Source of the DNA: Leucosporidium creatinivorum
Lineage: Eukaryota; Basidiomycota; Microbotryomycetes; Leucosporidiales; Leucosporidiaceae
Assembly: GCA_001600635.1 (NCBI GenBank)
Contig: BCKL01000002.1
Span: 1,243,425-1,307,424, forward strand
Length of the DNA stretch: 64,000 nt
Direction of reading: 5' to 3'
The notes under the pieces were generated by a model. It had not been told where the DNA came from, made no database searches, and was given only the letters and a program-made list of their open reading frames with translations. The translations under genes were made by a program, and so were the position numbers. Shown here one piece after another: positions 1 through 64,000 of the stretch; positions within the stretch are counted from its first letter, which is position 1, and the number at the start of each line of letters is the position of its first letter.

Positions 1-1924
1 GCACAGGCACTGACAGGATCAGGCGTAAGTTGCCCTTTTCGCTGTTCTACAGCTTCCCAAGCTTGTTGGAACCATCAGCTGGCCTTAGAGCTAACGCTTG
101 CGGCGCTCGAATCCAGAACTCGGCTGCACCAGCATGGAAGGGAGGTCAGGTCGTTACAACATGGAACCAGCGCACCGGCGCTCAGCGGCCACAAGGATCG
201 CTACCGACCCTCGAGCAGCGCCATCGCGTGTTCACGCTGCTCGCGACTTTAACAGGCCACCACACCCGCTACTGCCTTCGCAAGGCGCAGCCAGCGTACA
301 GGAGGCAGGTCTACGAGCGATACGAGCCGTTGGTCGGCTACGAGCGCAAGCGGAGCAGGAGGGGATTGTCGGGAGCCCTCAAGGCGATGGTGCCCAAAGT
401 CGCGAGGCGGGGATTGTTCAGCGGAGCAGAGGAGCAGAGTGAGGTGGAGCAGATCTTCTCGCATGCTAAGGACCACAAGGGGATGCAGAGGAACTACGAC
501 GGTCACAAGTACTTTTTCGCCATCAACTTGGTGCGTTTCGCTGCCGCTCCTTCGCCTGCCCTCCTCTCGCTGACCCAAGCTGCATCTACAGTACAACTCC
601 TTCGACATTATCCCCGACCTCTTCTCCAACATGTTCAAGGTCTCGGCCATCCTCGGCTATCACAACGTCTTCGTCTCGGTCTACGAGAACGGCTCCTCCG
701 ACCAAACCAAGGCCCTCCTCCGCATCTTCGACGCCCTCTGCCGCTCCGTCGGTCTCCGCGTCGTCATTCGCACCTCCCTCCGTACCCGTGGAGCATTCCA
801 CCACCGTATCGAGTACCTCGCCGAGGTTCGTAACGCTGCGCTGGCGCCATTGCAGGAGCTCCGAGACGCCGAGGGAGAGCTCTTCCACTCCATCATCTTC
901 ATGAACGATGTGCTCCCCTGCGTGGACGACCTGCTGGAGCTCGTATGGCAGAGTAGGAGGCAGAACGCTGGTATCACTTGCGGATCCGACTACATCTTCC
1001 ACGACGAAGTGGTGAGTTCAGGCGAGGACGTGAACACGAAGCGCTGCTAACTTGCTACTCTCTCCACAGGGACAACCCGTATTCTACGACAAGTGCGCTC
1101 TCGGTGGCCTCCCTCCCCTCCCCTCGACTGCAAGCTGACCTCTCGTCTCGCAGCTGGGTCGCCCGCGATATGAACGGAACCGCCCTGGAGAACGCGCCCT
1201 TCGAGGCCGTCTTCCGCGACGTCGAGTCGGCGCACCGCTTCCAACGCCATCTGCCCGTTCAAGTGCAGTCCTGCTGGAACGGAATCGCCGTCCTCGACCC
1301 CGCTCCCCTCTACGCCCACCCTCATGTTCGCTTCCGCATGGCCAAGCTGTCGGCCGGCGAGTGCTCAGCTTCCGAGTGTTCGCTCATTTGCAACGACTAC
1401 TGGAACGCTGGGTACGGGAGGATCATCATGATCTCGCGTGTCAAGCTCGCTTACGACAAGGTTCGTTCTCGGTCGCCTTCTTCGCCACTGCACTGAAGCT
1501 GACCTGTACTCTCCACCGCACACAGCAAGTCTGGGACATCATCCATCCCGAGCGTCGCAACCTCACCTACATCCGCGGATACACTCGACTGGGAGGCAAC
1601 CCCGACGACCCTCATTCGGATCCTCAAGATCGCTCGTGGTATGGACCGCACGATCGTCTCTTCAGGCAGGAGGAGAGCGAAGCCATCAACTTCCGACCAC
1701 CACCACCATATGGTACGTTGTCTCGTTCTCTTCGTCCCCTCTCCCTTCTCGGCGATTCGACGCTGACGCTTCTCTCTCGACTTCTCTCAACAGTCTGGTG
1801 CTGGGGATGGGATGGAGCAGGAGATCTTGAAGGACCCGACGTCGAGCCCATTTGGGAGCTTATGCCCAACACGACGTTCGATCCTCGGTTGGTGCGCCAC
1901 GATCGGTCGTTCACCGAGCTGTAG
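1..1924 (+). CDS. CAP59-like GT69 glycosyltransferase (5' end unresolved)
   Basis: Putative alpha-1,3-mannosyltransferase-like protein of the CAP59/CMT1 family (GT69), expected in the secretory pathway, where relatives act in capsule or cell-wall glycan synthesis. I read five introns: 531-591, 1012-1069, 1093-1153, 1461-1525 and 1713-1793. Splicing them gives one continuous frame to the TAG at 1922-1924. Family hallmarks in order are VFVSVYENGSSDQT, the acidic FMNDVLPCVDDLLEL block, WVARDMNG, the CWNGIAVLD segment, and a C-terminal stretch rich in W, R and D. The donors at 1093 and 1461 restore codons (DNW and DKQV), which supports the model. The beginning is unclear: the frame is open back to the left edge, no convincing ATG or membrane anchor is visible, and the first exon may lie outside the window. 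Family assignment is firm; substrate is inference. Confidence 0.85.
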
Positions 1925-2153
1925 AGGGAGGAGCGGATCGGAGGCGTATTGTAGACGAGGGACGGGGAGTGAGAAAGGGAGGGAGTTTCGTGCTAAGTTA
2001 TCTCGCATTTTACACTATCATATCAGCATCGACGAGCAGCGTGTTAAGAGAGAGCGAGCGTGAGGGTCGCCGATCAGCTCAAGTCAAGACGGGAAGGTAT
2101 CGGTCACTGCTCGTGAAATACAACATGTACTGAAGGCCTCTAGTCTCCTCGCT

Positions 2154-3563
2154 CTATGCTGAGAACTGGCGTCGCTTTCCTCCCTTCTGCCCCATCGCCT
2201 TCGCCTCGGCGCCTTCATCTCGGTCCAACCGTTCGCGAGGAACATGCTGGCCGAACCAAGCGGCCATGTCCTCCATTTCTTCAGGAGACCAGTAGTGCTC
2301 CACGTGCGGGTAGGTCTATCGGCGAAGAGAGGGTCAGCTCGTACAGCAACGAGAGCCGAGGTGGTAGCTGGACCTTGTACTCGAGTGCAGTGAGAGAGTA
2401 GGGCTCTCTGCGAAGAGTCGCTACATCCGCTCTTGCTCTCTCCTCCCTGTGAGGAAGCTGTGGGTCAGCATACAGAGTCGAAAGGAGAAGCAATCTCGGC
2501 TCACGTCAAGAAAGGATCAGCTTCGCCGTGACCCCACCAAACGGGGAGGTCGTGAGGCATCGTCGATTCGAGCTGCTCGATCGGCAGTGTTAGACCGCTC
2601 GAAGGCCAACGAAGGAGGCCAGAACTGACCTTTGCAGTCTGTTCCGGGAGAGGGAGGTAGCCCGAAAGAAGAATGGCCGCTTCGAGCTCGTCGGTCGAAG
2701 CCAGAACGTTGAGCAGGGTCATGACGGCACCTGGATGGTATCGAGATAAGAAGACGGACTCGAGAGCTCGGAGAGGAGCTCAGACTGTGCCCACCTTGCG
2801 AGAATCCAGCGACCACGATCCGAGGCTCCTTCCCATACTTGATCAGCGCGTCCCGCTCCTCCTTGATGAGCTCGTTGATCTCCCGCTGACTCTCAATCAT
2901 TCCCTTTTCATCCTCGTTTTGGTGCAGGTCGGCGAAAGTTCTGCAGAGAGACGACGGAGGGACTGGTCAGTTCTCGGCGCTCGGTCGCGCCCTTTCGAGA
3001 CGAGCCAACTTCGCCATTACTCACTCGATGTTGTACCACGCGCTAGTAGCCAGTCCGCCCGAGACCGTGGAGTTGATGAAGCGAGCTTGAGGAGCCACCC
3101 TGGAGCGAGCAGCGAGGTGAGTTAGCCTTCCCGAGCGCTGCTCTCCCGCTCCTTCTGCAGCTCACCATTTGACGTAGTCATACCGCTCGGCAAGTACAGC
3201 TGTGAGAGCGGTCGGAGTAGTGCGATAGACGTCCCCGAGGCCATGCAGTAGAATCGCGGTCACGCTGTGCTCGGCGGTCGTCGGGTTGTGGACGAGAGTC
3301 TTGTCGGCGTTGAGAGGGAAACGAGGGGAGCGATGGAACGTTTGTTGATAGCTCAGTAGCTGTGGCGATATGCTGCGCCGACTGGTGAAGTAGACGAAGC
3401 ATAGGGTCGAGACGACGCCGACGCAAACGAGGATGCGCCGGAATGAGGGGCTGCTCGAGCTGAGAAGGAGGGGCGAGCTGGCTCGGGAGGGTAGTTGAAG
3501 CAAAGGCGAGCCCGTCTCTTCGTCCAACAGCCTCTGCTTGGACTCGTCGTGGTACAGACTCAT
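2154..3563 (-). CDS. Membrane-anchored acyl-protein thioesterase / carboxylesterase-like hydrolase
   Basis: Serine hydrolase of the phospholipase/carboxylesterase family that includes acyl-protein thioesterase 1 (Abhydrolase_2). The protein begins MSLYHDESKQ. After about 45 residues it has one hydrophobic segment (RILVCVGVVSTLCFVYF), so it is probably a type II membrane protein, unlike soluble APT1. Downstream come the oxyanion-side motif LLHGLGD, the nucleophile elbow GFSQGG with the catalytic Ser, an LLSGYLPL block, and the acid motif GHGEADPF. The catalytic His probably lies in the last exon (PHVEHYW). There are several short introns; the clearest joins DYVKW to VAPQARF. An in-frame codon further upstream exists, but 3561-3563 is the first ATG. 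Depalmitoylation or lysophospholipase activity is inferred from family only. Confidence 0.85.
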
Positions 3564-3999
3564 CCCGACGCGCTCGAACTTGTGAACGAGGCTCGAGACT
3601 GATGAAGCGGAAAAACGGCGACGAGGGTGGTCCGTGCGCTCGGCGATGGGTGAAGGCGTCTGAGAGCCGCGAGAGGGAGAGAGAAAGCTGGCAAGACGAC
3701 GTCGAAAGCGAAGGAGCGCGACGTCGTCGACGGGCAACAAGCTCAAGGCACTCGGTGAGCTCTAGATGCCTTTTCTAACTGACGAGCCGAGTTGTATGAT
3801 GCAGCAGCAGCCTCTCCCTAGCGCTTGTATCATTCGAGCCCAGTCACTGCGGTCCCGCTCGTCCGCAGGCTGCTCTGATAGTATCGCGAGCTTCGCAGCC
3901 GAACTATCATTCGCCTTCGCCGAGATAGCGAAGTCAATGAGAAGTCGACGATAAGCGATGATGTTACAACACACTAATAGCAATACGAACAACCTGTAA
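3564..3999. other. Intergenic stretch between tail-to-head genes
   Basis: About 430 bases between the start of the hydrolase gene and the end of the O-fucosyltransferase-like gene, both on the minus strand. It should hold the hydrolase promoter and the 3' UTR of its neighbour. I see no gene, RNA or repeat in it. Confidence 0.5.
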
Positions 4000-6023
4000 T
4001 CAGATTCCAGCACCCTGCTTCGGATTCGACGTCGGCAGATTGCCCGGCTTCGCGACGGCTTGAGCTCCTCCTTGCCAACTGCGAAGCGAGAGCGAGTCAG
4101 TCGGCGTTCGGGAGCTGGCGACGAGTCAAATGCGACTCACTACTCCACTCGCTGACCTGCAAGTAGTGAATACGTCGACCACGTCGTGCCCACGAAGCCT
4201 TGCCCTCGAGCGAGCAGCTCGCCGTCAATCATGGCGGGGTACCATTCGCCGAAGCGCTTCTCGGTGCCAAAGTCCTCCTGTGTAGAGAAAGGAAAAAATC
4301 AGACGCTACCTCTAAGAACCTCAGCACCAAACTCACAAGCTCTATCACGCGCCAGCCTCGCTCGGCGACCTGCTGACGGAATGGCGACCCAGCCTTCTCG
4401 TCGGTCGTAACGAGGACCTGGTAGTCGGTTGGGCGAGCGTCGAAGCGTTTGATCCTCGGCTTTCCTCCAAGGTCGCTGTCGTCGGGCGCATCGAGAAGGC
4501 CTTGGATCTTGTCCCTCACTTCGGCGAGAGCATCCTCATAGTTCTCAATCGGAGTGTAGGTGTGACCTTTGAAGTTTTTGAAGTCTCGACGGCGGCTGCA
4601 GGGTAGTCGATATTAGCCCAAGCTCGAACAAGCGAACAACGAGCGACTCACATGTGGATGGTGATGAAAGGGGGAACCTCGGCGAGCGTACCGACCCCGA
4701 AGATGCGCATGAGGTACTCGTCGGCGATCTCCTCGACGTCGCGGTTGAAGTGGAGGTACTGTCCGACCTCCTTCCAGGCGCTGGTCCGCCAAGTGTCGAG
4801 GGGAACCCCTTGAGGATGAGGAGGAGGCGGCGCGCTCTCGCCCATGAAGTAGGTCGCGTCGAGGCAGGTGAATTGGTCGTCGAGCGTAGGAGGGAAGGGG
4901 TCGAACGGGTCGAACGTCGCCTTGATATCCGTCGCGGGGTCGATGCCGGAGAGGTCGACGCCCTCGGCGTGCCAGTTTTGAGGGAGGAACTCGGCCCTCG
5001 CTCGCTCGACGTACTCCTCCTGGCGCGTCTTGTTCTGCAGGTAGGCGATGACGGCTCCGAGGCTGATGACATACTCGTCAGAGCTGCGACCAAGAGGGGG
5101 AACAGCCCAAAAGGTTGTCTGGAGGTTGTGGTCGACGAGTCCGTTCTCCTCTGGCGAAGTCGGCGGATGGTAGTTGGACGAGCCTGTCCGAATCTCCATC
5201 GTGGACCAGCATGGGATGACTTCGTGCTTCGGCCGACGGAACCAACTATCCTTTGAGGTCTTGTAGGCGGGTAGGGCGGTGGCGATGATGCCTGTGCTGT
5301 CGTAGAAGCGAGCGAGGTCGTAGATGTAGTCGGCTCGGCGCTTTGAGCCCTTGAAATGGAGTGCCGTAAATTGGGGGCTGTTGGGGAGCTAGATCAGCTT
5401 TACACTCTTCGTCGACGTGAGCTAGCTTACAGTACAGCGACTCGGCCGGTGTACTTCGCTACAAACAGAAGATTGATCATGGCGAGGGCTTGATTTGCTG
5501 CGAAGGGAAAGGGTTGGTCAGGGAGGCAGCAAGATGACTCGGGTAGAATCGGGAGAAGAAGCCGTACCCTGTCCGCCGAAGTACATCGTCATAATGTAGT
5601 GCACATCGTCCATGAGTTGACCTCGGAGCGAAGGGTGGGGCCGAGGATGGCGAAGGACCTGCGACTCCAGGTCAGCGGGAGCAAAGCTACATCGAGGGTG
5701 AGAGGCTACTCACGGCGCTGAGCATTCGTCTGTAGCCGGGGCTGTCTGTATTGCTCGGCAGCACTTGCGGTTCGCCTGGGGGGGAGATCAGCCTCGTCTT
5801 CCCATGCAACGGCTCAGCGATGTGAGAGTAGCATACCTCCAGCTGATGCAGACCACGTAGTGTACAGCAACAACGCCAGCACACTCCCTACAACAAGCCA
5901 GCTTCGTCGCCAGTTCAGCAGCTGCCCAGCGAGGAAGCGCCATCGTGTTGCAGCTCTTCTTCCCTCTCCGCCCGTCTCCAGCAAAGCATAACGAGCCGTG
6001 GGAGGATGCCGATGCTCCTGCAT
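4000..6023 (-). CDS. O-fucosyltransferase-like type II membrane glycosyltransferase
   Basis: Fungal protein resembling the GDP-fucose protein O-fucosyltransferase group. The start at 6023 gives a short cytosolic N-terminus and then a membrane anchor (SWLVVGSVLALLLYTTW). The luminal part holds CLDATYFMGE, a long helix-rich stretch ending EVPPFITIHMRRRDF (the basic HxRRxDF motif expected to bind the nucleotide sugar), YQVLVTTDE, and near the end GFVGTTWSTYSLLAGQRVEYW, which matches the family's C-terminal (V)GT..ST motif. The last intron (donor GTGAGT, acceptor CGCAG) joins RVEY to WQGGAQ and leads to TGA at 4000-4002. About eight short introns are present. It was assigned from motifs only. Fucose as the donor is inference, and another GT-B fold enzyme is possible. 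Confidence 0.72.
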
Positions 6024-6576
6024 GCTGCTCCCTGTCGCCTGCTAGTCGTCTTCAAGCGCACGCGCCGCTGTTGTGGGCGAGGCGACCTGCTACCGGCGGA
6101 GGGCGGGGGAACGAGCTGCGACTACTGAGGCAACTGTAGGACGCTCAGATCCAGATGAAGTCCTGTCGTGTGCTTTCCGAGTCGAATGGGCGCCGTGAGA
6201 CGCGACGAGGTGAGCGGGAGAGGACAATAGGCAGCGCGGAAAGTCGATCAAAAGGCTGGGCCATTCGGCGCTAGGTCGAAGGTGATGGAAAGGTAATAAG
6301 ATGTAGGAGAGCAAAGTCCGACGAGTAAGCGTACGAGGAGAAAAGTCCGACTATAGGGCCAGCCGAGAGAAGGGTACAGGGACGCCAGCTCGGCGCCGAA
6401 GCTGGTTCTCGGAGAAGGGCTTCGCCATCTGCAGCTCGCCAAAGTAGCCTCCTGCCGTTCCCATCGCTCGAGGTAAGGTATTCAAACTACTGCTTCTGTT
6501 AGTTACAACACATCCACGACTGTCGGAGGCCAGTCTCGCCCTCCGTATCATCGCCGAGTCCAGCTCCTTCCGCTCC
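6024..6576. other. Intergenic stretch upstream of the O-fucosyltransferase-like gene
   Basis: About 550 bases between two minus-strand genes. I see only short chance frames and no RNA gene. It is expected to contain the promoter of the gene starting at 6023 and the 3' UTR of the chromodomain gene. Confidence 0.5.
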
Positions 6577-9394
6577 CTAGTAAATGGCTTCCTTCATACT
6601 CGCAGTAAGCCCCGACCAGCTCATCACCTCCACCTGTAGGGCGAACGGCTCGTCAGCGCTTACTCGAGTGGACAGCAAGGTTTAAAGAACTCACCCCAAC
6701 ATCCCTGAACCTGCTCTCGAGCTCGTCCTGCCCTTCGCGGTCCACGACCAGCACGTAGCGCCGATGTCGCTCGGGGTGTGCAGGGCGCAGCTCTGTTAGG
6801 TGCATCTCGATCTCGTCCAGCTCGTCGTCTATGGAGGGACGTGGTGTCAGTCTTCGGCGTGGAGAGACTCGACGAAAGCGAGCGACGTACTCATCGTGAT
6901 GTCCGGCAAGGTCCGACTAGAGTCGTTTGGGGAGAGGAGGTCGTCGGTAGTGTAGCGGATGAGCTTGGAGGTGAGAGGTAGATCTGGAGACGGCGCAATG
7001 TCGGCAGCAATGTTGTCGGCGATGGTCTTCCAGCTGCGAAAAGGCCACTCTGTCAGCAGCGAACGATGTACTGAAGTGGAGCGGAAGGACGCACGATTGA
7101 GGAGGAGCTGAATGGCTCAAGACGATGCTGGCAGGATGAACCTGAAGGGTGGAGGTCGGATGGTGGGCGAGGAAGCGGGAGAAGGTGGCGAGCTGCTCGG
7201 TTTGTCGGAGAGCAGCGAGAGTAGGCATGATGAGGTATCCTACAGAACAGAGAGTTAGCGAACATCAGCGCTCTCTTCGACTTGACTATATTAGTCGCCA
7301 AAAGCTCGCCTTGCAAGAAGATGCGGGCGACGGGATGGCCGTCGCCGAAGACAAACATCTGGACGTAGGTCTCGGCCGTGACAAGAGCGACGAGGAGATG
7401 AAGGACCTGCTCGAACGGAGCTGCTCGGTGGATGAAGACGACTTGAATCTCGGCGATGGAAGCAGGACCTTGGGCGCCGTTGGCGAGGAGGACGAGGCCG
7501 AGGGCGACGTGCTCCGCTTCGTGCGAAGCGTTGCCGGGTGGAGCGTGAATGAAGGTGCAGAAGCGGCTGTGGGAGCGAGCGAGATCGTCAGTATCGCTCG
7601 ATAGGGCTTCAAGCATCGGGCAGCCCACCGTCGCATGCTGAGGACGAGAGCCGGATCCATGCCCATGAGCTCCGCAGAGACTACTGCTAGGGTCTTCGCC
7701 TCAAACAGCGCTCGATTGTTGGCCTGCAGAAGTTGGTCAGCGCTTCGGGCAGCGAACAAGGGCAAGCTCGACGCTTACATAGAGGGTCGTGCCCCGTAAC
7801 CGACCCTCGAGATCCGAGATGCGAGTCTGAGCAGTAGCCTTCTGCTTGACTCGGTCGTCCGCTTGCTTCTTGGCCTCCTCCTGCTTCAACCGTTCCAGCT
7901 CTCGATCCACCTCCTCCTTGAGAACCGCTGCGATCTCGGCATCGGCGCCGTTCCGCAACCGCGAGATGACGGATGCCGGCACCCGAGAGACCTTCCCCTG
8001 CGAGGCGACTCCCATGACTCTTCCGGCCGAGCCTGGCATGCTGAAGGGCCCCGAAGAGCGAGGGCGTGGCGCCGAGGGCTTGCGGTCGAGCGAGGGTTGA
8101 CCATTGATGCTGATGCCGTTCGGGGGGCGAGAGTCGGAGGTAGAGGGCACAGGGTCGCGTGATGAAAATTGCTGAGGGCGCTGACCGGCGTATGGCTCGA
8201 CTCCGATCTCGACCTCGTCCTCTCCGTCGTCAGCGGCCGCTGGCAGCCCCGTTGGCTTGACGATCTTGCGAAAGGAAGGCAGGCCGTTGAGCTTGCTCGG
8301 AGCCGATTCCATGAAGCTCGGCCTCGACTGGTTTGGTGTGGGAGCGGGGGCAGACGAAGATGGTCTGGAGGGGAAGCGAAGGTCAGCCTTCGCCGAGCAG
8401 CTCCCGAGTTCGAGGCTCACCTGCGGTTCGAGTCAGCCTTACTCGGACTCGGCACGGGTCGCTTGATGTTGTTAGAGCTAGCGACGGGCTGCTTAGCAGG
8501 TGAGACGGCGCCTGCAGCCTCCGAGTCCGATCTGCGAGAAGAAGGTCAGCGAGCCGCTCTCGGCGCCTCTCCGGTCGGCTGAAGACGAGCATACGACGAG
8601 TCCACAGCTAGCGGTATCGTTTTCTTCTTGGGTGTAGGTTTACGTCGTGGCGGTGGCTGCGTGGTGCGTAAAAGAGAGTCAGCGAGGGACGAGGGCGCCG
8701 AAACCCGCTCCAACGCACCGAGTCCTCGCGTAAGCGCTTCTTGGTCGAAGCAGGAGCTTTGTCGACGGACTTGGTGATCTTCTTCGCCGTCTTTGAAGCA
8801 GTCGCCTTCTTGGCAGGAGCTGTCCAAGGAGGAAATGGAGGTGAGCGTGGGCTCGAAACGACATGTCGCAGCCCGAGAGCTTACTTGTTGCGTTCATCGC
8901 GGCTTTGGGCTTCTTGGCAGGCTTCTCGTCCACCGCCTTGCTTTTGCCCTTGCTATCCTTGACCTTCTTGGCAGGTGGCTCCGGTCGAGGCGCTTCCTCC
9001 TCCTCGCTGCTCGAGCCGAGCTCCAGGCGAACAGACGCCTTCTTCCTCTGATCCTCAGCTTTGATAAAGTCGTGCAGGAGGGTGGTGCAGTTGAGGTTCT
9101 GCGCGAGGGTTGAGTGAGCTGGGCGCCGCTCGCTCAACGAAGCGGAAGCATGTAGAGCAAGACCACCGGGCAACTCACCTCTTCAGGCTCCCAAGTAGTC
9201 GCCTCATCGCCCGTGTAGCCCTCCCACTTGACCAGATACTCCCATTCGCCGTCTGCGTCGACACGCCGCTTGAGCACGGCCTCGACGACGTAGGTATCGT
9301 CGTCATCGCTGTCCGACAAGCTCCCACTGTCCGCAGAGCCCGAAGCTCGCTGCAAGGTGACCAGCGAAGGCTCTGGAGAGCGTTGTCGAGGCAT
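6577..9394 (-). CDS. Chromodomain heterochromatin-type protein with conserved C-terminal domain
   Basis: Likely nuclear reader of methylated histone H3. Residues of about 25-85 form a chromodomain: TYVVEAVLKRR, then EYLVKWEGY, then TTWEPEE joined by an intron to NLNCTTLLHDFI. The three aromatic-cage positions of HP1-type chromodomains (Y, W, Y) are all present. Next is an acidic patch (SSSEEEE) and Lys-rich linkers (AKKPKAA), a long Ser/Pro-rich disordered section, a charged coiled coil (VDRELERLKQEEAKKQ), and a folded-looking C-terminal half (AELMGMDPALVLSMR, FIHAPPGNASHEAEH, FGDGHPVARIFLQ, VHPASIVLSHSAPPQSW). The start ATG at 9392-9394 is followed by a basic peptide. The last exon ends MKEAIY before TAG at 6577-6579. 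The layout recalls Chp1/Chp2-type silencing factors, but I do not recognise the C-terminal domain with certainty. No chromoshadow domain is visible. Confidence 0.82.
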
Positions 9395-11293
9395 TTGAGA
9401 GACGCGTTCGAGTTCAAGGTCGCCGATTCGGTGAAAGCTGGGCCTGTAGGCGTGCAGAGGTGGGCGAAGTAGAAGAACACAGAAGGATTCTTGTAGCGCT
9501 TTGGCGGCGAGCTGAAGACGAAGAGATGGGCGAAGCGAGAGAGAGGTCTGAAGAGGACCGCGCTCGACCCTTTGTCCTTCCTCCTCATCTTGCTCGCCTA
9601 CAACTTTGCCGGCTCGTCGTCGGGTCGTACTACAGCTGCTTGCCAGCTGTCTGCTCTGTACCGGCGTGTCGCTCGCTGAGGCAGCCCAAGCTCATGTGGG
9701 GCTCTTCAGCACCTCGAGCTCGCTTTCTGGGACCTCGGCTCCATCTCGGGATCTCATTCGCCGAGCCAGGCGTAGATTACTGGACTTTACTACTCGTTGT
9801 AGCAAGTGACTCGAGCTCAACCTCCTCTCGCTGGTCTATGAAGTGGGTATCCAGACGCTGCACGAGGCGCGCTAAGGGAAAGGCCTGGGTTGAGGGATGG
9901 TAGCCGGGACAGGCAACTCGTTCGACTGTGTACGAAACTCCTCCACCTCTCAAGCTCACGCTGCAGGCTGCAGTACAGCCTTCAACGCGTCCAAAGCAGC
10001 CTTCGAGTCGCCCGAAGGGCAAGACTCTGATGTCCCAAGGGAGCCGAAGTAGGAAGAGGATCGACCGGCGCATGATCGCAGGTGGTGGGCAAGTCCTAAA
10101 TGCTTGAGACACAGAACTTCTTTGTTCTTTCCCTCCCCGAGCGCTCCCCGAACGCCCGAGCCCCGAGCTTTCCCTGCTTCGGCGCTTCGAGCTTCGAGCT
10201 TCGGCGCTGGCTCGAGTTCTGAGGCCGGTCTCGACGGTCGCTGAAGGTTTACGAGCCTGTTCTAATCGCGACAATCTGCGATACAGTTATATTGCTACGC
10301 GCTAGTCAGGGAGCGACCTCCCATGCGACGGGGAGCGTGGTGGTGGAAAGCTCTGCTCGGCGAGGTCGTCCTCGGAATCTCGGGCACCGCCAGGAAGCTC
10401 CGTGGTCTCATGTAGCTTCCCAAGATGGAGGCACCTTTCTTGCTCGCGGACTTGACGGCTGGCAGAGCGGCGTCTGCCCCTCTCCAGCATCGGCTTGGGA
10501 ATCTTCGGGACTTCGCTTCCTTGAAAGCTGCTCGGTCTCTCCGTTTCTCGGTGCACGGGGAGCCGGGGCGGAGCATCGTACGAGGGAGCTCTTCTGCAGA
10601 GAAGCAGGGTCCCAGGAGCCGCACAAGGTGCCGAAGAGGCTTGCTTGCCACTTTTTGCCCTTGCTCCAGCAGCCATGCGCCTGACGATGATCTCCCTGCG
10701 ACGTCGATGAAGCTGAAGCAAGGTTCGACCTTCGATCATCTCCGCAACTGGCCCGCCGCCAACCCTTCCATCTGCGAGAAGCAGCGCCGAGTGCCGATCC
10801 TTGGAAAGCAAGGCCCCTGGCCGTGCTGTTGCTGGAGACGATGGCTGGCGAGCAAGACATTCGGCACTTGCAGGTGTGAGAAGGCAAGAGGAGCAGAAGG
10901 CGCGGCTGGGCACCCTTCTTTTGGCCTCTTCTAGAACAAGACCGGCGGGGGGTGCCTCTTCTCTCTTTCGCTTCTCCCACGCGGCCTGAGTAGTGCAGGG
11001 TCTCGGGCCTCACTCGCGCGATCTCATACCTCCAGTCCTTCCTCTCCTCCCTCGCCTCACCTTTGACGTCGTGCAGCCTGCCAAAGCCTCCCCTCCTCCG
11101 CCACCTCGACTCTTCTTCCCCGCCTTTGAGGTCTCCCTGCTCCTAGAGCTCCTTCGCTTCAGGGCGCAGTGCACGCGTACCGGGCTACGCATCCCTGGGG
11201 GCCGACGTCGAACCTCCTCCTCCGCCTCGTCCATCTCTCTCCTTCTCCTCCCACTGTGCGCCGAGCTCGCCGGTGGGGGCAACAGCAAGCAGC
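9395..11293. other. Long gene-poor upstream region between divergent chromodomain and WOPR genes
   Basis: About 1.9 kb without a convincing gene; the many open frames on both strands have no start context or recognisable product. It separates two divergently transcribed genes, so it must contain both promoters. The bases at about 10140-10210 are rich in CTTCGAGCTT-like near-repeats. It is much longer than any other divergent promoter in the window (about 200-290 bases). A long leader, a regulatory RNA or a degraded gene could be hidden here. Confidence 0.5.
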
Positions 11294-12835
11294 ATGGTCG
11301 ACGGCGACCTTCCAGCTTCGGGGCGTGAGTGCGGTATCGGTCACATCCAGCATTTTGAAGACGCTAACTCTGGCCGTGGAATCTCCCACTCGTTCAGACT
11401 CGTACTTTGGCCAGCTCAGCACCGTGCAGGAGGCTCATGCTATCCTCGAGGCCAGTCGACAAGGGGTACATTGCATCAGAACGCCGCCTGCTATAGCTCT
11501 CCAGCGCTGACTGCCCTCCTACAGCTCCTCCCACGCGTCACTCGGAGGTTGACAGACGACGAGTGAGCGCATCTTCCGACGAACAAAAGAGCTTCGATCC
11601 GGCGGTTTAACTTATTGTCCGCTTTCGCAGGCGAGTTCGGTTCGTTCGACCTGGTGCTGTATTCGTATGGGAGGAGGAGGAAGCTGGGATTCGTCGCTGG
11701 ACCGACCACATCAAGTGGAGTCGTGAGTCGGCCGTCCCTTCTTTGCGCCGATCCTTTGCTCGCTCGGCGCTAACGCCGACTCGGCTCGCTTCTGCGACCT
11801 TCGCTGCAGCTTCTCGAGTCTCGGGAGCGTTCCTCACCTATACCGAGGTCCCCGCTCGAGGCGACGACACCCTCATCAAGCAGTCCTTCTCCTCGGTCGA
11901 CGCTCGCGGCACCAAAATGCACCTCATCGCCTACACGACCAAGACGGCGCACGCTGCTGGACATCTCCCAAGTGCATCGCGAGATCCTCTCCTCCACTCC
12001 CTCCTTCAGCTCCGCCAGCGCGACCCTAGGGAGCCTCCACGCCCCAACCCGACTCGGCCGCCAAGCCCCTCGAGCAGCTCGTCGCGACCGTCGACAAGCC
12101 AGTCACCCATCTTCTCCTCCTTCCCTGCACAACCGCCACCACCACATCTCCCCGCCCCCCTCTACCGCCATCCCTCAAGTCCACACCTCCCCTCCGCCGC
12201 GATGGATCAGCGCCGAGCGCACTCGGTTTCCTACGAAAGCGCAATGCGGCCACGACCGTCCTCGGCGGTCGAAGGTCATCATCGTCCACTATCCTCCTCT
12301 TCGGCCGACTACTCTCGACCGCTATCGTCTTACGCCAGCTTCGCAGCAGGAGCAGGCATCCCTTCTCCCTATCCTCATCCGCCATTCGACGCCTCGTACG
12401 CTGCTGCATCACCCACAACTTCAACAAAGCCCTGGCAATTTGCATACTCTGTTCCACCACCCGAACCAGCATCGGCACCTTCTCCCATGGACGTCGATCC
12501 TCGCTCTGTACGTCCTGAGCCAACTTCGCCGAATGCGATTTTCGCGTCGCAGAGCTGACCCTTCTCTATTGCTACAGCATCGACTTCCCTCCTCCTCGCA
12601 TGGTTTCCCTTCATCCTACTCTCCCATCGACCCCTACACTCGCCAGCTCCCACCTTTAGGCATGATTGCCAGCGGCTTGCCCGTCGTCGGCGACTCGCCT
12701 CCGACTCGACACTCGCCCATGAGGACGCAGACGAGCGGCTCGGACGATTCGGAGGGAGATCCACCACCAGGTGTAGAGCGGCGGCGAGGCTCGGAGGATG
12801 AGAGGCAATTGCGACTGCTGGGCAGGACGCTTTGA
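11294..12835 (+). CDS. WOPR (Gti1/Pac2 family) transcription factor
   Basis: DNA-binding regulator of the WOPR family, which controls morphology, virulence or metabolic switching in fungi (WOR1, RYP1, Pac2). Splicing from the ATG at 11294 gives MVDGDLPASGHSYFGQLSTV and then EAHAILEASRQGLLPRVTRR, LTDDER, GAVFVWEEEEAGIRRWTDH, KWSPSRVSGAFLTYTEV, LIKQSFS and KMHLIAY. These are the diagnostic WOPRa and WOPRb blocks, assembled over four introns with GCTAAC/GCTGAC branch boxes. The rest is a long Ser/Pro/His-rich tail of low complexity. A final intron (donor GTACGT after DPRS, acceptor CTACAG near 12580) switches frame and extends the protein to TGA at 12833-12835. Without that splice it would stop at 12558. 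The N-terminal start follows from codon restoration at the first intron. Confidence 0.88.
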
Positions 12836-13059
12836 GGTGGAGGGCGAGGAGCGCCGAACTCGAGGACACACGATAATAGACAGATACCCCCATGTGCAGG
12901 CTCTCGACGCCCTGCTCTGGTACATAGATATACCCCCTCCTCCACATCATCTAGCATGGGAATCCAATCAAGCATGTTCAGCTTTCCTTCTTCGCCGAGC
13001 TCGAGAGGCGTTTGAAGCGAAGGAACAGCTCTGTACGACGTTGCTAGTGCTAAGGAAAA

Positions 13060-15625
13060 CTACTGGGCAAGGTTTCCGACCTCGGTGAGGTACTCTCCGA
13101 GCAGGATGGAGCCCTGGACGAAGTTGGAGCGGTCGAGCTTCTCGTTGATCTGCGAAAAAAGGGGAGTTAGGCGCCGTTCTCGAGCTGCTGTAGCTCAACT
13201 GACCGAGTGAGCACCGTCGTCGCCCCTGCCCATGGGTAGGAGCATAACCGACACATTCAGGGCGTCCGCAAAGGTAAGAGTAATCCTACAGAGGTGCAGA
13301 AAGCGTCAGCGATCATTCTCGATTCGGTTTCTCGGCTTTCGCAGCTCTCTCAGCTTACGGGATCGAGCCACCCTCGCGAGTGTAATCGGGGGTCTTGTTG
13401 TAGACAGTCTCAGTAGCCTTAGTTCCAGCGCGGTAGTTCCAGTGGTCGACTGTAGAACGGCGAGAAGTCAGCGAACGAGCATCGCCGAGCAGGGCCATAC
13501 AAACGCACTCGAGGCAACCCAAGGCATTCCACCGGAGAGCATCTCGCACTTGAAGGTGTTCTTGGATCCAAGCTTGGCGAACTCGGCGTTGAGGTACTTG
13601 GTGACGAGCTCGTTGACGTCCTCGGGGGTGAGGTCGGGGACGAGGCGGATGGAGAACTTGCCTGTGGGCAAGTCGACGGTCAGCAGGGTCCGAGTAGCCA
13701 GCATGAGAGTGACAACGAACCGCGAACGGAAGCAGGAATGACAGTCTTGGCTCCAGCGGCCGAGAAGGCTCCCTCGACTCCGTGAATCGAGAGACTGGGG
13801 TAGCGCTGTGAGGTGAAGAGCTCAGCTATGAGACGATGAGCTGTTGAATAAGACGGCCTACCATGCGGCCCATGAGAGTAGTGGCCTTGTCCTGGCTGAG
13901 AGTGACTTTGGCTCCAGCAGCGGACTCGAAGTCGGCGACCTGCGAGCGGGGGCAAAGTCAGTTGTCGCTCTTCACGCAGGCGGTCCAGCAACGTACAGTG
14001 ATGTCGATGACCTCGTAGCGGGCCTTCTCCTCGGCGGTGAGGGGAGCGACCTTGTCGGCAATGCCGGGAACGAGGATCTCTCCAGCGGGAGTGACAAGCT
14101 TGGAGAAGACGGCGAAGAGGTCGGTCATGGGCTCTGTGAAGCAGAAGCTACATCAGCGGGTGAGCGGAAGCTTCGAGGAAGCGAGCTCACCGTGGACCAT
14201 GCCGCCGAAGACTCCAGAGTGAAGATCAGCGCCGGGTCCCGAGATCGAAACTTGGAAGTAGGCAAGGCCACGGAGTCCGTAGGCTGCAAGGGCGAGGGAA
14301 GGTTAGTGCCGAGATTAAACGATTAGCCGATTTCGAAGCGTACTGATGCAAGGCGAGGTTGTTCCCTGCGGAAAGAAGGGTTCAGTCGAGAATCGTCGCC
14401 GAAGCGACTCGTCAAAGTCAACTCACGAGCCAGTAGTTGTCCCTAGGGATCGCCAATGTGGTCAGCTACTCAACTCAGCTGGTAGCGAGATCCTTCTGCA
14501 GCACTCACGAGATGCAGACGGCGTCGACGTTGGAGAGGAACTTCTTCGACTCGGCGACGACGAGCTCCTCAAGTCCGTCAGATCCACTCTCCTCCATACC
14601 CTCAAAGACCATCTTGAGGTTGACGGGCATCTCAGTGTTGGTCTTGGTGTGGGCCTCGATGACCTGCAGAGCGAATCATCGGTTAGCCTTGCGAGATACC
14701 GCCGAGGCGACTGCTCCTCCGAAACGCACGTTGAGCCATCCGAGGATGGGCCCCTTGTCGTCGGAAGATCCACGTCCGTAGAAGCGACCAGTCTCCTTGT
14801 CCTCGGAAAGGCTGAAAGGCTCAGTGTTCCATCCATCCGACTTGAGGGCCTGCGACGGAGCCGAGAAGCGGGTTAGTACAGGCTTGTCGAAGTCCGAGGC
14901 CAGACCAAGGGCGCCGACGTACAGGCTGGACATCGTAGTGACCTGTAGTGTGTGACAAATCAGCTTATGGCGCGTGCTCGGCGTCAGACGAGTAGACTAA
15001 CCGTAGACGAGGATGGTCTTCTTCTTGGGGTCAGATCCGTACTCTCCGAGGAGGACGGGGGGAAGGTCGACCTCTTGTCCGTCGAGGTTCTGCTTGCCGA
15101 GAGGGACCGACTTGACGCTGCAGAATGAACAGCGAAAGGTGAGCTCGAGCTTATCGGAGGCCTGGTCACATCTGCAGCCCTCCTTCAGCCAGCTCATCCC
15201 TCCCAAGAGCAGAATTCCACCCTGTATAGTCTTCTGGTGATCCTCCTCCGTCTGCCAAGTACCTCAGTCCCTCCTGCCCCTCCGAATCTAGCACCGCGAC
15301 GAGTTGAAGCAGGTGCTCACCTCACGCCAAGCTTCTCCAACTCGGCTTGGAGCCATCCACCCATGCGGTGCACCTCAGGACGGTACGAAGCATCTCCCTG
15401 CAGCCAGCGAAGCGCCCAAGATCAGCGAAGCCCCACTTTGAAAGAGCGCAGAGGTCTGATAGCAACTGACGGAGACGGAGGGGATGGCTACAGACTCGGC
15501 GAGGCGGTCGACGAGCTTGTCCTGGTTCTCTTCGATCCACTTGGCGAAAGGGCGGCTGTAGAGGTGCAGAAGATGAGCGGGAAATTGCTCGAGAGGACGT
15601 TGAGCGAGACCCACGAGGAGGGCAT
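13060..15625 (-). CDS. DUG1: M20 family cytosolic metallodipeptidase (Dug1/CNDP type)
   Basis: Di-zinc or manganese dipeptidase of the CNDP/Dug1 group, which splits Cys-Gly and other dipeptides in the cytosol and takes part in glutathione turnover. Metal and catalytic motifs are visible in order: [33 protein letters not shown] and, near the C-terminus, GDDGAHSINEKL. Other family blocks are [10 protein letters not shown], the IHGVEGAFS dimerisation-side stretch and EGGSIPITL. The start at 15625 gives exon MPSS, which an intron with donor GTGGGT joins in frame to [15 protein letters not shown]. This matches the family N-terminus, although exon 1 is only 11 bases. About ten introns are present. 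The C-terminus is EVGNLAQ before TAG at 13060-13062. Length, motif spacing and completeness argue for a working enzyme. Confidence 0.92.
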
Positions 15626-15874
15626 GTTGAGGACAGGGAAAGCTGTGGGCTCGTAGATTAGCGATGAGGTGCAGGAGCGCGACTCTGCAGCGTAATGCTC
15701 ACGTTTGGTGTACGAGAGAAGAGGGAGGGAAGCGTAGGAGAGCTAGAGAGTTCGAGCCGTCGGGTGGAAGTTCGGCCCCGCTCGCAGCTCAGCAGCATTG
15801 GGCAAGCGATAGATGTAGAACAACAAGAGTAATGAAAATTGTGCAATAGCTAGGAGAAACAACTGCAAGAACGA

Positions 15875-18800
15875 CTACTGGGACCCTGCCCCCCTCGACT
15901 GGCTCAAAAGATTAAAGTAGAGCTTGGCCTGCTCGCCGAGCTCCCTCAGCCTATCCATCGCCGCTCGAGGGGATCCTCCGACCTTGGCGGCGGTGCGCAC
16001 AACCGTATCGACGGGCATACGAAGGAGGTGACGCACAGCGTCTTCTCCAGCTTGGTCGCGGGGCGAGTTGATGCCCGAGGAGGAAGAGCCAGCGCGAGGA
16101 GGGGACGAGGAAGGGGATCGCGACCGAGGCGAGCTGCTTCGACGAGGAGGGGAGGAGGGTCGAGCTTTGGAAATGGAGTCTGCGGAGATGTATCGAGTCA
16201 GCCGCGGGCTCAATCAACCTGCACGCCCAGACTGCTCACCTGGCTCTGCACGAGGGCTCTTCCGCTTGCGCTTCTTCGCCGAGCCGTCCTGCGACGAGAG
16301 CGAGGCGTTCGACTGGGAGCGCTTGGTGGCTCGCTCGTCGCGTCCCGACAGCTTGGACATCTTGGGCTTGACGGAGATGTCCGCGTAAGGTTCGACCTTG
16401 CGGCGTTTGACGCTCGTCGAGGGAGCAACGGCCTTCTCCTTCTCGTCGGTAGGCGGTGTGGTCGAGCCGGAGCGTTGCTTGGACTTGATCTTGGTGCGGG
16501 AAGCTGTAGGTACAGAGCGATGAGTATTAGGAGCGAGAGAAAAGGGAAGAGCGAGCGGGACGAACCTTGGCTGGCGGAGGCTTGGGAAGAACGAGGAGGG
16601 GCAGCGCTGATGACGAGGGCGTCGTCCGAGTCGCTGTCCGAGACCACAGAGGGCGACTTGGACTTCTTCTTGGGCGATGTTGATCGACCGAGCTCCGGCG
16701 AAGGGCCTACAGCAAAGTAAGGTCAGCTAGCAGCTCTGGTCGACCGCATCAGCCTCGACTCACCTCGCTTCTTGGTTGCTGAGCCCTTGCTCGACGACTC
16801 GATGCTAGCTTGGACCATACTCTGGGCGAGAATCTCGCTGTTGGCGAACGACTCGCGCGCTCGGAGGGCGGTGACCCCCCTCGGCGTCTCCTCGAGCACG
16901 CTGGGGCTGGGCGGAACCTCGACGACGGCGGCGACGGCGGGGGTAGGAGCGCGAAGAGAGGGCGAAGGAGCGGCGGGGACGTGGGCGCTGGTCGAGGTGG
17001 AAGCAAAGGTCGTCCGGAGAGGGCTGGCGGTCGAGATGTCGGCTTCGTAGCCTCGACCGCTCTGATCTGCTCTCGCTGGCGAATCGGTGGAGGTGAAGGG
17101 CGTGGCTGTAGGATGACGACAGGGTAAGCTACTGAATGAACGAAGTGTAAGATATCAACGCACCTCGTGAGCTGCGAGGCTGTTGACCGGCGCGGGGGAC
17201 GAGCAGAGTGTGCGGTTCCAGCGACACCGACTCATCCGATGCTCGTACACGCATCGACTGCGTCTCCTGAGTCTGTGACTCTCCAACCGAGTCTCCCATG
17301 GGATGGGGCCAGATCGTCTTGCTGACCTTGAGGACGTCGACGAGCTCGGCCGGCGCTGGGAGGTCCGTCTTGTCGAAGGTGGCCACCCAGAACTCGGCGA
17401 AGGCCACGAACTCCTCTGCATTGACAGCGGACGAGGCTTGAGTCTCGCTGTCGACCGAGTCGAAGGCGCGGTTGATGATGGTGAGGATGGGGAGGACGAG
17501 GGCGAGGCCTTCGGCGGTGAGCTTGACGAGGGGCTGCAGTCCCTCGAGAGCGACAGGGTAAAGACGAGCAAGCTGTGGGAGTAGCATCGGTATTAGCGTC
17601 AATACCTCAACAATAAGCTCGAGATGGAGGCTCACCTGGGCGTTTGAAGCAGCCGCGAGCAGCTCGACAGCCGGTTCGACGAAGCCCTCGTGAGGGTCGA
17701 CAAACAGCGATCGAAGACTGCCGTCCGCGAGCTCGACGAGGGCATCCTGAACAGCGCTCGACTGAGTCTTGCTGGCGGAGATGAGCGAGACGAGCAGGCG
17801 CATGTTGCTGCGTGAGATGAGGAGGAAGTCAGCTCAAGCGAGGAGACGCTGAAGCATCGAATACTCACGCGACGGGCGCAGACGGGAACGAGGTCATGGT
17901 GGCCAAGCACTCCTTGAGTTCGGTGAGCTGCGAGTCTCTCGACTCGGATGGCGTTGAGCTCGGCTCGAAGATGGCGACGTTGAGAAGCGCGGCGAGCTCG
18001 GACCAGGAAGCCGAGCTGTATGGGGCTAGCAATCAGCACACGTTTCGTTAAAAGACGCAAGTTACTTACCGAGGATGGGCGCAGATGAGACGAGTGAGCT
18101 GGCCGAGAGAAGCAGCATCGAGCCTGAAGTCGGCTTGGCCCAGAAGAGCGACCCATTCGGCGCCTGCAACGATTGCTTGGGTCAGCCCTGCAACACAGCA
18201 TGCAAGACGAAACGACGGAGAACTCACTGAGCTTCTCGCCGAAGTCGAGGTAGAGACAGTCGACGAAGAAGTCGAGCTGCGACTCGGGCGAAACGAGCTT
18301 GGTCGTCGCGGCCGAGAGGATCATGTGCTTGTCCGCGGTGCGAAGAGGAAGTGCGAGCACTGCCAGCGATGCAGCAGCGTAGGCGTCGACTTCAGGTGCG
18401 GTAGTAGGCATCGAATGCGGCGAGTCGAGGACGAGACCGGCGAGAAAGTCTGCGAAGAGGAAGTTCGTAAGCGAGAAGATCGAGCCGTGAGGAGCGAGTC
18501 AGAACGCACGCCAAGGACGGTGCTGAGCTGTAGCTTCAGACTCGGCCATCTTGACGACGTGAGGACCGAGCACTTGGAACAGCAGCTCGACGAAGCGGTG
18601 ACCGAGCAGCCCTGCCGAAACACCGCTGGCAGGCGGCTTCGTTGGCGCGTTGCGAAGGAAGTCGCCAGTCCAGTTGACGAGCTTGTGCGCGCCGGTGGTG
18701 AAAGCGTCTGCGGGGATGAAGATGAGCGAGGGCCGAGGCGGGCGAAGAGAAGGCGAGACGAACCGTTTTCGGGCGCTCGCGCGAGTTCGTCGAACGAGAG

Positions 18801-21800
18801 CAGAAGATTCCTCCAGACGGGGAGGATCGAGTTCTAAGAGGAGCATCTGTCAGCGAATGAAAATGCAGAGCGTCCCACGTGAGGAACTCACCTCGACTAG
18901 CTCCATCGAAAACGACTCCTCCTTCTTCCAGTCGCCCAACAACGCCTGCAGCAAGCTCAACACCTTCTCCGCCCTACTCGTCGTCCACTGACTACCCCAC
19001 GCGGGAACGTGCTCTCCCTGCGTAGTCGCCTGCAACGCCCTCTGCAACATCAGCTCCTGCTTGGCCGGCTCCTTGATCGCGGCGAGGGCTCCCTCAAGGA
19101 GAACGGTGTTGACGAGCTGGTCCATGCTGGCGAGTCGATCCTGCTCAGTGCGAGGGCGGACAATAGATGCGAGGGTCGCCCAGCCGATGGGAGGAGTCGC
19201 CGAGTAGGGAGCGTTGACGACCGAGGTGAGCTGAGGGGCGACGAGGCTGTCGAAGACGACGTCAAAGTGGGCTAGTTCGACGTCGGAGAGGGTCTTGTTG
19301 ATGGTGGTGGAAGGGATGAAAGAGGGAGGAGGACCCGAGTGGAGTACGATGGCGAACCCGGCGACCATGCCGACGACGGCGTAAGCGAGAGCTTGAGCGT
19401 TGGCCTTGTGCTTCTCGATCCTCGCCGGCGAGAGCTGCTGGACGGGCTTCCAGTCGCCCGCACGACGATGCTCGAAGATGGAGGTGAGGACCGTGAGCGG
19501 CTTCTTGTCGTGGCGGAAGATCCAAATTTCGTCCCGAGCCTGAAGGGGAACCATGAGGAAGGCGCGCGAGACGTGGTTCCAGAGGAGGGTGGTGAGTGTG
19601 CGCATGTAGGAGGAGGGCTGGTCGCTGAACTTGTTGAAGAGGCCGACGAAAGGCTTGATGCCCTTCTGCTCGAGCTTGCGGAAGTGCTGGCCGAGGAGGG
19701 CGGGGAGGATGGCGAGGAGGCTAACGAGCCAGAGCCAGGCGCCTGCAGATTAGAAAAGGTCAGCGGCTGCTTCTCTTGATCAATGTGAGGTACACTCACC
19801 CTCGTCGACCTTGCCGTTAGCCAGTGGTCGGAGGCTCAACTCGGTTTGCTGCTCCAGGATGTGTACGTAGGTGTTGGGAGGTGCATCGGGCTTGGCGGTC
19901 GGGTCGGGAGGAGAGTCGGTAAGGATGGTCTGCGAGCAGTGCGAAGGTCAGCAGAGGTCTGATTTGGTGGTCGAAAGCCTCGACGTACGTGGAAGGCTGC
20001 CGAGAGGACCTCGGCCAATTCATGCTTCCTCGTCGCCCAACCCTCTCCACCTTCCTCGTCGCTCATCACCAAAGCCTTGACAGTCGCTCCAAGCGCTGCC
20101 AACGCCTTGACCTTGACGCTCGTCCCCCTCTTGCTCGTATCCCACAGCCCGTTGGCGACGGAGCGGAACCAGGACTCGCTGCGCTCCAGCATCTCTCGCG
20201 GGTGGGTGGTGAGGAGATGAGAGACGGCAGGGATGGCCTCGCCGAGGTTTTGTCGAAGCTTGTCGTTGGCGGTGAGAGTGTGGCCGAGGGCGGTGAGGGC
20301 GAGGGGGAGGTGCGGGGCGATGAAAGAGGTGGAGAGGCGTTGGGTCGCGAGGAACCACGAGACGAAGGGGTAAAGGTCCTTGTGGATGGTGGTGCTGAGA
20401 TTGGGAGTGCCGGGGATTCTGAGGATGGCGTTGAGGATGGAGGCAAGGTCGTCGTCTGCGAAGGCAAGGGTCAGCTTCGAGCCGGGATGACATGGTAAAG
20501 ATAAGCAGCGCATACCGGTGAAGAGCTTGGACAGCCTGCTATCCTTGGCGATGGAGGTAGCCGCCTTGATCGCAATCTGCGCCACTCCAACTTCGTCCTT
20601 AAGCCGCCTCATTTGCTCCTCGGAAAGGGTGACCCTCGCCGGCCCCTTGCCCTTGTCCCACCCACTCGGACTCGGCGTAGCTCCATTCCTAGTGAGAGCG
20701 ACGCGAGCCCAAGCGGGGAAGCTGGCAATGTTGCCGATGTCGCGCTCGAGACAGCGCCGAAGCTGGTCGCGGCAGCGGGCGATGGGAGCGAGGGTCGTCG
20801 CTTCTGAGTCGAGGGTGACTGGTAGACGGAGGAAGGCGCGAACGAGTCGCTCGTATGCGTGCTCGACGTCGGAGAGGAGGGGTGGGACATCCATGGCGCT
20901 CGAGGCTTCGTTGTCCAGAGGTGCGAGTGGAGACCGAGAAGGGCCGGCAGGGCTGGGCGAGGCGAGGCGAGAAGTGGACGCGCGAGGATGGAAGGGAGGT
21001 TGGATAGCAGAGCTGGCGGCGGTTGCCTCCTGCTGGCGAATGTAGGAGTCGGAGAGAGGTCGAAGAGAGGCGCAGAGGGTGAGGAGGGGCGATTCAAAGT
21101 GCACCGGGTTGTCGTCCTTGATGTCGTAGATGATGCGACCGTCCGACGCGGCAGGGGTGCGACTGTTCTCGTCTCGTCGGCGGCGGTCATCTCCACCATC
21201 GCCTTTGCCTGCTCCCCCTCCCGCGCGCTCCTTGCCACTGCCGACCGCCTTCTTCGTTGCCTCCTTAGCCTCGCTCTTGCTCTTGCCCTCCGCCTGCTTG
21301 GCTGACGCGCTCGCCTTCCTCCCACTACCGCCAGCTAGCTCCGTCACCGGGAGTTCGACCGGCACCGCCTTGAAGCAGTGATCGAAATTAATCGCATGCT
21401 TCCGTCGACCGTTCCGCTTGCTGCCCTCGGCGGCGTCTCCAACGAGTAGGATGGTCGCCTCCTTGTCCTTCTTGAGGATACTGCGAAGTCCACTCCTCGA
21501 AGGCGACGGCAGGGTGAAGGGGGCGAGAGGGAGGGGCAGCGCGATCGGTCGCTGCTTCGGCGGAGAGTTGGCAATCTGCTCCTGCGAGAGGAGGAGAGCC
21601 TCGACGATAGTCTCCTCGGCTTCGTCGTCGGTTCCTGCTTCTTCCTCTTCGGATAGTGGACTGGATGGCGCAGGACGGAGAAGAGGGAGCAACGCGAGAG
21701 CTGCACCCGCGCCGACGCGTTTCGATTCCGGACGCGCGGCTGGTGAAGTCGAAGTCGGCGGCGTAGAGTAGGAAGGCGAAGAGGAGGATACATCCGAGTA

Positions 21801-22268
21801 GATGGAGATGCGACGGCGATGCGAGTGGTGGTAAGGGTGGAAGAAGGCGGTGTGCTTGGGCGAAGCGTTCAACGAGCCGAGCGGTGTGTTGCTGAACATC
21901 ACAGCTCGGCGCTTGGCCTTGCCTGCCGAAGAGGAGCACGGCGAGGAAGTCGAGCTGGGCAACGGCCAGTTCTCCTTCCGCGACGGCGGGCGAGCGCTCG
22001 TCGCTGGCCACAGAGGTTTGCCCGCGAGGTGTGATTGAAGCGACTGATTGAACGAGGCGAAAGGGTGCGAGGCTGTAGCTTGTTCCACTGGATCAGACGA
22101 TGGCGGATCCTCCAGCTCGAGCGATGGTAGCTGCTTGGGCGGGTGCGAAACGAGGGTAGGTGATGTGTTTGGCGGGGCCAGCTGCGAATCGTCGAGTTGT
22201 AGGCGAGTAGCGACGGGCGCGGGAGGGAAGTGCAAGTCCCATGCTGTTGGTGGTGATGGTGACTGCAT
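15875..22268 (-). CDS. RIF1: Rif1 telomere/replication-timing protein
   Basis: Large helical-repeat protein that binds telomeres and, through protein phosphatase 1, delays origin firing. The Rif1 N-terminal domain begins near LLTLCASLRPLSDSYIRQQE and continues through long HEAT-like helices (FVSWFLATQRLSTSF, LLTTHPREMLERSESWF, TLLWNHVSRAF). Before it is a disordered N-tail of more than 250 residues with two PP1-docking candidates: RAVMF (RVxF type) and RSILK (SILK type). The C-terminal third is Ser/Pro/Arg-rich and ends in a short helical block (AVRHLLRMPVDTVVRTAA). The first exon is about 1.7 kb. A 60-base intron without stop codons (about 20458-20517; LFT to DDDLAS) could be missed by simple gene finding. 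An upstream in-frame ATG at 22532 exists, but 22266-22268 begins the conserved-looking MQSPSPPTAW. Family call is firm; PP1 docking is inference. Confidence 0.85.
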
Positions 22269-22609
22269 CGCTGCCCGCGCGCGCGAGACGAATCGAGGTG
22301 AGAGGTGAAGGAAGAAGAAAGAGAGGCGAGCGACGCGCTCGCGCTTGATGAAGGAGAGTCGCGACCGAAGTCGCGTGTGCGATGAGGTCGCGCCGAGTGT
22401 TCTGTATGATACTCTATCGTAGTATAGAGCTGTTCTTTTTCCCCAGACTTCCAATAGCCCCGAGCGCGGCAGCCGAGCATCACGTTCGGCGATGAGCTCC
22501 TGAAGGTTCGGCGGAGGCAATTCGTAGCACACTGCAACACAGCGAATCTTCTAGCCCACTATTCAGCAAGAAGAGAAGTAGGTAAGACAGTAAGAGCCAC
22601 GAAGGCGCC

Positions 22610-22736
22610 TGAGAAAAGTGGAGAAGAAGTGGAGAAGAAGTGGAGAAGGAGTGGAGGAGAGGACGAGGGAGAAGAGGGGAGAGGGGAGGGGAGGGAAGGG
22701 AACGAGAGGAAGGAGAGAAGGGAGCAAGCCAAGTCA
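22610..22736 (+). repeat. GA-rich (polypurine) tract
   Basis: About 125 bases of nearly pure A/G on the plus strand, starting with several tandem GTGGAGAAGAA-like units and passing into GGGGAGAGG-type repeats. It lies about 350 bases upstream of the RIF1 start. Such tracts can form triplex or nucleosome-depleted DNA; that role is inference. Confidence 0.75.
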
Positions 22737-22778
22737 GCTCGCTGCATCGATGTGTGAGCTGATACTGTAATGAAGACT

Positions 22779-22831
22779 CGCCGACGGCGTTCTCCTGGAG
22801 CTTGTGGTAGCCGAAGCGCTGGAGCGCCGAG
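22779..22831 (-). pseudogene. Scrap of a phosphate transporter exon
   Basis: Read on the minus strand, this short stretch encodes RFGYHKLQENAVG, almost the same as GFGYHKLQEHAVG in the intact phosphate transporter at 24224-26753 (around 24765-24805). The flanks do not continue the match. It lies about 300 bases from the copied first exon and in the same order as in the intact gene. It therefore looks like the remains of a second, internally deleted transporter copy. It is short, so a conserved-domain coincidence cannot be fully excluded. Confidence 0.55.
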
Positions 22832-23122
22832 CGCCGAGATGTGCCGCGCCGACACGACTGAGGGCGTAAAGGTGCTGCATTCAGAGGCTCATGCTTCGCC
22901 GATGACAGCGATCAGCGATAAGGGAGCGGACCCGGTGTCTGCAGCGCTCCTCTTGGCTCCGAAGGCCATCACCGAGGTCGTCAAGTTCCCTCCTCGGCGC
23001 AGGCTTTCCCTCTCAGGAACCTCCTCCGCTTGGTTCTCGATAGCCGCCATGAGTTTACTTTCTTGACGGCTCTCCCTGCTCTCTTGCCGAGATCAGTCGC
23101 ATGACTGGGCTGGAGCGGGTGC

Positions 23123-23492
23123 AGAGCAGCGCGCCTGCGAGCGTTGAGGTCGACGGCGCCCTCCGAGGTTCCCTTCTCGGAGGTAATCTCCTTGCCGGCG
23201 TGGAAGTCACTCATGGTGGTGAAGTGAGAGGGGGGAAGGGGAAGGGGGGGAGAGAGCAAAGAGTGGACGAGTGAGGTGAAGGAAGGAGACCATCCCTCGC
23301 TTTCTCTTCGTCCATTTTGCTCTTGCTGCTCGCTGCACGTTCCACATCTCCTGTTCGCGCGACCCCGCATCAAGGAAATCACTATTTGCGGAAAGCAGGC
23401 CAGGCCTCGTCGATGTGGGAAATCTCGCGTTCGCCCTCCCTCCCGCCTTTGTACGGAGGCAGTACACTGACCTTCGGCCTCGATACGGATTC
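23123..23492 (-). pseudogene. Truncated duplicate of PHO84 promoter, leader and first exon
   Basis: A 370-base direct copy, offset by 3539 bases, of 26662-27031. It includes the 5' leader, the ATG (23212-23214) and the first ~30 codons of the phosphate transporter (MSDFHAGKEITSEKG...). By eye I count about four mismatches, so the duplication is recent or kept similar by gene conversion. Immediately after the shared RRRAA the frame leaves transporter sequence, so no transporter can be made. The copy keeps the promoter-proximal CACGTT box and the pyrimidine-rich leader, so it might still be transcribed. Confidence 0.88.
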
Positions 23493-24223
23493 CAATAGGC
23501 TACACCTCTCACCGCCCCTTGCTGCTGTATACTCAATGGTATCTTAGGCCGAGCTCAGCTTCCTCTCGTATCCACGCTGAGCCTGCGAGTGCTCGGGTCG
23601 GCCCGTGGTTAACAGAACTCGTCTGCTCGCCGACCGAACTTCGCCTGCGCCTCACACTCGCGCTCTTTCGTCTACCAACTCGATCTTTCAGGCTTAAGAC
23701 TTTGCAGCGCTCCCGTGCTCTCGTAAGACGTTGGCTCCCCTGCCACCTTCTCGAGTGAAGTTCGGACCTCGGCCGTCGGGAGAGGCTACGTCCCCGTGCC
23801 GTCGGGAGAGGCTACGTCCCCAGCCCAGTGCGAGGCCTTCTTGGCTCCCGTCTTGAGCACATACGTAGCTACTATAGCGTGAGTAACCCTCAGACCTTCG
23901 AGAGTCGTGCAAGCCGCTCACAGGTGCAGTGAGTGAGCGTCGAGCGAACGCCGAGATGGTGGGTCGAGACTGGCGGCCAGGGGAGCTTATTGCGGTCGAG
24001 CGTTGCGTACTGCATGCCTCATCATAGGTCAACAGGGAGTCTGTTTTCTCACACTAGATGCAGCTCATTAGACCCAAGGCAAGAGGCCGTTCGCAGACTT
24101 CACGGGAGGCATCAGAGATGGAGCAAAGCAAAGAGCGGCTCTCTATTAAAGGAATGCATAGAGTAACAAAACCGTAACGACACCACAAACACACCCTATC
24201 CTCCCTATAAGAAGCGACTCCGT
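23493..24223. other. Intergenic stretch with a short tandem duplication
   Basis: About 730 bases between the truncated transporter copy and the end of the intact transporter gene. Apart from the 26-base tandem duplication at 23773-23821 I see no gene or RNA. Short frames on both strands lack family resemblance. It includes the 3' UTR of the phosphate transporter. Confidence 0.5.
23773..23821. repeat. Two-copy tandem repeat
   Basis: The 23-base unit CCGTCGGGAGAGGCTACGTC-CCC occurs at 23773-23795 and again at 23799-23821, separated by GTG and without a mismatch. It is probably a recent slippage or duplication event. No function is visible. Confidence 0.9.
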
Positions 24224-26753
24224 TCAAGCGCGCTGCGAAGCGACGGGCGCCTTGACTGTGGGAGGGGAGAGGTCAGCGGCTTTGGGAGCAGCGGTAAGGG
24301 CTCGGTGCTTACTGAAATCGTCCTGGTCCTCGTTCGAGAGCTCCTCGAGCGACTTGCCCTTGGTCTCGGGGATGAGGAGGGTCGAGAAGATTCCAGTGAG
24401 CCTGCGAGGGGAGAAAGGTCAGTCTCGGTCGACGCTAGAGACTCGGGAGCAAGACGTACATGAAGAGGGCGAAGATCTGGAGGATGTGGGGCACAAAGGC
24501 GTTCTTTCCTCCACGGTCCTTGAGCCTGAAGGCCATGATCTGGGCGATGATGGCTCCGAACTTGCCGGAGGCGGCCGAGACTGTGAGGGGAGACGCCGGA
24601 GGTCAGCGGGGTGTCCACAGTGAAGCTACAGAGTGCAGGACTTGCTCCCATGTGCCGTAGATCGATACCTGGTCGGGAAGACTTCTCCGGGGACGACGAA
24701 GGTGGTGGTGTTGGGGCCGAAGTTTTGGAAGAAGTTGGTGAGGCAGTACAAAAAGACGAAAGCGCCGACGGCGTGTTCTTGAAGCTTGTGGTAGCCGAAG
24801 CCCTGTGCGAGAGGGAGAGAGCGCGAGGAAGAAGGAGAGGGAAAAGGAGCGCCGAGCACCGAGTCAGCTCCGGTTCGGTCGAAGGCGCCCACTGCAGCGA
24901 GACTATTGAACTCACCATGCAGCAAAGAGTGATGGTAAGCATGATGAAACCCATGAGCTGGATAGGCTTGCGTCCCCACGAGTCGATGAAGAGGAAGGAG
25001 ACCCAGTATCCGGGGATGAGTCCGGCGACCGAGAGGATGATGTTGCCAACGGAGAGGTTGTAGAGGGTCTGGAAACGAATGTGCTGGGGAGTTCCACCGG
25101 TGACGGTTCCGTAGCCGATGGCGCTGAGGATGATCCTGTGTGTGAAGAGTGAGGTGAGTTTGATGCTCGGCGCCGGCGCTCTCGATGCGCTGTGCAGCGA
25201 GATCAAAACGTACGAGGAGTTGAGTCCGAGTCCGTAGAAAGCGACATCGAGGGCGAACTAATGAGACGAGGAACAAGTCAGCTCAAGGCTCGCGAAATTG
25301 GCGGGCGAACGAGCAACTCACCCAAGACCAAGCAGCGCCGAGGAGGACCTTGCCGTTCTCCCACTTGCCGAAATGAGCAAAGAAGTCACGGCGGGAAGCG
25401 ACGGGAGCCTCAGCCTTGGCGATGACCGGCTGGTCGTAGTCGGCGACGTAGCCACCGGTCGAGAGGAAGGCGTCAACGTCGGTGGAAGCCTGCTTGACGT
25501 TGCGCTCGATGTCCATGGTGAAGCGAGGGGTCTATAGGTTGAGAGCAAGTCAGTGAAGAGGTCTAAGCGTTGAGCTGAAGACTGTAGCTCACCTCGGGAA
25601 GGGTAAGACGGAAGTAGAGAGCGATTCCACCGGGGACCGCACCGAGTCCGATGAGGAGACGCCAGCAGAAGTCGATGTGACGGGGGAAGTCGGCGGCTGT
25701 AGTAGAGAGAGAAGGTCAGCTGTCTGTTGTTGTCGCCCTGAAATGGACTCGGCGAAGCGCTAGCTCAGGCAGCGCCGGAAGGGAGAAGCGCCGAAACGGC
25801 GCCGAGGGGAAGGCGAGACTCACGATCAGCGAGGATCTGCTTCTTGAAGGCGGAGAGGACGACGAGGGAGACGAGAGCAGCCGAGAGCTGTCCCCATCCT
25901 TGCGAGGCGAAGACGGCGGTCATCATGCGTCCACGGATGCGGGTGGCAGCGAACTCGGAGGTGATGGTAGCCGAGAGAGGGTAGTCGCCTCCGATGCCAA
26001 GCCCCACTTCACGTTTTAAGATGTATTGAGTCAGCCTGGATGTCCCAGCAAGCGGCAGGAAGCCTCAGGAGGCAACGCCGAAGCGAATGGCCCGAAAAGT
26101 AGCCAAGGGGGCGAGAACTCACTGATGAAGCGCCACATGATGAGGACACCGATGAGAGACACGGCAGGTCCACGTCCCGCGACGGCCTGTCCGATAGTAG
26201 CGATGACTGAAGGGGAGAAGAGGCGAGATTAGCTTCCCGAACGCCGAACGTTGAGCGCCGAGAAGGGAAGGAAAACTCACTGATGATCATGAGCTCGATA
26301 CCGTACATCTTCTTGCGACCGTAAACATCGGCGAGGTATCCAAAGCCGAGCTGTCCGAAGAGGGTGCCGACGGGGGTGGCAACCTTGAGTCCGAGATCCT
26401 GGTTGGCGGCGAGCGAAGGAAGGCCGGAAGCGACCATGGGGCGGTAGACGTATCCGATCATGGTCGAGGCGAGGTTGATAGCAAAGATATCGTATGCATC
26501 GGTGTAGAATCCAACACCGGCAACCAAGCAGGCCTGAGTAACCGCGAAGGGAAGAGCGAGCACCGAGATCAGCTCCTGCACGTCGTAAAGCTACAGGGAA
26601 GCAGGGGGAGGTACACACCTTGACATGGAACCATCCAAACTTGGCGTTGTCAATCTCGGCGAGAGCAGCGCGCCTGCGAGCGTTGAGGTCGACGGCGCCC
26701 TCCGAGGTTCCCTTCTCGGAGGTAATCTCCTTGCCGGCGTGGAAGTCACTCAT
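24224..26753 (-). CDS. PHO84: PHO84-type high-affinity inorganic phosphate transporter
   Basis: Proton-coupled phosphate symporter of the major facilitator superfamily (PHS family), plasma membrane. The N-terminus is MSDFHAGKEITSEKGTSEG. The first membrane segments carry AGVGFYTDAYDIFAINLAS, then the MFS signature GYLADVYGRKKMYG, GLGIGGDYPLSA (the family's conserved GGDYPLSATI) and IRGRMMTAVF. After a cytosolic loop come SWFALDVAFYGLGLN, SFLFIDSWGRKPIQLMGF, NFGPNTTTFVVPGEVFPTRY and the exit IPETKGKSLEEL. Twelve membrane spans are expected. About eight introns occur; the last joins DDF to IKAPVASQRA before TGA at 24224-24226. The start is fixed by the ATG at 26751-26753, behind a C/T-rich leader. 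Promoter CACGTT boxes suggest Pho4-like phosphate control (inference). Confidence 0.93.
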
Positions 26754-27031
26754 GGTGGTGAAGTGAGAGGGGGGAAGGGGAAGGGGGGGAGAGAGCAAAG
26801 AGTGGACGAGTGAGGTGAAGGAAGGAGACCATCCCTCGCTTTCTCTTCGTCCATTTTGCTCTTGCTGCTCGCTGCACGTTCCACATCTCCTGTTCGCGCG
26901 ACCCCGCATCAAGGAAATCACTATTTGCGGAAAGCAGGCCAGGCCTCGTCGATGTGGGAAATCTCGCGTTCGCCCTCCCTCCCGCCTTCGTACGGAGGCA
27001 GTACACTGACTTTCGGCGTCGACACGGATTC
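26662..27031 (-). repeat. Direct repeat, intact-locus copy (PHO84 5' end)
   Basis: Partner of 23123-23492, same orientation. It covers codons 1 to about 30 of the phosphate transporter, its leader and about 280 bases upstream. The match stops abruptly on both sides, in the first exon at one end and after CGGATTC at the other. Confidence 0.88.
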
Positions 27032-28011
27032 TGCTGTCCTACAACTCTCACAGGCGCTCTTCCAACTCTCTCTCGTCTGCAAAACTCGCCGCTTCTCCAG
27101 CTTCTTCCCCGGACGATCTGGGGCTGGACTCCATCTCCGAACTGAGACAGCGGCGATTTCTGCCTTCTCAACTCAACGTGGCTCCCTGTTGAGCGTTGCA
27201 TATGATTTCGGCCTCCCCTTTCCCCTTCTCCCCGTCCTCGTTCTTTTTGCGGGTGCACACGACCAGCAGAGCTCGTCGCTGGTTGGTCCACCCCTCTCCG
27301 AGAGCCTGTCCAAACTCGCCGATCTGAAAACGGCCAACCGATGGATGGCATGCTTCCCCTTCGACAGCCAGACTGCACAGCTGCAAACGAGCATCAGATT
27401 CGCTGTACAACGTACAACGTGCGGCCCAATCGCCAACGTTGGCTCCTCAGCTCAACACGAGGAGTCGGGCCGAACTCGACCTAAAACTGCTTGAGCTACT
27501 GAGTTACACTAGCTCTGAGCTTTGCGATAAGTCCAAAGGACTCCTGAAGATAAGGAGATGGTCGGTACAGCTCTGGCGCAGTCCCTGTATGTACTCTCGG
27601 CGATGCAGTGCTAGCGGCGCTCGGCGCTCGTTTCTCGGCATGAGTAAGACTGCTTCTCAGTGGTGCAGAGGGGACGCAGGAGTCTGCCTTTACAAGCAGA
27701 GGGCCAATTGCATTGGGAGCCAGCATACCGCGAGCCCAAAGCCCCAAGTAGGGCTCAGAACTCCGAGATAGCAGATCTCGGCGAAGAGGGAAACGAGAGT
27801 CGCTGGAGCCTTCAACAGTCCCAGGCAGCTTCTGCAGCGCTCCTCGTTGGCACTAATCAAACTACAAATCACCTCGGCCTGCGGGCTCGGCTACAGGCCA
27901 AGAGACAGTCGCCTTTATCTCGGCGCTCCCACACCCCACCTCGAGTCGACATCGGGCGCGCGAACTTGCCTCCCACCTCTGCTCGACTGTCTGCTCTCTC
28001 GCGCGTGAAAG
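26754..28011. promoter_or_regulatory. Divergent promoter region, PHO84 and TRM7
   Basis: About 1.25 kb between two divergent genes. Three CACGTT-type boxes, the weaker Pho4 recognition form, lie on the transporter side: CACGTT at 26875-26880 and its reverse complement AACGTG at 27175-27180 and 27416-27421. The 40 bases before the transporter ATG are almost pure pyrimidine in the sense direction and so G-run-rich on the plus strand. I see no gene in this stretch. Regulation by phosphate is inference from box type and gene identity. Confidence 0.5.
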
Positions 28012-29465
28012 ATGGGCAAATCGAGTGCTCTTAAGCGTGATGTGTTCTTTAGGAGTGCAAAGGAAGAAGGTGAGCACCCTGATGTACCACAACAGCTCTG
28101 CAACAGCGCTGAGCTACATTTTCTCCCCACAGGCTATCGAGCTCGCTCAGCGTACAAGGTCGGCTCTTCAAAAGCTCCCAGCTAGCCCAGGAGGCCAACT
28201 AACATCTACAAATCGATTCTGCAGCTTTTGCACCTGGATGAACAGTTCAACATCTTTGCTGGAGTCGAGCGATGTGTCGACCTCTGCGCCGCTCCTGGCA
28301 GCTGGTCTCAGGTCCTCACCAAGAAGCTCAAGTAGGTCTACAGGCTCATAAACATTTCATCAACTAAACCCTAGCATCTCAACAGCGAGGACCGCCCTGC
28401 TGATGCGCCCGGCGCTACAATCGTCGCCGTCGACTTGCAGCCAATGGTGAGCTCTTCTCGGTCGTCCTTGGGTCGCATACTCACTCGCAAATCTTTCTTG
28501 AAAGGCCCCATTACCCGGCGTTATCGAGATCGAGGGCGACATCACCAAGACTAGGACAGCAGAGCAGATCATCGAGCACTTCAAGGGTGGACTGGCCGAT
28601 TTGGTCGTATGTGATGGAGCTCCCGATGGCGAGTCGCTATCATGAGGATGAGTAAAATCTCTGCTAACCCTCTCGCTTTGCAGTCACTGGCCTGCACGAC
28701 CTGGACGAGTTCGTTCAGGCTCAGCTTCTCCTCGCCGTGAGCTTCTCCGCTTCTCGGCTCTCGCTCGCCGACTCACTTGTCATACTACAGGCCCTCAACA
28801 TCACTCTGCACGTCCTGCGACCAGGCGGAACCTTCATCGCCAAGATCTTCCGCGGGCGGGACGTGACCCTGCTCTACGATCAGCTTCGGTGCTTCTTCGA
28901 ACGCGTGACTTGCGCAAAGCCTCGCTCCTCGCGTAACAGCAGTATGGGTGCGTTCTTATCCACGTCTTGAACCTAAGCTTGCGCTGACTCGTCCTACAGA
29001 GGCCTTCGTCGTCTGCGAGAACTTCCGCTCGGGCTTCTCGCCCGACCTCACCAAACCTCTCCTCGACTTTCCCTACTCCACCACTCCCGCCGACGCCAAT
29101 GCCACCCTCGGACCAGTCGGAGGTGACCGCAACGAACTCGTCGGCGACATGCGCATCATCTCCCCCTTCGTAGCTTGCGGCGACTTGAGGTGCGCCTCCC
29201 GCTCTCCCTCTCGCCGAGCTCAGCTGACGGCCGGTGACCTTTCAAAGCGGCTTCGACTCAGAGACCCACTACCCCTCATCAGCAACCACACCATTGACTG
29301 TCGACAGTACACCCATCCAACCTCCAACAGCGCCTCCCTATCGCCAATTTATGGAGTTGCGGAGGTGAGCTGCTCGCGCTGACTTAGCTCTGCTCATCTC
29401 TGACACACCCTCTCATCTCTTTTTGCAGAGGAGGAGCCTTCGACAAGTCTGCACCTGGCGTTTGA
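28012..29465 (+). CDS. TRM7: tRNA 2'-O-ribose methyltransferase Trm7/FTSJ1
   Basis: SAM-dependent methyltransferase of the RrmJ/FtsJ family acting on the tRNA anticodon loop. The start [20 protein letters not shown] is typical for Trm7. The catalytic K-D-K-E set is visible: K in YRARSAYK, D in [12 protein letters not shown] in [10 protein letters not shown], and E in [13 protein letters not shown], the last restored across an intron. The SAM site is [14 protein letters not shown]. About nine short introns are needed. One has the less usual donor GTCGGC at the AYK/LLHLDE junction, and the KKL/NEDRPA junction uses donor GTAGGT. The C-terminus is [11 protein letters not shown] before TGA at 29463-29465. 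The similar enzymes Spb1 and Mrm2 are less likely because the protein is short and lacks an Spb1 tail. Confidence 0.93.
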
Positions 29466-29647
29466 GCATCTCACCCTCCCTGTAATGTACCAGTCCGCCA
29501 GCGCAGCGTCGAGATTGGGAGAGAGCCGCGCTTCTCGCTTCTCACCTCGCCTGTTCTCTCTTTGCTCGTTGGTCACAAGGCGGTTGAGAAATGCTTGATA
29601 ATGATAAATGCGAGTCCGTCCTACTACCCTACACGTCTTCTCATCGT

Positions 29648-32620
29648 CTATGCTCCCGGCCCATCATAATCCATCCCTGCTCGGTCCGGTGCTGTTGGAG
29701 GGGAGGAGAGTTGAGAGTCAGTGGTGCTTCAGTAGCAGAAGCAGAGCCGAAACTCACACGAGCAGCGAGCCCACTCCAACGCCAACCGGAAGAAGTCTGC
29801 GAGTCGAATGAGGTCTCATCAGCGCCGAGTCGCAGAGAAGGCCATCGAAAGCGACCACTCACAAGCTTCCATATCGGCGTATCGCCAGTGCTTGACCGTA
29901 TATTCTTTGCCCTGGTCGGCAATCCTCTTGGCGAGGTCGTCGTGGGCATTGTGGCCTTCGAGTCCGCCCGAGAAGAAGGCCATGACGTCGAAGAGGTCGG
30001 TGTAGTCGACTTTGATGGGGATGTAGCTGTGAGAGAGAGTAAAGTGAGCGAGTGGGCGTGGCGAGAGGATCGGCACGCGACTTACTGTACCCAGGGAACG
30101 ATCCAGCCGGCATACCTGGGTGAGGGGAAGGAGATCAGCTCGTCGAGCAACGAAGGAACGGAGGGAGAAACTCACCACTCGGGGAAAATGGTGGTCTTGA
30201 GCACGACCGAGTTACTCGACAGCAGGCGATGGAAGCGACCACTCCATGCGTTGCCGTCGATATCGAGCAAGTACTTGTACTCGTTGGCCTGGTTCCATCC
30301 GAATCCCGGCTGGAAGTCGATCAAATCTCGCACCGCCCCACAGGATCCGTCCTCCTCGCTACACTGACCCGCCTTGCCCGTGAACGCAAAGTCGATATAC
30401 CGCTCCATCAACGCACTCGTCGAAACGTTATGCTCGGCAATGGCCTCGACGACCGCTCCCTCGCTCGTCTTCTTGGTCCCATCGAAGCGCACGAGCTTGG
30501 ACCCCAGCGTGTCCTTCGACATGAACCACAGTCGCACTCGTTGACTTGAGCGCCACCAGGTCCCTCGGTCGAACCAGACGCCGGTGGTCGTTCCGCGCCA
30601 GACGGCTCGGTTGTAGAGCTTCTTCTCCCAGACGGGGTCCCACTGCTCGTAGTCCCAGTATTGCTCAAGAGGGGTGAGGAGCATGTCGGAGTGCATGGTC
30701 GTCTTGGCGAAGGAGAAGAGGGGCTTAAGGATTTGGGGGCGGGCGCCGGGCCATGAGGTGAAGCCTGTGATAGAGCGAGGATGAGCTCGAGTGACACGGG
30801 AAAGATTCTCAGATAGAAGAGCGCACCATGAAGGTACTGCCACTCGGGGTTTTCGCACATGTCCATCGTCTTGAGGTGGTCGGCGATGTAGCTCGGCCCA
30901 GCGGGAAGCGAGCCAATCTCGAGACCGTCGTAGGTGCGGCGAAGGCGAGAGTTGGGAGGGCAGGCGAGAGGGAATCCCCAGAGGCTGCAAGGCGAGTCGA
31001 TCAGCATCATCGCGGAGAAGTTCGAGCAGGCCAGCTTCGCCATCTCCGAAACTCACGCAGCGTCCTCGTTGACACCATCGAGTTCTGGTTGTGTGAGATC
31101 TAGAAGGGTAGAGAGACCGATCAGCCTTCTCGTCCTTGGAGCTCGGCGAAGGGCTCCGAAACTCACAAACGCCCTTCTTAGCCGCCTCGACATGCCTCGT
31201 CCTCCCCCGCTCATCCATCATAATACTCGGCCCATCATGCGCACTCATCGTCACATTAACATCCGGTACCCACTGCGTCCACCTCTTCATCAACGCCGCC
31301 TGATCCTTGGCCCTCCCATCGTCCTTGTGCGCGCCCGTAATCGACACCTGACCGCCCTTGATGTTCATCGTGAAGGTCGAGGGATCGCGTTGGAGTGCTT
31401 CCGAGCGGTTTTGGAGCATCGAGGGGGGCATGGCGTAGAAGGGGAGGACGTCGGTGAAGGTCTGGTCGAATTCGTCGATGAGGATGACCTTGTTGGTTTG
31501 GGCGAAGCGGAACCTGAGCGAGAGATGGGAGGTTAGCGAATGGAAGTAAGACCGAGGGCAAAGTCAATGCAGCTCACCAATCGTCAAAGCCTCTCGGCGG
31601 CTTCCTCCCATGCCTCCGCTTGTACTCGCGCACGGCTTCCTCCAACGTCTTGCTCTGCCTCGCGAGCTTGTCCTCCCACTGCTTGGTCGCATTGTTGATG
31701 AGATCGAGGATAGGATGGCGCACACTACGTGGGGCAGCGCTGGCTGGAGGTTGAGGAAGGGGGTAGGAAACCGAGGAAGGGTCGAGGGAGGAAGGGTTGA
31801 GGTAGAGGTGACCCGACTTGTGGAGGGTGTAGTGGGCTGCAGAGCTGGATATGCTCTGGTCGTTCTGTAGAAGTGCAAGATCAGCAGGACGTCAAAGACA
31901 CGCGGAAGGCACGACGGGAAGCGCTCTACTCACGAAAGCAGTAGGCGAATCGCGAGACATGGTAGGGCCAAAGAGACCGCTCATGGCGAGAAACACGCCA
32001 ATGACGAACGAAGGGATGAGCATGATGGGATGTAGTCTTGCTCGCGAGCTGACGGGCCACCAGGTGCTCGACCCAGCGGCGCCGCCTCGAGGAGTCCGGT
32101 CGGCGTCGAGGGAATGGCGCGGCGAGTCGTCGACGAGGAGAGGTATCCGTACGGAGGCTCCGTTGTTGCCCTGCGTAGTACCTCCCGGCGGGTACTTCTC
32201 ATCGTCGGGAAAGTAGCCCTTGTCGCCTGGCGCCGAACGCGTCGACGAGTGATGAACTGGCAGCGCGCCGGGGCTGAGGCGGGGGCTGCCATCGCCTATA
32301 AAGTGATGGCGGGTAGGTGGGGATGATGCAGCTGCTGTACCGTCGCTTTCGAGCGTAAAGACGGGCGTCGACGGCTGGTGGTAGACTCCGCGCTGCATCA
32401 CGGAAGGAGGGGCAGGTCCTTGGCGGCGAGCTGAGAAGGCGCCAAAGTCGTTGGGAGCTGTAGGCGAGCGGGAAGCAAAGCCTGCAGGCGATAGCTGTTG
32501 GGCGTCGAAAGGGTCGGCGCCGTGCGGAACCGAGGTGGAGAGCGAAAGCGACGAGGAAGAAGCGTGAGAGGCGTGCGAAGAGGTTGAAGAGTTGCGCTTG
32601 CGGTAGGTACGATCGCTCAT
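29648..32620 (-). CDS. CAP10-like GT90 glycosyltransferase (xylosyltransferase-type)
   Basis: Type II Golgi-type membrane glycosyltransferase of the CAP10/GT90 family, whose Cryptococcus relatives include beta-1,2-xylosyltransferases of capsule and glycolipids. The N-terminal ~190 residues are Ser/Pro-rich and cytosolic, followed by an anchor (LHPIMLIPSFVIGVFLAMSGL). The catalytic part carries MCENPEWQYLHG, LYNRAVWRGTTTGVWFDR, WFMSKDTLGSKLVRFDG, KYLLDIDGNAWSGRFHRLL (the strongest family block, with the D-x-D-G-N core), SSNSVVLKTTIFPEW and HYIPIKVDYTDLFDVM. The ATG at 32618-32620 was chosen because it follows the divergent promoter and gives a Ser-rich start; an in-frame codon upstream is possible. 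The last intron (donor GTGAGT) leads to a short tail DYDGPGA. Donor sugar is inference. Confidence 0.9.
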
Positions 32621-32831
32621 CCAATTATGTACTTCTTTACGCCTTCGGTACGAGTCCTGCTCGTAAAGACCGGCGCGCCGAGTTGAAAGTCGAGAGATGA
32701 GGCGGGAGAATGACCGAGAATCCTCGCGAGAGCTCTCTTTCGCTCTTGCCGTTCGCTGCTCGTGTCTGCTTCTCTTTGCGCTCGTATCTTCGCTCCTGCT
32801 CAACAGTCAGCTACAGTCTCTGCTCTTCAAC
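32621..32831. promoter_or_regulatory. Compact divergent promoter, GT90 and Hikeshi
   Basis: Only 211 bases separate the two divergent start codons. They must contain both promoters and leaders. I see no clear TATA box. Confidence 0.5.
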
Positions 32832-33854
32832 ATGTAAGACGGTCCTCAGCAGCAGCAGAAGCGACGAGCGGAGCTGATCCTCCCCCACTTCGGTTTCCTC
32901 AGGTTTGCCTGCGTTGTTCCCGGCCGTATGGTGTAAGTCGGCTCGGCCGATATTCTGTAGAGCTCTGCTCACCCCTCGCTTCGCAGCCAACAAGCGACCC
33001 AAGTGCCAGAAGCACCGGAACGCTTCGTCGTCGCGCTGGACGATGCCGCTGCTCTCAACCACATCTCGGTGTTCATGACGGGTGCTGGTAGGCTTGAATC
33101 TGATTTGAGCAACATGTCCGAGCTCTGTGGAAGCTGACCAGCGCGTTCCTCCGCCTGCAGCTCCGCTCCCAGAAGGATACGCCGCGACAATCCATCTCGA
33201 AGCTCCGTGAGCTCCTCTCAGCTCACTTGCACCCGCAGAATACTCACCTACATTTCCGCTCCACAGAGGCAAAGGCTGGCAGCTCATCGGCTCGTTCGTC
33301 CTCCCTTTGTCTGCCTTCCACTCGCTCCCTTAACCTAACCTCACCCTTCGCAGGCTCTCCAACACCAAACCCTCCGCCATCTTCCGCCTCCGAGGGACCT
33401 TCATCCCCTCGACCAATGCCTCCTCCTTCAGCACCTCCACCCTCTCCACCTCCCACGCCAGCGCGACCCTCGGCATCCTCTGCGAGCCCGTCGCCTCGGT
33501 CGAAGCCCAAGTCGCCGCTCTCAGCTCCACGGCCACCGCGGCCAACCCCGCACAGAGTACAGCACTCGTCGTCGCTGGATCCAATGCACCGCCAGATCCA
33601 ATCGTGTTGGCGCAGAAGGTGGCCAAGAATCTGTTCAACGCGGTCGGCTCGTTTGCGCAAGGGGTGCAGGGCCCGGATGGCAAGATGATGTACGGAATTG
33701 ATCTGGCGGTCATTGAGAAGTGGTATAGGTGAGTTCCTGATGGCTGATGAGCTGTAGGGCGTTACCGAAGGCTGACCTCTACCTCGGCGTTCGCAGCAAC
33801 TTTGAGCGGAAGATCAAGACGGGAGGCGTGGCGTTCCTGCTGCAGGAGGATTAG
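32832..33854 (+). CDS. Hikeshi/OPI10 homologue, start codon split by an intron
   Basis: Nuclear carrier for Hsp70 after heat stress in animals; the yeast homologue Opi10 affects inositol regulation. The protein must begin MFACVVPGRMV, matching the family's MFGCIIAGRLV. AT lies at 32832-32833, the intron runs 32834-32902 (GTAAGA...TCAG), and G follows at 32903, so the ATG exists only after splicing. The next intron is 32933-32986. Later blocks are HISVFMTGAPLPEGYAATIH, GKGWQLIGSLSNTKPSAIFR (an intron with donor GTTCGT inside), and the C-terminal helices KVAKNLFNAVGSFAQG and VIEKWYSNFERKIKTGG before TAG at 33852-33854. Family identity is firm from first to last exon, which is what forces the split start. 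Confidence 0.88.
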
Positions 33855-34485
33855 TATGAGAGTATGGTCGAAATCGTATATGTTGTAAGCCACGCATCGA
33901 CCGAGCTTCTCTGAGCTGCTTTCCTTCGAGTCGCGCAGAGAAGAACCCGTCGGCCCTCGTCTTCCGCTTCTCGCTCGACGTGTACCGGTCCGACATCACT
34001 CGGCAACGCTTCGTGGTGCACCACAGGACCCTGCCCAGCCGTCAACGTCGGCTGCATCGCAACCTGGGATCGTCCCTCTTCGGCTTCGCAGGACGGCGCT
34101 TCGGCGGATGGCCTACTTTCCAGCATCGGCAAGGCTCATCAGCGGCTCTATGCCTCTATAATTCGAAGCTTGAACATCCGGTGGATGATGCTATCGCAGG
34201 CGAGTAAGAGGGCAACGATTCACTGGGTCGACTCGGCAGCCAGGCCCTAGAGACTTGATGACGGGAGAGCCTCTCGCAAGTGTGTCGAGGCGGCTCCCCA
34301 CATCGAACAGCTGGTTCCCCAGTGCTCCTTTGCTTCTTACATCTCGCTCGTCGACTCCATCATACACACTACCAGGTAAGCAGCCGCCTACAGCCTCAGC
34401 TCGCTCTCCTCCAGCTGACCTCCTGCCTCCCTCACCCCTCAACTCGGCTCTCATCTTCATCTCTCGTCGCCCTCAGCACACCATC
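33855..34485. other. Intergenic stretch
   Basis: About 630 bases between two plus-strand genes. Open frames exist on both strands, but none resembles a known protein or begins in a promoter-like context. I see no tRNA or repeat. Confidence 0.45.
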
Positions 34486-35132
34486 ATGACCTTCACAGAA
34501 ACCGCCAACAAGACTGTAGCTCATCTCGCTCGTTGGTCCCTGCCCCTCTAACTCTCTGTACCTCAAGCTCATCCCGACTCTCTTCGCAGATCCCGGCCAC
34601 GCCGACGAGACCCATCCCATCGAGCACCCTGCCCACCACGGCGCTTCGCTCGAGCATCACGATGAGGATGAGCATTGGCTGAGTACGTGTGGACTCGAGC
34701 TGCAGATGAAATCGAGTTGTTAGCTGACCCTCTCATCGAGCAGAGCGGGTCACCACCTCCGAAGAGACGACCAAGCTTATTCAGTCTCAGGGTAATTGCG
34801 GAGTTGGGATGGAGGAGGGATTGCAGGGAAAGTAAGTCTTTATCTCCTTCTCCTCCGCTATACTGGAGCTAATCACCGTCGGCGTTGCAGAGCCATCGCT
34901 CAGCAGGAGCGAGTCGCCGAGCGCTCTCGTCTTCGCCATGAGGGTCTCCTCGAGGTTTGTCTGCTCCCTTTAGACCCTTTCCACCACTTTCCTAACACTC
35001 TATTCCTGCCTTCACCAGCCCCATCAGACGCATGAGGCCGTCATTAACTTTGACGACGAGCACCGAGCGGTGGCCGACGGCCGAGACGTGCACTTTGACA
35101 ACCACGGAGAGGGAGCTGGTCGTTCGGTTTGA
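34486..35132 (+). CDS. Small His/Glu-rich orphan protein
   Basis: I do not recognise this protein. Four introns give a continuous frame of roughly 135 codons: MTFTETANKTVAHLARHPGH, a His/Glu-rich patch (PAHHGASLEHHDEDEHWL), then KRVTTSEETTKLIQSQGNCG, a charged helix (KAIAQQERVAERSRLRHEG) and THEAVINFDDEHRAVADGRD, ending GEGAGRSV with TGA at 35130-35132. Frame continuity through all four junctions, with GCTAAC/CTGAC boxes, is the main evidence. There is no signal peptide or membrane segment. The last two exons also occur, degraded, in the second inverted-repeat arm (about 55472-55690), so the arm boundary cuts inside this gene. It may be a small acidic, metal-binding or chaperone-like protein, but no function is assigned. 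Confidence 0.6.
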
Positions 35133-36045
35133 GGTGGAGCAGCTTCCTTCTAGTCTCAGCACATATCTCTAGCCCGCATCATCATTACATCTTGTACTAT
35201 CTGTGATCAATTGACAACGCATTCTGTGCCCCTCGGAGCCGAGTGTTTTCGGAGGTAGCGTCGTCTCATGTAGCGAGCCGGTGGCTCGACATCCTGAGCC
35301 GGGATCATATCGAGTTACTGGTGAGCGAGCTCTGCCGTCGACAGCAAGCCGAGGCTTTCGCATGCGCGCCGAGAAGTGCTTCGGCGACGACTCCCTTTGC
35401 CACGTCCCTCAAGAGCCAAACGCTGCGCTCAGGCTACTGCTGCGCCATTGAACCTTCTTGTCACCTCGAGCTCAAAGTGCTTGCAACGCTTGAGCGCCAT
35501 TTGCTGNTTGTGGGAAAGAGGAAGAGGGAGGAAGGCAACGCCGAAGGGGAGGAGGGGAGGAAGCCGATGATCAGCTCGGTCCGGTTGCATCCCGCTCCTT
35601 CGCCGGTGACGACGTGTCTGTTAGATTGTAACGCACCATCTTGTACTTGCACACGGTGCACTCGAGACGCAGGACGACCTTCTTGGTGGTCTTGGCCTTC
35701 TTGTGGAAGACGGGCTTGGTCTGTCCTCCGTATCCCGACGCTCGTACAAGTTCGAGAGCTCGCTTGCTGCTCTGTAGCGCACGATAGCTACTTTACCGTC
35801 TCCATGTGCCCGTTTGCTCTTCACCACAAGCAGAGCAGAGCACGAGCATCTCTACTTCGGCAGCCTTCGCTTCGGCCGAGTCGCTTTACTGCCTCCCCGA
35901 CCCAGTTCTGCTCGCCTCAAGCTTGATCAGTGCCGGGAGAGAGTGCTGCAGGATCTATCGAGCTCCTAGCTACCTCAATACACTCCACGAACAACTCGTG
36001 TTGCAAAGCAAAGCTAGGGAGATCGGGCCGAGCTCGCCCACTCGG
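35133..36045. other. Stretch between orphan gene and F-box-like gene, within arm A
   Basis: About 900 bases holding the eL42 fragment (35454-35737, minus strand) and otherwise no recognisable gene. The whole stretch is mirrored at about 54561-55470. Confidence 0.55.
35454..35737 (-). pseudogene. Truncated ribosomal protein eL42 copy (arm A)
   Basis: On the minus strand it encodes [19 protein letters not shown] and the following [14 protein letters not shown], an intron, then [12 protein letters not shown], copied from exons 2 and 3 of the eL42 gene at 51971-52638. The first exon (start codon and first zinc-ligand pair) and the last exons are missing. A G is lost after FEL, which shifts the frame. 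The intervening intron is retained, so it arose at the DNA level or from unspliced RNA. Its edges fall at the exon 2 acceptor and the exon 3 donor. Confidence 0.88.
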
Positions 36046-37278
36046 TCAAAAGCAGGGAGCGTCAGGCGACTTGATCTCGACCGCCGTACCAAACAATTGA
36101 AGCTCGTCTTGCGCTCGCTCCATCTCCCCCACTAGCCAGCCAGGATCACTGTCGCCCCAGCTCCCCTCCCACCAGGGCTCAATCGCCAGCGTCTCCACTC
36201 GACGGATCCTCAACACCTCCCTGCACACATCCCAGGGGAAGACACCCTCCCAGAAGTGATCCCTGACGTCGCCATTGGGCTTACCCTCTCTTCCAAAGTC
36301 CTGCTTGACGGCAACGTACAGCTCGCGAAGAGGTTGGACATTGCTCGGCGCTGGCTGGGGCGAGGAGGCGAGGGGAAGGGCGGGGCGGGAGACTTGGAGG
36401 CTTTCGAGCTTGACGCCCTCAGCGAGGAACTCGGCGAGGAGAGAGAAGGGAAGACCCTCCTCGGCTGCACTGGCGTTGAGGCGGAGGATACGAAGCTGAG
36501 GGACGATGGCGCGGAGGAAGTCGACGGCGGGCTCCGAGTCGGGGGGCTCGGGGCTGTAGTTGAAAATGGAGGGATCGAAGCTCAGCTCCTCGAGCATAGG
36601 GGGACGCACTGGGCCAGCGGGCGCTCTTGTACGAGCCAGACTCGGAGAAAGGTGAGTTTCTTGAGGTGACGGAACTCGGGGTAGGGGAAGGGGAGTTCGA
36701 GATGGGTGAGGGACAGGTGGGTGAGATTGTAGCCAGCTGCAAGGTCGTTGAAGGAAGATGAGCTCGAGTGCAGCTAGCTCGGAGGCTCGATACTCACCGT
36801 CCTGCTGTCGAAGACCAGCTGCCAGTCGAGACGGCCAGTCCATCGAGCTTTCGACGGCACACAAAGCCAGCGCTATCGGCGTCTTGAGCTCCGCCAGCTT
36901 GACCACAGCACGCTCATGGAGCGGTCCCTTGACCTCGTCGCTCTCCCCATCATCCCTGTCCTCGTCGACCTCGTCCGACTCCGCCAACTCGCACTCGACT
37001 CGGCGCACCCCACTTGCCCTCCCTCCTCGCTGAAGCTTGGCAAGGATCATCTGGGCGCCTTCTTCATCCTTGTACGAAAGTTTGAGCGTTCTGTAGCCGA
37101 ACGGCTCGGCGTACTGGCGCCACTTGCGGCTGAGGCGGGAGAGGTAGAGAGCCGTCGCGGGCTGCTCGTCGAAGAGGTCGGGCGAGAAGTCGTCTCGTCG
37201 GTGCTCGGGGCGGAGAGCGTAGTTGATGATGTAGGGTAGTAGGTCCTCGGGAAGAGCTACTGCTGGATCCTCAAACAT
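36046..37278 (-). CDS. F-box-like protein, copy A (doubtful integrity)
   Basis: The N-terminus MFEDPAVALPEDLLPYIINY, followed by LYLSRLSRKWRQYAEPF, looks like an F-box-like motif, expected to link a substrate-binding C-terminus to SCF ubiquitin ligases. The rest resembles a leucine-rich-repeat-like scaffold (LRAIVPQLRILRLNASAAEE, LESLQVSRPALPL, VETLAIEPWWEG). The frame is open for 410 codons, but the middle is odd. A 61-base intron-like segment (GTGAGT...TTGCAG, about 36740-36800), if spliced, moves translation into the frame shared with copy B, and a 2-base insertion at about 36596 then leads to an early stop. If the intron is retained, the tail is back in frame, at the cost of about 70 foreign residues. 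Whether this makes a working protein cannot be judged here. Confidence 0.6.
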   Translation of the reverse strand: MFEDPAVALPEDLLPYIINYALRPEHRRDDFSPDLFDEQPATALYLSRLSRKWRQYAEPFGYRTLKLSYKDEEGAQMILAKLQRGGRASGVRRVECELAESDEVDEDRDDGESDEVKGPLHERAVVKLAELKTPIALALCAVESSMDWPSRLAAGLRQQDGEYRASELAALELIFLQRPCSWLQSHPPVPHPSRTPLPLPRVPSPQETHLSPSLARTRAPAGPVRPPMLEELSFDPSIFNYSPEPPDSEPAVDFLRAIVPQLRILRLNASAAEEGLPFSLLAEFLAEGVKLESLQVSRPALPLASSPQPAPSNVQPLRELYVAVKQDFGREGKPNGDVRDHFWEGVFPWDVCREVLRIRRVETLAIEPWWEGSWGDSDPGWLVGEMERAQDELQLFGTAVEIKSPDAPCF

Positions 37279-38162
37279 CGGTCCAGCTGGGTCGGCCTCG
37301 AAGGGTCGAGGGAGTGAAGCGGTGAGAGGGAAGCTGGTGCGCTGGGGAGGTGAAGGGATGAGCTGAGTCGACTACAGGGTGCAGGAAGCTACTCACCATG
37401 CTGTGCTACTAGCTGTGCAAAAGCTGCCGAGTCCTCGATAGTCGAAGAGAAGAGACGAAGAAGCGAGCGAGATGAGAGCGGGAAGGCAAGAGGCGCTCAG
37501 CTTGAATCGACTCGAGTTGGCCGACTGCGAGCTCGAGGGCCCGAGCGTCGAGGTACTAGCAGACGCCTGAGCTAAGTTCAAGATGAGAAAGGAAGAGTCT
37601 CTGTTGGCACTGCGACCCTCTTCAACCTCCGCTGCCGTGCAGAAGGGTGGACAGACCGAGCGGACGGAGAGCTCGGCGATGACCTTCTCGCTCAGCGTCC
37701 CGGCCGCAGTGCCGTTCTGCGCTCGATGGTCGGTTGCCTTGGTCTCTGAATCTTGCATTGAGGGCGCTCCCAGTGGCTCCGATCCCGATGGCTTTGAGCA
37801 GAGCGCTGACCGAGGTTCGACAGCGAGCCCCGAAGGGCCAAGCCGCTTTGCAAGGGGCGGTGGGTAGCTGTAAGAGATCCTTGCGGCACCTGAAGAGTAT
37901 TTACAGTGCATTTTCGGCCAGCAAGTCGATGGGCGAGTGGTCTCACAGCCTACAGACCCTCTTCTCCAAGCTCGGCGATGTGCTTTACTAACTTCGGCGC
38001 TCGAGTACAGGAAGCGAAGCGCCGAAAGCCATCAGAAGAGGATACTTTAGGCTAAGACAGCATGCCTCGCTGCCTGTAGCTCAATTCGACTGCAGAAAGG
38101 AGGCCTTGACTTTGGCGAAGGCAAGATGCAATTTCTCGTTTCGACCTCGTCAAGAAGCTCGC
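37279..38162. other. Intergenic stretch at the inner edge of arm A
   Basis: The first 280 bases belong to the inverted repeat. They resemble the F-box gene leader, with a possible 5' UTR intron starting at an ATG/GTGAGT. The remainder, to 38162, shows no recognisable gene and should hold the promoter of the following plus-strand gene. Confidence 0.45.
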
Positions 38163-40354
38163 ATGTCGGCTCGACGACTCGCCCGGCAGGGACTATTGCT
38201 AGCAGAGCACCAGCAGCCCTTAGCCTCGACTTCATCACTACCAGCATGCCCCGCCTGCCGCCGCTCTACGTCGACCGCTCTGCCTTTCGCCGCCGCTTCC
38301 TCCCGAGCACACGACTCTCCTTCGACTCAGCAGCGCGCTAGCTCGTGGGCAGCAATCTCAAGAGCAGGCCAAGCCATCTTCAACCCTCCCACCGCTTCTG
38401 CTACCCCTACATCGACCAACGCTCGCGAAACCAGCGCCGTGGAACTCGAAGGAGCAGCAGCGGAGCTCGTCGCCGAGTGCAAGCTCAAGCGGCCGAGCGG
38501 ACAGCGTACATGGGCGCTATTCCAGCAAGTAGACCTCGAAGGCAACACGGAAGCCATCCCCCTCGTCACCCTCCACTCGGTCCTCGCTGCCATCCATACC
38601 CCTTCGCCCAAGCACCACGACCAGCTCCAAGTGACCCAGTCGACCTCGGCCGCTCGCGCCTACAACAGCAAAATCGACCTCATCAGGCTTCGCATCCGCC
38701 AAGCAGGAGGAACCACGTCCAAGGGCGACCTCAACGCCCTCCTTCGGCAATACCACGAGCTGGGCTACGCGCCGGGCGCGAGCAAAGTCTGGGACGAGAT
38801 GATGGAGATGGGCTACCTCCCGCGGCCAGGCAACTGCAAGACGTTCTTCTCGACCCTGCTTCGGTGGGTCGAGATGCACGAGCGAGGAGGAGGACGAACC
38901 GTCGCCAAACTCGCGGCTCAGCCTTTGGTCGCCAAGGCCGTAACGATGCTGGAGGAGCTCAAGGGCGATTCGCTACGCACCAACGCTGTACTGGATCCCT
39001 TCTTCGAGATCGCCGTACGAGCCCGAGATACTCAGGTCTTCTTCGTCGCGATGAAGGCGGTCTACGGCTTCGACGTCAACTACCCCGGCGCCGATGTAGA
39101 CGTTTCGCCGTCGGTCAGGGCCTCGCAGAAGGTCATGGGAGAGAAGGAGGTGTGCTGGGTGCTGGAGATGCTCGGCGAGGCGGACGACCTCAGTCGGATG
39201 ATGGCGGTATTCGAGGTCTTCGACAACCCGACCTCGGCGCACTCGGCGACCTCCTTCTTCGGCCCCTCCTTCACCACCTCAACCTCTGCCGACTCGAGCT
39301 CCTCCTCCTCCGCCGACCTTCCTTCTCCCCGGCCTCACCCCATCGGCACTCGCGCCTTCTCCTACATGGTTCAAACCGCCGGTCGCCTCGGGAATGGAGC
39401 CCTCGTTCGTCACTACTTTGACCAGCTCCGCGACCGCTGGGCATACGAGTCGGATGCTCGTATCGCTCGCCTCGAGGCAGTAGTGCAGGCCGCTACCCCC
39501 GCACCAGTATCGGAGGACGGCTTCTTCGATGTCGACCCACCTGGTTCGTCTCTCTCGATCTACCCTCGCGCAAACCCTCCGCTAACTTCTCTCCTTCCGT
39601 AGCAGCACCCACTCCCCACTTCTCAGCACCTCTCGGCATGCCTACCACTCCCACCGAGAAGCCCTACGGCGTTCCCTCGACCCTCGTCCGCGACATGATT
39701 AAAGCCGCCAAGCATCACTCGGACTACGCCACCTCGCGCTTCGTCCGGATGCGCACCCGCTGGCTCCTCCAAACCATGGGCGACCAAGCGACTCGCATCT
39801 CCGCCGTCCTGGACAAGCTCGAGCCCACCGCTTCCTCCTCCTCGTCCACTCCTCCTCGCTCCCTCATCCTCCTCACCCACGAGATCGACCTCCTCAACTT
39901 CCATCAATACCAACTCCTCTCGATGCACACCCTCGTCAAAGCCGACTCTAACGTGATCCACGCATACTCGTACTTCCGGCACCGAGCCCAAGGTCTTCGA
40001 GTCCGTCTCGCTCGGTTGGAGGAGTCACAGCACGTGGCGACGGCAGCTAGCAAGCGAGCGGCCATGGAGTTGAGGCCGAGGGTGAGGAGGTACGAGAAGA
40101 GCGTCCTCCTTTCTCAGATTTTGGTGGTCAAGCAGCGGTTGGTCAGGCTGTATAAGATGGGAAGGGCGAGGAAGGGGAGGGTCGAGTTTGATAGGTGGCA
40201 TGGCAAGTTGGCGAGGTTGAGGGCGAAGGCCAATGGGCAGGGATTGAAGGAGAGTGAGGAGGAGGAGGTCGAGGGAGCGGAGGAGTTGTTCGTGGCTGGT
40301 GGAGCGATGGGAACGACTGTGCCGCCGACGCCGACACCAGCGACAGCAGTGTAG
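38163..40354 (+). CDS. Mitochondrial-type helical-repeat (PPR-like) protein
   Basis: Large two-exon gene. The start MSARRLARQGLLLAEHQQ is Arg-rich and without acidic residues, as expected of a mitochondrial presequence. Helical repeats follow: DLNALLRQYHELGYAPGASK, VWDEMMEMGYLPRPGNCKTF, DPFFEIAVRARDTQVFFVAM, TRAFSYMVQTAGRLGNGALV. These have the spacing of pentatricopeptide-type helical pairs. An intron (donor GTTCGT, acceptor CGTAG near 39602) joins DVDPP to AAPTPHFSAP. The second exon is a Lys/Arg-rich helical domain (ARLEESQHVATAASKRAAME). It ends at TAG 40352-40354. In fungi such proteins usually stabilise or translate mitochondrial mRNAs; the target is unknown. I cannot name an orthologue. 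Confidence 0.75.
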
Positions 40355-40662
40355 CATTGTATAGAGGGAAGAAAAGGATCTCTTATGATCCAGCTTATCA
40401 TATCTCTCTAGGCTCGTCTGGCGAGTTGCGAACGAGAGCTTGGCGCTGCTTCTCGGCCTCTCTTCTCTCGTTCTCTTTCGCCGACGGTGCGACTTCGGGA
40501 ATCAAGCCTCCCGAATTGCATCTTTGTGAATCAACGCACTCCAGTCGCCCTTTCCTGCGACCGACGACTGATCCCATCCCAAGGGTCCATTTTGCTGTCC
40601 CGAGAATTTTGAGGCGCTCGCTCCGTCTATGATTGCTGTTGCTCTTAAGGGTGATGAGAGGC
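40355..40662. other. Short convergent intergenic stretch
   Basis: About 300 bases between two genes that point at each other. It should contain both 3' UTRs. On the minus strand a frame stays open from the C9-methyltransferase last exon to 40398 if its final intron is not spliced. I prefer the spliced form. Confidence 0.5.
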
Positions 40663-42780
40663 TTAGACGACGAGGCTGTGGAAGGCGGAGGCCGGTTAGC
40701 GGGAGGACGAAGGATCGAGGAAGGTGAGAGAGCGCACGAAGGGTTTCCACGGTCGAAGAAGAGGGAGGTGTGCGAGGGGATGGCCTGCGCGGAACGAGGG
40801 GAGGGTCAGTGGAGCGCGAGGGGCGGTAATGCAGAGTTTCCGAGCTCACGTCAATGCGGGGGTAGGCGTTGAGGTTCTTGTGAGCCGAGATCTGGAAGAT
40901 GGAGGCTCCTCCCTGGCGCGAGGCGATGACGGCCGAGGCGAGGAAGTAGAGCCAGATCTATAGCGATGGTCCGAGTCAGTTCGGAAGGGCAGAGAGGCGG
41001 ATGACATGACGTACGCGGTACCACTTCTCGCCGTACTTGGCCTTGACTTTCTCCTGGTTGAGGATCCAGTTCTCGTACCAGCGGTGAAGGGTGGCGGCGT
41101 CTGTGGTAAAGCGGAATAGCGTCAGTGTAGCTCGAATGTACAAGCTCGATGGATCAACTCACAGTGAACACCGAGGACATCGACCGACTTGATCTCGAAG
41201 CCGGCCTTCTCGAGGCGGTGAATGTGCCAGTTGAGGGCGCAAGAGGCGTCGGCTCCGGGGAAGACGTACTTGTTCATAAAGAGACCCCTGCAAGTCAACG
41301 AGAGTTGTCAGCGCGAGGCCGTCGAGCTAGGCGAACCGAGTTCAAACTCACCAGATGAGGTCCTCGTACTGCCAGGTAGGGCGGAATCCAGAAATTTGGT
41401 AGACGAGGATACCATCATCATCGAGGAGGTCGTAGACTTGGTTGAGGAACGAGCTGTAGCGGCGGATACCGACGTGCTGAGGGAGGGGCCGAGCCGTCAG
41501 CCGAACCGTCCGGCGAGCACGACAACAGACAGAAACTCACCTCGCCCATCTCGAGGGATACAATCTTAGTGAACTTCTTGTCGGTACCGATCTCGCGGTA
41601 GTCCTTGCAGAGGATGCGAGCCTTGTGCGCCTCAACGCCATTCTCGGCGATCCTCTTGTTTCCGAAGGCCGTCTGGTTCTTGCCGAGGGTGACACCGGTG
41701 ACATCGCAGTCAAAGTTCTTGGCAGCGTACGCGGCGAGAGTTCCCCATCCGCACCCAATGTCGAGGAGCGTGTCGGTCGGCTTGAGTTCGAGCTTGTGGC
41801 AGACGAGGGCGAGCTTGTTGTCCTGGAGCTCCTCGAGGGTCTCCTTGCGGTTGATGTCGTTGATGACTCCTCCAGTGTAGACCATTCGGGTTCCGAGGAA
41901 CCTGTTCGAGAGTCGAAGGTCAGCCAACGCCGACTGAGGAGAAATATGGGGAAGGGGCTCACCACTCGTAGAAGTCGTCTCCTCGGTCGTAGTGGTCGCG
42001 GACCTGCTCCTCGTCCTGGGAGGGCGAGTGCCAGACGACGTCGGGGATGAGGTTGGTGAAGACGTATTTGAGCAGGGTGAAGGTCATCTCGAACGTCGCC
42101 CAGTCGTGACGGTACTCGAGAAGCTCGAGCATGTCGCCTGTAGGGCAAAGAAACGCGGGTCAGCGATTGGCCTAGACGCGTAACTCAACCTCTCCTTTCT
42201 CCGGCCCAGCTTCACTGTCGCGCTCGGCCCCTCCATCTCGACCGACCAGCGCGTGAAAGGGATTCGGCGAGCGCACGCACCCTTGAGCTCAATCTTGTTC
42301 TCGAAGTAGCTGTCGTAGAAGAGCTGGATGGGGATCTTCTTGTGGCCGTTGTACACTGCCTTGAGCTCGGGGTCGGTGATGGTCATGTAGTCCTCGATGG
42401 GCTTGCCCGGTCGAAGTCCATAGTCGCGAACGTTGCCGCCAATCTTGGACATGATGTTCCAGTACAGGACGGTGACGGGCAGGCCGGTGAGGAGGAGGAA
42501 CAAGGTGTACCATGTCTTGAAGCTGAAGTAGAAGGTGGGCAGAATCTTTGTGAGGAGCCACGGGACGACGACGACGATGCCGGCGAGGTGGTAGTTGGAG
42601 AAGGATCCCGACGATTCAAAGGGCATGGGCGCGTTGGGGATGGCGGCGCGGTTGGTGACCCTAACGCCGACCTTGGGGTCGTAGGTAGCGCTGTAGCCGT
42701 ACAGCGGCGACGAGGAGACGAGGTGTTAGCTGCGCGGCGCGTGTCGCTCGCTTTGAGCTGCTGTAAAGTACTCACGCCAT
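40663..42780 (-). CDS. Sphingolipid C9-methyltransferase
   Basis: Membrane-bound SAM-dependent enzyme related to cyclopropane-fatty-acid synthases that adds the C9 methyl branch to the sphingoid base of fungal glucosylceramide. Exon 1 is MA, joined at a CTACAG acceptor to ATYDPKVGVRVTNRAAIPNA. Two membrane segments follow (AGIVVVVPWLLTKILPTF and WYTLFLLLTGLPVTVLYW). The SAM-binding motif is LLDIGCGWGTLAAYAAKNF, followed by GVTLGKNQTAFGNKRI, KIVSLEMGEHVG and YRIWLYFLASAVIASRQGGA. Seven or more introns are present. The last one (donor GTGCGC, GCTAAC box, acceptor CCACAG) gives a short end RGNPSLVV and TAA at 40663-40665. Without that splice the frame would run about 90 codons further, to 40398. 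Function is known for the family; no missing key residue is seen. Confidence 0.92.
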
Positions 42781-42999
42781 GGCTGCTAGGTGGTAGAGAG
42801 GCGAGGGAGCTGTAGTGAGGTACACGTGTGAGCTTTTGGGCTACAGCAGAACGAAGCAGGAGCGAGAGCAGCTCACGAGTCGACAAGGCAAGAGAACAAC
42901 CCTTGATTCTCGCTAAGTCGCGGGACGACCGGCAGCAGCTGGGTCGAGCTGAGGGCTTCGCTAATTCCCTTCTGCCCCTTCGGGGCCCTCGCACGACAG

Positions 43000-43247
43000 A
43001 TCCGCTTCTTCTTCGAAGGTGGAGCATTCTCAGACGGCAAGCTCAACCGGCCGAAGGAGCTGGCTATCAACAAGGTGATTTTCCGTCGTCGATTTGCCGA
43101 CTAGCAGGTTCGGCCGAGCTGACTCGTTCATCGCGCAGATCGGACACTCGCTACACACGGAAGACGATGCGTTCAAAGACTTGACTCTGCATAACGAAGA
43201 CATTCAGAATCTCGCTAAGGAGCTTGAATTCCACCAGGATCCTAGGG
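43000..43247 (+). pseudogene. Relic of a phytanoyl-CoA dioxygenase-like gene
   Basis: Two exon-like pieces in the plus direction. 43000-43074 encodes IRFFFEGGAFSDGKLNRPKE and LAINK. An intron (43075-43138, CTGAC box) is followed by 43139-43247, encoding IGHSLHTEDDAFKDLTLHN and continuing EDIQNLAKELEFHQDPRG. This matches the N-terminal half of PHYHD1-type iron/2-oxoglutarate dioxygenases (IRFFFE...INKIGHALH). A possible third acceptor at about 43318 is followed by only a few family-like residues. The start of the protein and the iron-binding HxD and distal His regions are absent, so no enzyme can be made. Splice sites still look intact, suggesting fairly recent loss or a deletion during rearrangement. 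Confidence 0.7.
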
Positions 43248-43254
43248 GTGAGTC

Positions 43255-43284
43255 CTGCTCGGCGCTGCTCGGCGCTGCTCGGCG
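43255..43284. repeat. 10-base tandem repeat, three copies
   Basis: CTGCTCGGCG occurs three times head to tail without a mismatch, directly after the last exon-like piece of the dioxygenase relic. Confidence 0.92.
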
Positions 43285-43376
43285 CTGGCTCACTCGCTGG
43301 CTCTGCTGGCCAGCCGTGCGATCACAGTGCCACTCCTCGTCGCGCTGCACACATCTATTTCACTCTACAATAAGCA

Positions 43377-43940
43377 CTACACCCACACCACCGCCCACGC
43401 CACCACACCAGGCCAAGCGACCTCAGTGACCTGCCCTGCCGTGCTCGCTACAATCTCGCCGACCGCTGTTCCTCCCAACCACCTCCCCAGCACGTTTGGC
43501 GCCCACATTACCCTCCCTACTGCTTGCCGAAGCATCTTGACCACTGGTCGAAGGACCCAGCGCCCGACTGGACCGCAGCGGTTGAGGAAGCTCTCGAGTC
43601 GAGCGAGAGAGGATGAGGAGGAGGAAGGGTGCCGAGTGGCGTAGCGACCTGAGGTACGGGGATCGATAGCCTCAGCATTTCTCCTCGAGTTGATGGACGA
43701 CTGGACGTGGCGCCAAAGTTTGGGGAGGAGGGAGAGGGTGACGAGCGCAAAAAGGGGGAGGTAGACGTGTGGCCAGATGGAGAGTTGGTCGGGGAGGGTG
43801 CAGTTGGTTTGGGTGAAGGTGGCGGGGGAGGGGTCGAGGGAGGAGGGGGAGGGAGAGGAGGAGTAGTAGGCGCCCAGGCCTTCCTCCGCCTTGATTTTCT
43901 GCGGTCGGTTCAACTTCGTCTTTCTCGCCTGCACTCGCAC
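43377..43940 (-). CDS. Unresolved open frame with membrane-like segments
   Basis: A frame of about 188 codons divergent from deoxyhypusine synthase. It contains one clear hydrophobic segment (HVYLPLFALVTLSLLPKLW) and a hydrophobic C-terminus (VAWPGVVAWAVVWV). No ATG lies near its beginning, so it would need an upstream exon, which I cannot find within the 30 bases before the neighbour's start. GC-rich DNA makes long chance frames. I list it only because of the membrane-like segments and because it fills an otherwise empty gap. Confidence 0.25.
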   Translation of the reverse strand: MRVQARKTKLNRPQKIKAEEGLGAYYSSSPSPSSLDPSPATFTQTNCTLPDQLSIWPHVYLPLFALVTLSLLPKLWRHVQSSINSRRNAEAIDPRTSGRYATRHPSSSSSSLARLESFLNRCGPVGRWVLRPVVKMLRQAVGRVMWAPNVLGRWLGGTAVGEIVASTAGQVTEVAWPGVVAWAVVWV

Positions 43941-43974
43941 CTCGGCTCAAGCTACAGCACAGCACTATTACACC

Positions 43975-45591
<1,617 letters not shown>

Positions 45592-45780
45592 GGAGTTAGT
45601 AGAGAGTTGGAAGGGTCGGCGCGAGGGTCACTCAGAGTCAGCAGTAGCTTGTAGCAACGTGTATCATTCCCATCGCTCTTCCGCCTGCGCCAGCTTCGCA
45701 GCTCGCTCCTCCCTCGCCGACGAGAAACGAGAAGATAAAGGAATCTATCGCATAACAATATAGACGCTCAAACGTGCTAT

Positions 45781-48700
45781 CTACTCGCCCTTATCCGACC
45801 CAGCAGAGTACATAGACCCCGGCCTCTTGGCCGCAAACTCCCTGATCTCCTCCAACTGCCTCTCGGCGCCCTTGTACACCTCGTCGCCCTCAATGGGGAG
45901 CAGGCCCTCGATCTTGGTGGTGGACTTCTTGATCTGCTTGGCTTCGGCTTTGGTGCTGTGCCGCGAGAGGATCTCGATGGCGTTGTCGAGGTTGATGTAG
46001 TCTGGCGGGCGGGGGAGGTCAGCTTTTCGGCGAGTCGACGGAGAGGAGAGAGGTGGCTCACCGGTCAATGCTCGCCTAGGCTGCACCTGGAGAGCGTGCT
46101 TGGCGTCGAGGCTGGCGTCCAGGACGGCAGAGTGAGCTCCCTCGGAGAGCGAGACTCGGACAGAGAGCTCCTTCGGTCCATCGCCCTTGCTTCGCTCGTA
46201 GACCTCGAATCTGTGGGGCACGGTCGGAGTGTAGAGGTAAGTCAGCATGGTAGTAGTGACGAAATGAGAGAGGGCGGGACGGCTTCGGCGCGTGGACGAT
46301 GCGCGCCGAGCAGGCAGAAGGGTAGGGAACGAGCTACTCACGCAATGTAGCTCATGTAGTCGAGTTCGGGAATGTTGATCATAGTGATGGGAAGCTCGGA
46401 GAGGGTCACCAGATTGACGAGGGTGTGGATGTGCGACTCTTTGGTGAAGTAGAAGTCGGCCGAGGCATGAGACTCATCCTTCGCCGCCTTGAGGTTGCCG
46501 ACGATCTGCTCGAGCAGCGGCAGAGAGGTGAGGAGCCCAATTTCCTCCTTCTCCGAGCGTTCGATACCGTACTCCTGGGGAGCGACTGTGCGAAGAATCG
46601 GCGAGGTCAGCGCCGAGGTCGCGCGACCGAGGTAACGGCCGGGAAGCCAACTCACTGAGGTCGAAGAGCAGCTTGGCACGCTTATACAGCTCGCGGAGCT
46701 TGCGAGGAGCACCAGTCTCTTCCTTGTCGCTCAATGTCGAGCGGCTGTCGATGGAAGACGGGCGGCTCGTCGAGTTGCCGAAGATGGTCTCAAGGAAAAC
46801 ACGGCTGCGATGGAAAGGAACCGAGTCAGTGATGCGTCTCGAGCTCCGAAGCTATTGGGAAACCTACTTGTGCAGAGCATCGTACTTGAGCGAGTCGTAG
46901 AGCTCGGAGGCGCGCGAAGGGTCGAACTTCTCGAGCTCGACGTCGCACCAGTCGGAGAAGAGGGCCTCCCATCGCTCTGTAGAGAGGTCAAGATATCAAC
47001 ACATGCGTCTGTACCACTACAACGATGAATATTACTGACCGCGGAAGAGGTAAGGATACTCTCCACAGCACCACCGCGTCTGGATCTTCTCGACGGCCAT
47101 TGTCTCCCAGTTGTGGTGCATGACGCTCCGGTGGTACTTCATGAGCTCGATAGTCTCCTTGACGACCTCGAATGGCTCCTGCGTGAGAGGCCAGGCGAAC
47201 TCGGGGCGGATGTGAAGCCCGGGACGGCAGAGCGACTTGAGCTTCTTCTTGACCTTCTCGATCTGTGGATGTAGAAAAGGGGTGAGCGGAGATCTAGAGT
47301 GAGGCAGTGAGACGACGCACCTCCTCCTTGGCGGCGTTGGAGTCGTCGAGCAGATCCTTGCGGATGATGAGCTGGTGAGTTGTCGACTCGGGGCCACTCT
47401 TGTCGTCGAGGAAGGTGCTGCGAAGACGGCGGAGTCAGGTTGGGATCAAGACGAGGGAGATAGGACCAGCAACGTACGTGCTGAAGATCTCGGAGGTGGC
47501 TACAACGCGACGCCTGTAGGAAGAAGAGTCAGCGAGAAAGCCGACAGCGAGATGAGCAGAGTGGCTTACTCGGACGAGCTGTAGACGTTGGTGTGGTCGA
47601 AGAGCGACTTGTTCATGATGAGGAAGTCTGAGAGGGAAGCGGTCAGCTGGTTATCGCCATCGAGGCAGATCGCGAAGCTTACCCTTGCGCATGTTCTCGG
47701 CGATGTCGCGAGCTTGGTAGCGAGCAGCATGGGTGAACTAGGGACGAAGGAGGTCAGTCTCGATACATCTCAGAAACAGTGAACGGCACGCACCTCTCCT
47801 CCCCACTTGACGACGACCGCGACCTTCTCGCACTCGCCCTCAGCGTTGAAGGCGGGCTTGAGCTGCGCCTTGGTTCCGTTGGCGGCCTTCTTCTTCTCAA
47901 TGATCTTCTTGAGCTGCTCGAGCTGCTCGATGTCGCTTCCAGGGATGGTAGCGGCCTCCTCAGCGGCATCGGCGATGTACTGGAGCTGGTCGGGGTCTCG
48001 GAGGATGATCTCGGTGGTTCGGCCTTGGAGAAGGGTTATGAACGGCTTGGACCAGGCGTCCTTGCCCTTGAAGTTGAACTTGAGCTTGCCTATAGGCACA
48101 TGGATAAGCGAGCTGCAACGAGCGCGAAGGAGGAGCGCGACGAACACTTGGGGGTGCGATCGCCGTGACGAGCAACGCAGATGGTCTTCTTCAGCATCCA
48201 TGACTTCTCGCGAGGCGACTCGGTGCCCGAGGTGACGCTCTTGGGAATGGAGGGCATCTTGCGCTCGCAGAACTTGCCGAGAATCTCGGCGCACTTGTCG
48301 CTGTGAGAGGACACGAGGTCAGCTTCGTTCTAGGGGAGGAGGTCCCGAACTCACTAGTAGAAGTCGTTTCCCTTGACGAACGACCAGCCGTTCACGTCGA
48401 TGACATAGCTCTTGCCATTTGCACGCAGCAGGTCAAAGCCACAGATGTTCTGCTTGAAGGCGACCGAAATGTCCCTTGCCATCTTCTTCTCGGCATCGCT
48501 GAGCTGGCAGATGAAGCGGATCTCTTTGCCCTCGGTGTTGCGGCGGACAACTCCGTCCACCACAGGCGACTTGCGAGTCTCGGCGTGGACAAAGTTGGGG
48601 CCGAGGGTGTAGACCTTGATATCCTCCGCGTTCTCGACGTCGACGAACTGCTCGTAGACGTAGGAAGCGTCGGTACGAGGAGTGACCATGCCGGGCTCCA

Positions 48701-49657
48701 TGGCGGACGATTGGTTGCCGACCTGTGGGTAAGAAAGATGAGCACAGCATCGACCGAGCGAGTCCAGTGAGAACCGACCTTGCGGAACAACCTCCTCGCT
48801 CCTCCTCCCTTCTTCTTGGCGAAGTAGATGTTGACGTTGTGGTCCTCACCACTGACGGGCTTCTCGACGAAAGGCTTGGCCATCGACTTGCCGTCAATCA
48901 CGATGGTGTCGTCGTCCTTCATCGAGAACTCCGAGGTTGGGCGAGGCTTGTCGACGCGGATGCCGATGTTCTGCTGGATCTGCTCGGCGATGCTGCGGTC
49001 GATCTGGGGTCCTCCATCACGGTTGCACTCGAGTCGCTTAGGCGTGGGCACGCCAATCTTGTCGAGGATCTGGAGCACGACTCGGCGGTCCCAGAACACC
49101 TTCTGGAGGGGGAGGTCGTTCACGCAGACGGGCTTGCGAAGCTCGACGTAGCCGACTGGGTAATGTGTTGTGTCAGCCATGTCTCTAGAACCCGAGAGTG
49201 GAGCAAACGCACTGGCTTTGTCGATGGGGAAGCCGTCCGAGAAGAAGGAAATGAGGAAGTCACAGACAGGCCAATTCTCGATGTCTGATGATGTGCAGGG
49301 CGTCAGTAAAGTGTTCTACGTATAGCCAGACGTGAGGACCTACCCTCGTCGAGAATGACCTTGTCGCCGAAGACCGTAATCTCGAACTTGCCCGTCGCGA
49401 GCAGCCTCGAGAGGATGTTGCGCATGGGCCGAGAGCGAGCCTTGCGATCCATGGCGGCGACACCTGTCTGAGCGAAACTGATTTAGCCTTCAGAACTCCA
49501 GCTCGGCCATCCTTGCCCAGCAGAAACCCGCCCCGAGCCTCCGCAATGATCCAACTCGCAGACGCAGGAAAGACGACGTACCGAGACGGATCAAAGCCTC
49601 GGCGGGTGCCCCAGGAGCGGGAGAAGGTGACGATTGAGGGACTGGAGTGGTGGCCAT
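45781..49657 (-). CDS. VIP1: VIP1/Asp1 diphosphoinositol-polyphosphate kinase (PPIP5K)
   Basis: Bifunctional enzyme making (kinase) and removing (phosphatase) the 1-position pyrophosphate of inositol pyrophosphates, signals in phosphate and stress control. The start is [10 protein letters not shown]; then [83 protein letters not shown] and [20 protein letters not shown] make up the ATP-grasp kinase domain. The second half is the histidine-acid-phosphatase-like domain, with [40 protein letters not shown] and [10 protein letters not shown]. About fourteen short introns are present. The C-terminus is [10 protein letters not shown] before TAG at 45781-45783. Both domains have their signature residues. 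The divergent neighbour starts only 285 bases away. Confidence 0.95.
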
Positions 49658-49942
49658 GATGCTAGGATCACTCTGTTGGGGCAGAAGAGCTGCAGAGGAT
49701 GTTGACCCTGTGAAGCTACTTTGACGCTTAGCGAGAGGCGGTAGGCTGAGTTGAGCGATCCTGGTAGCTCAGAGCGATGCGAGCTATTGTATGTAGTGAA
49801 ACGAGTCGAGTCGACTCAGGAGCAGCGAGCGGGCACAGGAAGACCAAGGCAAGGAGTTCGCTTCTCGCGCTCCCTGCCTTTCGCTCCACACGTGCCTCGA
49901 ATTCGCCAGCTCGCCGCCGAGTCGTCCTGTAGCGCTGTAGGG
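49658..49942. promoter_or_regulatory. Divergent promoter, VIP1 and TRAPPC2L
   Basis: 285 bases between the two start codons, without an open frame of interest. Both promoters must lie here. Confidence 0.5.
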
Positions 49943-50665
49943 ATGGACAGCCCACGACTGAGCACCTCTGCACCAGCAACGCGCTCCCCTTCAGCTTCCG
50001 CTCTTCGCATCCTCGCCATCGCCGTCCTTGGGAAGCACGGTAATCCTCTCTTCCTGCAGTCCTACTCGGCTCGCAGGGGTGGTCAGGCGGATCTCAAATG
50101 GCAGTATGCAGCTCACACGGCGCTCGACTTTTTCGAGGAACGAGGTGAGTCTCCAGCCGGGCTGACGAGCCCCAGGCGCGTCGACGCTGACCAGTGTCTT
50201 GTCGTGCAGAGCTGCCAGCAGCAAAGACCATCGACTCGTACTTGGGACTGCTTTACGCCATGGAGGATTACGCTGTGTGAGCTGGGTTTGTGCTAGTGCC
50301 GTCTCGGACTCGAGAGCTGACCTCCGCTCGTGCCCCCCTTCACAGCTACGGCTACCAGTCCAACACTCGCATCAAGTTCGTCCTGGTCCTCGCATTAGCA
50401 GATGCTGTCGTGCGCGATATCGACGTCAAGACTGTCAGTTTGCTGCGCGGCCCAGTCCTCGCCTCGGCTGACCTCCCTACCATCGCAGATCTTCCGCGCC
50501 ATCCACAACGCCTACATCTCGCACATCTCGAACCCATTCACCTCTGCCGAGACCGACAACCCCTCCGCCCTCTCTGCACCGATACGGAGCCGCAAGTTCG
50601 CCAAGGCGATGGACGACGTCGCAGGAGGGCCTCCGCCGAAGGACGATGGCGAGGAGGCCCAGTAG
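49943..50665 (+). CDS. TRAPP complex subunit 2-like protein (TRAPPC2L/Tca17)
   Basis: Sedlin-family small subunit of the TRAPP tethering complex at the Golgi. After a short Ser/Pro-rich start (MDSPRLSTSAPATRSPS) come RILAIAVLGKHGNPLFLQSY, KWQYAAHTALDFFEERAAA, YLGLLYAMEDYAVYGYQSNT, RIKFVLVLALADAVVRDIDV and TIFRAIHNAYISHISNPF. This is the full longin-type fold of the family, and the YLGLLYxxEDYxVYGY block is diagnostic for TRAPPC2L. The C-terminal ~40 residues (KAMDDVAGGPPPKDDGEEAQ) are an acidic tail. Four introns; one restores the V in AVYGY. TAG is at 50663-50665. Confidence 0.93.
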
Positions 50666-51970
50666 GCGCATTCAGCATCAGCAAGCAGTTCAACAATGTT
50701 GTATTCCACTCGTTCTTCGATGTCGCCGGCGCGAAGTGCGATTTTTGGCCCTCCTGCTCTCTCTTGCTCCCCTCGCTTGCGGTCCTCTCCTGCTCTCCTC
50801 CTTGACCTCACCTACGACCTCCACCCACCCCGTCTTGCATCGCATCATTCGGACTTCGACTCGCTGGTTACTCGCATAACCGCGAGCTCATCTACGTCTT
50901 GAAGGATCGGAGCTCAAGCTTACTCGCTTCGGCGCAGGAAGCTTGGTTGACGAAGAGCAGAACTCGACAGCACCGTCCGATGGCGGACTTTCGCAAGTCC
51001 CCAGTTTGTTCGACAGTTACGCGGTGTACATTTGTGCTGTAGTCTCGTGTTATAGATGGAATGCTAAGGTCCTCTTGAAGTGCTCGGCGACGGGTTCGGC
51101 GAAGTGTGAAACGGCCAGCGAGAGCTGCAGTAAAAGCGAGAAACTCTTACAAGCAATCGCGCTATTGTGATTGCTGAGAGCTGTCGGGCTATACCTCCAA
51201 TGGCGGAAGGTGAAAGGATGTCACCCCTAAGTGCGAGAGGGCGGGCGCTCGACTCAGCGCGCAGGCTGCCACCTCTCTTCTTTCGGCTGTCTCCATTCTC
51301 TAGGTCAGCTCACGTCTCATACAGCGCGCGGTACATATCGCCAGCACACCCCTACACCCTCCCATCGACCCTCCGTCCAACTCCCGTCCTCGCCGCTCGA
51401 GGGAAGCTCCGAATTTTCAGCGGGCGTCGCTGGAGGTCCTTAGGCCGTCTCGAGGAGACGCTGCAGCAGGGGGAAGCGCAGGAGATGGATCGAGAGGGAT
51501 TGGAGGAAGACCGGAGCCGCTGCAGGCTGTCAGAGGGGAGGACTATGCTCGAGGAGGCGAGCACCGGAGGCAGCACACTCGACTCGCTCCGACGGGGGAA
51601 GTGCTGCCAGTTTGGGACGAGGTGCAGGGTACAGCAACGCAGGGCGATGCGGTCTACTTGCTGGACTGCAGGGCCGAATTGCTGTCCCTGTAGCTGAGTC
51701 GGCAGGGTCGGATTCGAATCGACAGGCCTCGCGCGACCTTGGAACCGTGGCTGACCGTTGTTCTCCCTCTCACCAGGTCTCCAACAAGGTACACCTCACT
51801 TCCTACGACTTTCACGCACCCCTACACGGCACCCTCGGCGCTCCCACTCCCCTACATCTTGCTCCAAGCCGCCCTCTCCTGCCCCTCGACCCTCCGACGC
51901 GACCTGCCGATCTACCCCAGCAACAGCCGACTAACCACCCTCTTCCCCCTCCCCCCTTCGCATCATACAG
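50666..51970. other. Intergenic region upstream of eL42, with coding-like scraps
   Basis: About 1.3 kb. The last part should carry the eL42 promoter and, because a CATACAG acceptor ends exactly before the ATG, a 5' UTR intron. At about 51470-51690 a plus-strand frame reads [20 protein letters not shown] then [15 protein letters not shown] and stops. It looks like the end of a protein, but its upstream part is broken by stops and I cannot identify it. No tRNA was found. Confidence 0.45.
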
Positions 51971-52638
51971 ATGGTTAACGTGCCCAAGACCCGTAGGACG
52001 TACTGCAAGGGAAAGGCGTGCCGCAAGCACACCCCCCACAAGGTCACCCAGTACAAGACCGGAAAGGCTTCGCTCTTCGCTCAGGGAAAGCGTCGTTACG
52101 ACCGAAAGCAGTCCGGTGCGTTTCGTGAGATGGTCGGAGTGCGCAGATGGAGCTAATGCGCGTCGTCGGCTTGCAGGATACGGAGGACAGACCAAGCCCG
52201 TCTTCCACAAGAAGGCCAAGACCACCAAGAAGGTCGTCCTGCGTCTCGAGTGCACCGTGTGCAAGTACAAGATGGTGCGTTACAATCTAACAGACACGTC
52301 GTCACCGTCGAAGGAGCGGGATGAAACTGGACCGAGCTGATCATCGGCTTCCTCCCATCCTCCCCTTCGGCGTTGCCTTCCTCTTTCTTCCTCTTTCCCA
52401 CAATCAGCAAATGGCGCTCAAGCGCTGCAAGCACTTTGAGCTCGGAGGTGACAAGAAGGTACATACCCCCGGCCAGTTGAACTTAGGTGAACGCCGAGCC
52501 GAAGTAGCTGACTTTCCTCCCTTTCTGCCGCTTCCTACCGCATTCAGACCAAGGGTGTGTCTCTCATCATCACCTTCTACATACTGAGCTACCCGCTGAC
52601 CTACCCATCACCCTACAGGTGCCGCTCTCGTCTTCTAA
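51971..52638 (+). CDS. RPL42: 60S ribosomal protein eL42 (L36a/L44 family)
   Basis: Zinc-binding protein of the large ribosomal subunit, E-site side. The spliced product is 106 residues, the family's usual length: [20 protein letters not shown], then [60 protein letters not shown] and GAALVF. The Cys pairs C12/C17 and CTVC/KRC are present. Residue 56 is Pro, the drug-sensitive form at the position whose change to Gln gives cycloheximide resistance in yeasts. Introns interrupt after RKQS, after KYKM, after GDKK and within the last Gly codon. The ATG follows directly on a CAG acceptor, so a leader intron is likely. TAA is at 52636-52638. Its exons 2-3 were copied into both inverted-repeat arms. 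Confidence 0.95.
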
Positions 52639-53353
52639 GCGCGTCGATTTGTTGGATATGTGCGGAGACGTGCGAAGGAGGGGCTGGGGGGCTGTATGCC
52701 CAAGATGTCATGCAGGACCTCTGTTTCTCGGATGTATCTCGGAACTGGCTACGAGGGAGAGAGAGAGCGGGCTGGGCGATTTCGCAAGAGCGAGGGTCAG
52801 CGTGAAGGTCGAGCTCGGCGGTTCTCCGGCAGTCACTCTTGGGCTCTGTTCTGCGTGGCATGGTCTCTGCGCCAGCTTGGGATATAGTTCGGCTGCTCGA
52901 TCCTCAAGCTGCTAGCGGTTAGCGATAGAGGCGAGGCGTTCGGCCGTATCGTCGCCGAGCTCTCCTTCCGCTCGGTCTGCTCACTCCTCTGCTGGTCAGC
53001 AAAGGTCTGAGAAGATTTGTCTTTGAAGATAGGCCTCCCTTCCTGCTCACTCGTAGATCAACCCAAGCATCTGCTGGCCACTCGACGCTCGACCTTCGAG
53101 CTCGCAGTCGGCCAACTCGAGTCGATTCGAGCACAGCGCCTCTTGTCTTCCCGCTCTCATCTCGCTCGCTTCTTCGTCTCTTCTCTTCGACTATCGAGGA
53201 CTCGGCAGCTTTTGCACAGCTAGTAGTACAGCATGGTGAGTAGCTTCCTGCACCCTGTAGTCGACTCAGCTCATCCCTTCACCTCCCCAGCGCACCAGCT
53301 TCCCTCTCACCGCTTGACTCCCTCGACCCTTCGAGGCCGACCCAGCTGGACCG
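52639..53353. other. Intergenic stretch between eL42 and arm B F-box gene
   Basis: About 700 bases. The outer part (to about 53080) shows no recognisable gene. From about 53080 on it is the inner edge of inverted-repeat arm B, including an ATG/GTGAGT that may start a leader intron of the F-box-like gene. Confidence 0.45.
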
Positions 53354-54560
53354 ATGTTCGAGGATCCAGCAGTAGCTCTTCCCGAGGACCTACTTCCCTA
53401 CATCATCAACTACGCTCTCCGCCCTGAGCACCGACGCGACGACTTCTCGCCCGACCTCTTCGACGAGCAGCGCAGGACAGCGCTCTACCTCTCCCGCCTC
53501 AGCCGCAAGTGGCGCCAGTACGCCGAGCCGTTCGTCTACAGAGTACTTCAGCTCTCGTATCAGGATGACGAAGGCGCCCACATGATTCTTGCCAAGCTCG
53601 AGCGCGGATGGGAGGCGACTGAGGTTCGGCGCTTGGAGTGCGAGCTCTCCGGCGAGGCCGACGACGAGGAAGAGGATGAGCTTGTCGCGGGACTCTTTGA
53701 TAGGCTGGTGAAGGTGTGTACTCCGAGCCACAAGGCGTGTACTGTGAAGGAGCTTCATCTGCGCCATGTGAAGGAGTTCACGACGTTGCCTCCGGAGCTC
53801 GAGGCCAGCCTTCGTAAGTGGGGCGCCAGAACGCAGCCGAGCACCACTACCCTCGACCTCGGCCTCAACAGCACACTACAACATCACCCAGCTCTCCCTC
53901 ACCCATCTCAAACTCCCCTTTCCCTAACCCGAGTTCCGTCACCTCAAGAAACTCACCCTTCTCCGAGTCTGGCTCGTACAAGAGCGCCCGCTGGCCCAAT
54001 GCTTCCCTGCACTCGAGGAGCTTAGCTTCGATCCCTCCGTTTTCAACTACAGCCCCGAGCCCCCCGACTCGGAGCCCGCCGTCGACTTCCTCCGCGCCAT
54101 CGTCCCTCAGCTTCGTATCCTCCGCCTCAACGCCAGTGCAGCCGAGGAGGGTCTCCCCTTCTCTCTCCTCGCCGAGTTCCTCGCTCAGGGCGTCAAGCTC
54201 GAAAGCCTCCAAGTCTCCCGCCCCGCCCTTCCCCTCGCCTCCTCGCCCCAGCCAGCGCCGAGCAATGTCCAACCTCTTCGCGAGCTGTACGTTGCCGTCA
54301 AGCAGGACTTTGGAAGAGAGGGTAAGCCCAATGGCGACGTCAGGGATCACTTCTGGGAGGGTGTCTTCCCCTGGGATGTGTGCAGGGAGGTGTTGAGGAT
54401 CCGTCGAGTGGAGACGCTGGCGATTGAGCCCTGGTGGGAGGGGAGCTGGGGCGACAGTGATCCTGGCTGGCTAGTGGGGGAGATGGAGCGAGCGCAAGAC
54501 GAGCTTCAATTGTTTGGTACGGCGGCTGAGATCAAGTCGCCTGACGCTCCCTGCTTTTGA
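53354..54560 (+). pseudogene. F-box-like gene, copy B, interrupted
   Basis: Paralogue of copy A at 36046-37278: the same N-terminus MFEDPAVALPEDLLPYIINY and a near-identical C-terminal half (VDFLRAIVPQLRILRLNASA to ELQLFGTAAEIKSPDAPCF, TGA at 54558-54560). The middle differs (ELSGEADDEEEDELVAGLFD, VKELHLRHVKEFTTLPPELE). An intron (GTAAGT...CAACAG, 58 bases, about 53815-53872) joins EASL to PHYNITQLSLTHLKLPFP. The next codon is TAA (near 53918), where copy A has TAC (Tyr). After that stop the same frame is open to the end. So one base change breaks an otherwise intact gene, unless readthrough or sequencing error is involved. Confidence 0.75.
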
Positions 54561-54869
54561 CCGAGTGGGCGAGCTCGGCCCAAGCTCCCTAGCTTTGCTT
54601 TGCAACAAGAGTTGTTCGTGGAGTGTATTGAGGTAGCTAGGAGCTCGATAGATCCTGCAGCACTCTCTCCCGGCACTGATCAAGCCTGAGGCGAGCAGAA
54701 GTGGCTCGGGGAGGCAGTAAAGCGACTCGGCCGAAGCGAAGGCTGCGGAAGTAGAGATGCTCGTGCTCTGCTCTGCTCGCGGCGAAGAGCAAGCGGGCAC
54801 ATGGAGACGGTAAAGTNGCTATCGTGCNCNACAGAGCAGCAAGCGAGCTCTCGAACTTGTACGAGCGTC

Positions 54870-55154
54870 GGGATACGGAGGACAGACCAAGCCCGTCTTC
54901 CACAAGAAGGCCAAGACCACCAAGAAGGTCGTCCTGCGTCTCGAGTGCACCGTGTGCAAGTACAAGATGGTGCGTTACAATCTAACAGACACGTCGTCAC
55001 CGGCGAAGGAGCGGGATGCAACCGGACCGAGCTGATCATCGGCTTCCTCCCCTCCTCCCCTTCGGCGTTGCCTTCCTCCCTCTTCCTCTTTCCCACAANC
55101 AGCAAATGGCGCTCAAGCGTTGCAAGCACTTTGAGCTCGAGGTGACAAGAAGGT
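54870..55154 (+). pseudogene. Truncated ribosomal protein eL42 copy (arm B)
   Basis: Exons 2 and 3 of eL42 with the intron between them, the same fragment as in arm A in inverted orientation. It begins at GGATACGGAGG (exon 2 edge) and ends in GACAAGAAGGT (exon 3 edge plus donor GT). It shares with the arm A copy the lost G after TTTGAGCTC and the C-to-T change in CGTTGC, differences absent from the true gene at 51971-52638. Both arm copies therefore descend from one event older than the arm duplication. Confidence 0.88.
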
Positions 55155-55471
55155 CCAATGGCGCAGCAGTAGCCTGAGCGCAGCGTTTGGCTCTTGAGGG
55201 ACGTCGCAAAGGGAGTCGTCGCCGAAGCACTTCTCGGCGCGCATGCGAAAGCCTCGGCTTGCTGTCGACGGCAGAGTTCGCTCACCAGTAGCTCGATATG
55301 ATCCTGGCTCAACATGACGATCCACCAGCTCACTACATGAGGCGACGCTTACGCTCCGGAAACGCTCGGCTCCGAGGGGCACTGAATTGGTTGTCAATTG
55401 ATCACAAATGGTACAAGGTGCAATGATGATGCGGACTAGAGATATGTGCTGAGACGAGAAGCTGCTCCACC

Positions 55472-55690
55472 CTAAACCGAACGACCAGCTCCCTCTCCAT
55501 GGTTGTCGAACTGCACGTATCGGCCGTCGGCCACCGCTCGGTGCTCGTCGTCAAAGTTGATGACGGCCTCATGCGTCTGATGGGGCTGTTGATGGCAGAA
55601 GTCGAGTTAGCAATATGGTAGAGAGGTCTGGAGGGAGCAGACAAACCTCGAGAAGGCCCTCATGGCGAAGATGGGAACGCTCGGCGAAGA
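55472..55690 (-). pseudogene. Copy of the 3' exons of the orphan gene (arm B)
   Basis: Minus-strand match to exons 4-5 of the gene at 34486-35132: HQTHEAVINFDDEHRAVADG, then R-Y-V-Q-FDNHGEGAGRSV and TAG at 55472-55474. The upstream exons with the start codon are missing, replaced by phosphopantetheinyl transferase sequence. Small changes (D/Y, H/Q) separate the copies. Confidence 0.75.
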
Positions 55691-55713
55691 GCAGGTCTCA
55701 AGGCGCAGGAGCC

Positions 55714-56735
55714 TCAGGTGAGCACGCTGGCCTCAGCGACCTCGAGCTGCTCGAGGTAGAGTCAGCATCATGCGATGTCTGACGAGGAAGGATGCGAACT
55801 CACAATCTCAGTGAAGTCGACCTCAAGCAGCTGGACCCTCGGCTCCCCTGCAGCCGAACGAGCGACCGCAATAAGGTGCTCTTCAACAAGCTCGAGCAAC
55901 TCAAAGCTCCAGTCCTCGAGAGCGGTTCCGTCCATATATCCCTTGATGCCGTCTAGGCTGTCTGAAGAGGGGACGCGGAACTCGAGGCGCTTGAGGTCGA
56001 GGGACAGGCCATCACCGACAGCCTTGGTGTAGGACTCCTTGAGCGTCCAGAGGGCGAAGGTACGGCGCAGCTTGATCTCGGGAGCAGTCGAAGATGCTAA
56101 CCAGCGTTGTTCGCCGATGGTGAGCTGCGCCCCGAGGTCGAGGGATCAGCTCGGTCGAGGCTGGGATGTCTTCAAGGGGCGCTCACCTGATCCTGCAGCC
56201 CTTCGACGAATTGATCTACCGTCTCTTCTTCCCAGGGGATCCTCACACGCATCACATCGACTCCCACGCGAGTAGCAGCCGAGTTCGGAGGGAGCGAAGC
56301 GAGGACAATCCAGTTCGAGTCGTGCGAGACGTTGTAGTCAAAGTTCGGGGGTAGCTTGGGGTGGATCTGGGGAGATGGCAGTCAGCTTGATCTCTAAGTG
56401 CAGAGCAGAGCGCAATGCACGGCGAAAGGTCGGCCCTTGCTGCTTCGGCCGAAGGCGAGCGACGACCATGGCAGCTTCAGCTCCGTGGCGAGGAGGTAGC
56501 GAGGTAGTAGCCGGCCCAGTAAGCACCCTGCGAGGTTCTCTACATCAGCCATGCTCGCTCAATGCTTCACACTCGACTCACGCTGGGCATCCTCGAGGCG
56601 GCGGAACTTGCTGATCTGTGCAGCTGACTCTTGGTCGACGAGGGGTAGGAGAGGTTGCAGTAGCTCATGTGGTGGTACTGATGTCACTTGAGATGGTGGG
56701 AATGCTCGGTCGAGGCGAATGACGAGAAGTGACAT
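55714..56735 (-). CDS. 4'-phosphopantetheinyl transferase (Sfp/AASDHPPT/Lys5 type)
   Basis: Transfers the phosphopantetheine arm of CoA to carrier domains, for example of alpha-aminoadipate reductase in lysine synthesis or other large synthases. The start is MSLLVIRLDRAFPPSQ. Motifs: CLLGRLLPRYLLATELKLPW, FGRSSKGRPFA (the F..G..GKP block), NVSHDSNWIVLAS (SH motif), GVDVMRV (first Mg ligand Asp), and FALWTLKESYTKAVGDGLSL (the W-x-x-KE-x-x-x-K signature with the Mg-binding Glu). An intron joins DFTEI to LEVAEASVLT before TGA at 55714-55716. The frame of the second exon was picked by family match. All core residues are present, so an active enzyme is likely. The inverted-repeat arm begins only ~25 bases past its stop codon. 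Confidence 0.9.
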
Positions 56736-56933
56736 GGTGGAGCTAGACGAGCAAGCCGCCTGAGGTCGATGTTGAGCGAGCAGGAAGGTGATATGATCCG
56801 CTGTAGGCCGAGCAAGAGCTGCAGAAGGTCTCCGAGATGCTGTACCGAAGTGACTGCCGAAACGAGGTGAACGAAGGAGCAAGGAAGGCGAGCTCAGCTC
56901 CTTAAGCCTTGCCCTCCGACTTCCTCGAGCAAG
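56736..56933. promoter_or_regulatory. Compact divergent promoter, PPTase and glucosidase I
   Basis: 198 bases between the two start codons, containing both promoters. I can name no motif in it with confidence. Confidence 0.5.
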
Positions 56934-59900
56934 ATGAGGCTCCTCGGCTTCTCTGCAGCGGTCGTAGCGCTGCTCGCTACATCCACAGCAGCACACGGCG
57001 ATCATGCACATGAGCATCACGAGCAGCACGAGCTTCCACTGGATCAAGCGTTGGCGGCTGCGAACCAGGTGCGCTCCACTTGGCCGTTTCTGGGGGCTCA
57101 GAGATCGCTGTAGCTGACCATTGCCTCGGGACAGTCGCTACTCTGGGGAACCTACCGACCCAACCTCTACTTTGGTCTCCGCCCTCGTCTGCCGTCGTCG
57201 CTCTTGACCGGAGTGGTCTGGTTCGGCGCGCACGACTTTCTCTCGCACAAGAAGGCTCGGCATGCTTGCGACCAAGGGGATGGGCTCGTATACACCTTCA
57301 CGGAGCACGATGGACGTGGAGCGGCCGTGCAGGTTGTCAAGGACGAGCTCAACAACGTGGAGTTGACGATGAAGTTCTTAAAGGTGCCCGCGCCGGAGGG
57401 TGGTGAGTTTGGTCAGGCTGCAGAACAGCCGAGACAAAGCTAACAACTTGTACCCTGCTCTAGGTGGAAGCTGGGCCGTTCGCATTTCTGGCAAGCCTCT
57501 CAAGCCGGGTGCGTTGCCATCACCGTCGCCTCTTGTGTGCTCCAGCTGACCCTCGAGCTACATCAGAGCACCTCTCGCGCATCTCACTACTCAACTACTT
57601 TGGCAACGATGGCCCTCTCGGTTTCCTGGAGATGGTCAACGACGAGGACGACGAGGTGAGCTCGCGCTCGGTGGGGCTCAGCTCGAGTGGAGGCGCTAAC
57701 CTTGTCAACCTACAGGGACTCGAGGGCACCGTGGAGCTCAAAGGATCGGCCAATGGTCTCGGCGACTTCACGCTCCGTATCGAGGACAGTGAGTGCTCCT
57801 TCGACGGCTGGAGCGAGCGCCGAGCTGACCTACTTGACTTCGAACGAGGAGACCCCGACAACGAGAAGATCATTCGCGGTCCTCATGCCGACGACTTTGA
57901 GAACCGACTCGAGCGCACGCACTTCTATGGCGCACCCGTCCCCGCCGGTCAAGTGTGGCGAGCGAAGGGTGAGTGCCGTCTCGTCTCTCTCGACCTTGTC
58001 GACTATTGCTGACTCGCCTCATCTCTCTTACCTGCAGACCTCTTCATGAACGCCATCCAAGCCAACTCGCATGAGGTCCTCAAGCCGTACGGCCAGGACA
58101 ACCCGCCCGACCCGGCCCTCCTCTTCCAGCTCCCTGACGAGGTGAGGTACGGAGCCAACCTCTTCGGCTTCCAACGCACCTACCAAGGTACCTGGAGCAC
58201 GGACATCTTCTTTGACTCGGCTGTGCTGCCATTCAAGCTGGATTGTGAGTTTCGAGCCCTCGCCTCTTCTCCCTGCTCGTACGCCGAGCTGACCGTTCAC
58301 CTCTCACTCGCCAACCCAACAGCGAAAACCCTCGACGCCGGTCTCACCGCCTCCTCGGGCTCCTTCCACGGCCGCTTCGCTGCGACCTTCCCCCTCGCCT
58401 CCTCCTTCACTCCCGCTCAAATCGCCTTCGCCGAGCACATCACCTCGAACCTCCTCGGCGGCATCGGGTACTTCCATGGGTCGAGTATCGTGGATAAGAA
58501 CTTTGCGCACGAGTGGGATGATGAGGATGAGTTTGAGGGAGGGAGGGGGAGGCAGCCTAAGCCCGAGTTGACGGAGGAAAGGGAGCTGTTGACGGCGACG
58601 CCGAGTAGGAGTTTCTTCCCGAGGGGGTTCTACTGGTGAGCCACCTCTCTCCAGGATTCCTCTTCCGTCTCTCTCCACTCTCCTCGCCGTCGACTCGAGG
58701 CTTCGCCGTTCGCAGACCCTTCGCTGACCTCCCACGCTTCTCGTCAACAGGGACGAAGGCTTCCACCTCCTCGTCGTCGGGGCCTGGGACAACGATCTCT
58801 CACTCACCATTCTCGCCGATTGGATCAACCTCATCGACTCGGACGGCTGGGTCGCCCGCGAGCAAATCCTCGGCGAAGAAGCTCGTTCCAAGGTCCCTCA
58901 GCAGTTCCAGACCCAGTACCCTACCTACGCCAACCCTCCTACCCTTTCTATGGCCGTTACCGCTTACATCGACCGTCTCAAGAAAGCTGGTATTAGCTTG
59001 GACGACCTCGAGGCAGGAGGCGGCGGCGGAGGGCTCGATTCCCTGCATATCGACCGACCCCAACTCGCAAAGGAGTACCTCACTTCCATCTACGCCAAGC
59101 TCAAGCTCCACTACGACTGGTTCCGCACCTCGCAGCGGGGGCAGATTCGCGAGTGGGGTCGTCGGGCGCATTCGAGGTCCGAGGGGTATAGGTGGAGAGG
59201 CAGGACCGCGGATCATGTATTGACGAGTGGGTTGGATGATTATCCGAGGGCCAAGCCGCCGCATATTGGGGAGTTGCACCTCGATTTGATCTCGTGGATG
59301 GGCTTCTTCTCGAAGACGATGGGTGAGATTGCCGAGTTCCTTGGGGAGGAGGAGGATCTGGCCGAGTTTGAGGGCAATTATGAGGCGATTGTGAGGAATA
59401 TTGAGGGTGAGTTGAGGTTGAGCGGAGGTTGAGGAGCGGCGACGGAAGCTGATGTCCTCTCCGTCTTCGCCGAGCAGACCTTCATTGGAGCGAGGAGAGG
59501 CAGATGTACTGTGACACTTCGGTCGACGAAGATGGTGCGTCGCTCACTTCCCTCTGCTACACCTCAGCACCCGACTCACCGCTCTCCTTCCCACAGACGA
59601 GTCGATCCACATCTGCCACCCCGGCTACATCTCCCTCTTCCCCTTCCTCCTTGGCCTCCTCCCTCCCTCCTCTCCCCACCTCTCCTCCATCCTCGACCTT
59701 ATGCGCGATCCCGAGCACCTCTGGTCACCCTACGGCATCCGCAGCTTGTCCAAGCAGGACGAGCATTTCGGCAAGGGCGAGGATTATTGGCGCGGTCCCA
59801 TTTGGGTGCAGATGAACTATATGGCGTTGAGTGCGCTGTACAAGGTGAGCTTCAGGCTGCGGTTGGGAGTGAGGAAAGTGGATAGAGCGACGAGAGCTGA

Positions 59901-60319
59901 CCGTTCCCTTCGGGTCGGCGTTGGCAGACTTATGCGAAGCAGCCAGGACCAAATCAGATTCGGGCGGCCGAGATTTACGCCGAGCTGAGGACCAATGTCA
60001 TCAATAATGTCTTCTCGGTGCGTTTGCTGCTTCCCTTTCCTCGCTGTAGCCGAGCTGACCTCGTTTCGGCCGAGCAGGAGTACGAGCGGACTGGCACCGT
60101 TTGGGAGCAGTACGATGCTGTTACAGGCGAGGGCAAGCGGAGGTGGGTCATACGTTTGACTCAAGAGACTCGAGCTAACACTCTACCACCCTACAGCAAC
60201 CCCTTCACGGGCTGGACGAGTTTGGTGACGCTGAGTACGCGTCTGAGGCAAATGAGCGTGTGTGGACGCGTTGTGCTGATCATTTGCTCTGCTCTACAGT
60301 CATGGCGGAGCAGTACTAG
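56934..60319 (+). CDS. CWH41: ER mannosyl-oligosaccharide glucosidase I (GH63)
   Basis: Removes the outermost glucose from N-glycans just after transfer in the endoplasmic reticulum. The start MRLLGFSAAVVALLATSTAA is a clear signal peptide, followed by a His-rich stretch. The GH63 N-domain has SLLWGTYRPNLYFGLRPRLP and FLSHKKARHACDQGDGLVYT. The catalytic (alpha/alpha)6 barrel shows GGIGYFHGSSIVDKNF, TPSRSFFPRGFYWDEGFHLL, WDNDLSLTILADWINLIDSD, GWVAREQILGEEARSKVP, HVLTSGLDDYPRAKPPH, LWSPYGIRSLSKQDEHF, DYWRGPIWVQMNYMALSAL and NPFTGWTSLVTLIMAEQY. These are the family's conserved D/E-containing loops. About ten introns; TAG is at 60317-60319. Length and motif order match complete enzymes. No C-terminal retention motif is seen. 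Confidence 0.94.
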
Positions 60320-60462
60320 GTGGTATAGAGCTTGGAATCAAACCAGAACTCGAAACGAGAGCCGAGCGAGCCTGTGCTTAGCTTTCGCGAGCTGGGTCAA
60401 AAGCGCCCAAGTCGAGCCTCACCTCTCCCCGCTTCCCGCTTCCTTTCGTCCCCTGCTCGCTT

Positions 60463-63400
60463 ATGTCGTCTCTGCCGGCTAGCAAGAAGGCCAAAATGGA
60501 CATTGACAGCAACAGTACAGCAGGAGGGCGCACTACCCGCTCTCAGTCGGCAGCGTCCTCCTCTGCTGCAGCCCAACAAGCCAGCAGCGCTTCAGCCTCC
60601 ACGACCAACAAGCGCCCCGCCTCGCCCATCTACATCGACGACGACGACGACGATGATGATGAGCCCTTCGAGTACGACTCGGACGTCCCCAGCGTTGAAG
60701 TGGTACAGAGCGACCATGGCATGGACCTCGACGAGCAGCAAGAGGGAGGCGACGACGACGATGGCTGTATCGTCCTGTCCAGCGATCACGACGACGACGA
60801 CGAGCAGCCTCAGACGCCACCCGAGCCCATCCGCCCTCAGCAGAAGGGCAAGCTCACCTCGCGCAAGCAGTTCCAGGCAGACGTCGCTCACCTCGGCGAG
60901 AGGTTCAACGCGGGCACTGAGCTCGTTTCGGGTAAGAAGGCTCTCGGAGCACGGTGGTTGGTAGGGATGAGAGGGGAACAGAAGCTGACAAGGCTACTCG
61001 ACTACACACCTGCAGGCTTCAAGAAGGAGGACGACGAGCAGGTGTGCTTCACCCTCCCCCACGATGCGTTCGCGGATGGTCTCCAGCTGGTCCTCATGTT
61101 CCCCGACCTCTCGGGCTACCCCAACTCGCACCAGTACCTCTGCTGCTCGAGGAACGACAGCATCCCGCCCGACGTCGAAGACATCATGTCCGAGGCCACC
61201 AAGTGAGTTCTGGTGCTGGCTGCTCTTGCTCGGCGGACGCACATCTTTTGACCTCAGCTGACCATCTCGTTCGCTGTGCAGCCTTCCCAAACAGGCCGAC
61301 CGCTCCCTCAACGGCATCATCCAGTTCCTCATCCAGCGCCTCGTCCTCAAGGAAACGTCGCCTTACGCCTCGGCCAAGCCCTCGCAGGCTCAGTCTTCGG
61401 ACGAAGAAGGCGACTACTTCCCAGAAGACGACGAGATCTTTGGTCTCACCGCTACGCCTTCGCAATCCCCTGCTATGAGTGCTGCTTTGAGGGCGTGAGT
61501 CGCTCCCTCTGGGCCGAGCGGTGAGACCGAAGCTGACCTCGGCGCTCGGCTTTCCTCTCGCAGCGATTTCAAGGAGCTCAAGGAGGCGGGCTACATGCCT
61601 GGCTACACTCGCGTCTCGGAGCTCGACAACGTCGTCTCGGTCGCCAAGTCGGTCAACAGCCTCGGCGTTCCCCTCAACGCTCTCCAGGCGTGGGATTCGG
61701 ACCTCATCACCGGCGAAGTCGTCTACCTTGTCCTGCTCATGAACTTTGGCTCCAAGTACCCCGTGCGTCGCTTCTCTGCATCTCTGATAGTATATCTTCC
61801 ACTGACCGACCTCGCTACACAGGTCAAGCCCGACAGCGGCACTCGCGGAGAGGTCCAGTTCAAGGTTGGCATCTCGCCCAAATACAAGCCTAGCAAGACG
61901 GCCATCGCCGCCGCCTTCCGCGCTCACAGCGCCAACACCTACACCAGTACCCTTTCACATCGCATCGTCCTTCCCGGTCGCCCGCTGACGTTTCTCGTCC
62001 TGCTTCCCTTCTCGCAGAGGGCGAGTTCCAAGCCATCAGCCTCAGCGCTCCCCTCGACTCGCTCTTCTCGGACGCGTTCCAGAAGGTCCTTCTGACGAGG
62101 AGGAGCAACTCGGGCTGCGGATGGGCGGGAGCGGAGCATCACTGCTTGCAGCCCGACTCGAGTAAGGATGGGTTTGACAAGAAGACGTGTCGCGAGGCCG
62201 ACAAGGAGGAGAAGGCCATATCGGGGTCGTACTTGGTGAGTCCCGATAGCCTTAGGACCAGAGCTAGAGCTGACGACTACTCTACAGCTCCCCAAGGATC
62301 CGATGAGCAAGTCGAGCAAGCCGACGAGCAACTACCCTCTCCTCGCCTTCTCCTACCTCCTTCGTCGCTTCGTCATGTGCCCTCGCTTCTGTCTCATCTG
62401 CTTCAAGTGCGCTTGAACCTCTTTGCTCCCTCCTCGCTGTTCGCTGACCCTCGCCGTGCTCTTTCACAGGACTGTCGACCAAACGATCACGGCGCTCAAG
62501 CCCTTCGTCTGCGACTCGCAACTCTGCCTCTTCCAGCTCATCTCGCTCGGCCTCGGTCCTTCCCTCGAACACGAGATCAAGACGAACGCTTCGGCCGTGG
62601 ACCTCCTCGTCCAGCTCGCCTTCACCAGTGCCAAGGAGAATGCGCTCAAGGGCGAGCACCAACCTCAGGGATTGAGCTTGGAGGTCCCCGCCAACCCGCT
62701 CTCGTACAAGAAGGGAGATGCGACGGTCGAGTTTGATGGATTGGATCAGTTTGCGAGGAACGCTGGAGTCGTCGCCCTCATCGCCGAGCTGCCTCCCGTC
62801 GTAAGTTCTCCTTGCCCTCGACCGACCCTCGCTCGGAGAAAATGTGCTGACCTCACACTTTCACACCACAACAGCTCGACATGCGCGCCTGGCTCGCGGG
62901 CGAAGACCTCTCGGACAACGACCGCCTCCTCAACCGCAACCGCAAGCTCCCCGACATGCGCGACGGATCCATCTCCAACTCTGCCTGGAAGCTCTTGCGC
63001 TGGATCGTCGCTTCCAACACGTCGTACCTTAAGCAGATCGAGGATGAGGACGAGCTGGTCCAAGGCGTCCCCAAGGCGTACAGGCAGTTCAGGCTCGTCG
63101 TGGGAAGTCCGGCGAAGGAGCATTTGCTCAAGGAGGCGATCAAGGCTGCGCAGGCGAAGAACGCGAACGCTAGGTCGTACCCTACGCTCTACGCTTGGCA
63201 TGGAAGCGCGGTCAAGAACTGGCATTCGATGTGAGTTGCTCAGCTCGCCTCGTCTCGTCGTCGCCGAGCTGATTCTCGCTTTCCACTCGACAGCCTCCGT
63301 GAGGGCCTTCACTTCAAGGAGACCATCAACGGACGTGCCTACGGCCATGGAGTCTACACCGCCAAAGACGGAGCCATCTCGATGGGCACCTACTCGCAGC

Positions 63401-64000
63401 CGTCGCAGGGCACCTGGAAGAACGCCGAGTTCGGAATCGGCAAGATGGCCGCGCTTGTCGAATTGGTCAACTTGCCCAACGAGTTCGTGTGAGTAGTTGA
63501 TCGTCTCCTGCTCGACTGTCTACCTCAACCGAGCTAACCTTGTTCGGTCGCCTTCGCAGCTCGAGCAACCCCTACCTCGTCGTCGACAAGCTCGACTGGA
63601 TCCAGTGCCGCTACCTCCTCATCCAGCGCACCACCACTTACAGCAGTACCTCGGAGACGACTGGCTCGGGTGAGGAAGCCGTCGGCGCCGCGAGGGGCCA
63701 CCTTACTCGTCCCATCGCTCTCGACCCGGCGCACCCTCTCGTCCTCAATAGCGCCAGGATTAGCATTCCCGATGTAACGCCCAAGTTGGAGGCGATGGAT
63801 AGGAAGTTGGCGGGAACGTTTGAGGAGCTGTGAGTCGATCTTGTTCGCCCGACCGAGGAGTGAAAACTGACCCTTCGCCTCGCCTCGTCTCGCAGCAACA
63901 TGTCCGACACCGAACTGATGAAGGACCCTCCTCCCAAGCGTCCCCTCGGTGCCAACTCCTCGTCCAACTTTCTCAGCTCGACTTCGCTCTCCCAGTCCCA
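60463..64000 (+). CDS. PARP-family ADP-ribosyltransferase of the fungal PARP/UBC type, partial at window end
   Basis: Starts MSSLPASKKAKMDIDSNST with a low-complexity acidic N-tail (YIDDDDDDDDEPFEY). A conserved middle follows, with a Cys-rich block (MCPRFCLICF, then ALKPFVCDSQLCLFQLISLG and LGPSLEHEI), as in PARP6/8-like proteins. The catalytic domain has YAWHGSAVKNWHSILREGLH (His of the triad), GRAYGHGVYTAKDG (Tyr of the triad) and DKLDWIQCRYLLI. At the third position I see no Glu, so mono- rather than poly-ADP-ribosylation is expected. The sequence goes on past the catalytic part (NMSDTELMKDPPPKRPLGAN) and leaves the window. In fungi such proteins often carry a ubiquitin-conjugating-enzyme domain C-terminally, which cannot be seen here. 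About a dozen introns are present. Function in DNA-damage or ubiquitin signalling is inference. Confidence 0.85.

Follow-up and report, generated by a model that had tools for sequence, protein, structure and literature searches.

A block of single-copy genes in the basidiomycete Leucosporidium creatinivorum is enclosed by two mirror copies of one 2.7-kb sequence, which raises the question of how the same DNA came to stand, in opposite orientations, at both ends of the block. The origin of the numerous small inversions by which gene order in fungal chromosomes is scrambled is not well settled. A pair of neighbouring loci, each bounded by kb-long inverted duplications, would offer a mechanism that can be searched for in any fungal genome. 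The window analysed here is a stretch of 64,000 nucleotides (contig BCKL01000002.1, positions 1,243,425 to 1,307,424), and its numbering is used below.

Results

Self-BLAST returned two inverted blocks, an outer one pairing 34914-36732 with 55687-53876 (1821 columns, 95.0%, E=0) and an inner one pairing 36959-37682 with 53676-52949 (733 columns, 86.2%, E=0). The inverted repeat, IR1, is genuinely present in the assembled sequence. With refined limits, arm A occupies 34914-37682 (plus strand) and arm B, its inverted copy, 52949-55687 (minus strand); each arm is about 2.7 kb long, and the two enclose a loop of about 15 kb (37683-52948). A first-pass annotation had placed the inverted copies at 34915-37556 and 53080-55690. 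The copies themselves were confirmed, but on the inner side the repeat continues about 130 bp past those limits, up to and including a weaker block of 58 bp (81%). The outer and inner flanks differ between the arms.

Arm A contains the tail of a small orphan gene, intergenic DNA, a fragment of an eL42 gene and an LRR/'F-box'-like gene. This putative orphan, gene G (34486-35132, plus strand; modelled by eye from the reading frames), spans the outer edge of arm A and is complete there only. Arm B holds just a truncated copy of its tail (55472-55687, minus strand), in which three residues differ: the penultimate exon has one change and the last exon two. The outer end of arm B lies 81 bp from an ORF that had been tentatively called PPTase; the placement of the arm ends, inside the orphan gene and beside this ORF, was as the first-pass annotation had described. 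The inner edges of IR1 are intergenic, and a truncated gene tail is seen at the outer edge only.

The eL42 fragment of arm A (35449-35735, minus strand) has an exon-intron-exon structure, and its counterpart in arm B (54871-55157, plus strand) is identical to it over 284 bases, an N included. Both arms match the segment 52176-52463 of a parent eL42 gene (288 columns, 96.5% in self-BLAST). This parent (51971-52638, plus strand; modelled by eye, with Pfam Ribosomal_L44 at E 1.4e-15 on one ORF) is the sole full-length copy found in the genome. It lies just inside arm B, 0.3 kb from it and 16.4 kb from the arm A fragment, a nearness that points to the inner side of arm B as the former neighbour of the arm. 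The intron retained in the eL42 copy and the one-sided truncation of gene G both bear out the earlier view of a DNA-level rearrangement and not a tidy gene duplication.

The LRR/'F-box'-like gene is present at 36046-37278 in arm A (copy A, minus strand) and at 53354-54560 in arm B (copy B, plus strand). The 'F-box' label had no Pfam support, as neither the copy A ORF nor the first exon of copy B matched an F-box family even at E<=10 in a scan that can miss weak profile matches, and membership of that family was rejected. Copy A had no Pfam match, and copy B gave a sub-cutoff match to MDY2_C (E 0.0015) and one to DUF6928 (E 0.098). Under our intron model, the frame of copy A is shifted by 2 bases relative to copy B in the LRR part, its unspliced reading being open for 410 codons, and copy B has an in-frame stop in that part. 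For a distant relative at C2:1504505 the alignment (28% and 30%) is confined to the initial ~105 residues, and weaker matches occur on C10 (E 0.007) and C35 (E 0.003).

Inspection of the loop did not confirm the 'six intact housekeeping genes' that had been assigned to it. Among 18 loop ORFs scanned, 12 had no Pfam match whatever, and the six with a gene-relevant match at E<=0.01 support four genes, namely a CMAS methyltransferase (ORF at 41421-42083), deoxyhypusine synthase (ORFs at 43870-45398), a PPIP5K/Vip1-type kinase (ORFs at 48357-49315) and eL42. The gene content is of fungal type, as exemplified by a CAP59-type mannosyltransferase.

A second large inverted repeat, IR2 (64625-66025 and 71800-73197, 96.6% identity), begins 625 bp past the window, 8.9 kb from IR1, and has a loop of about 6 kb. 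By gene models drawn by eye, two gene tails are truncated reciprocally in it. A UBE2Q-type E2 gene (PDB 1zuo at E 1e-21; 2qgx, 'E2 Q1', at E 1.2e-20) crosses the outer edge of IR2 arm A and is complete there only. Of this gene, IR2 arm B retains no more than the last exons, in which D has become G at a site where the 1zuo chain carries E, and I has become T at a site where that chain carries I. The last exon of a convergent gene joins in frame at the inner edge of IR2 arm B. A paralogue on C15 aligns across this junction, weakly (E 0.016 and E 0.047; 23-27% identity, with one TGA in the matched frame). With the tail omitted it was not returned at E<=10, a soft absence since one candidate was scored. 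A match on C3 scores better (38%, E 0.0058) but breaks off at residue 204, immediately short of the junction, and adds no support. A one-step copy-paste would not yield the reciprocal truncation of IR2, whereas an inversion with staggered breaks would. The first-pass annotation had raised inversion of the loop as a possibility; the pattern in IR2 is consistent with a past inversion of which the arms would be a by-product. IR1 is consistent with the same model at its outer edge, where the expected truncation is seen, but its inner edge is intergenic.

The DNA of the IR1 arms had no copy outside the window in the 27.7-Mb draft genome, and an IR2 arm returned just two copies genome-wide, both counts being lower bounds. 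As far as the search reaches, the duplicated DNA of both repeats appears to have been single-copy originally. A transposon as the source of the arms was rejected, no further genomic copies of either arm having been returned, and no transposase family was found in the three IR1 arm ORFs scanned with Pfam.

Similarity between the IR1 arms is patchy, as first claimed. Alignment with windowed identity gave 288 mismatches in 2721 aligned columns, a mean identity of 89.4% of aligned columns, ranging from 44% to 100% per 100 columns. The mismatches are clustered: in 2000 shuffles, neither the longest run nor the run-length sum of the real alignment was ever reached. The eL42 fragment and the tail of the 'F-box' gene are near-identical between the arms, whereas the middle of that gene falls to 44-60% (36735-37000 in arm A, 53640-53880 in arm B) and the outer end of the arms stands at 84-94%. 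Neither diverged middle had a second genomic match, and no third paralogue that might have served as its donor was found in the genome. High-identity tracts thus lie between diverged flanks, the arrangement expected of gene conversion, which is plausible because identity takes several distinct levels along the arm.

Ambiguous bases weaken this claim, made at first pass, in the most identical tracts. Contig C2 was found to have seven Ns over 314 kb, all of them in the arms of IR1 and IR2, which make up 2.5% of that sequence, and two pairs occupy homologous arm positions (35507/55099 in IR1, 65722/72100 in IR2), each within the longest difference-free run of its repeat. The long difference-free runs measure 361 and 339 columns in IR1 and 358 in IR2; the 361-column run (35452-35812), in which Ns count as matches, includes the shared N and a further three that are called in arm B alone. 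The recurrence of Ns at matching sites of the two arms suggests that the most identical tracts are one consensus placed twice; in these tracts a collapse artefact is possible and conversion, though plausible, is not a safe reading. The Ns also illustrate how inverted-duplication loci can mislead an assembly.

A third, smaller repeat, IR3 (178191-178477 and 182510-182800), apparently consists of promoter regions and truncates no gene. The word CGCCGAG lies within about 10 bp of 6 of the 12 boundaries of the three repeats, compared with 5.2% of 20,000 random positions, in a test chosen post hoc. The four ends of IR1 form homologous pairs, none of the four IR3 boundaries has the word, and across the whole stretch it is over-represented, with no extended consensus. 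We regard CGCCGAG at arm ends as a lead only.

Discussion

The mirror copies around the 15-kb block were most likely left by a small inversion that happened long ago, a scar of a known kind. On the sequence evidence, we give about an even chance to the specific proposal that the arms were left by an intrachromosomal inversion with staggered breaks. In an ancestral order of gene G, arm, eL42 ... '38-kb gene' and 'PPTase' side, the two strands would have been cut about 2.7 kb apart at one breakpoint. Fill-in and end-joining would then have left a copy of the segment on either side of the loop, in opposite orientations, and later gene conversion of varying age would have produced the near-identical tracts while leaving the ends and the middle diverged. 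In both IR1 and IR2, the same DNA does stand inverted at both ends of the segment. The inversion of the loop relative to its ancestor, the staggering of the breaks and an origin of the identical tracts by conversion rather than assembly are the inferred parts of this proposal. Against it, the loop orientation hinges on an assembly in which Ns occupy homologous sites of the arms, and the contrast between the diverged middle and the outer end is explained only loosely by a single date of origin plus conversion.

The same final layout would be produced in two steps, by an inverted copy made on the far side of the loop through repair copying, template switching or fold-back priming, and a later flip of the loop, perhaps repeated, by homologous recombination. 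The long difference-free runs suit recombination, double-strand breaks are reported to yield inverted duplications in yeast (PMC10622511), and inversions between pheromone-gene copies are reported at Cryptococcus MAT (PMC12510652). We consider this route rather unlikely: each locus would need two events, and both IR2 and, by weaker evidence, IR1 must have been caught in the flipped state.

About equally improbable is a plain inverted copy-paste duplication without any inversion, the loop having been assembled backwards between unresolved arms. The concentration of Ns in the arms favours it, and flipping the loop back would bring both intact gene tails onto one arm; however, the many arm differences outside the runs imply separate assembly for much of either arm, and the loop would have to have been misoriented in the same way at both loci. 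That the whole or a large part of one arm is an assembly duplicate that does not exist is highly improbable, since the mismatches, arm-specific differences and distinct flanks outweigh the homologous Ns and difference-free runs that would suit it.

Extending the staggered-break reading to the lineage, such small inversions might be frequent (two scars within 40 kb) and a main means of shuffling gene order, with breaks favouring CGCCGAG and arms that keep exchanging sequence, but we hold this to be quite unlikely. Reciprocal truncation of gene tails offers a simple test for such scars elsewhere.

The arms of human Y chromosome palindromes are kept alike by gene conversion. IR1 resembles them in its inverted arms around a loop and its high-identity tracts, but its mean identity of 89.4% is much lower and long stretches are diverged. 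Among fungi, a limited literature search found no staggered-break inversions with inverted duplications, PMC12510652 coming close. The mesosynteny of Dothideomycetes, whose exact mechanism is described as still unknown, likewise reshuffles gene order by many within-chromosome inversions, but its breakpoints are tied to simple repeats and not, as here, to kb-long inverted duplications (PMC3516569). Similar gene remnants (NDC80, BSP3) are suggested by the authors of PMC12510652 at the edge of the P/R a2 allele of the basidiomycete Kwoniella; that is a mating-type locus, whereas no mating-type family was found among the 18 loop ORFs scanned here, 12 of them matchless. In Drosophila, inversions by staggered breaks (D. 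mojavensis 2h and 2q; the D. subobscura O3+4 complex) are reported to leave once-single-copy DNA inverted at both segment ends, with partial gene copies (PMC3355041, PMC5080602), as at IR1 and IR2. The Drosophila cases were compared with an un-inverted relative or arrangement, whereas a single genome is read here, and the present loops span only ~15 kb and 6 kb.

Results

Inverted repeat IR1 and the contents of its arms

Self-comparison of the 64-kb window revealed one large inverted repeat (IR1), whose full arms at 34914–37682 (arm A) and 52949–55687 (arm B) enclose a 15.3-kb loop. The inverted alignment falls into two blocks, 34914–36732 with 55687–53876 (95.0% identity, E = 0) and 36959–37682 with 53676–52949 (86.2%, E = 0). 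The inverted arms described in the first-pass annotation were borne out by this comparison, at slightly greater length. Searching the assembly itself (27.7 Mb, 63 contigs), in which the window occupies C2:1243425–1307424, gave no match to IR1 arm DNA outside the window, and the diverged middles of both arms, searched separately, had no further match in the genome. Four of the six genes previously described as intact in the loop gave profile matches. The names F-box, PPR-like and PPTase, none of which a profile search bore out, are putative labels. The window also contains a direct duplication (23123–23512 and 26662–27051; 390 bp, 97% identical, no Ns).

From outer to inner end, the arms carry the final exons, with the stop, of a small orphan gene (gene G), then an intergenic stretch, a fragment of the ribosomal protein gene eL42 that includes its intron, and lastly a gene whose repeats are leucine-rich-like (LRR). 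Gene G is whole only at arm A; arm B holds its tail, with three residues altered across the two exons involved. The eL42 part of each arm matches at 96.5% the gene at 52176–52463, just inside arm B, which was the sole full-length eL42 gene returned by the genome search. Across 284 bases, an N among them, the fragment is letter-for-letter alike in arms A and B; relative to the parent gene it shows 8 substitutions and one gap, besides the N. The LRR-like copies (36046–37278 in arm A, 53354–54560 in arm B) had been labelled F-box, a label that found no Pfam F-box match even at E ≤ 10. On intron models drawn by eye, the LRR part has a different lesion in each copy: the frame of A is shifted by 2 bases, and that of B is interrupted by a stop. 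Consensus errors may lie behind these lesions, and copy A could be intact under another gene model, because it is open for 410 codons when read unspliced. A distant relative lies on the same contig, BCKL01000002.1 (C2), at C2:1504505 (28–30% over the first ~105 residues).

A second inverted repeat with apparent reciprocal truncation of two gene tails

Examination of 200 kb of flank around the window revealed a second inverted repeat (IR2) just to its right, at 64625–66025 (arm A) and 71800–73197 (arm B) in continued window numbering, with 1.4-kb arms 96.6% identical and a 5.8-kb loop. Its arm DNA was returned at IR2 only in the genome search. Within arm A lie the terminal exons of a UBE2Q-type E2 gene (Pfam UQ_con, E 8e-10; PDB 1zuo, E 1e-21; 2qgx, named E2 Q1, E 1.2e-20), whose model, drawn by eye, starts at 63900 and crosses the arm edge. 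Arm B has only the last exons of this gene. There D is changed to G at a position that is E in the 1zuo chain, I is changed to T at one that is I in that chain, and two R residues outside the 1zuo alignment are changed to C.

Inside arm B is a last exon to which a convergent gene at 69.7–71.9 kb connects in frame. The arm A copy of this exon shows two residue differences and lies 0.4 kb past the stop codon that closes a CAP59-type mannosyltransferase ORF (E 3.9e-30). A paralogue on another contig, C15, spans the exon junction (query 25–73 of 77, E 0.016; 96–224 of 228, E 0.047; 23–27% identity, one TGA in the matched frame), and was absent at E ≤ 10 once the tail was omitted from the query, in a search that scored a single candidate. 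These alignments hint that the exon in arm B belongs to the convergent gene. A paralogue on contig C3 matches more strongly (E 0.0058), yet its alignment stops immediately short of the junction and therefore speaks neither for nor against this. On these gene models drawn by eye, the E2 gene and its convergent neighbour appear to be reciprocally truncated at IR2.

Farther along C2 are a short third inverted pair (178191–178477 and 182510–182800, 84.8%), which by eye apparently lies in the promoters of two genes, both of them inside its 4-kb loop, and a direct pair (193679–194929 and 210194–211441; 1253 columns, 87.6% identity). In 314 kb there are 109 occurrences of the word TCGCCGAGC/GCTCGGCGA, where base composition predicts about 5, and they share no extended consensus. 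This word or its CGCCGAG core is found at all four IR1 arm ends (34914, 37671, 52952 and 55679), and also elsewhere.

Patchy identity and the placement of Ns

Taken in 100-column steps, identity between the IR1 arms is 84–94% at the outer end (34.9–35.3 kb), 93–100% from 35.3 to 36.5 kb, 92–96% up to 36.7 kb, 44–60% up to 37.0 kb, 76% up to 37.1 kb, 94–99% up to 37.5 kb and 70–72% at the inner end. The run lengths observed with 288 mismatches in 2721 aligned columns were reached in 0 of 2000 shuffles, a test of mismatch clustering and not of conversion as such.

The 314 kb of C2 examined (the window plus 100 kb to the left and 150 kb to the right) contain 7 Ns, all single and all within the arms of IR1 (35507, 54817, 54828, 54830, 55099) or IR2 (65722, 72100). 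These arms make up 2.5% of the 314 kb; the naive probability of such placement, 6e-12, assumes an independence that Ns do not have. Two pairs are homologous (35507 with 55099, 65722 with 72100), and the remaining three Ns were called solely in arm B of IR1. Each pair sits in the longest stretch of its repeat that is free of differences (361 columns in IR1 and 358 in IR2, Ns counted as matches). This is most simply explained if a single unresolved consensus was used for both arms, and therefore neither the identity in these runs nor the loop orientation is secure. Gene conversion between the IR1 arms, as proposed earlier, is likely, although the assembly partly confounds it. A 495-base run of Ns that closes a short locus on contig C10 is either an assembly gap or withheld sequence.

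Discussion

The old junctions of IR2 appear to be divided, the outer at arm A and the inner at arm B. An inversion with a staggered breakpoint cut would leave this layout, as passages of PMC3355041 and PMC5080602 describe for Drosophila. The junctions can also be divided when a copy-paste event precedes a flip of the loop, and an assembly with the loop backwards can mimic such a division. Simple inverted copy-paste would keep both junctions on the original copy. IR1 shows the same outer asymmetry as IR2, and the closeness of full-length eL42 to arm B suggests a similar inner one. In our gene reading no gene crosses the inner edges of IR1, so the inner asymmetry there is inferred. The first-pass annotation was right to see a DNA rearrangement in the arms; inversion of the loop, which it held to be permitted by them, is probably their origin rather than a mere possibility.

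These loci are of value in that two cases occur within 40 kb, and in that reciprocal truncation can be tested for in the absence of a relative. The estimate of how frequent such repeats are comes from 314 kb out of 27.7 Mb, picked around the finding. Breakpoint duplications are a well-established mark of staggered-break inversions, and, in the basidiomycete Kwoniella, PMC12510652 suggests gene remnants potentially derived from duplication tracks at inversion breakpoints. IR1 and IR2 are probably a further case of these already known staggered-break inversion duplications.
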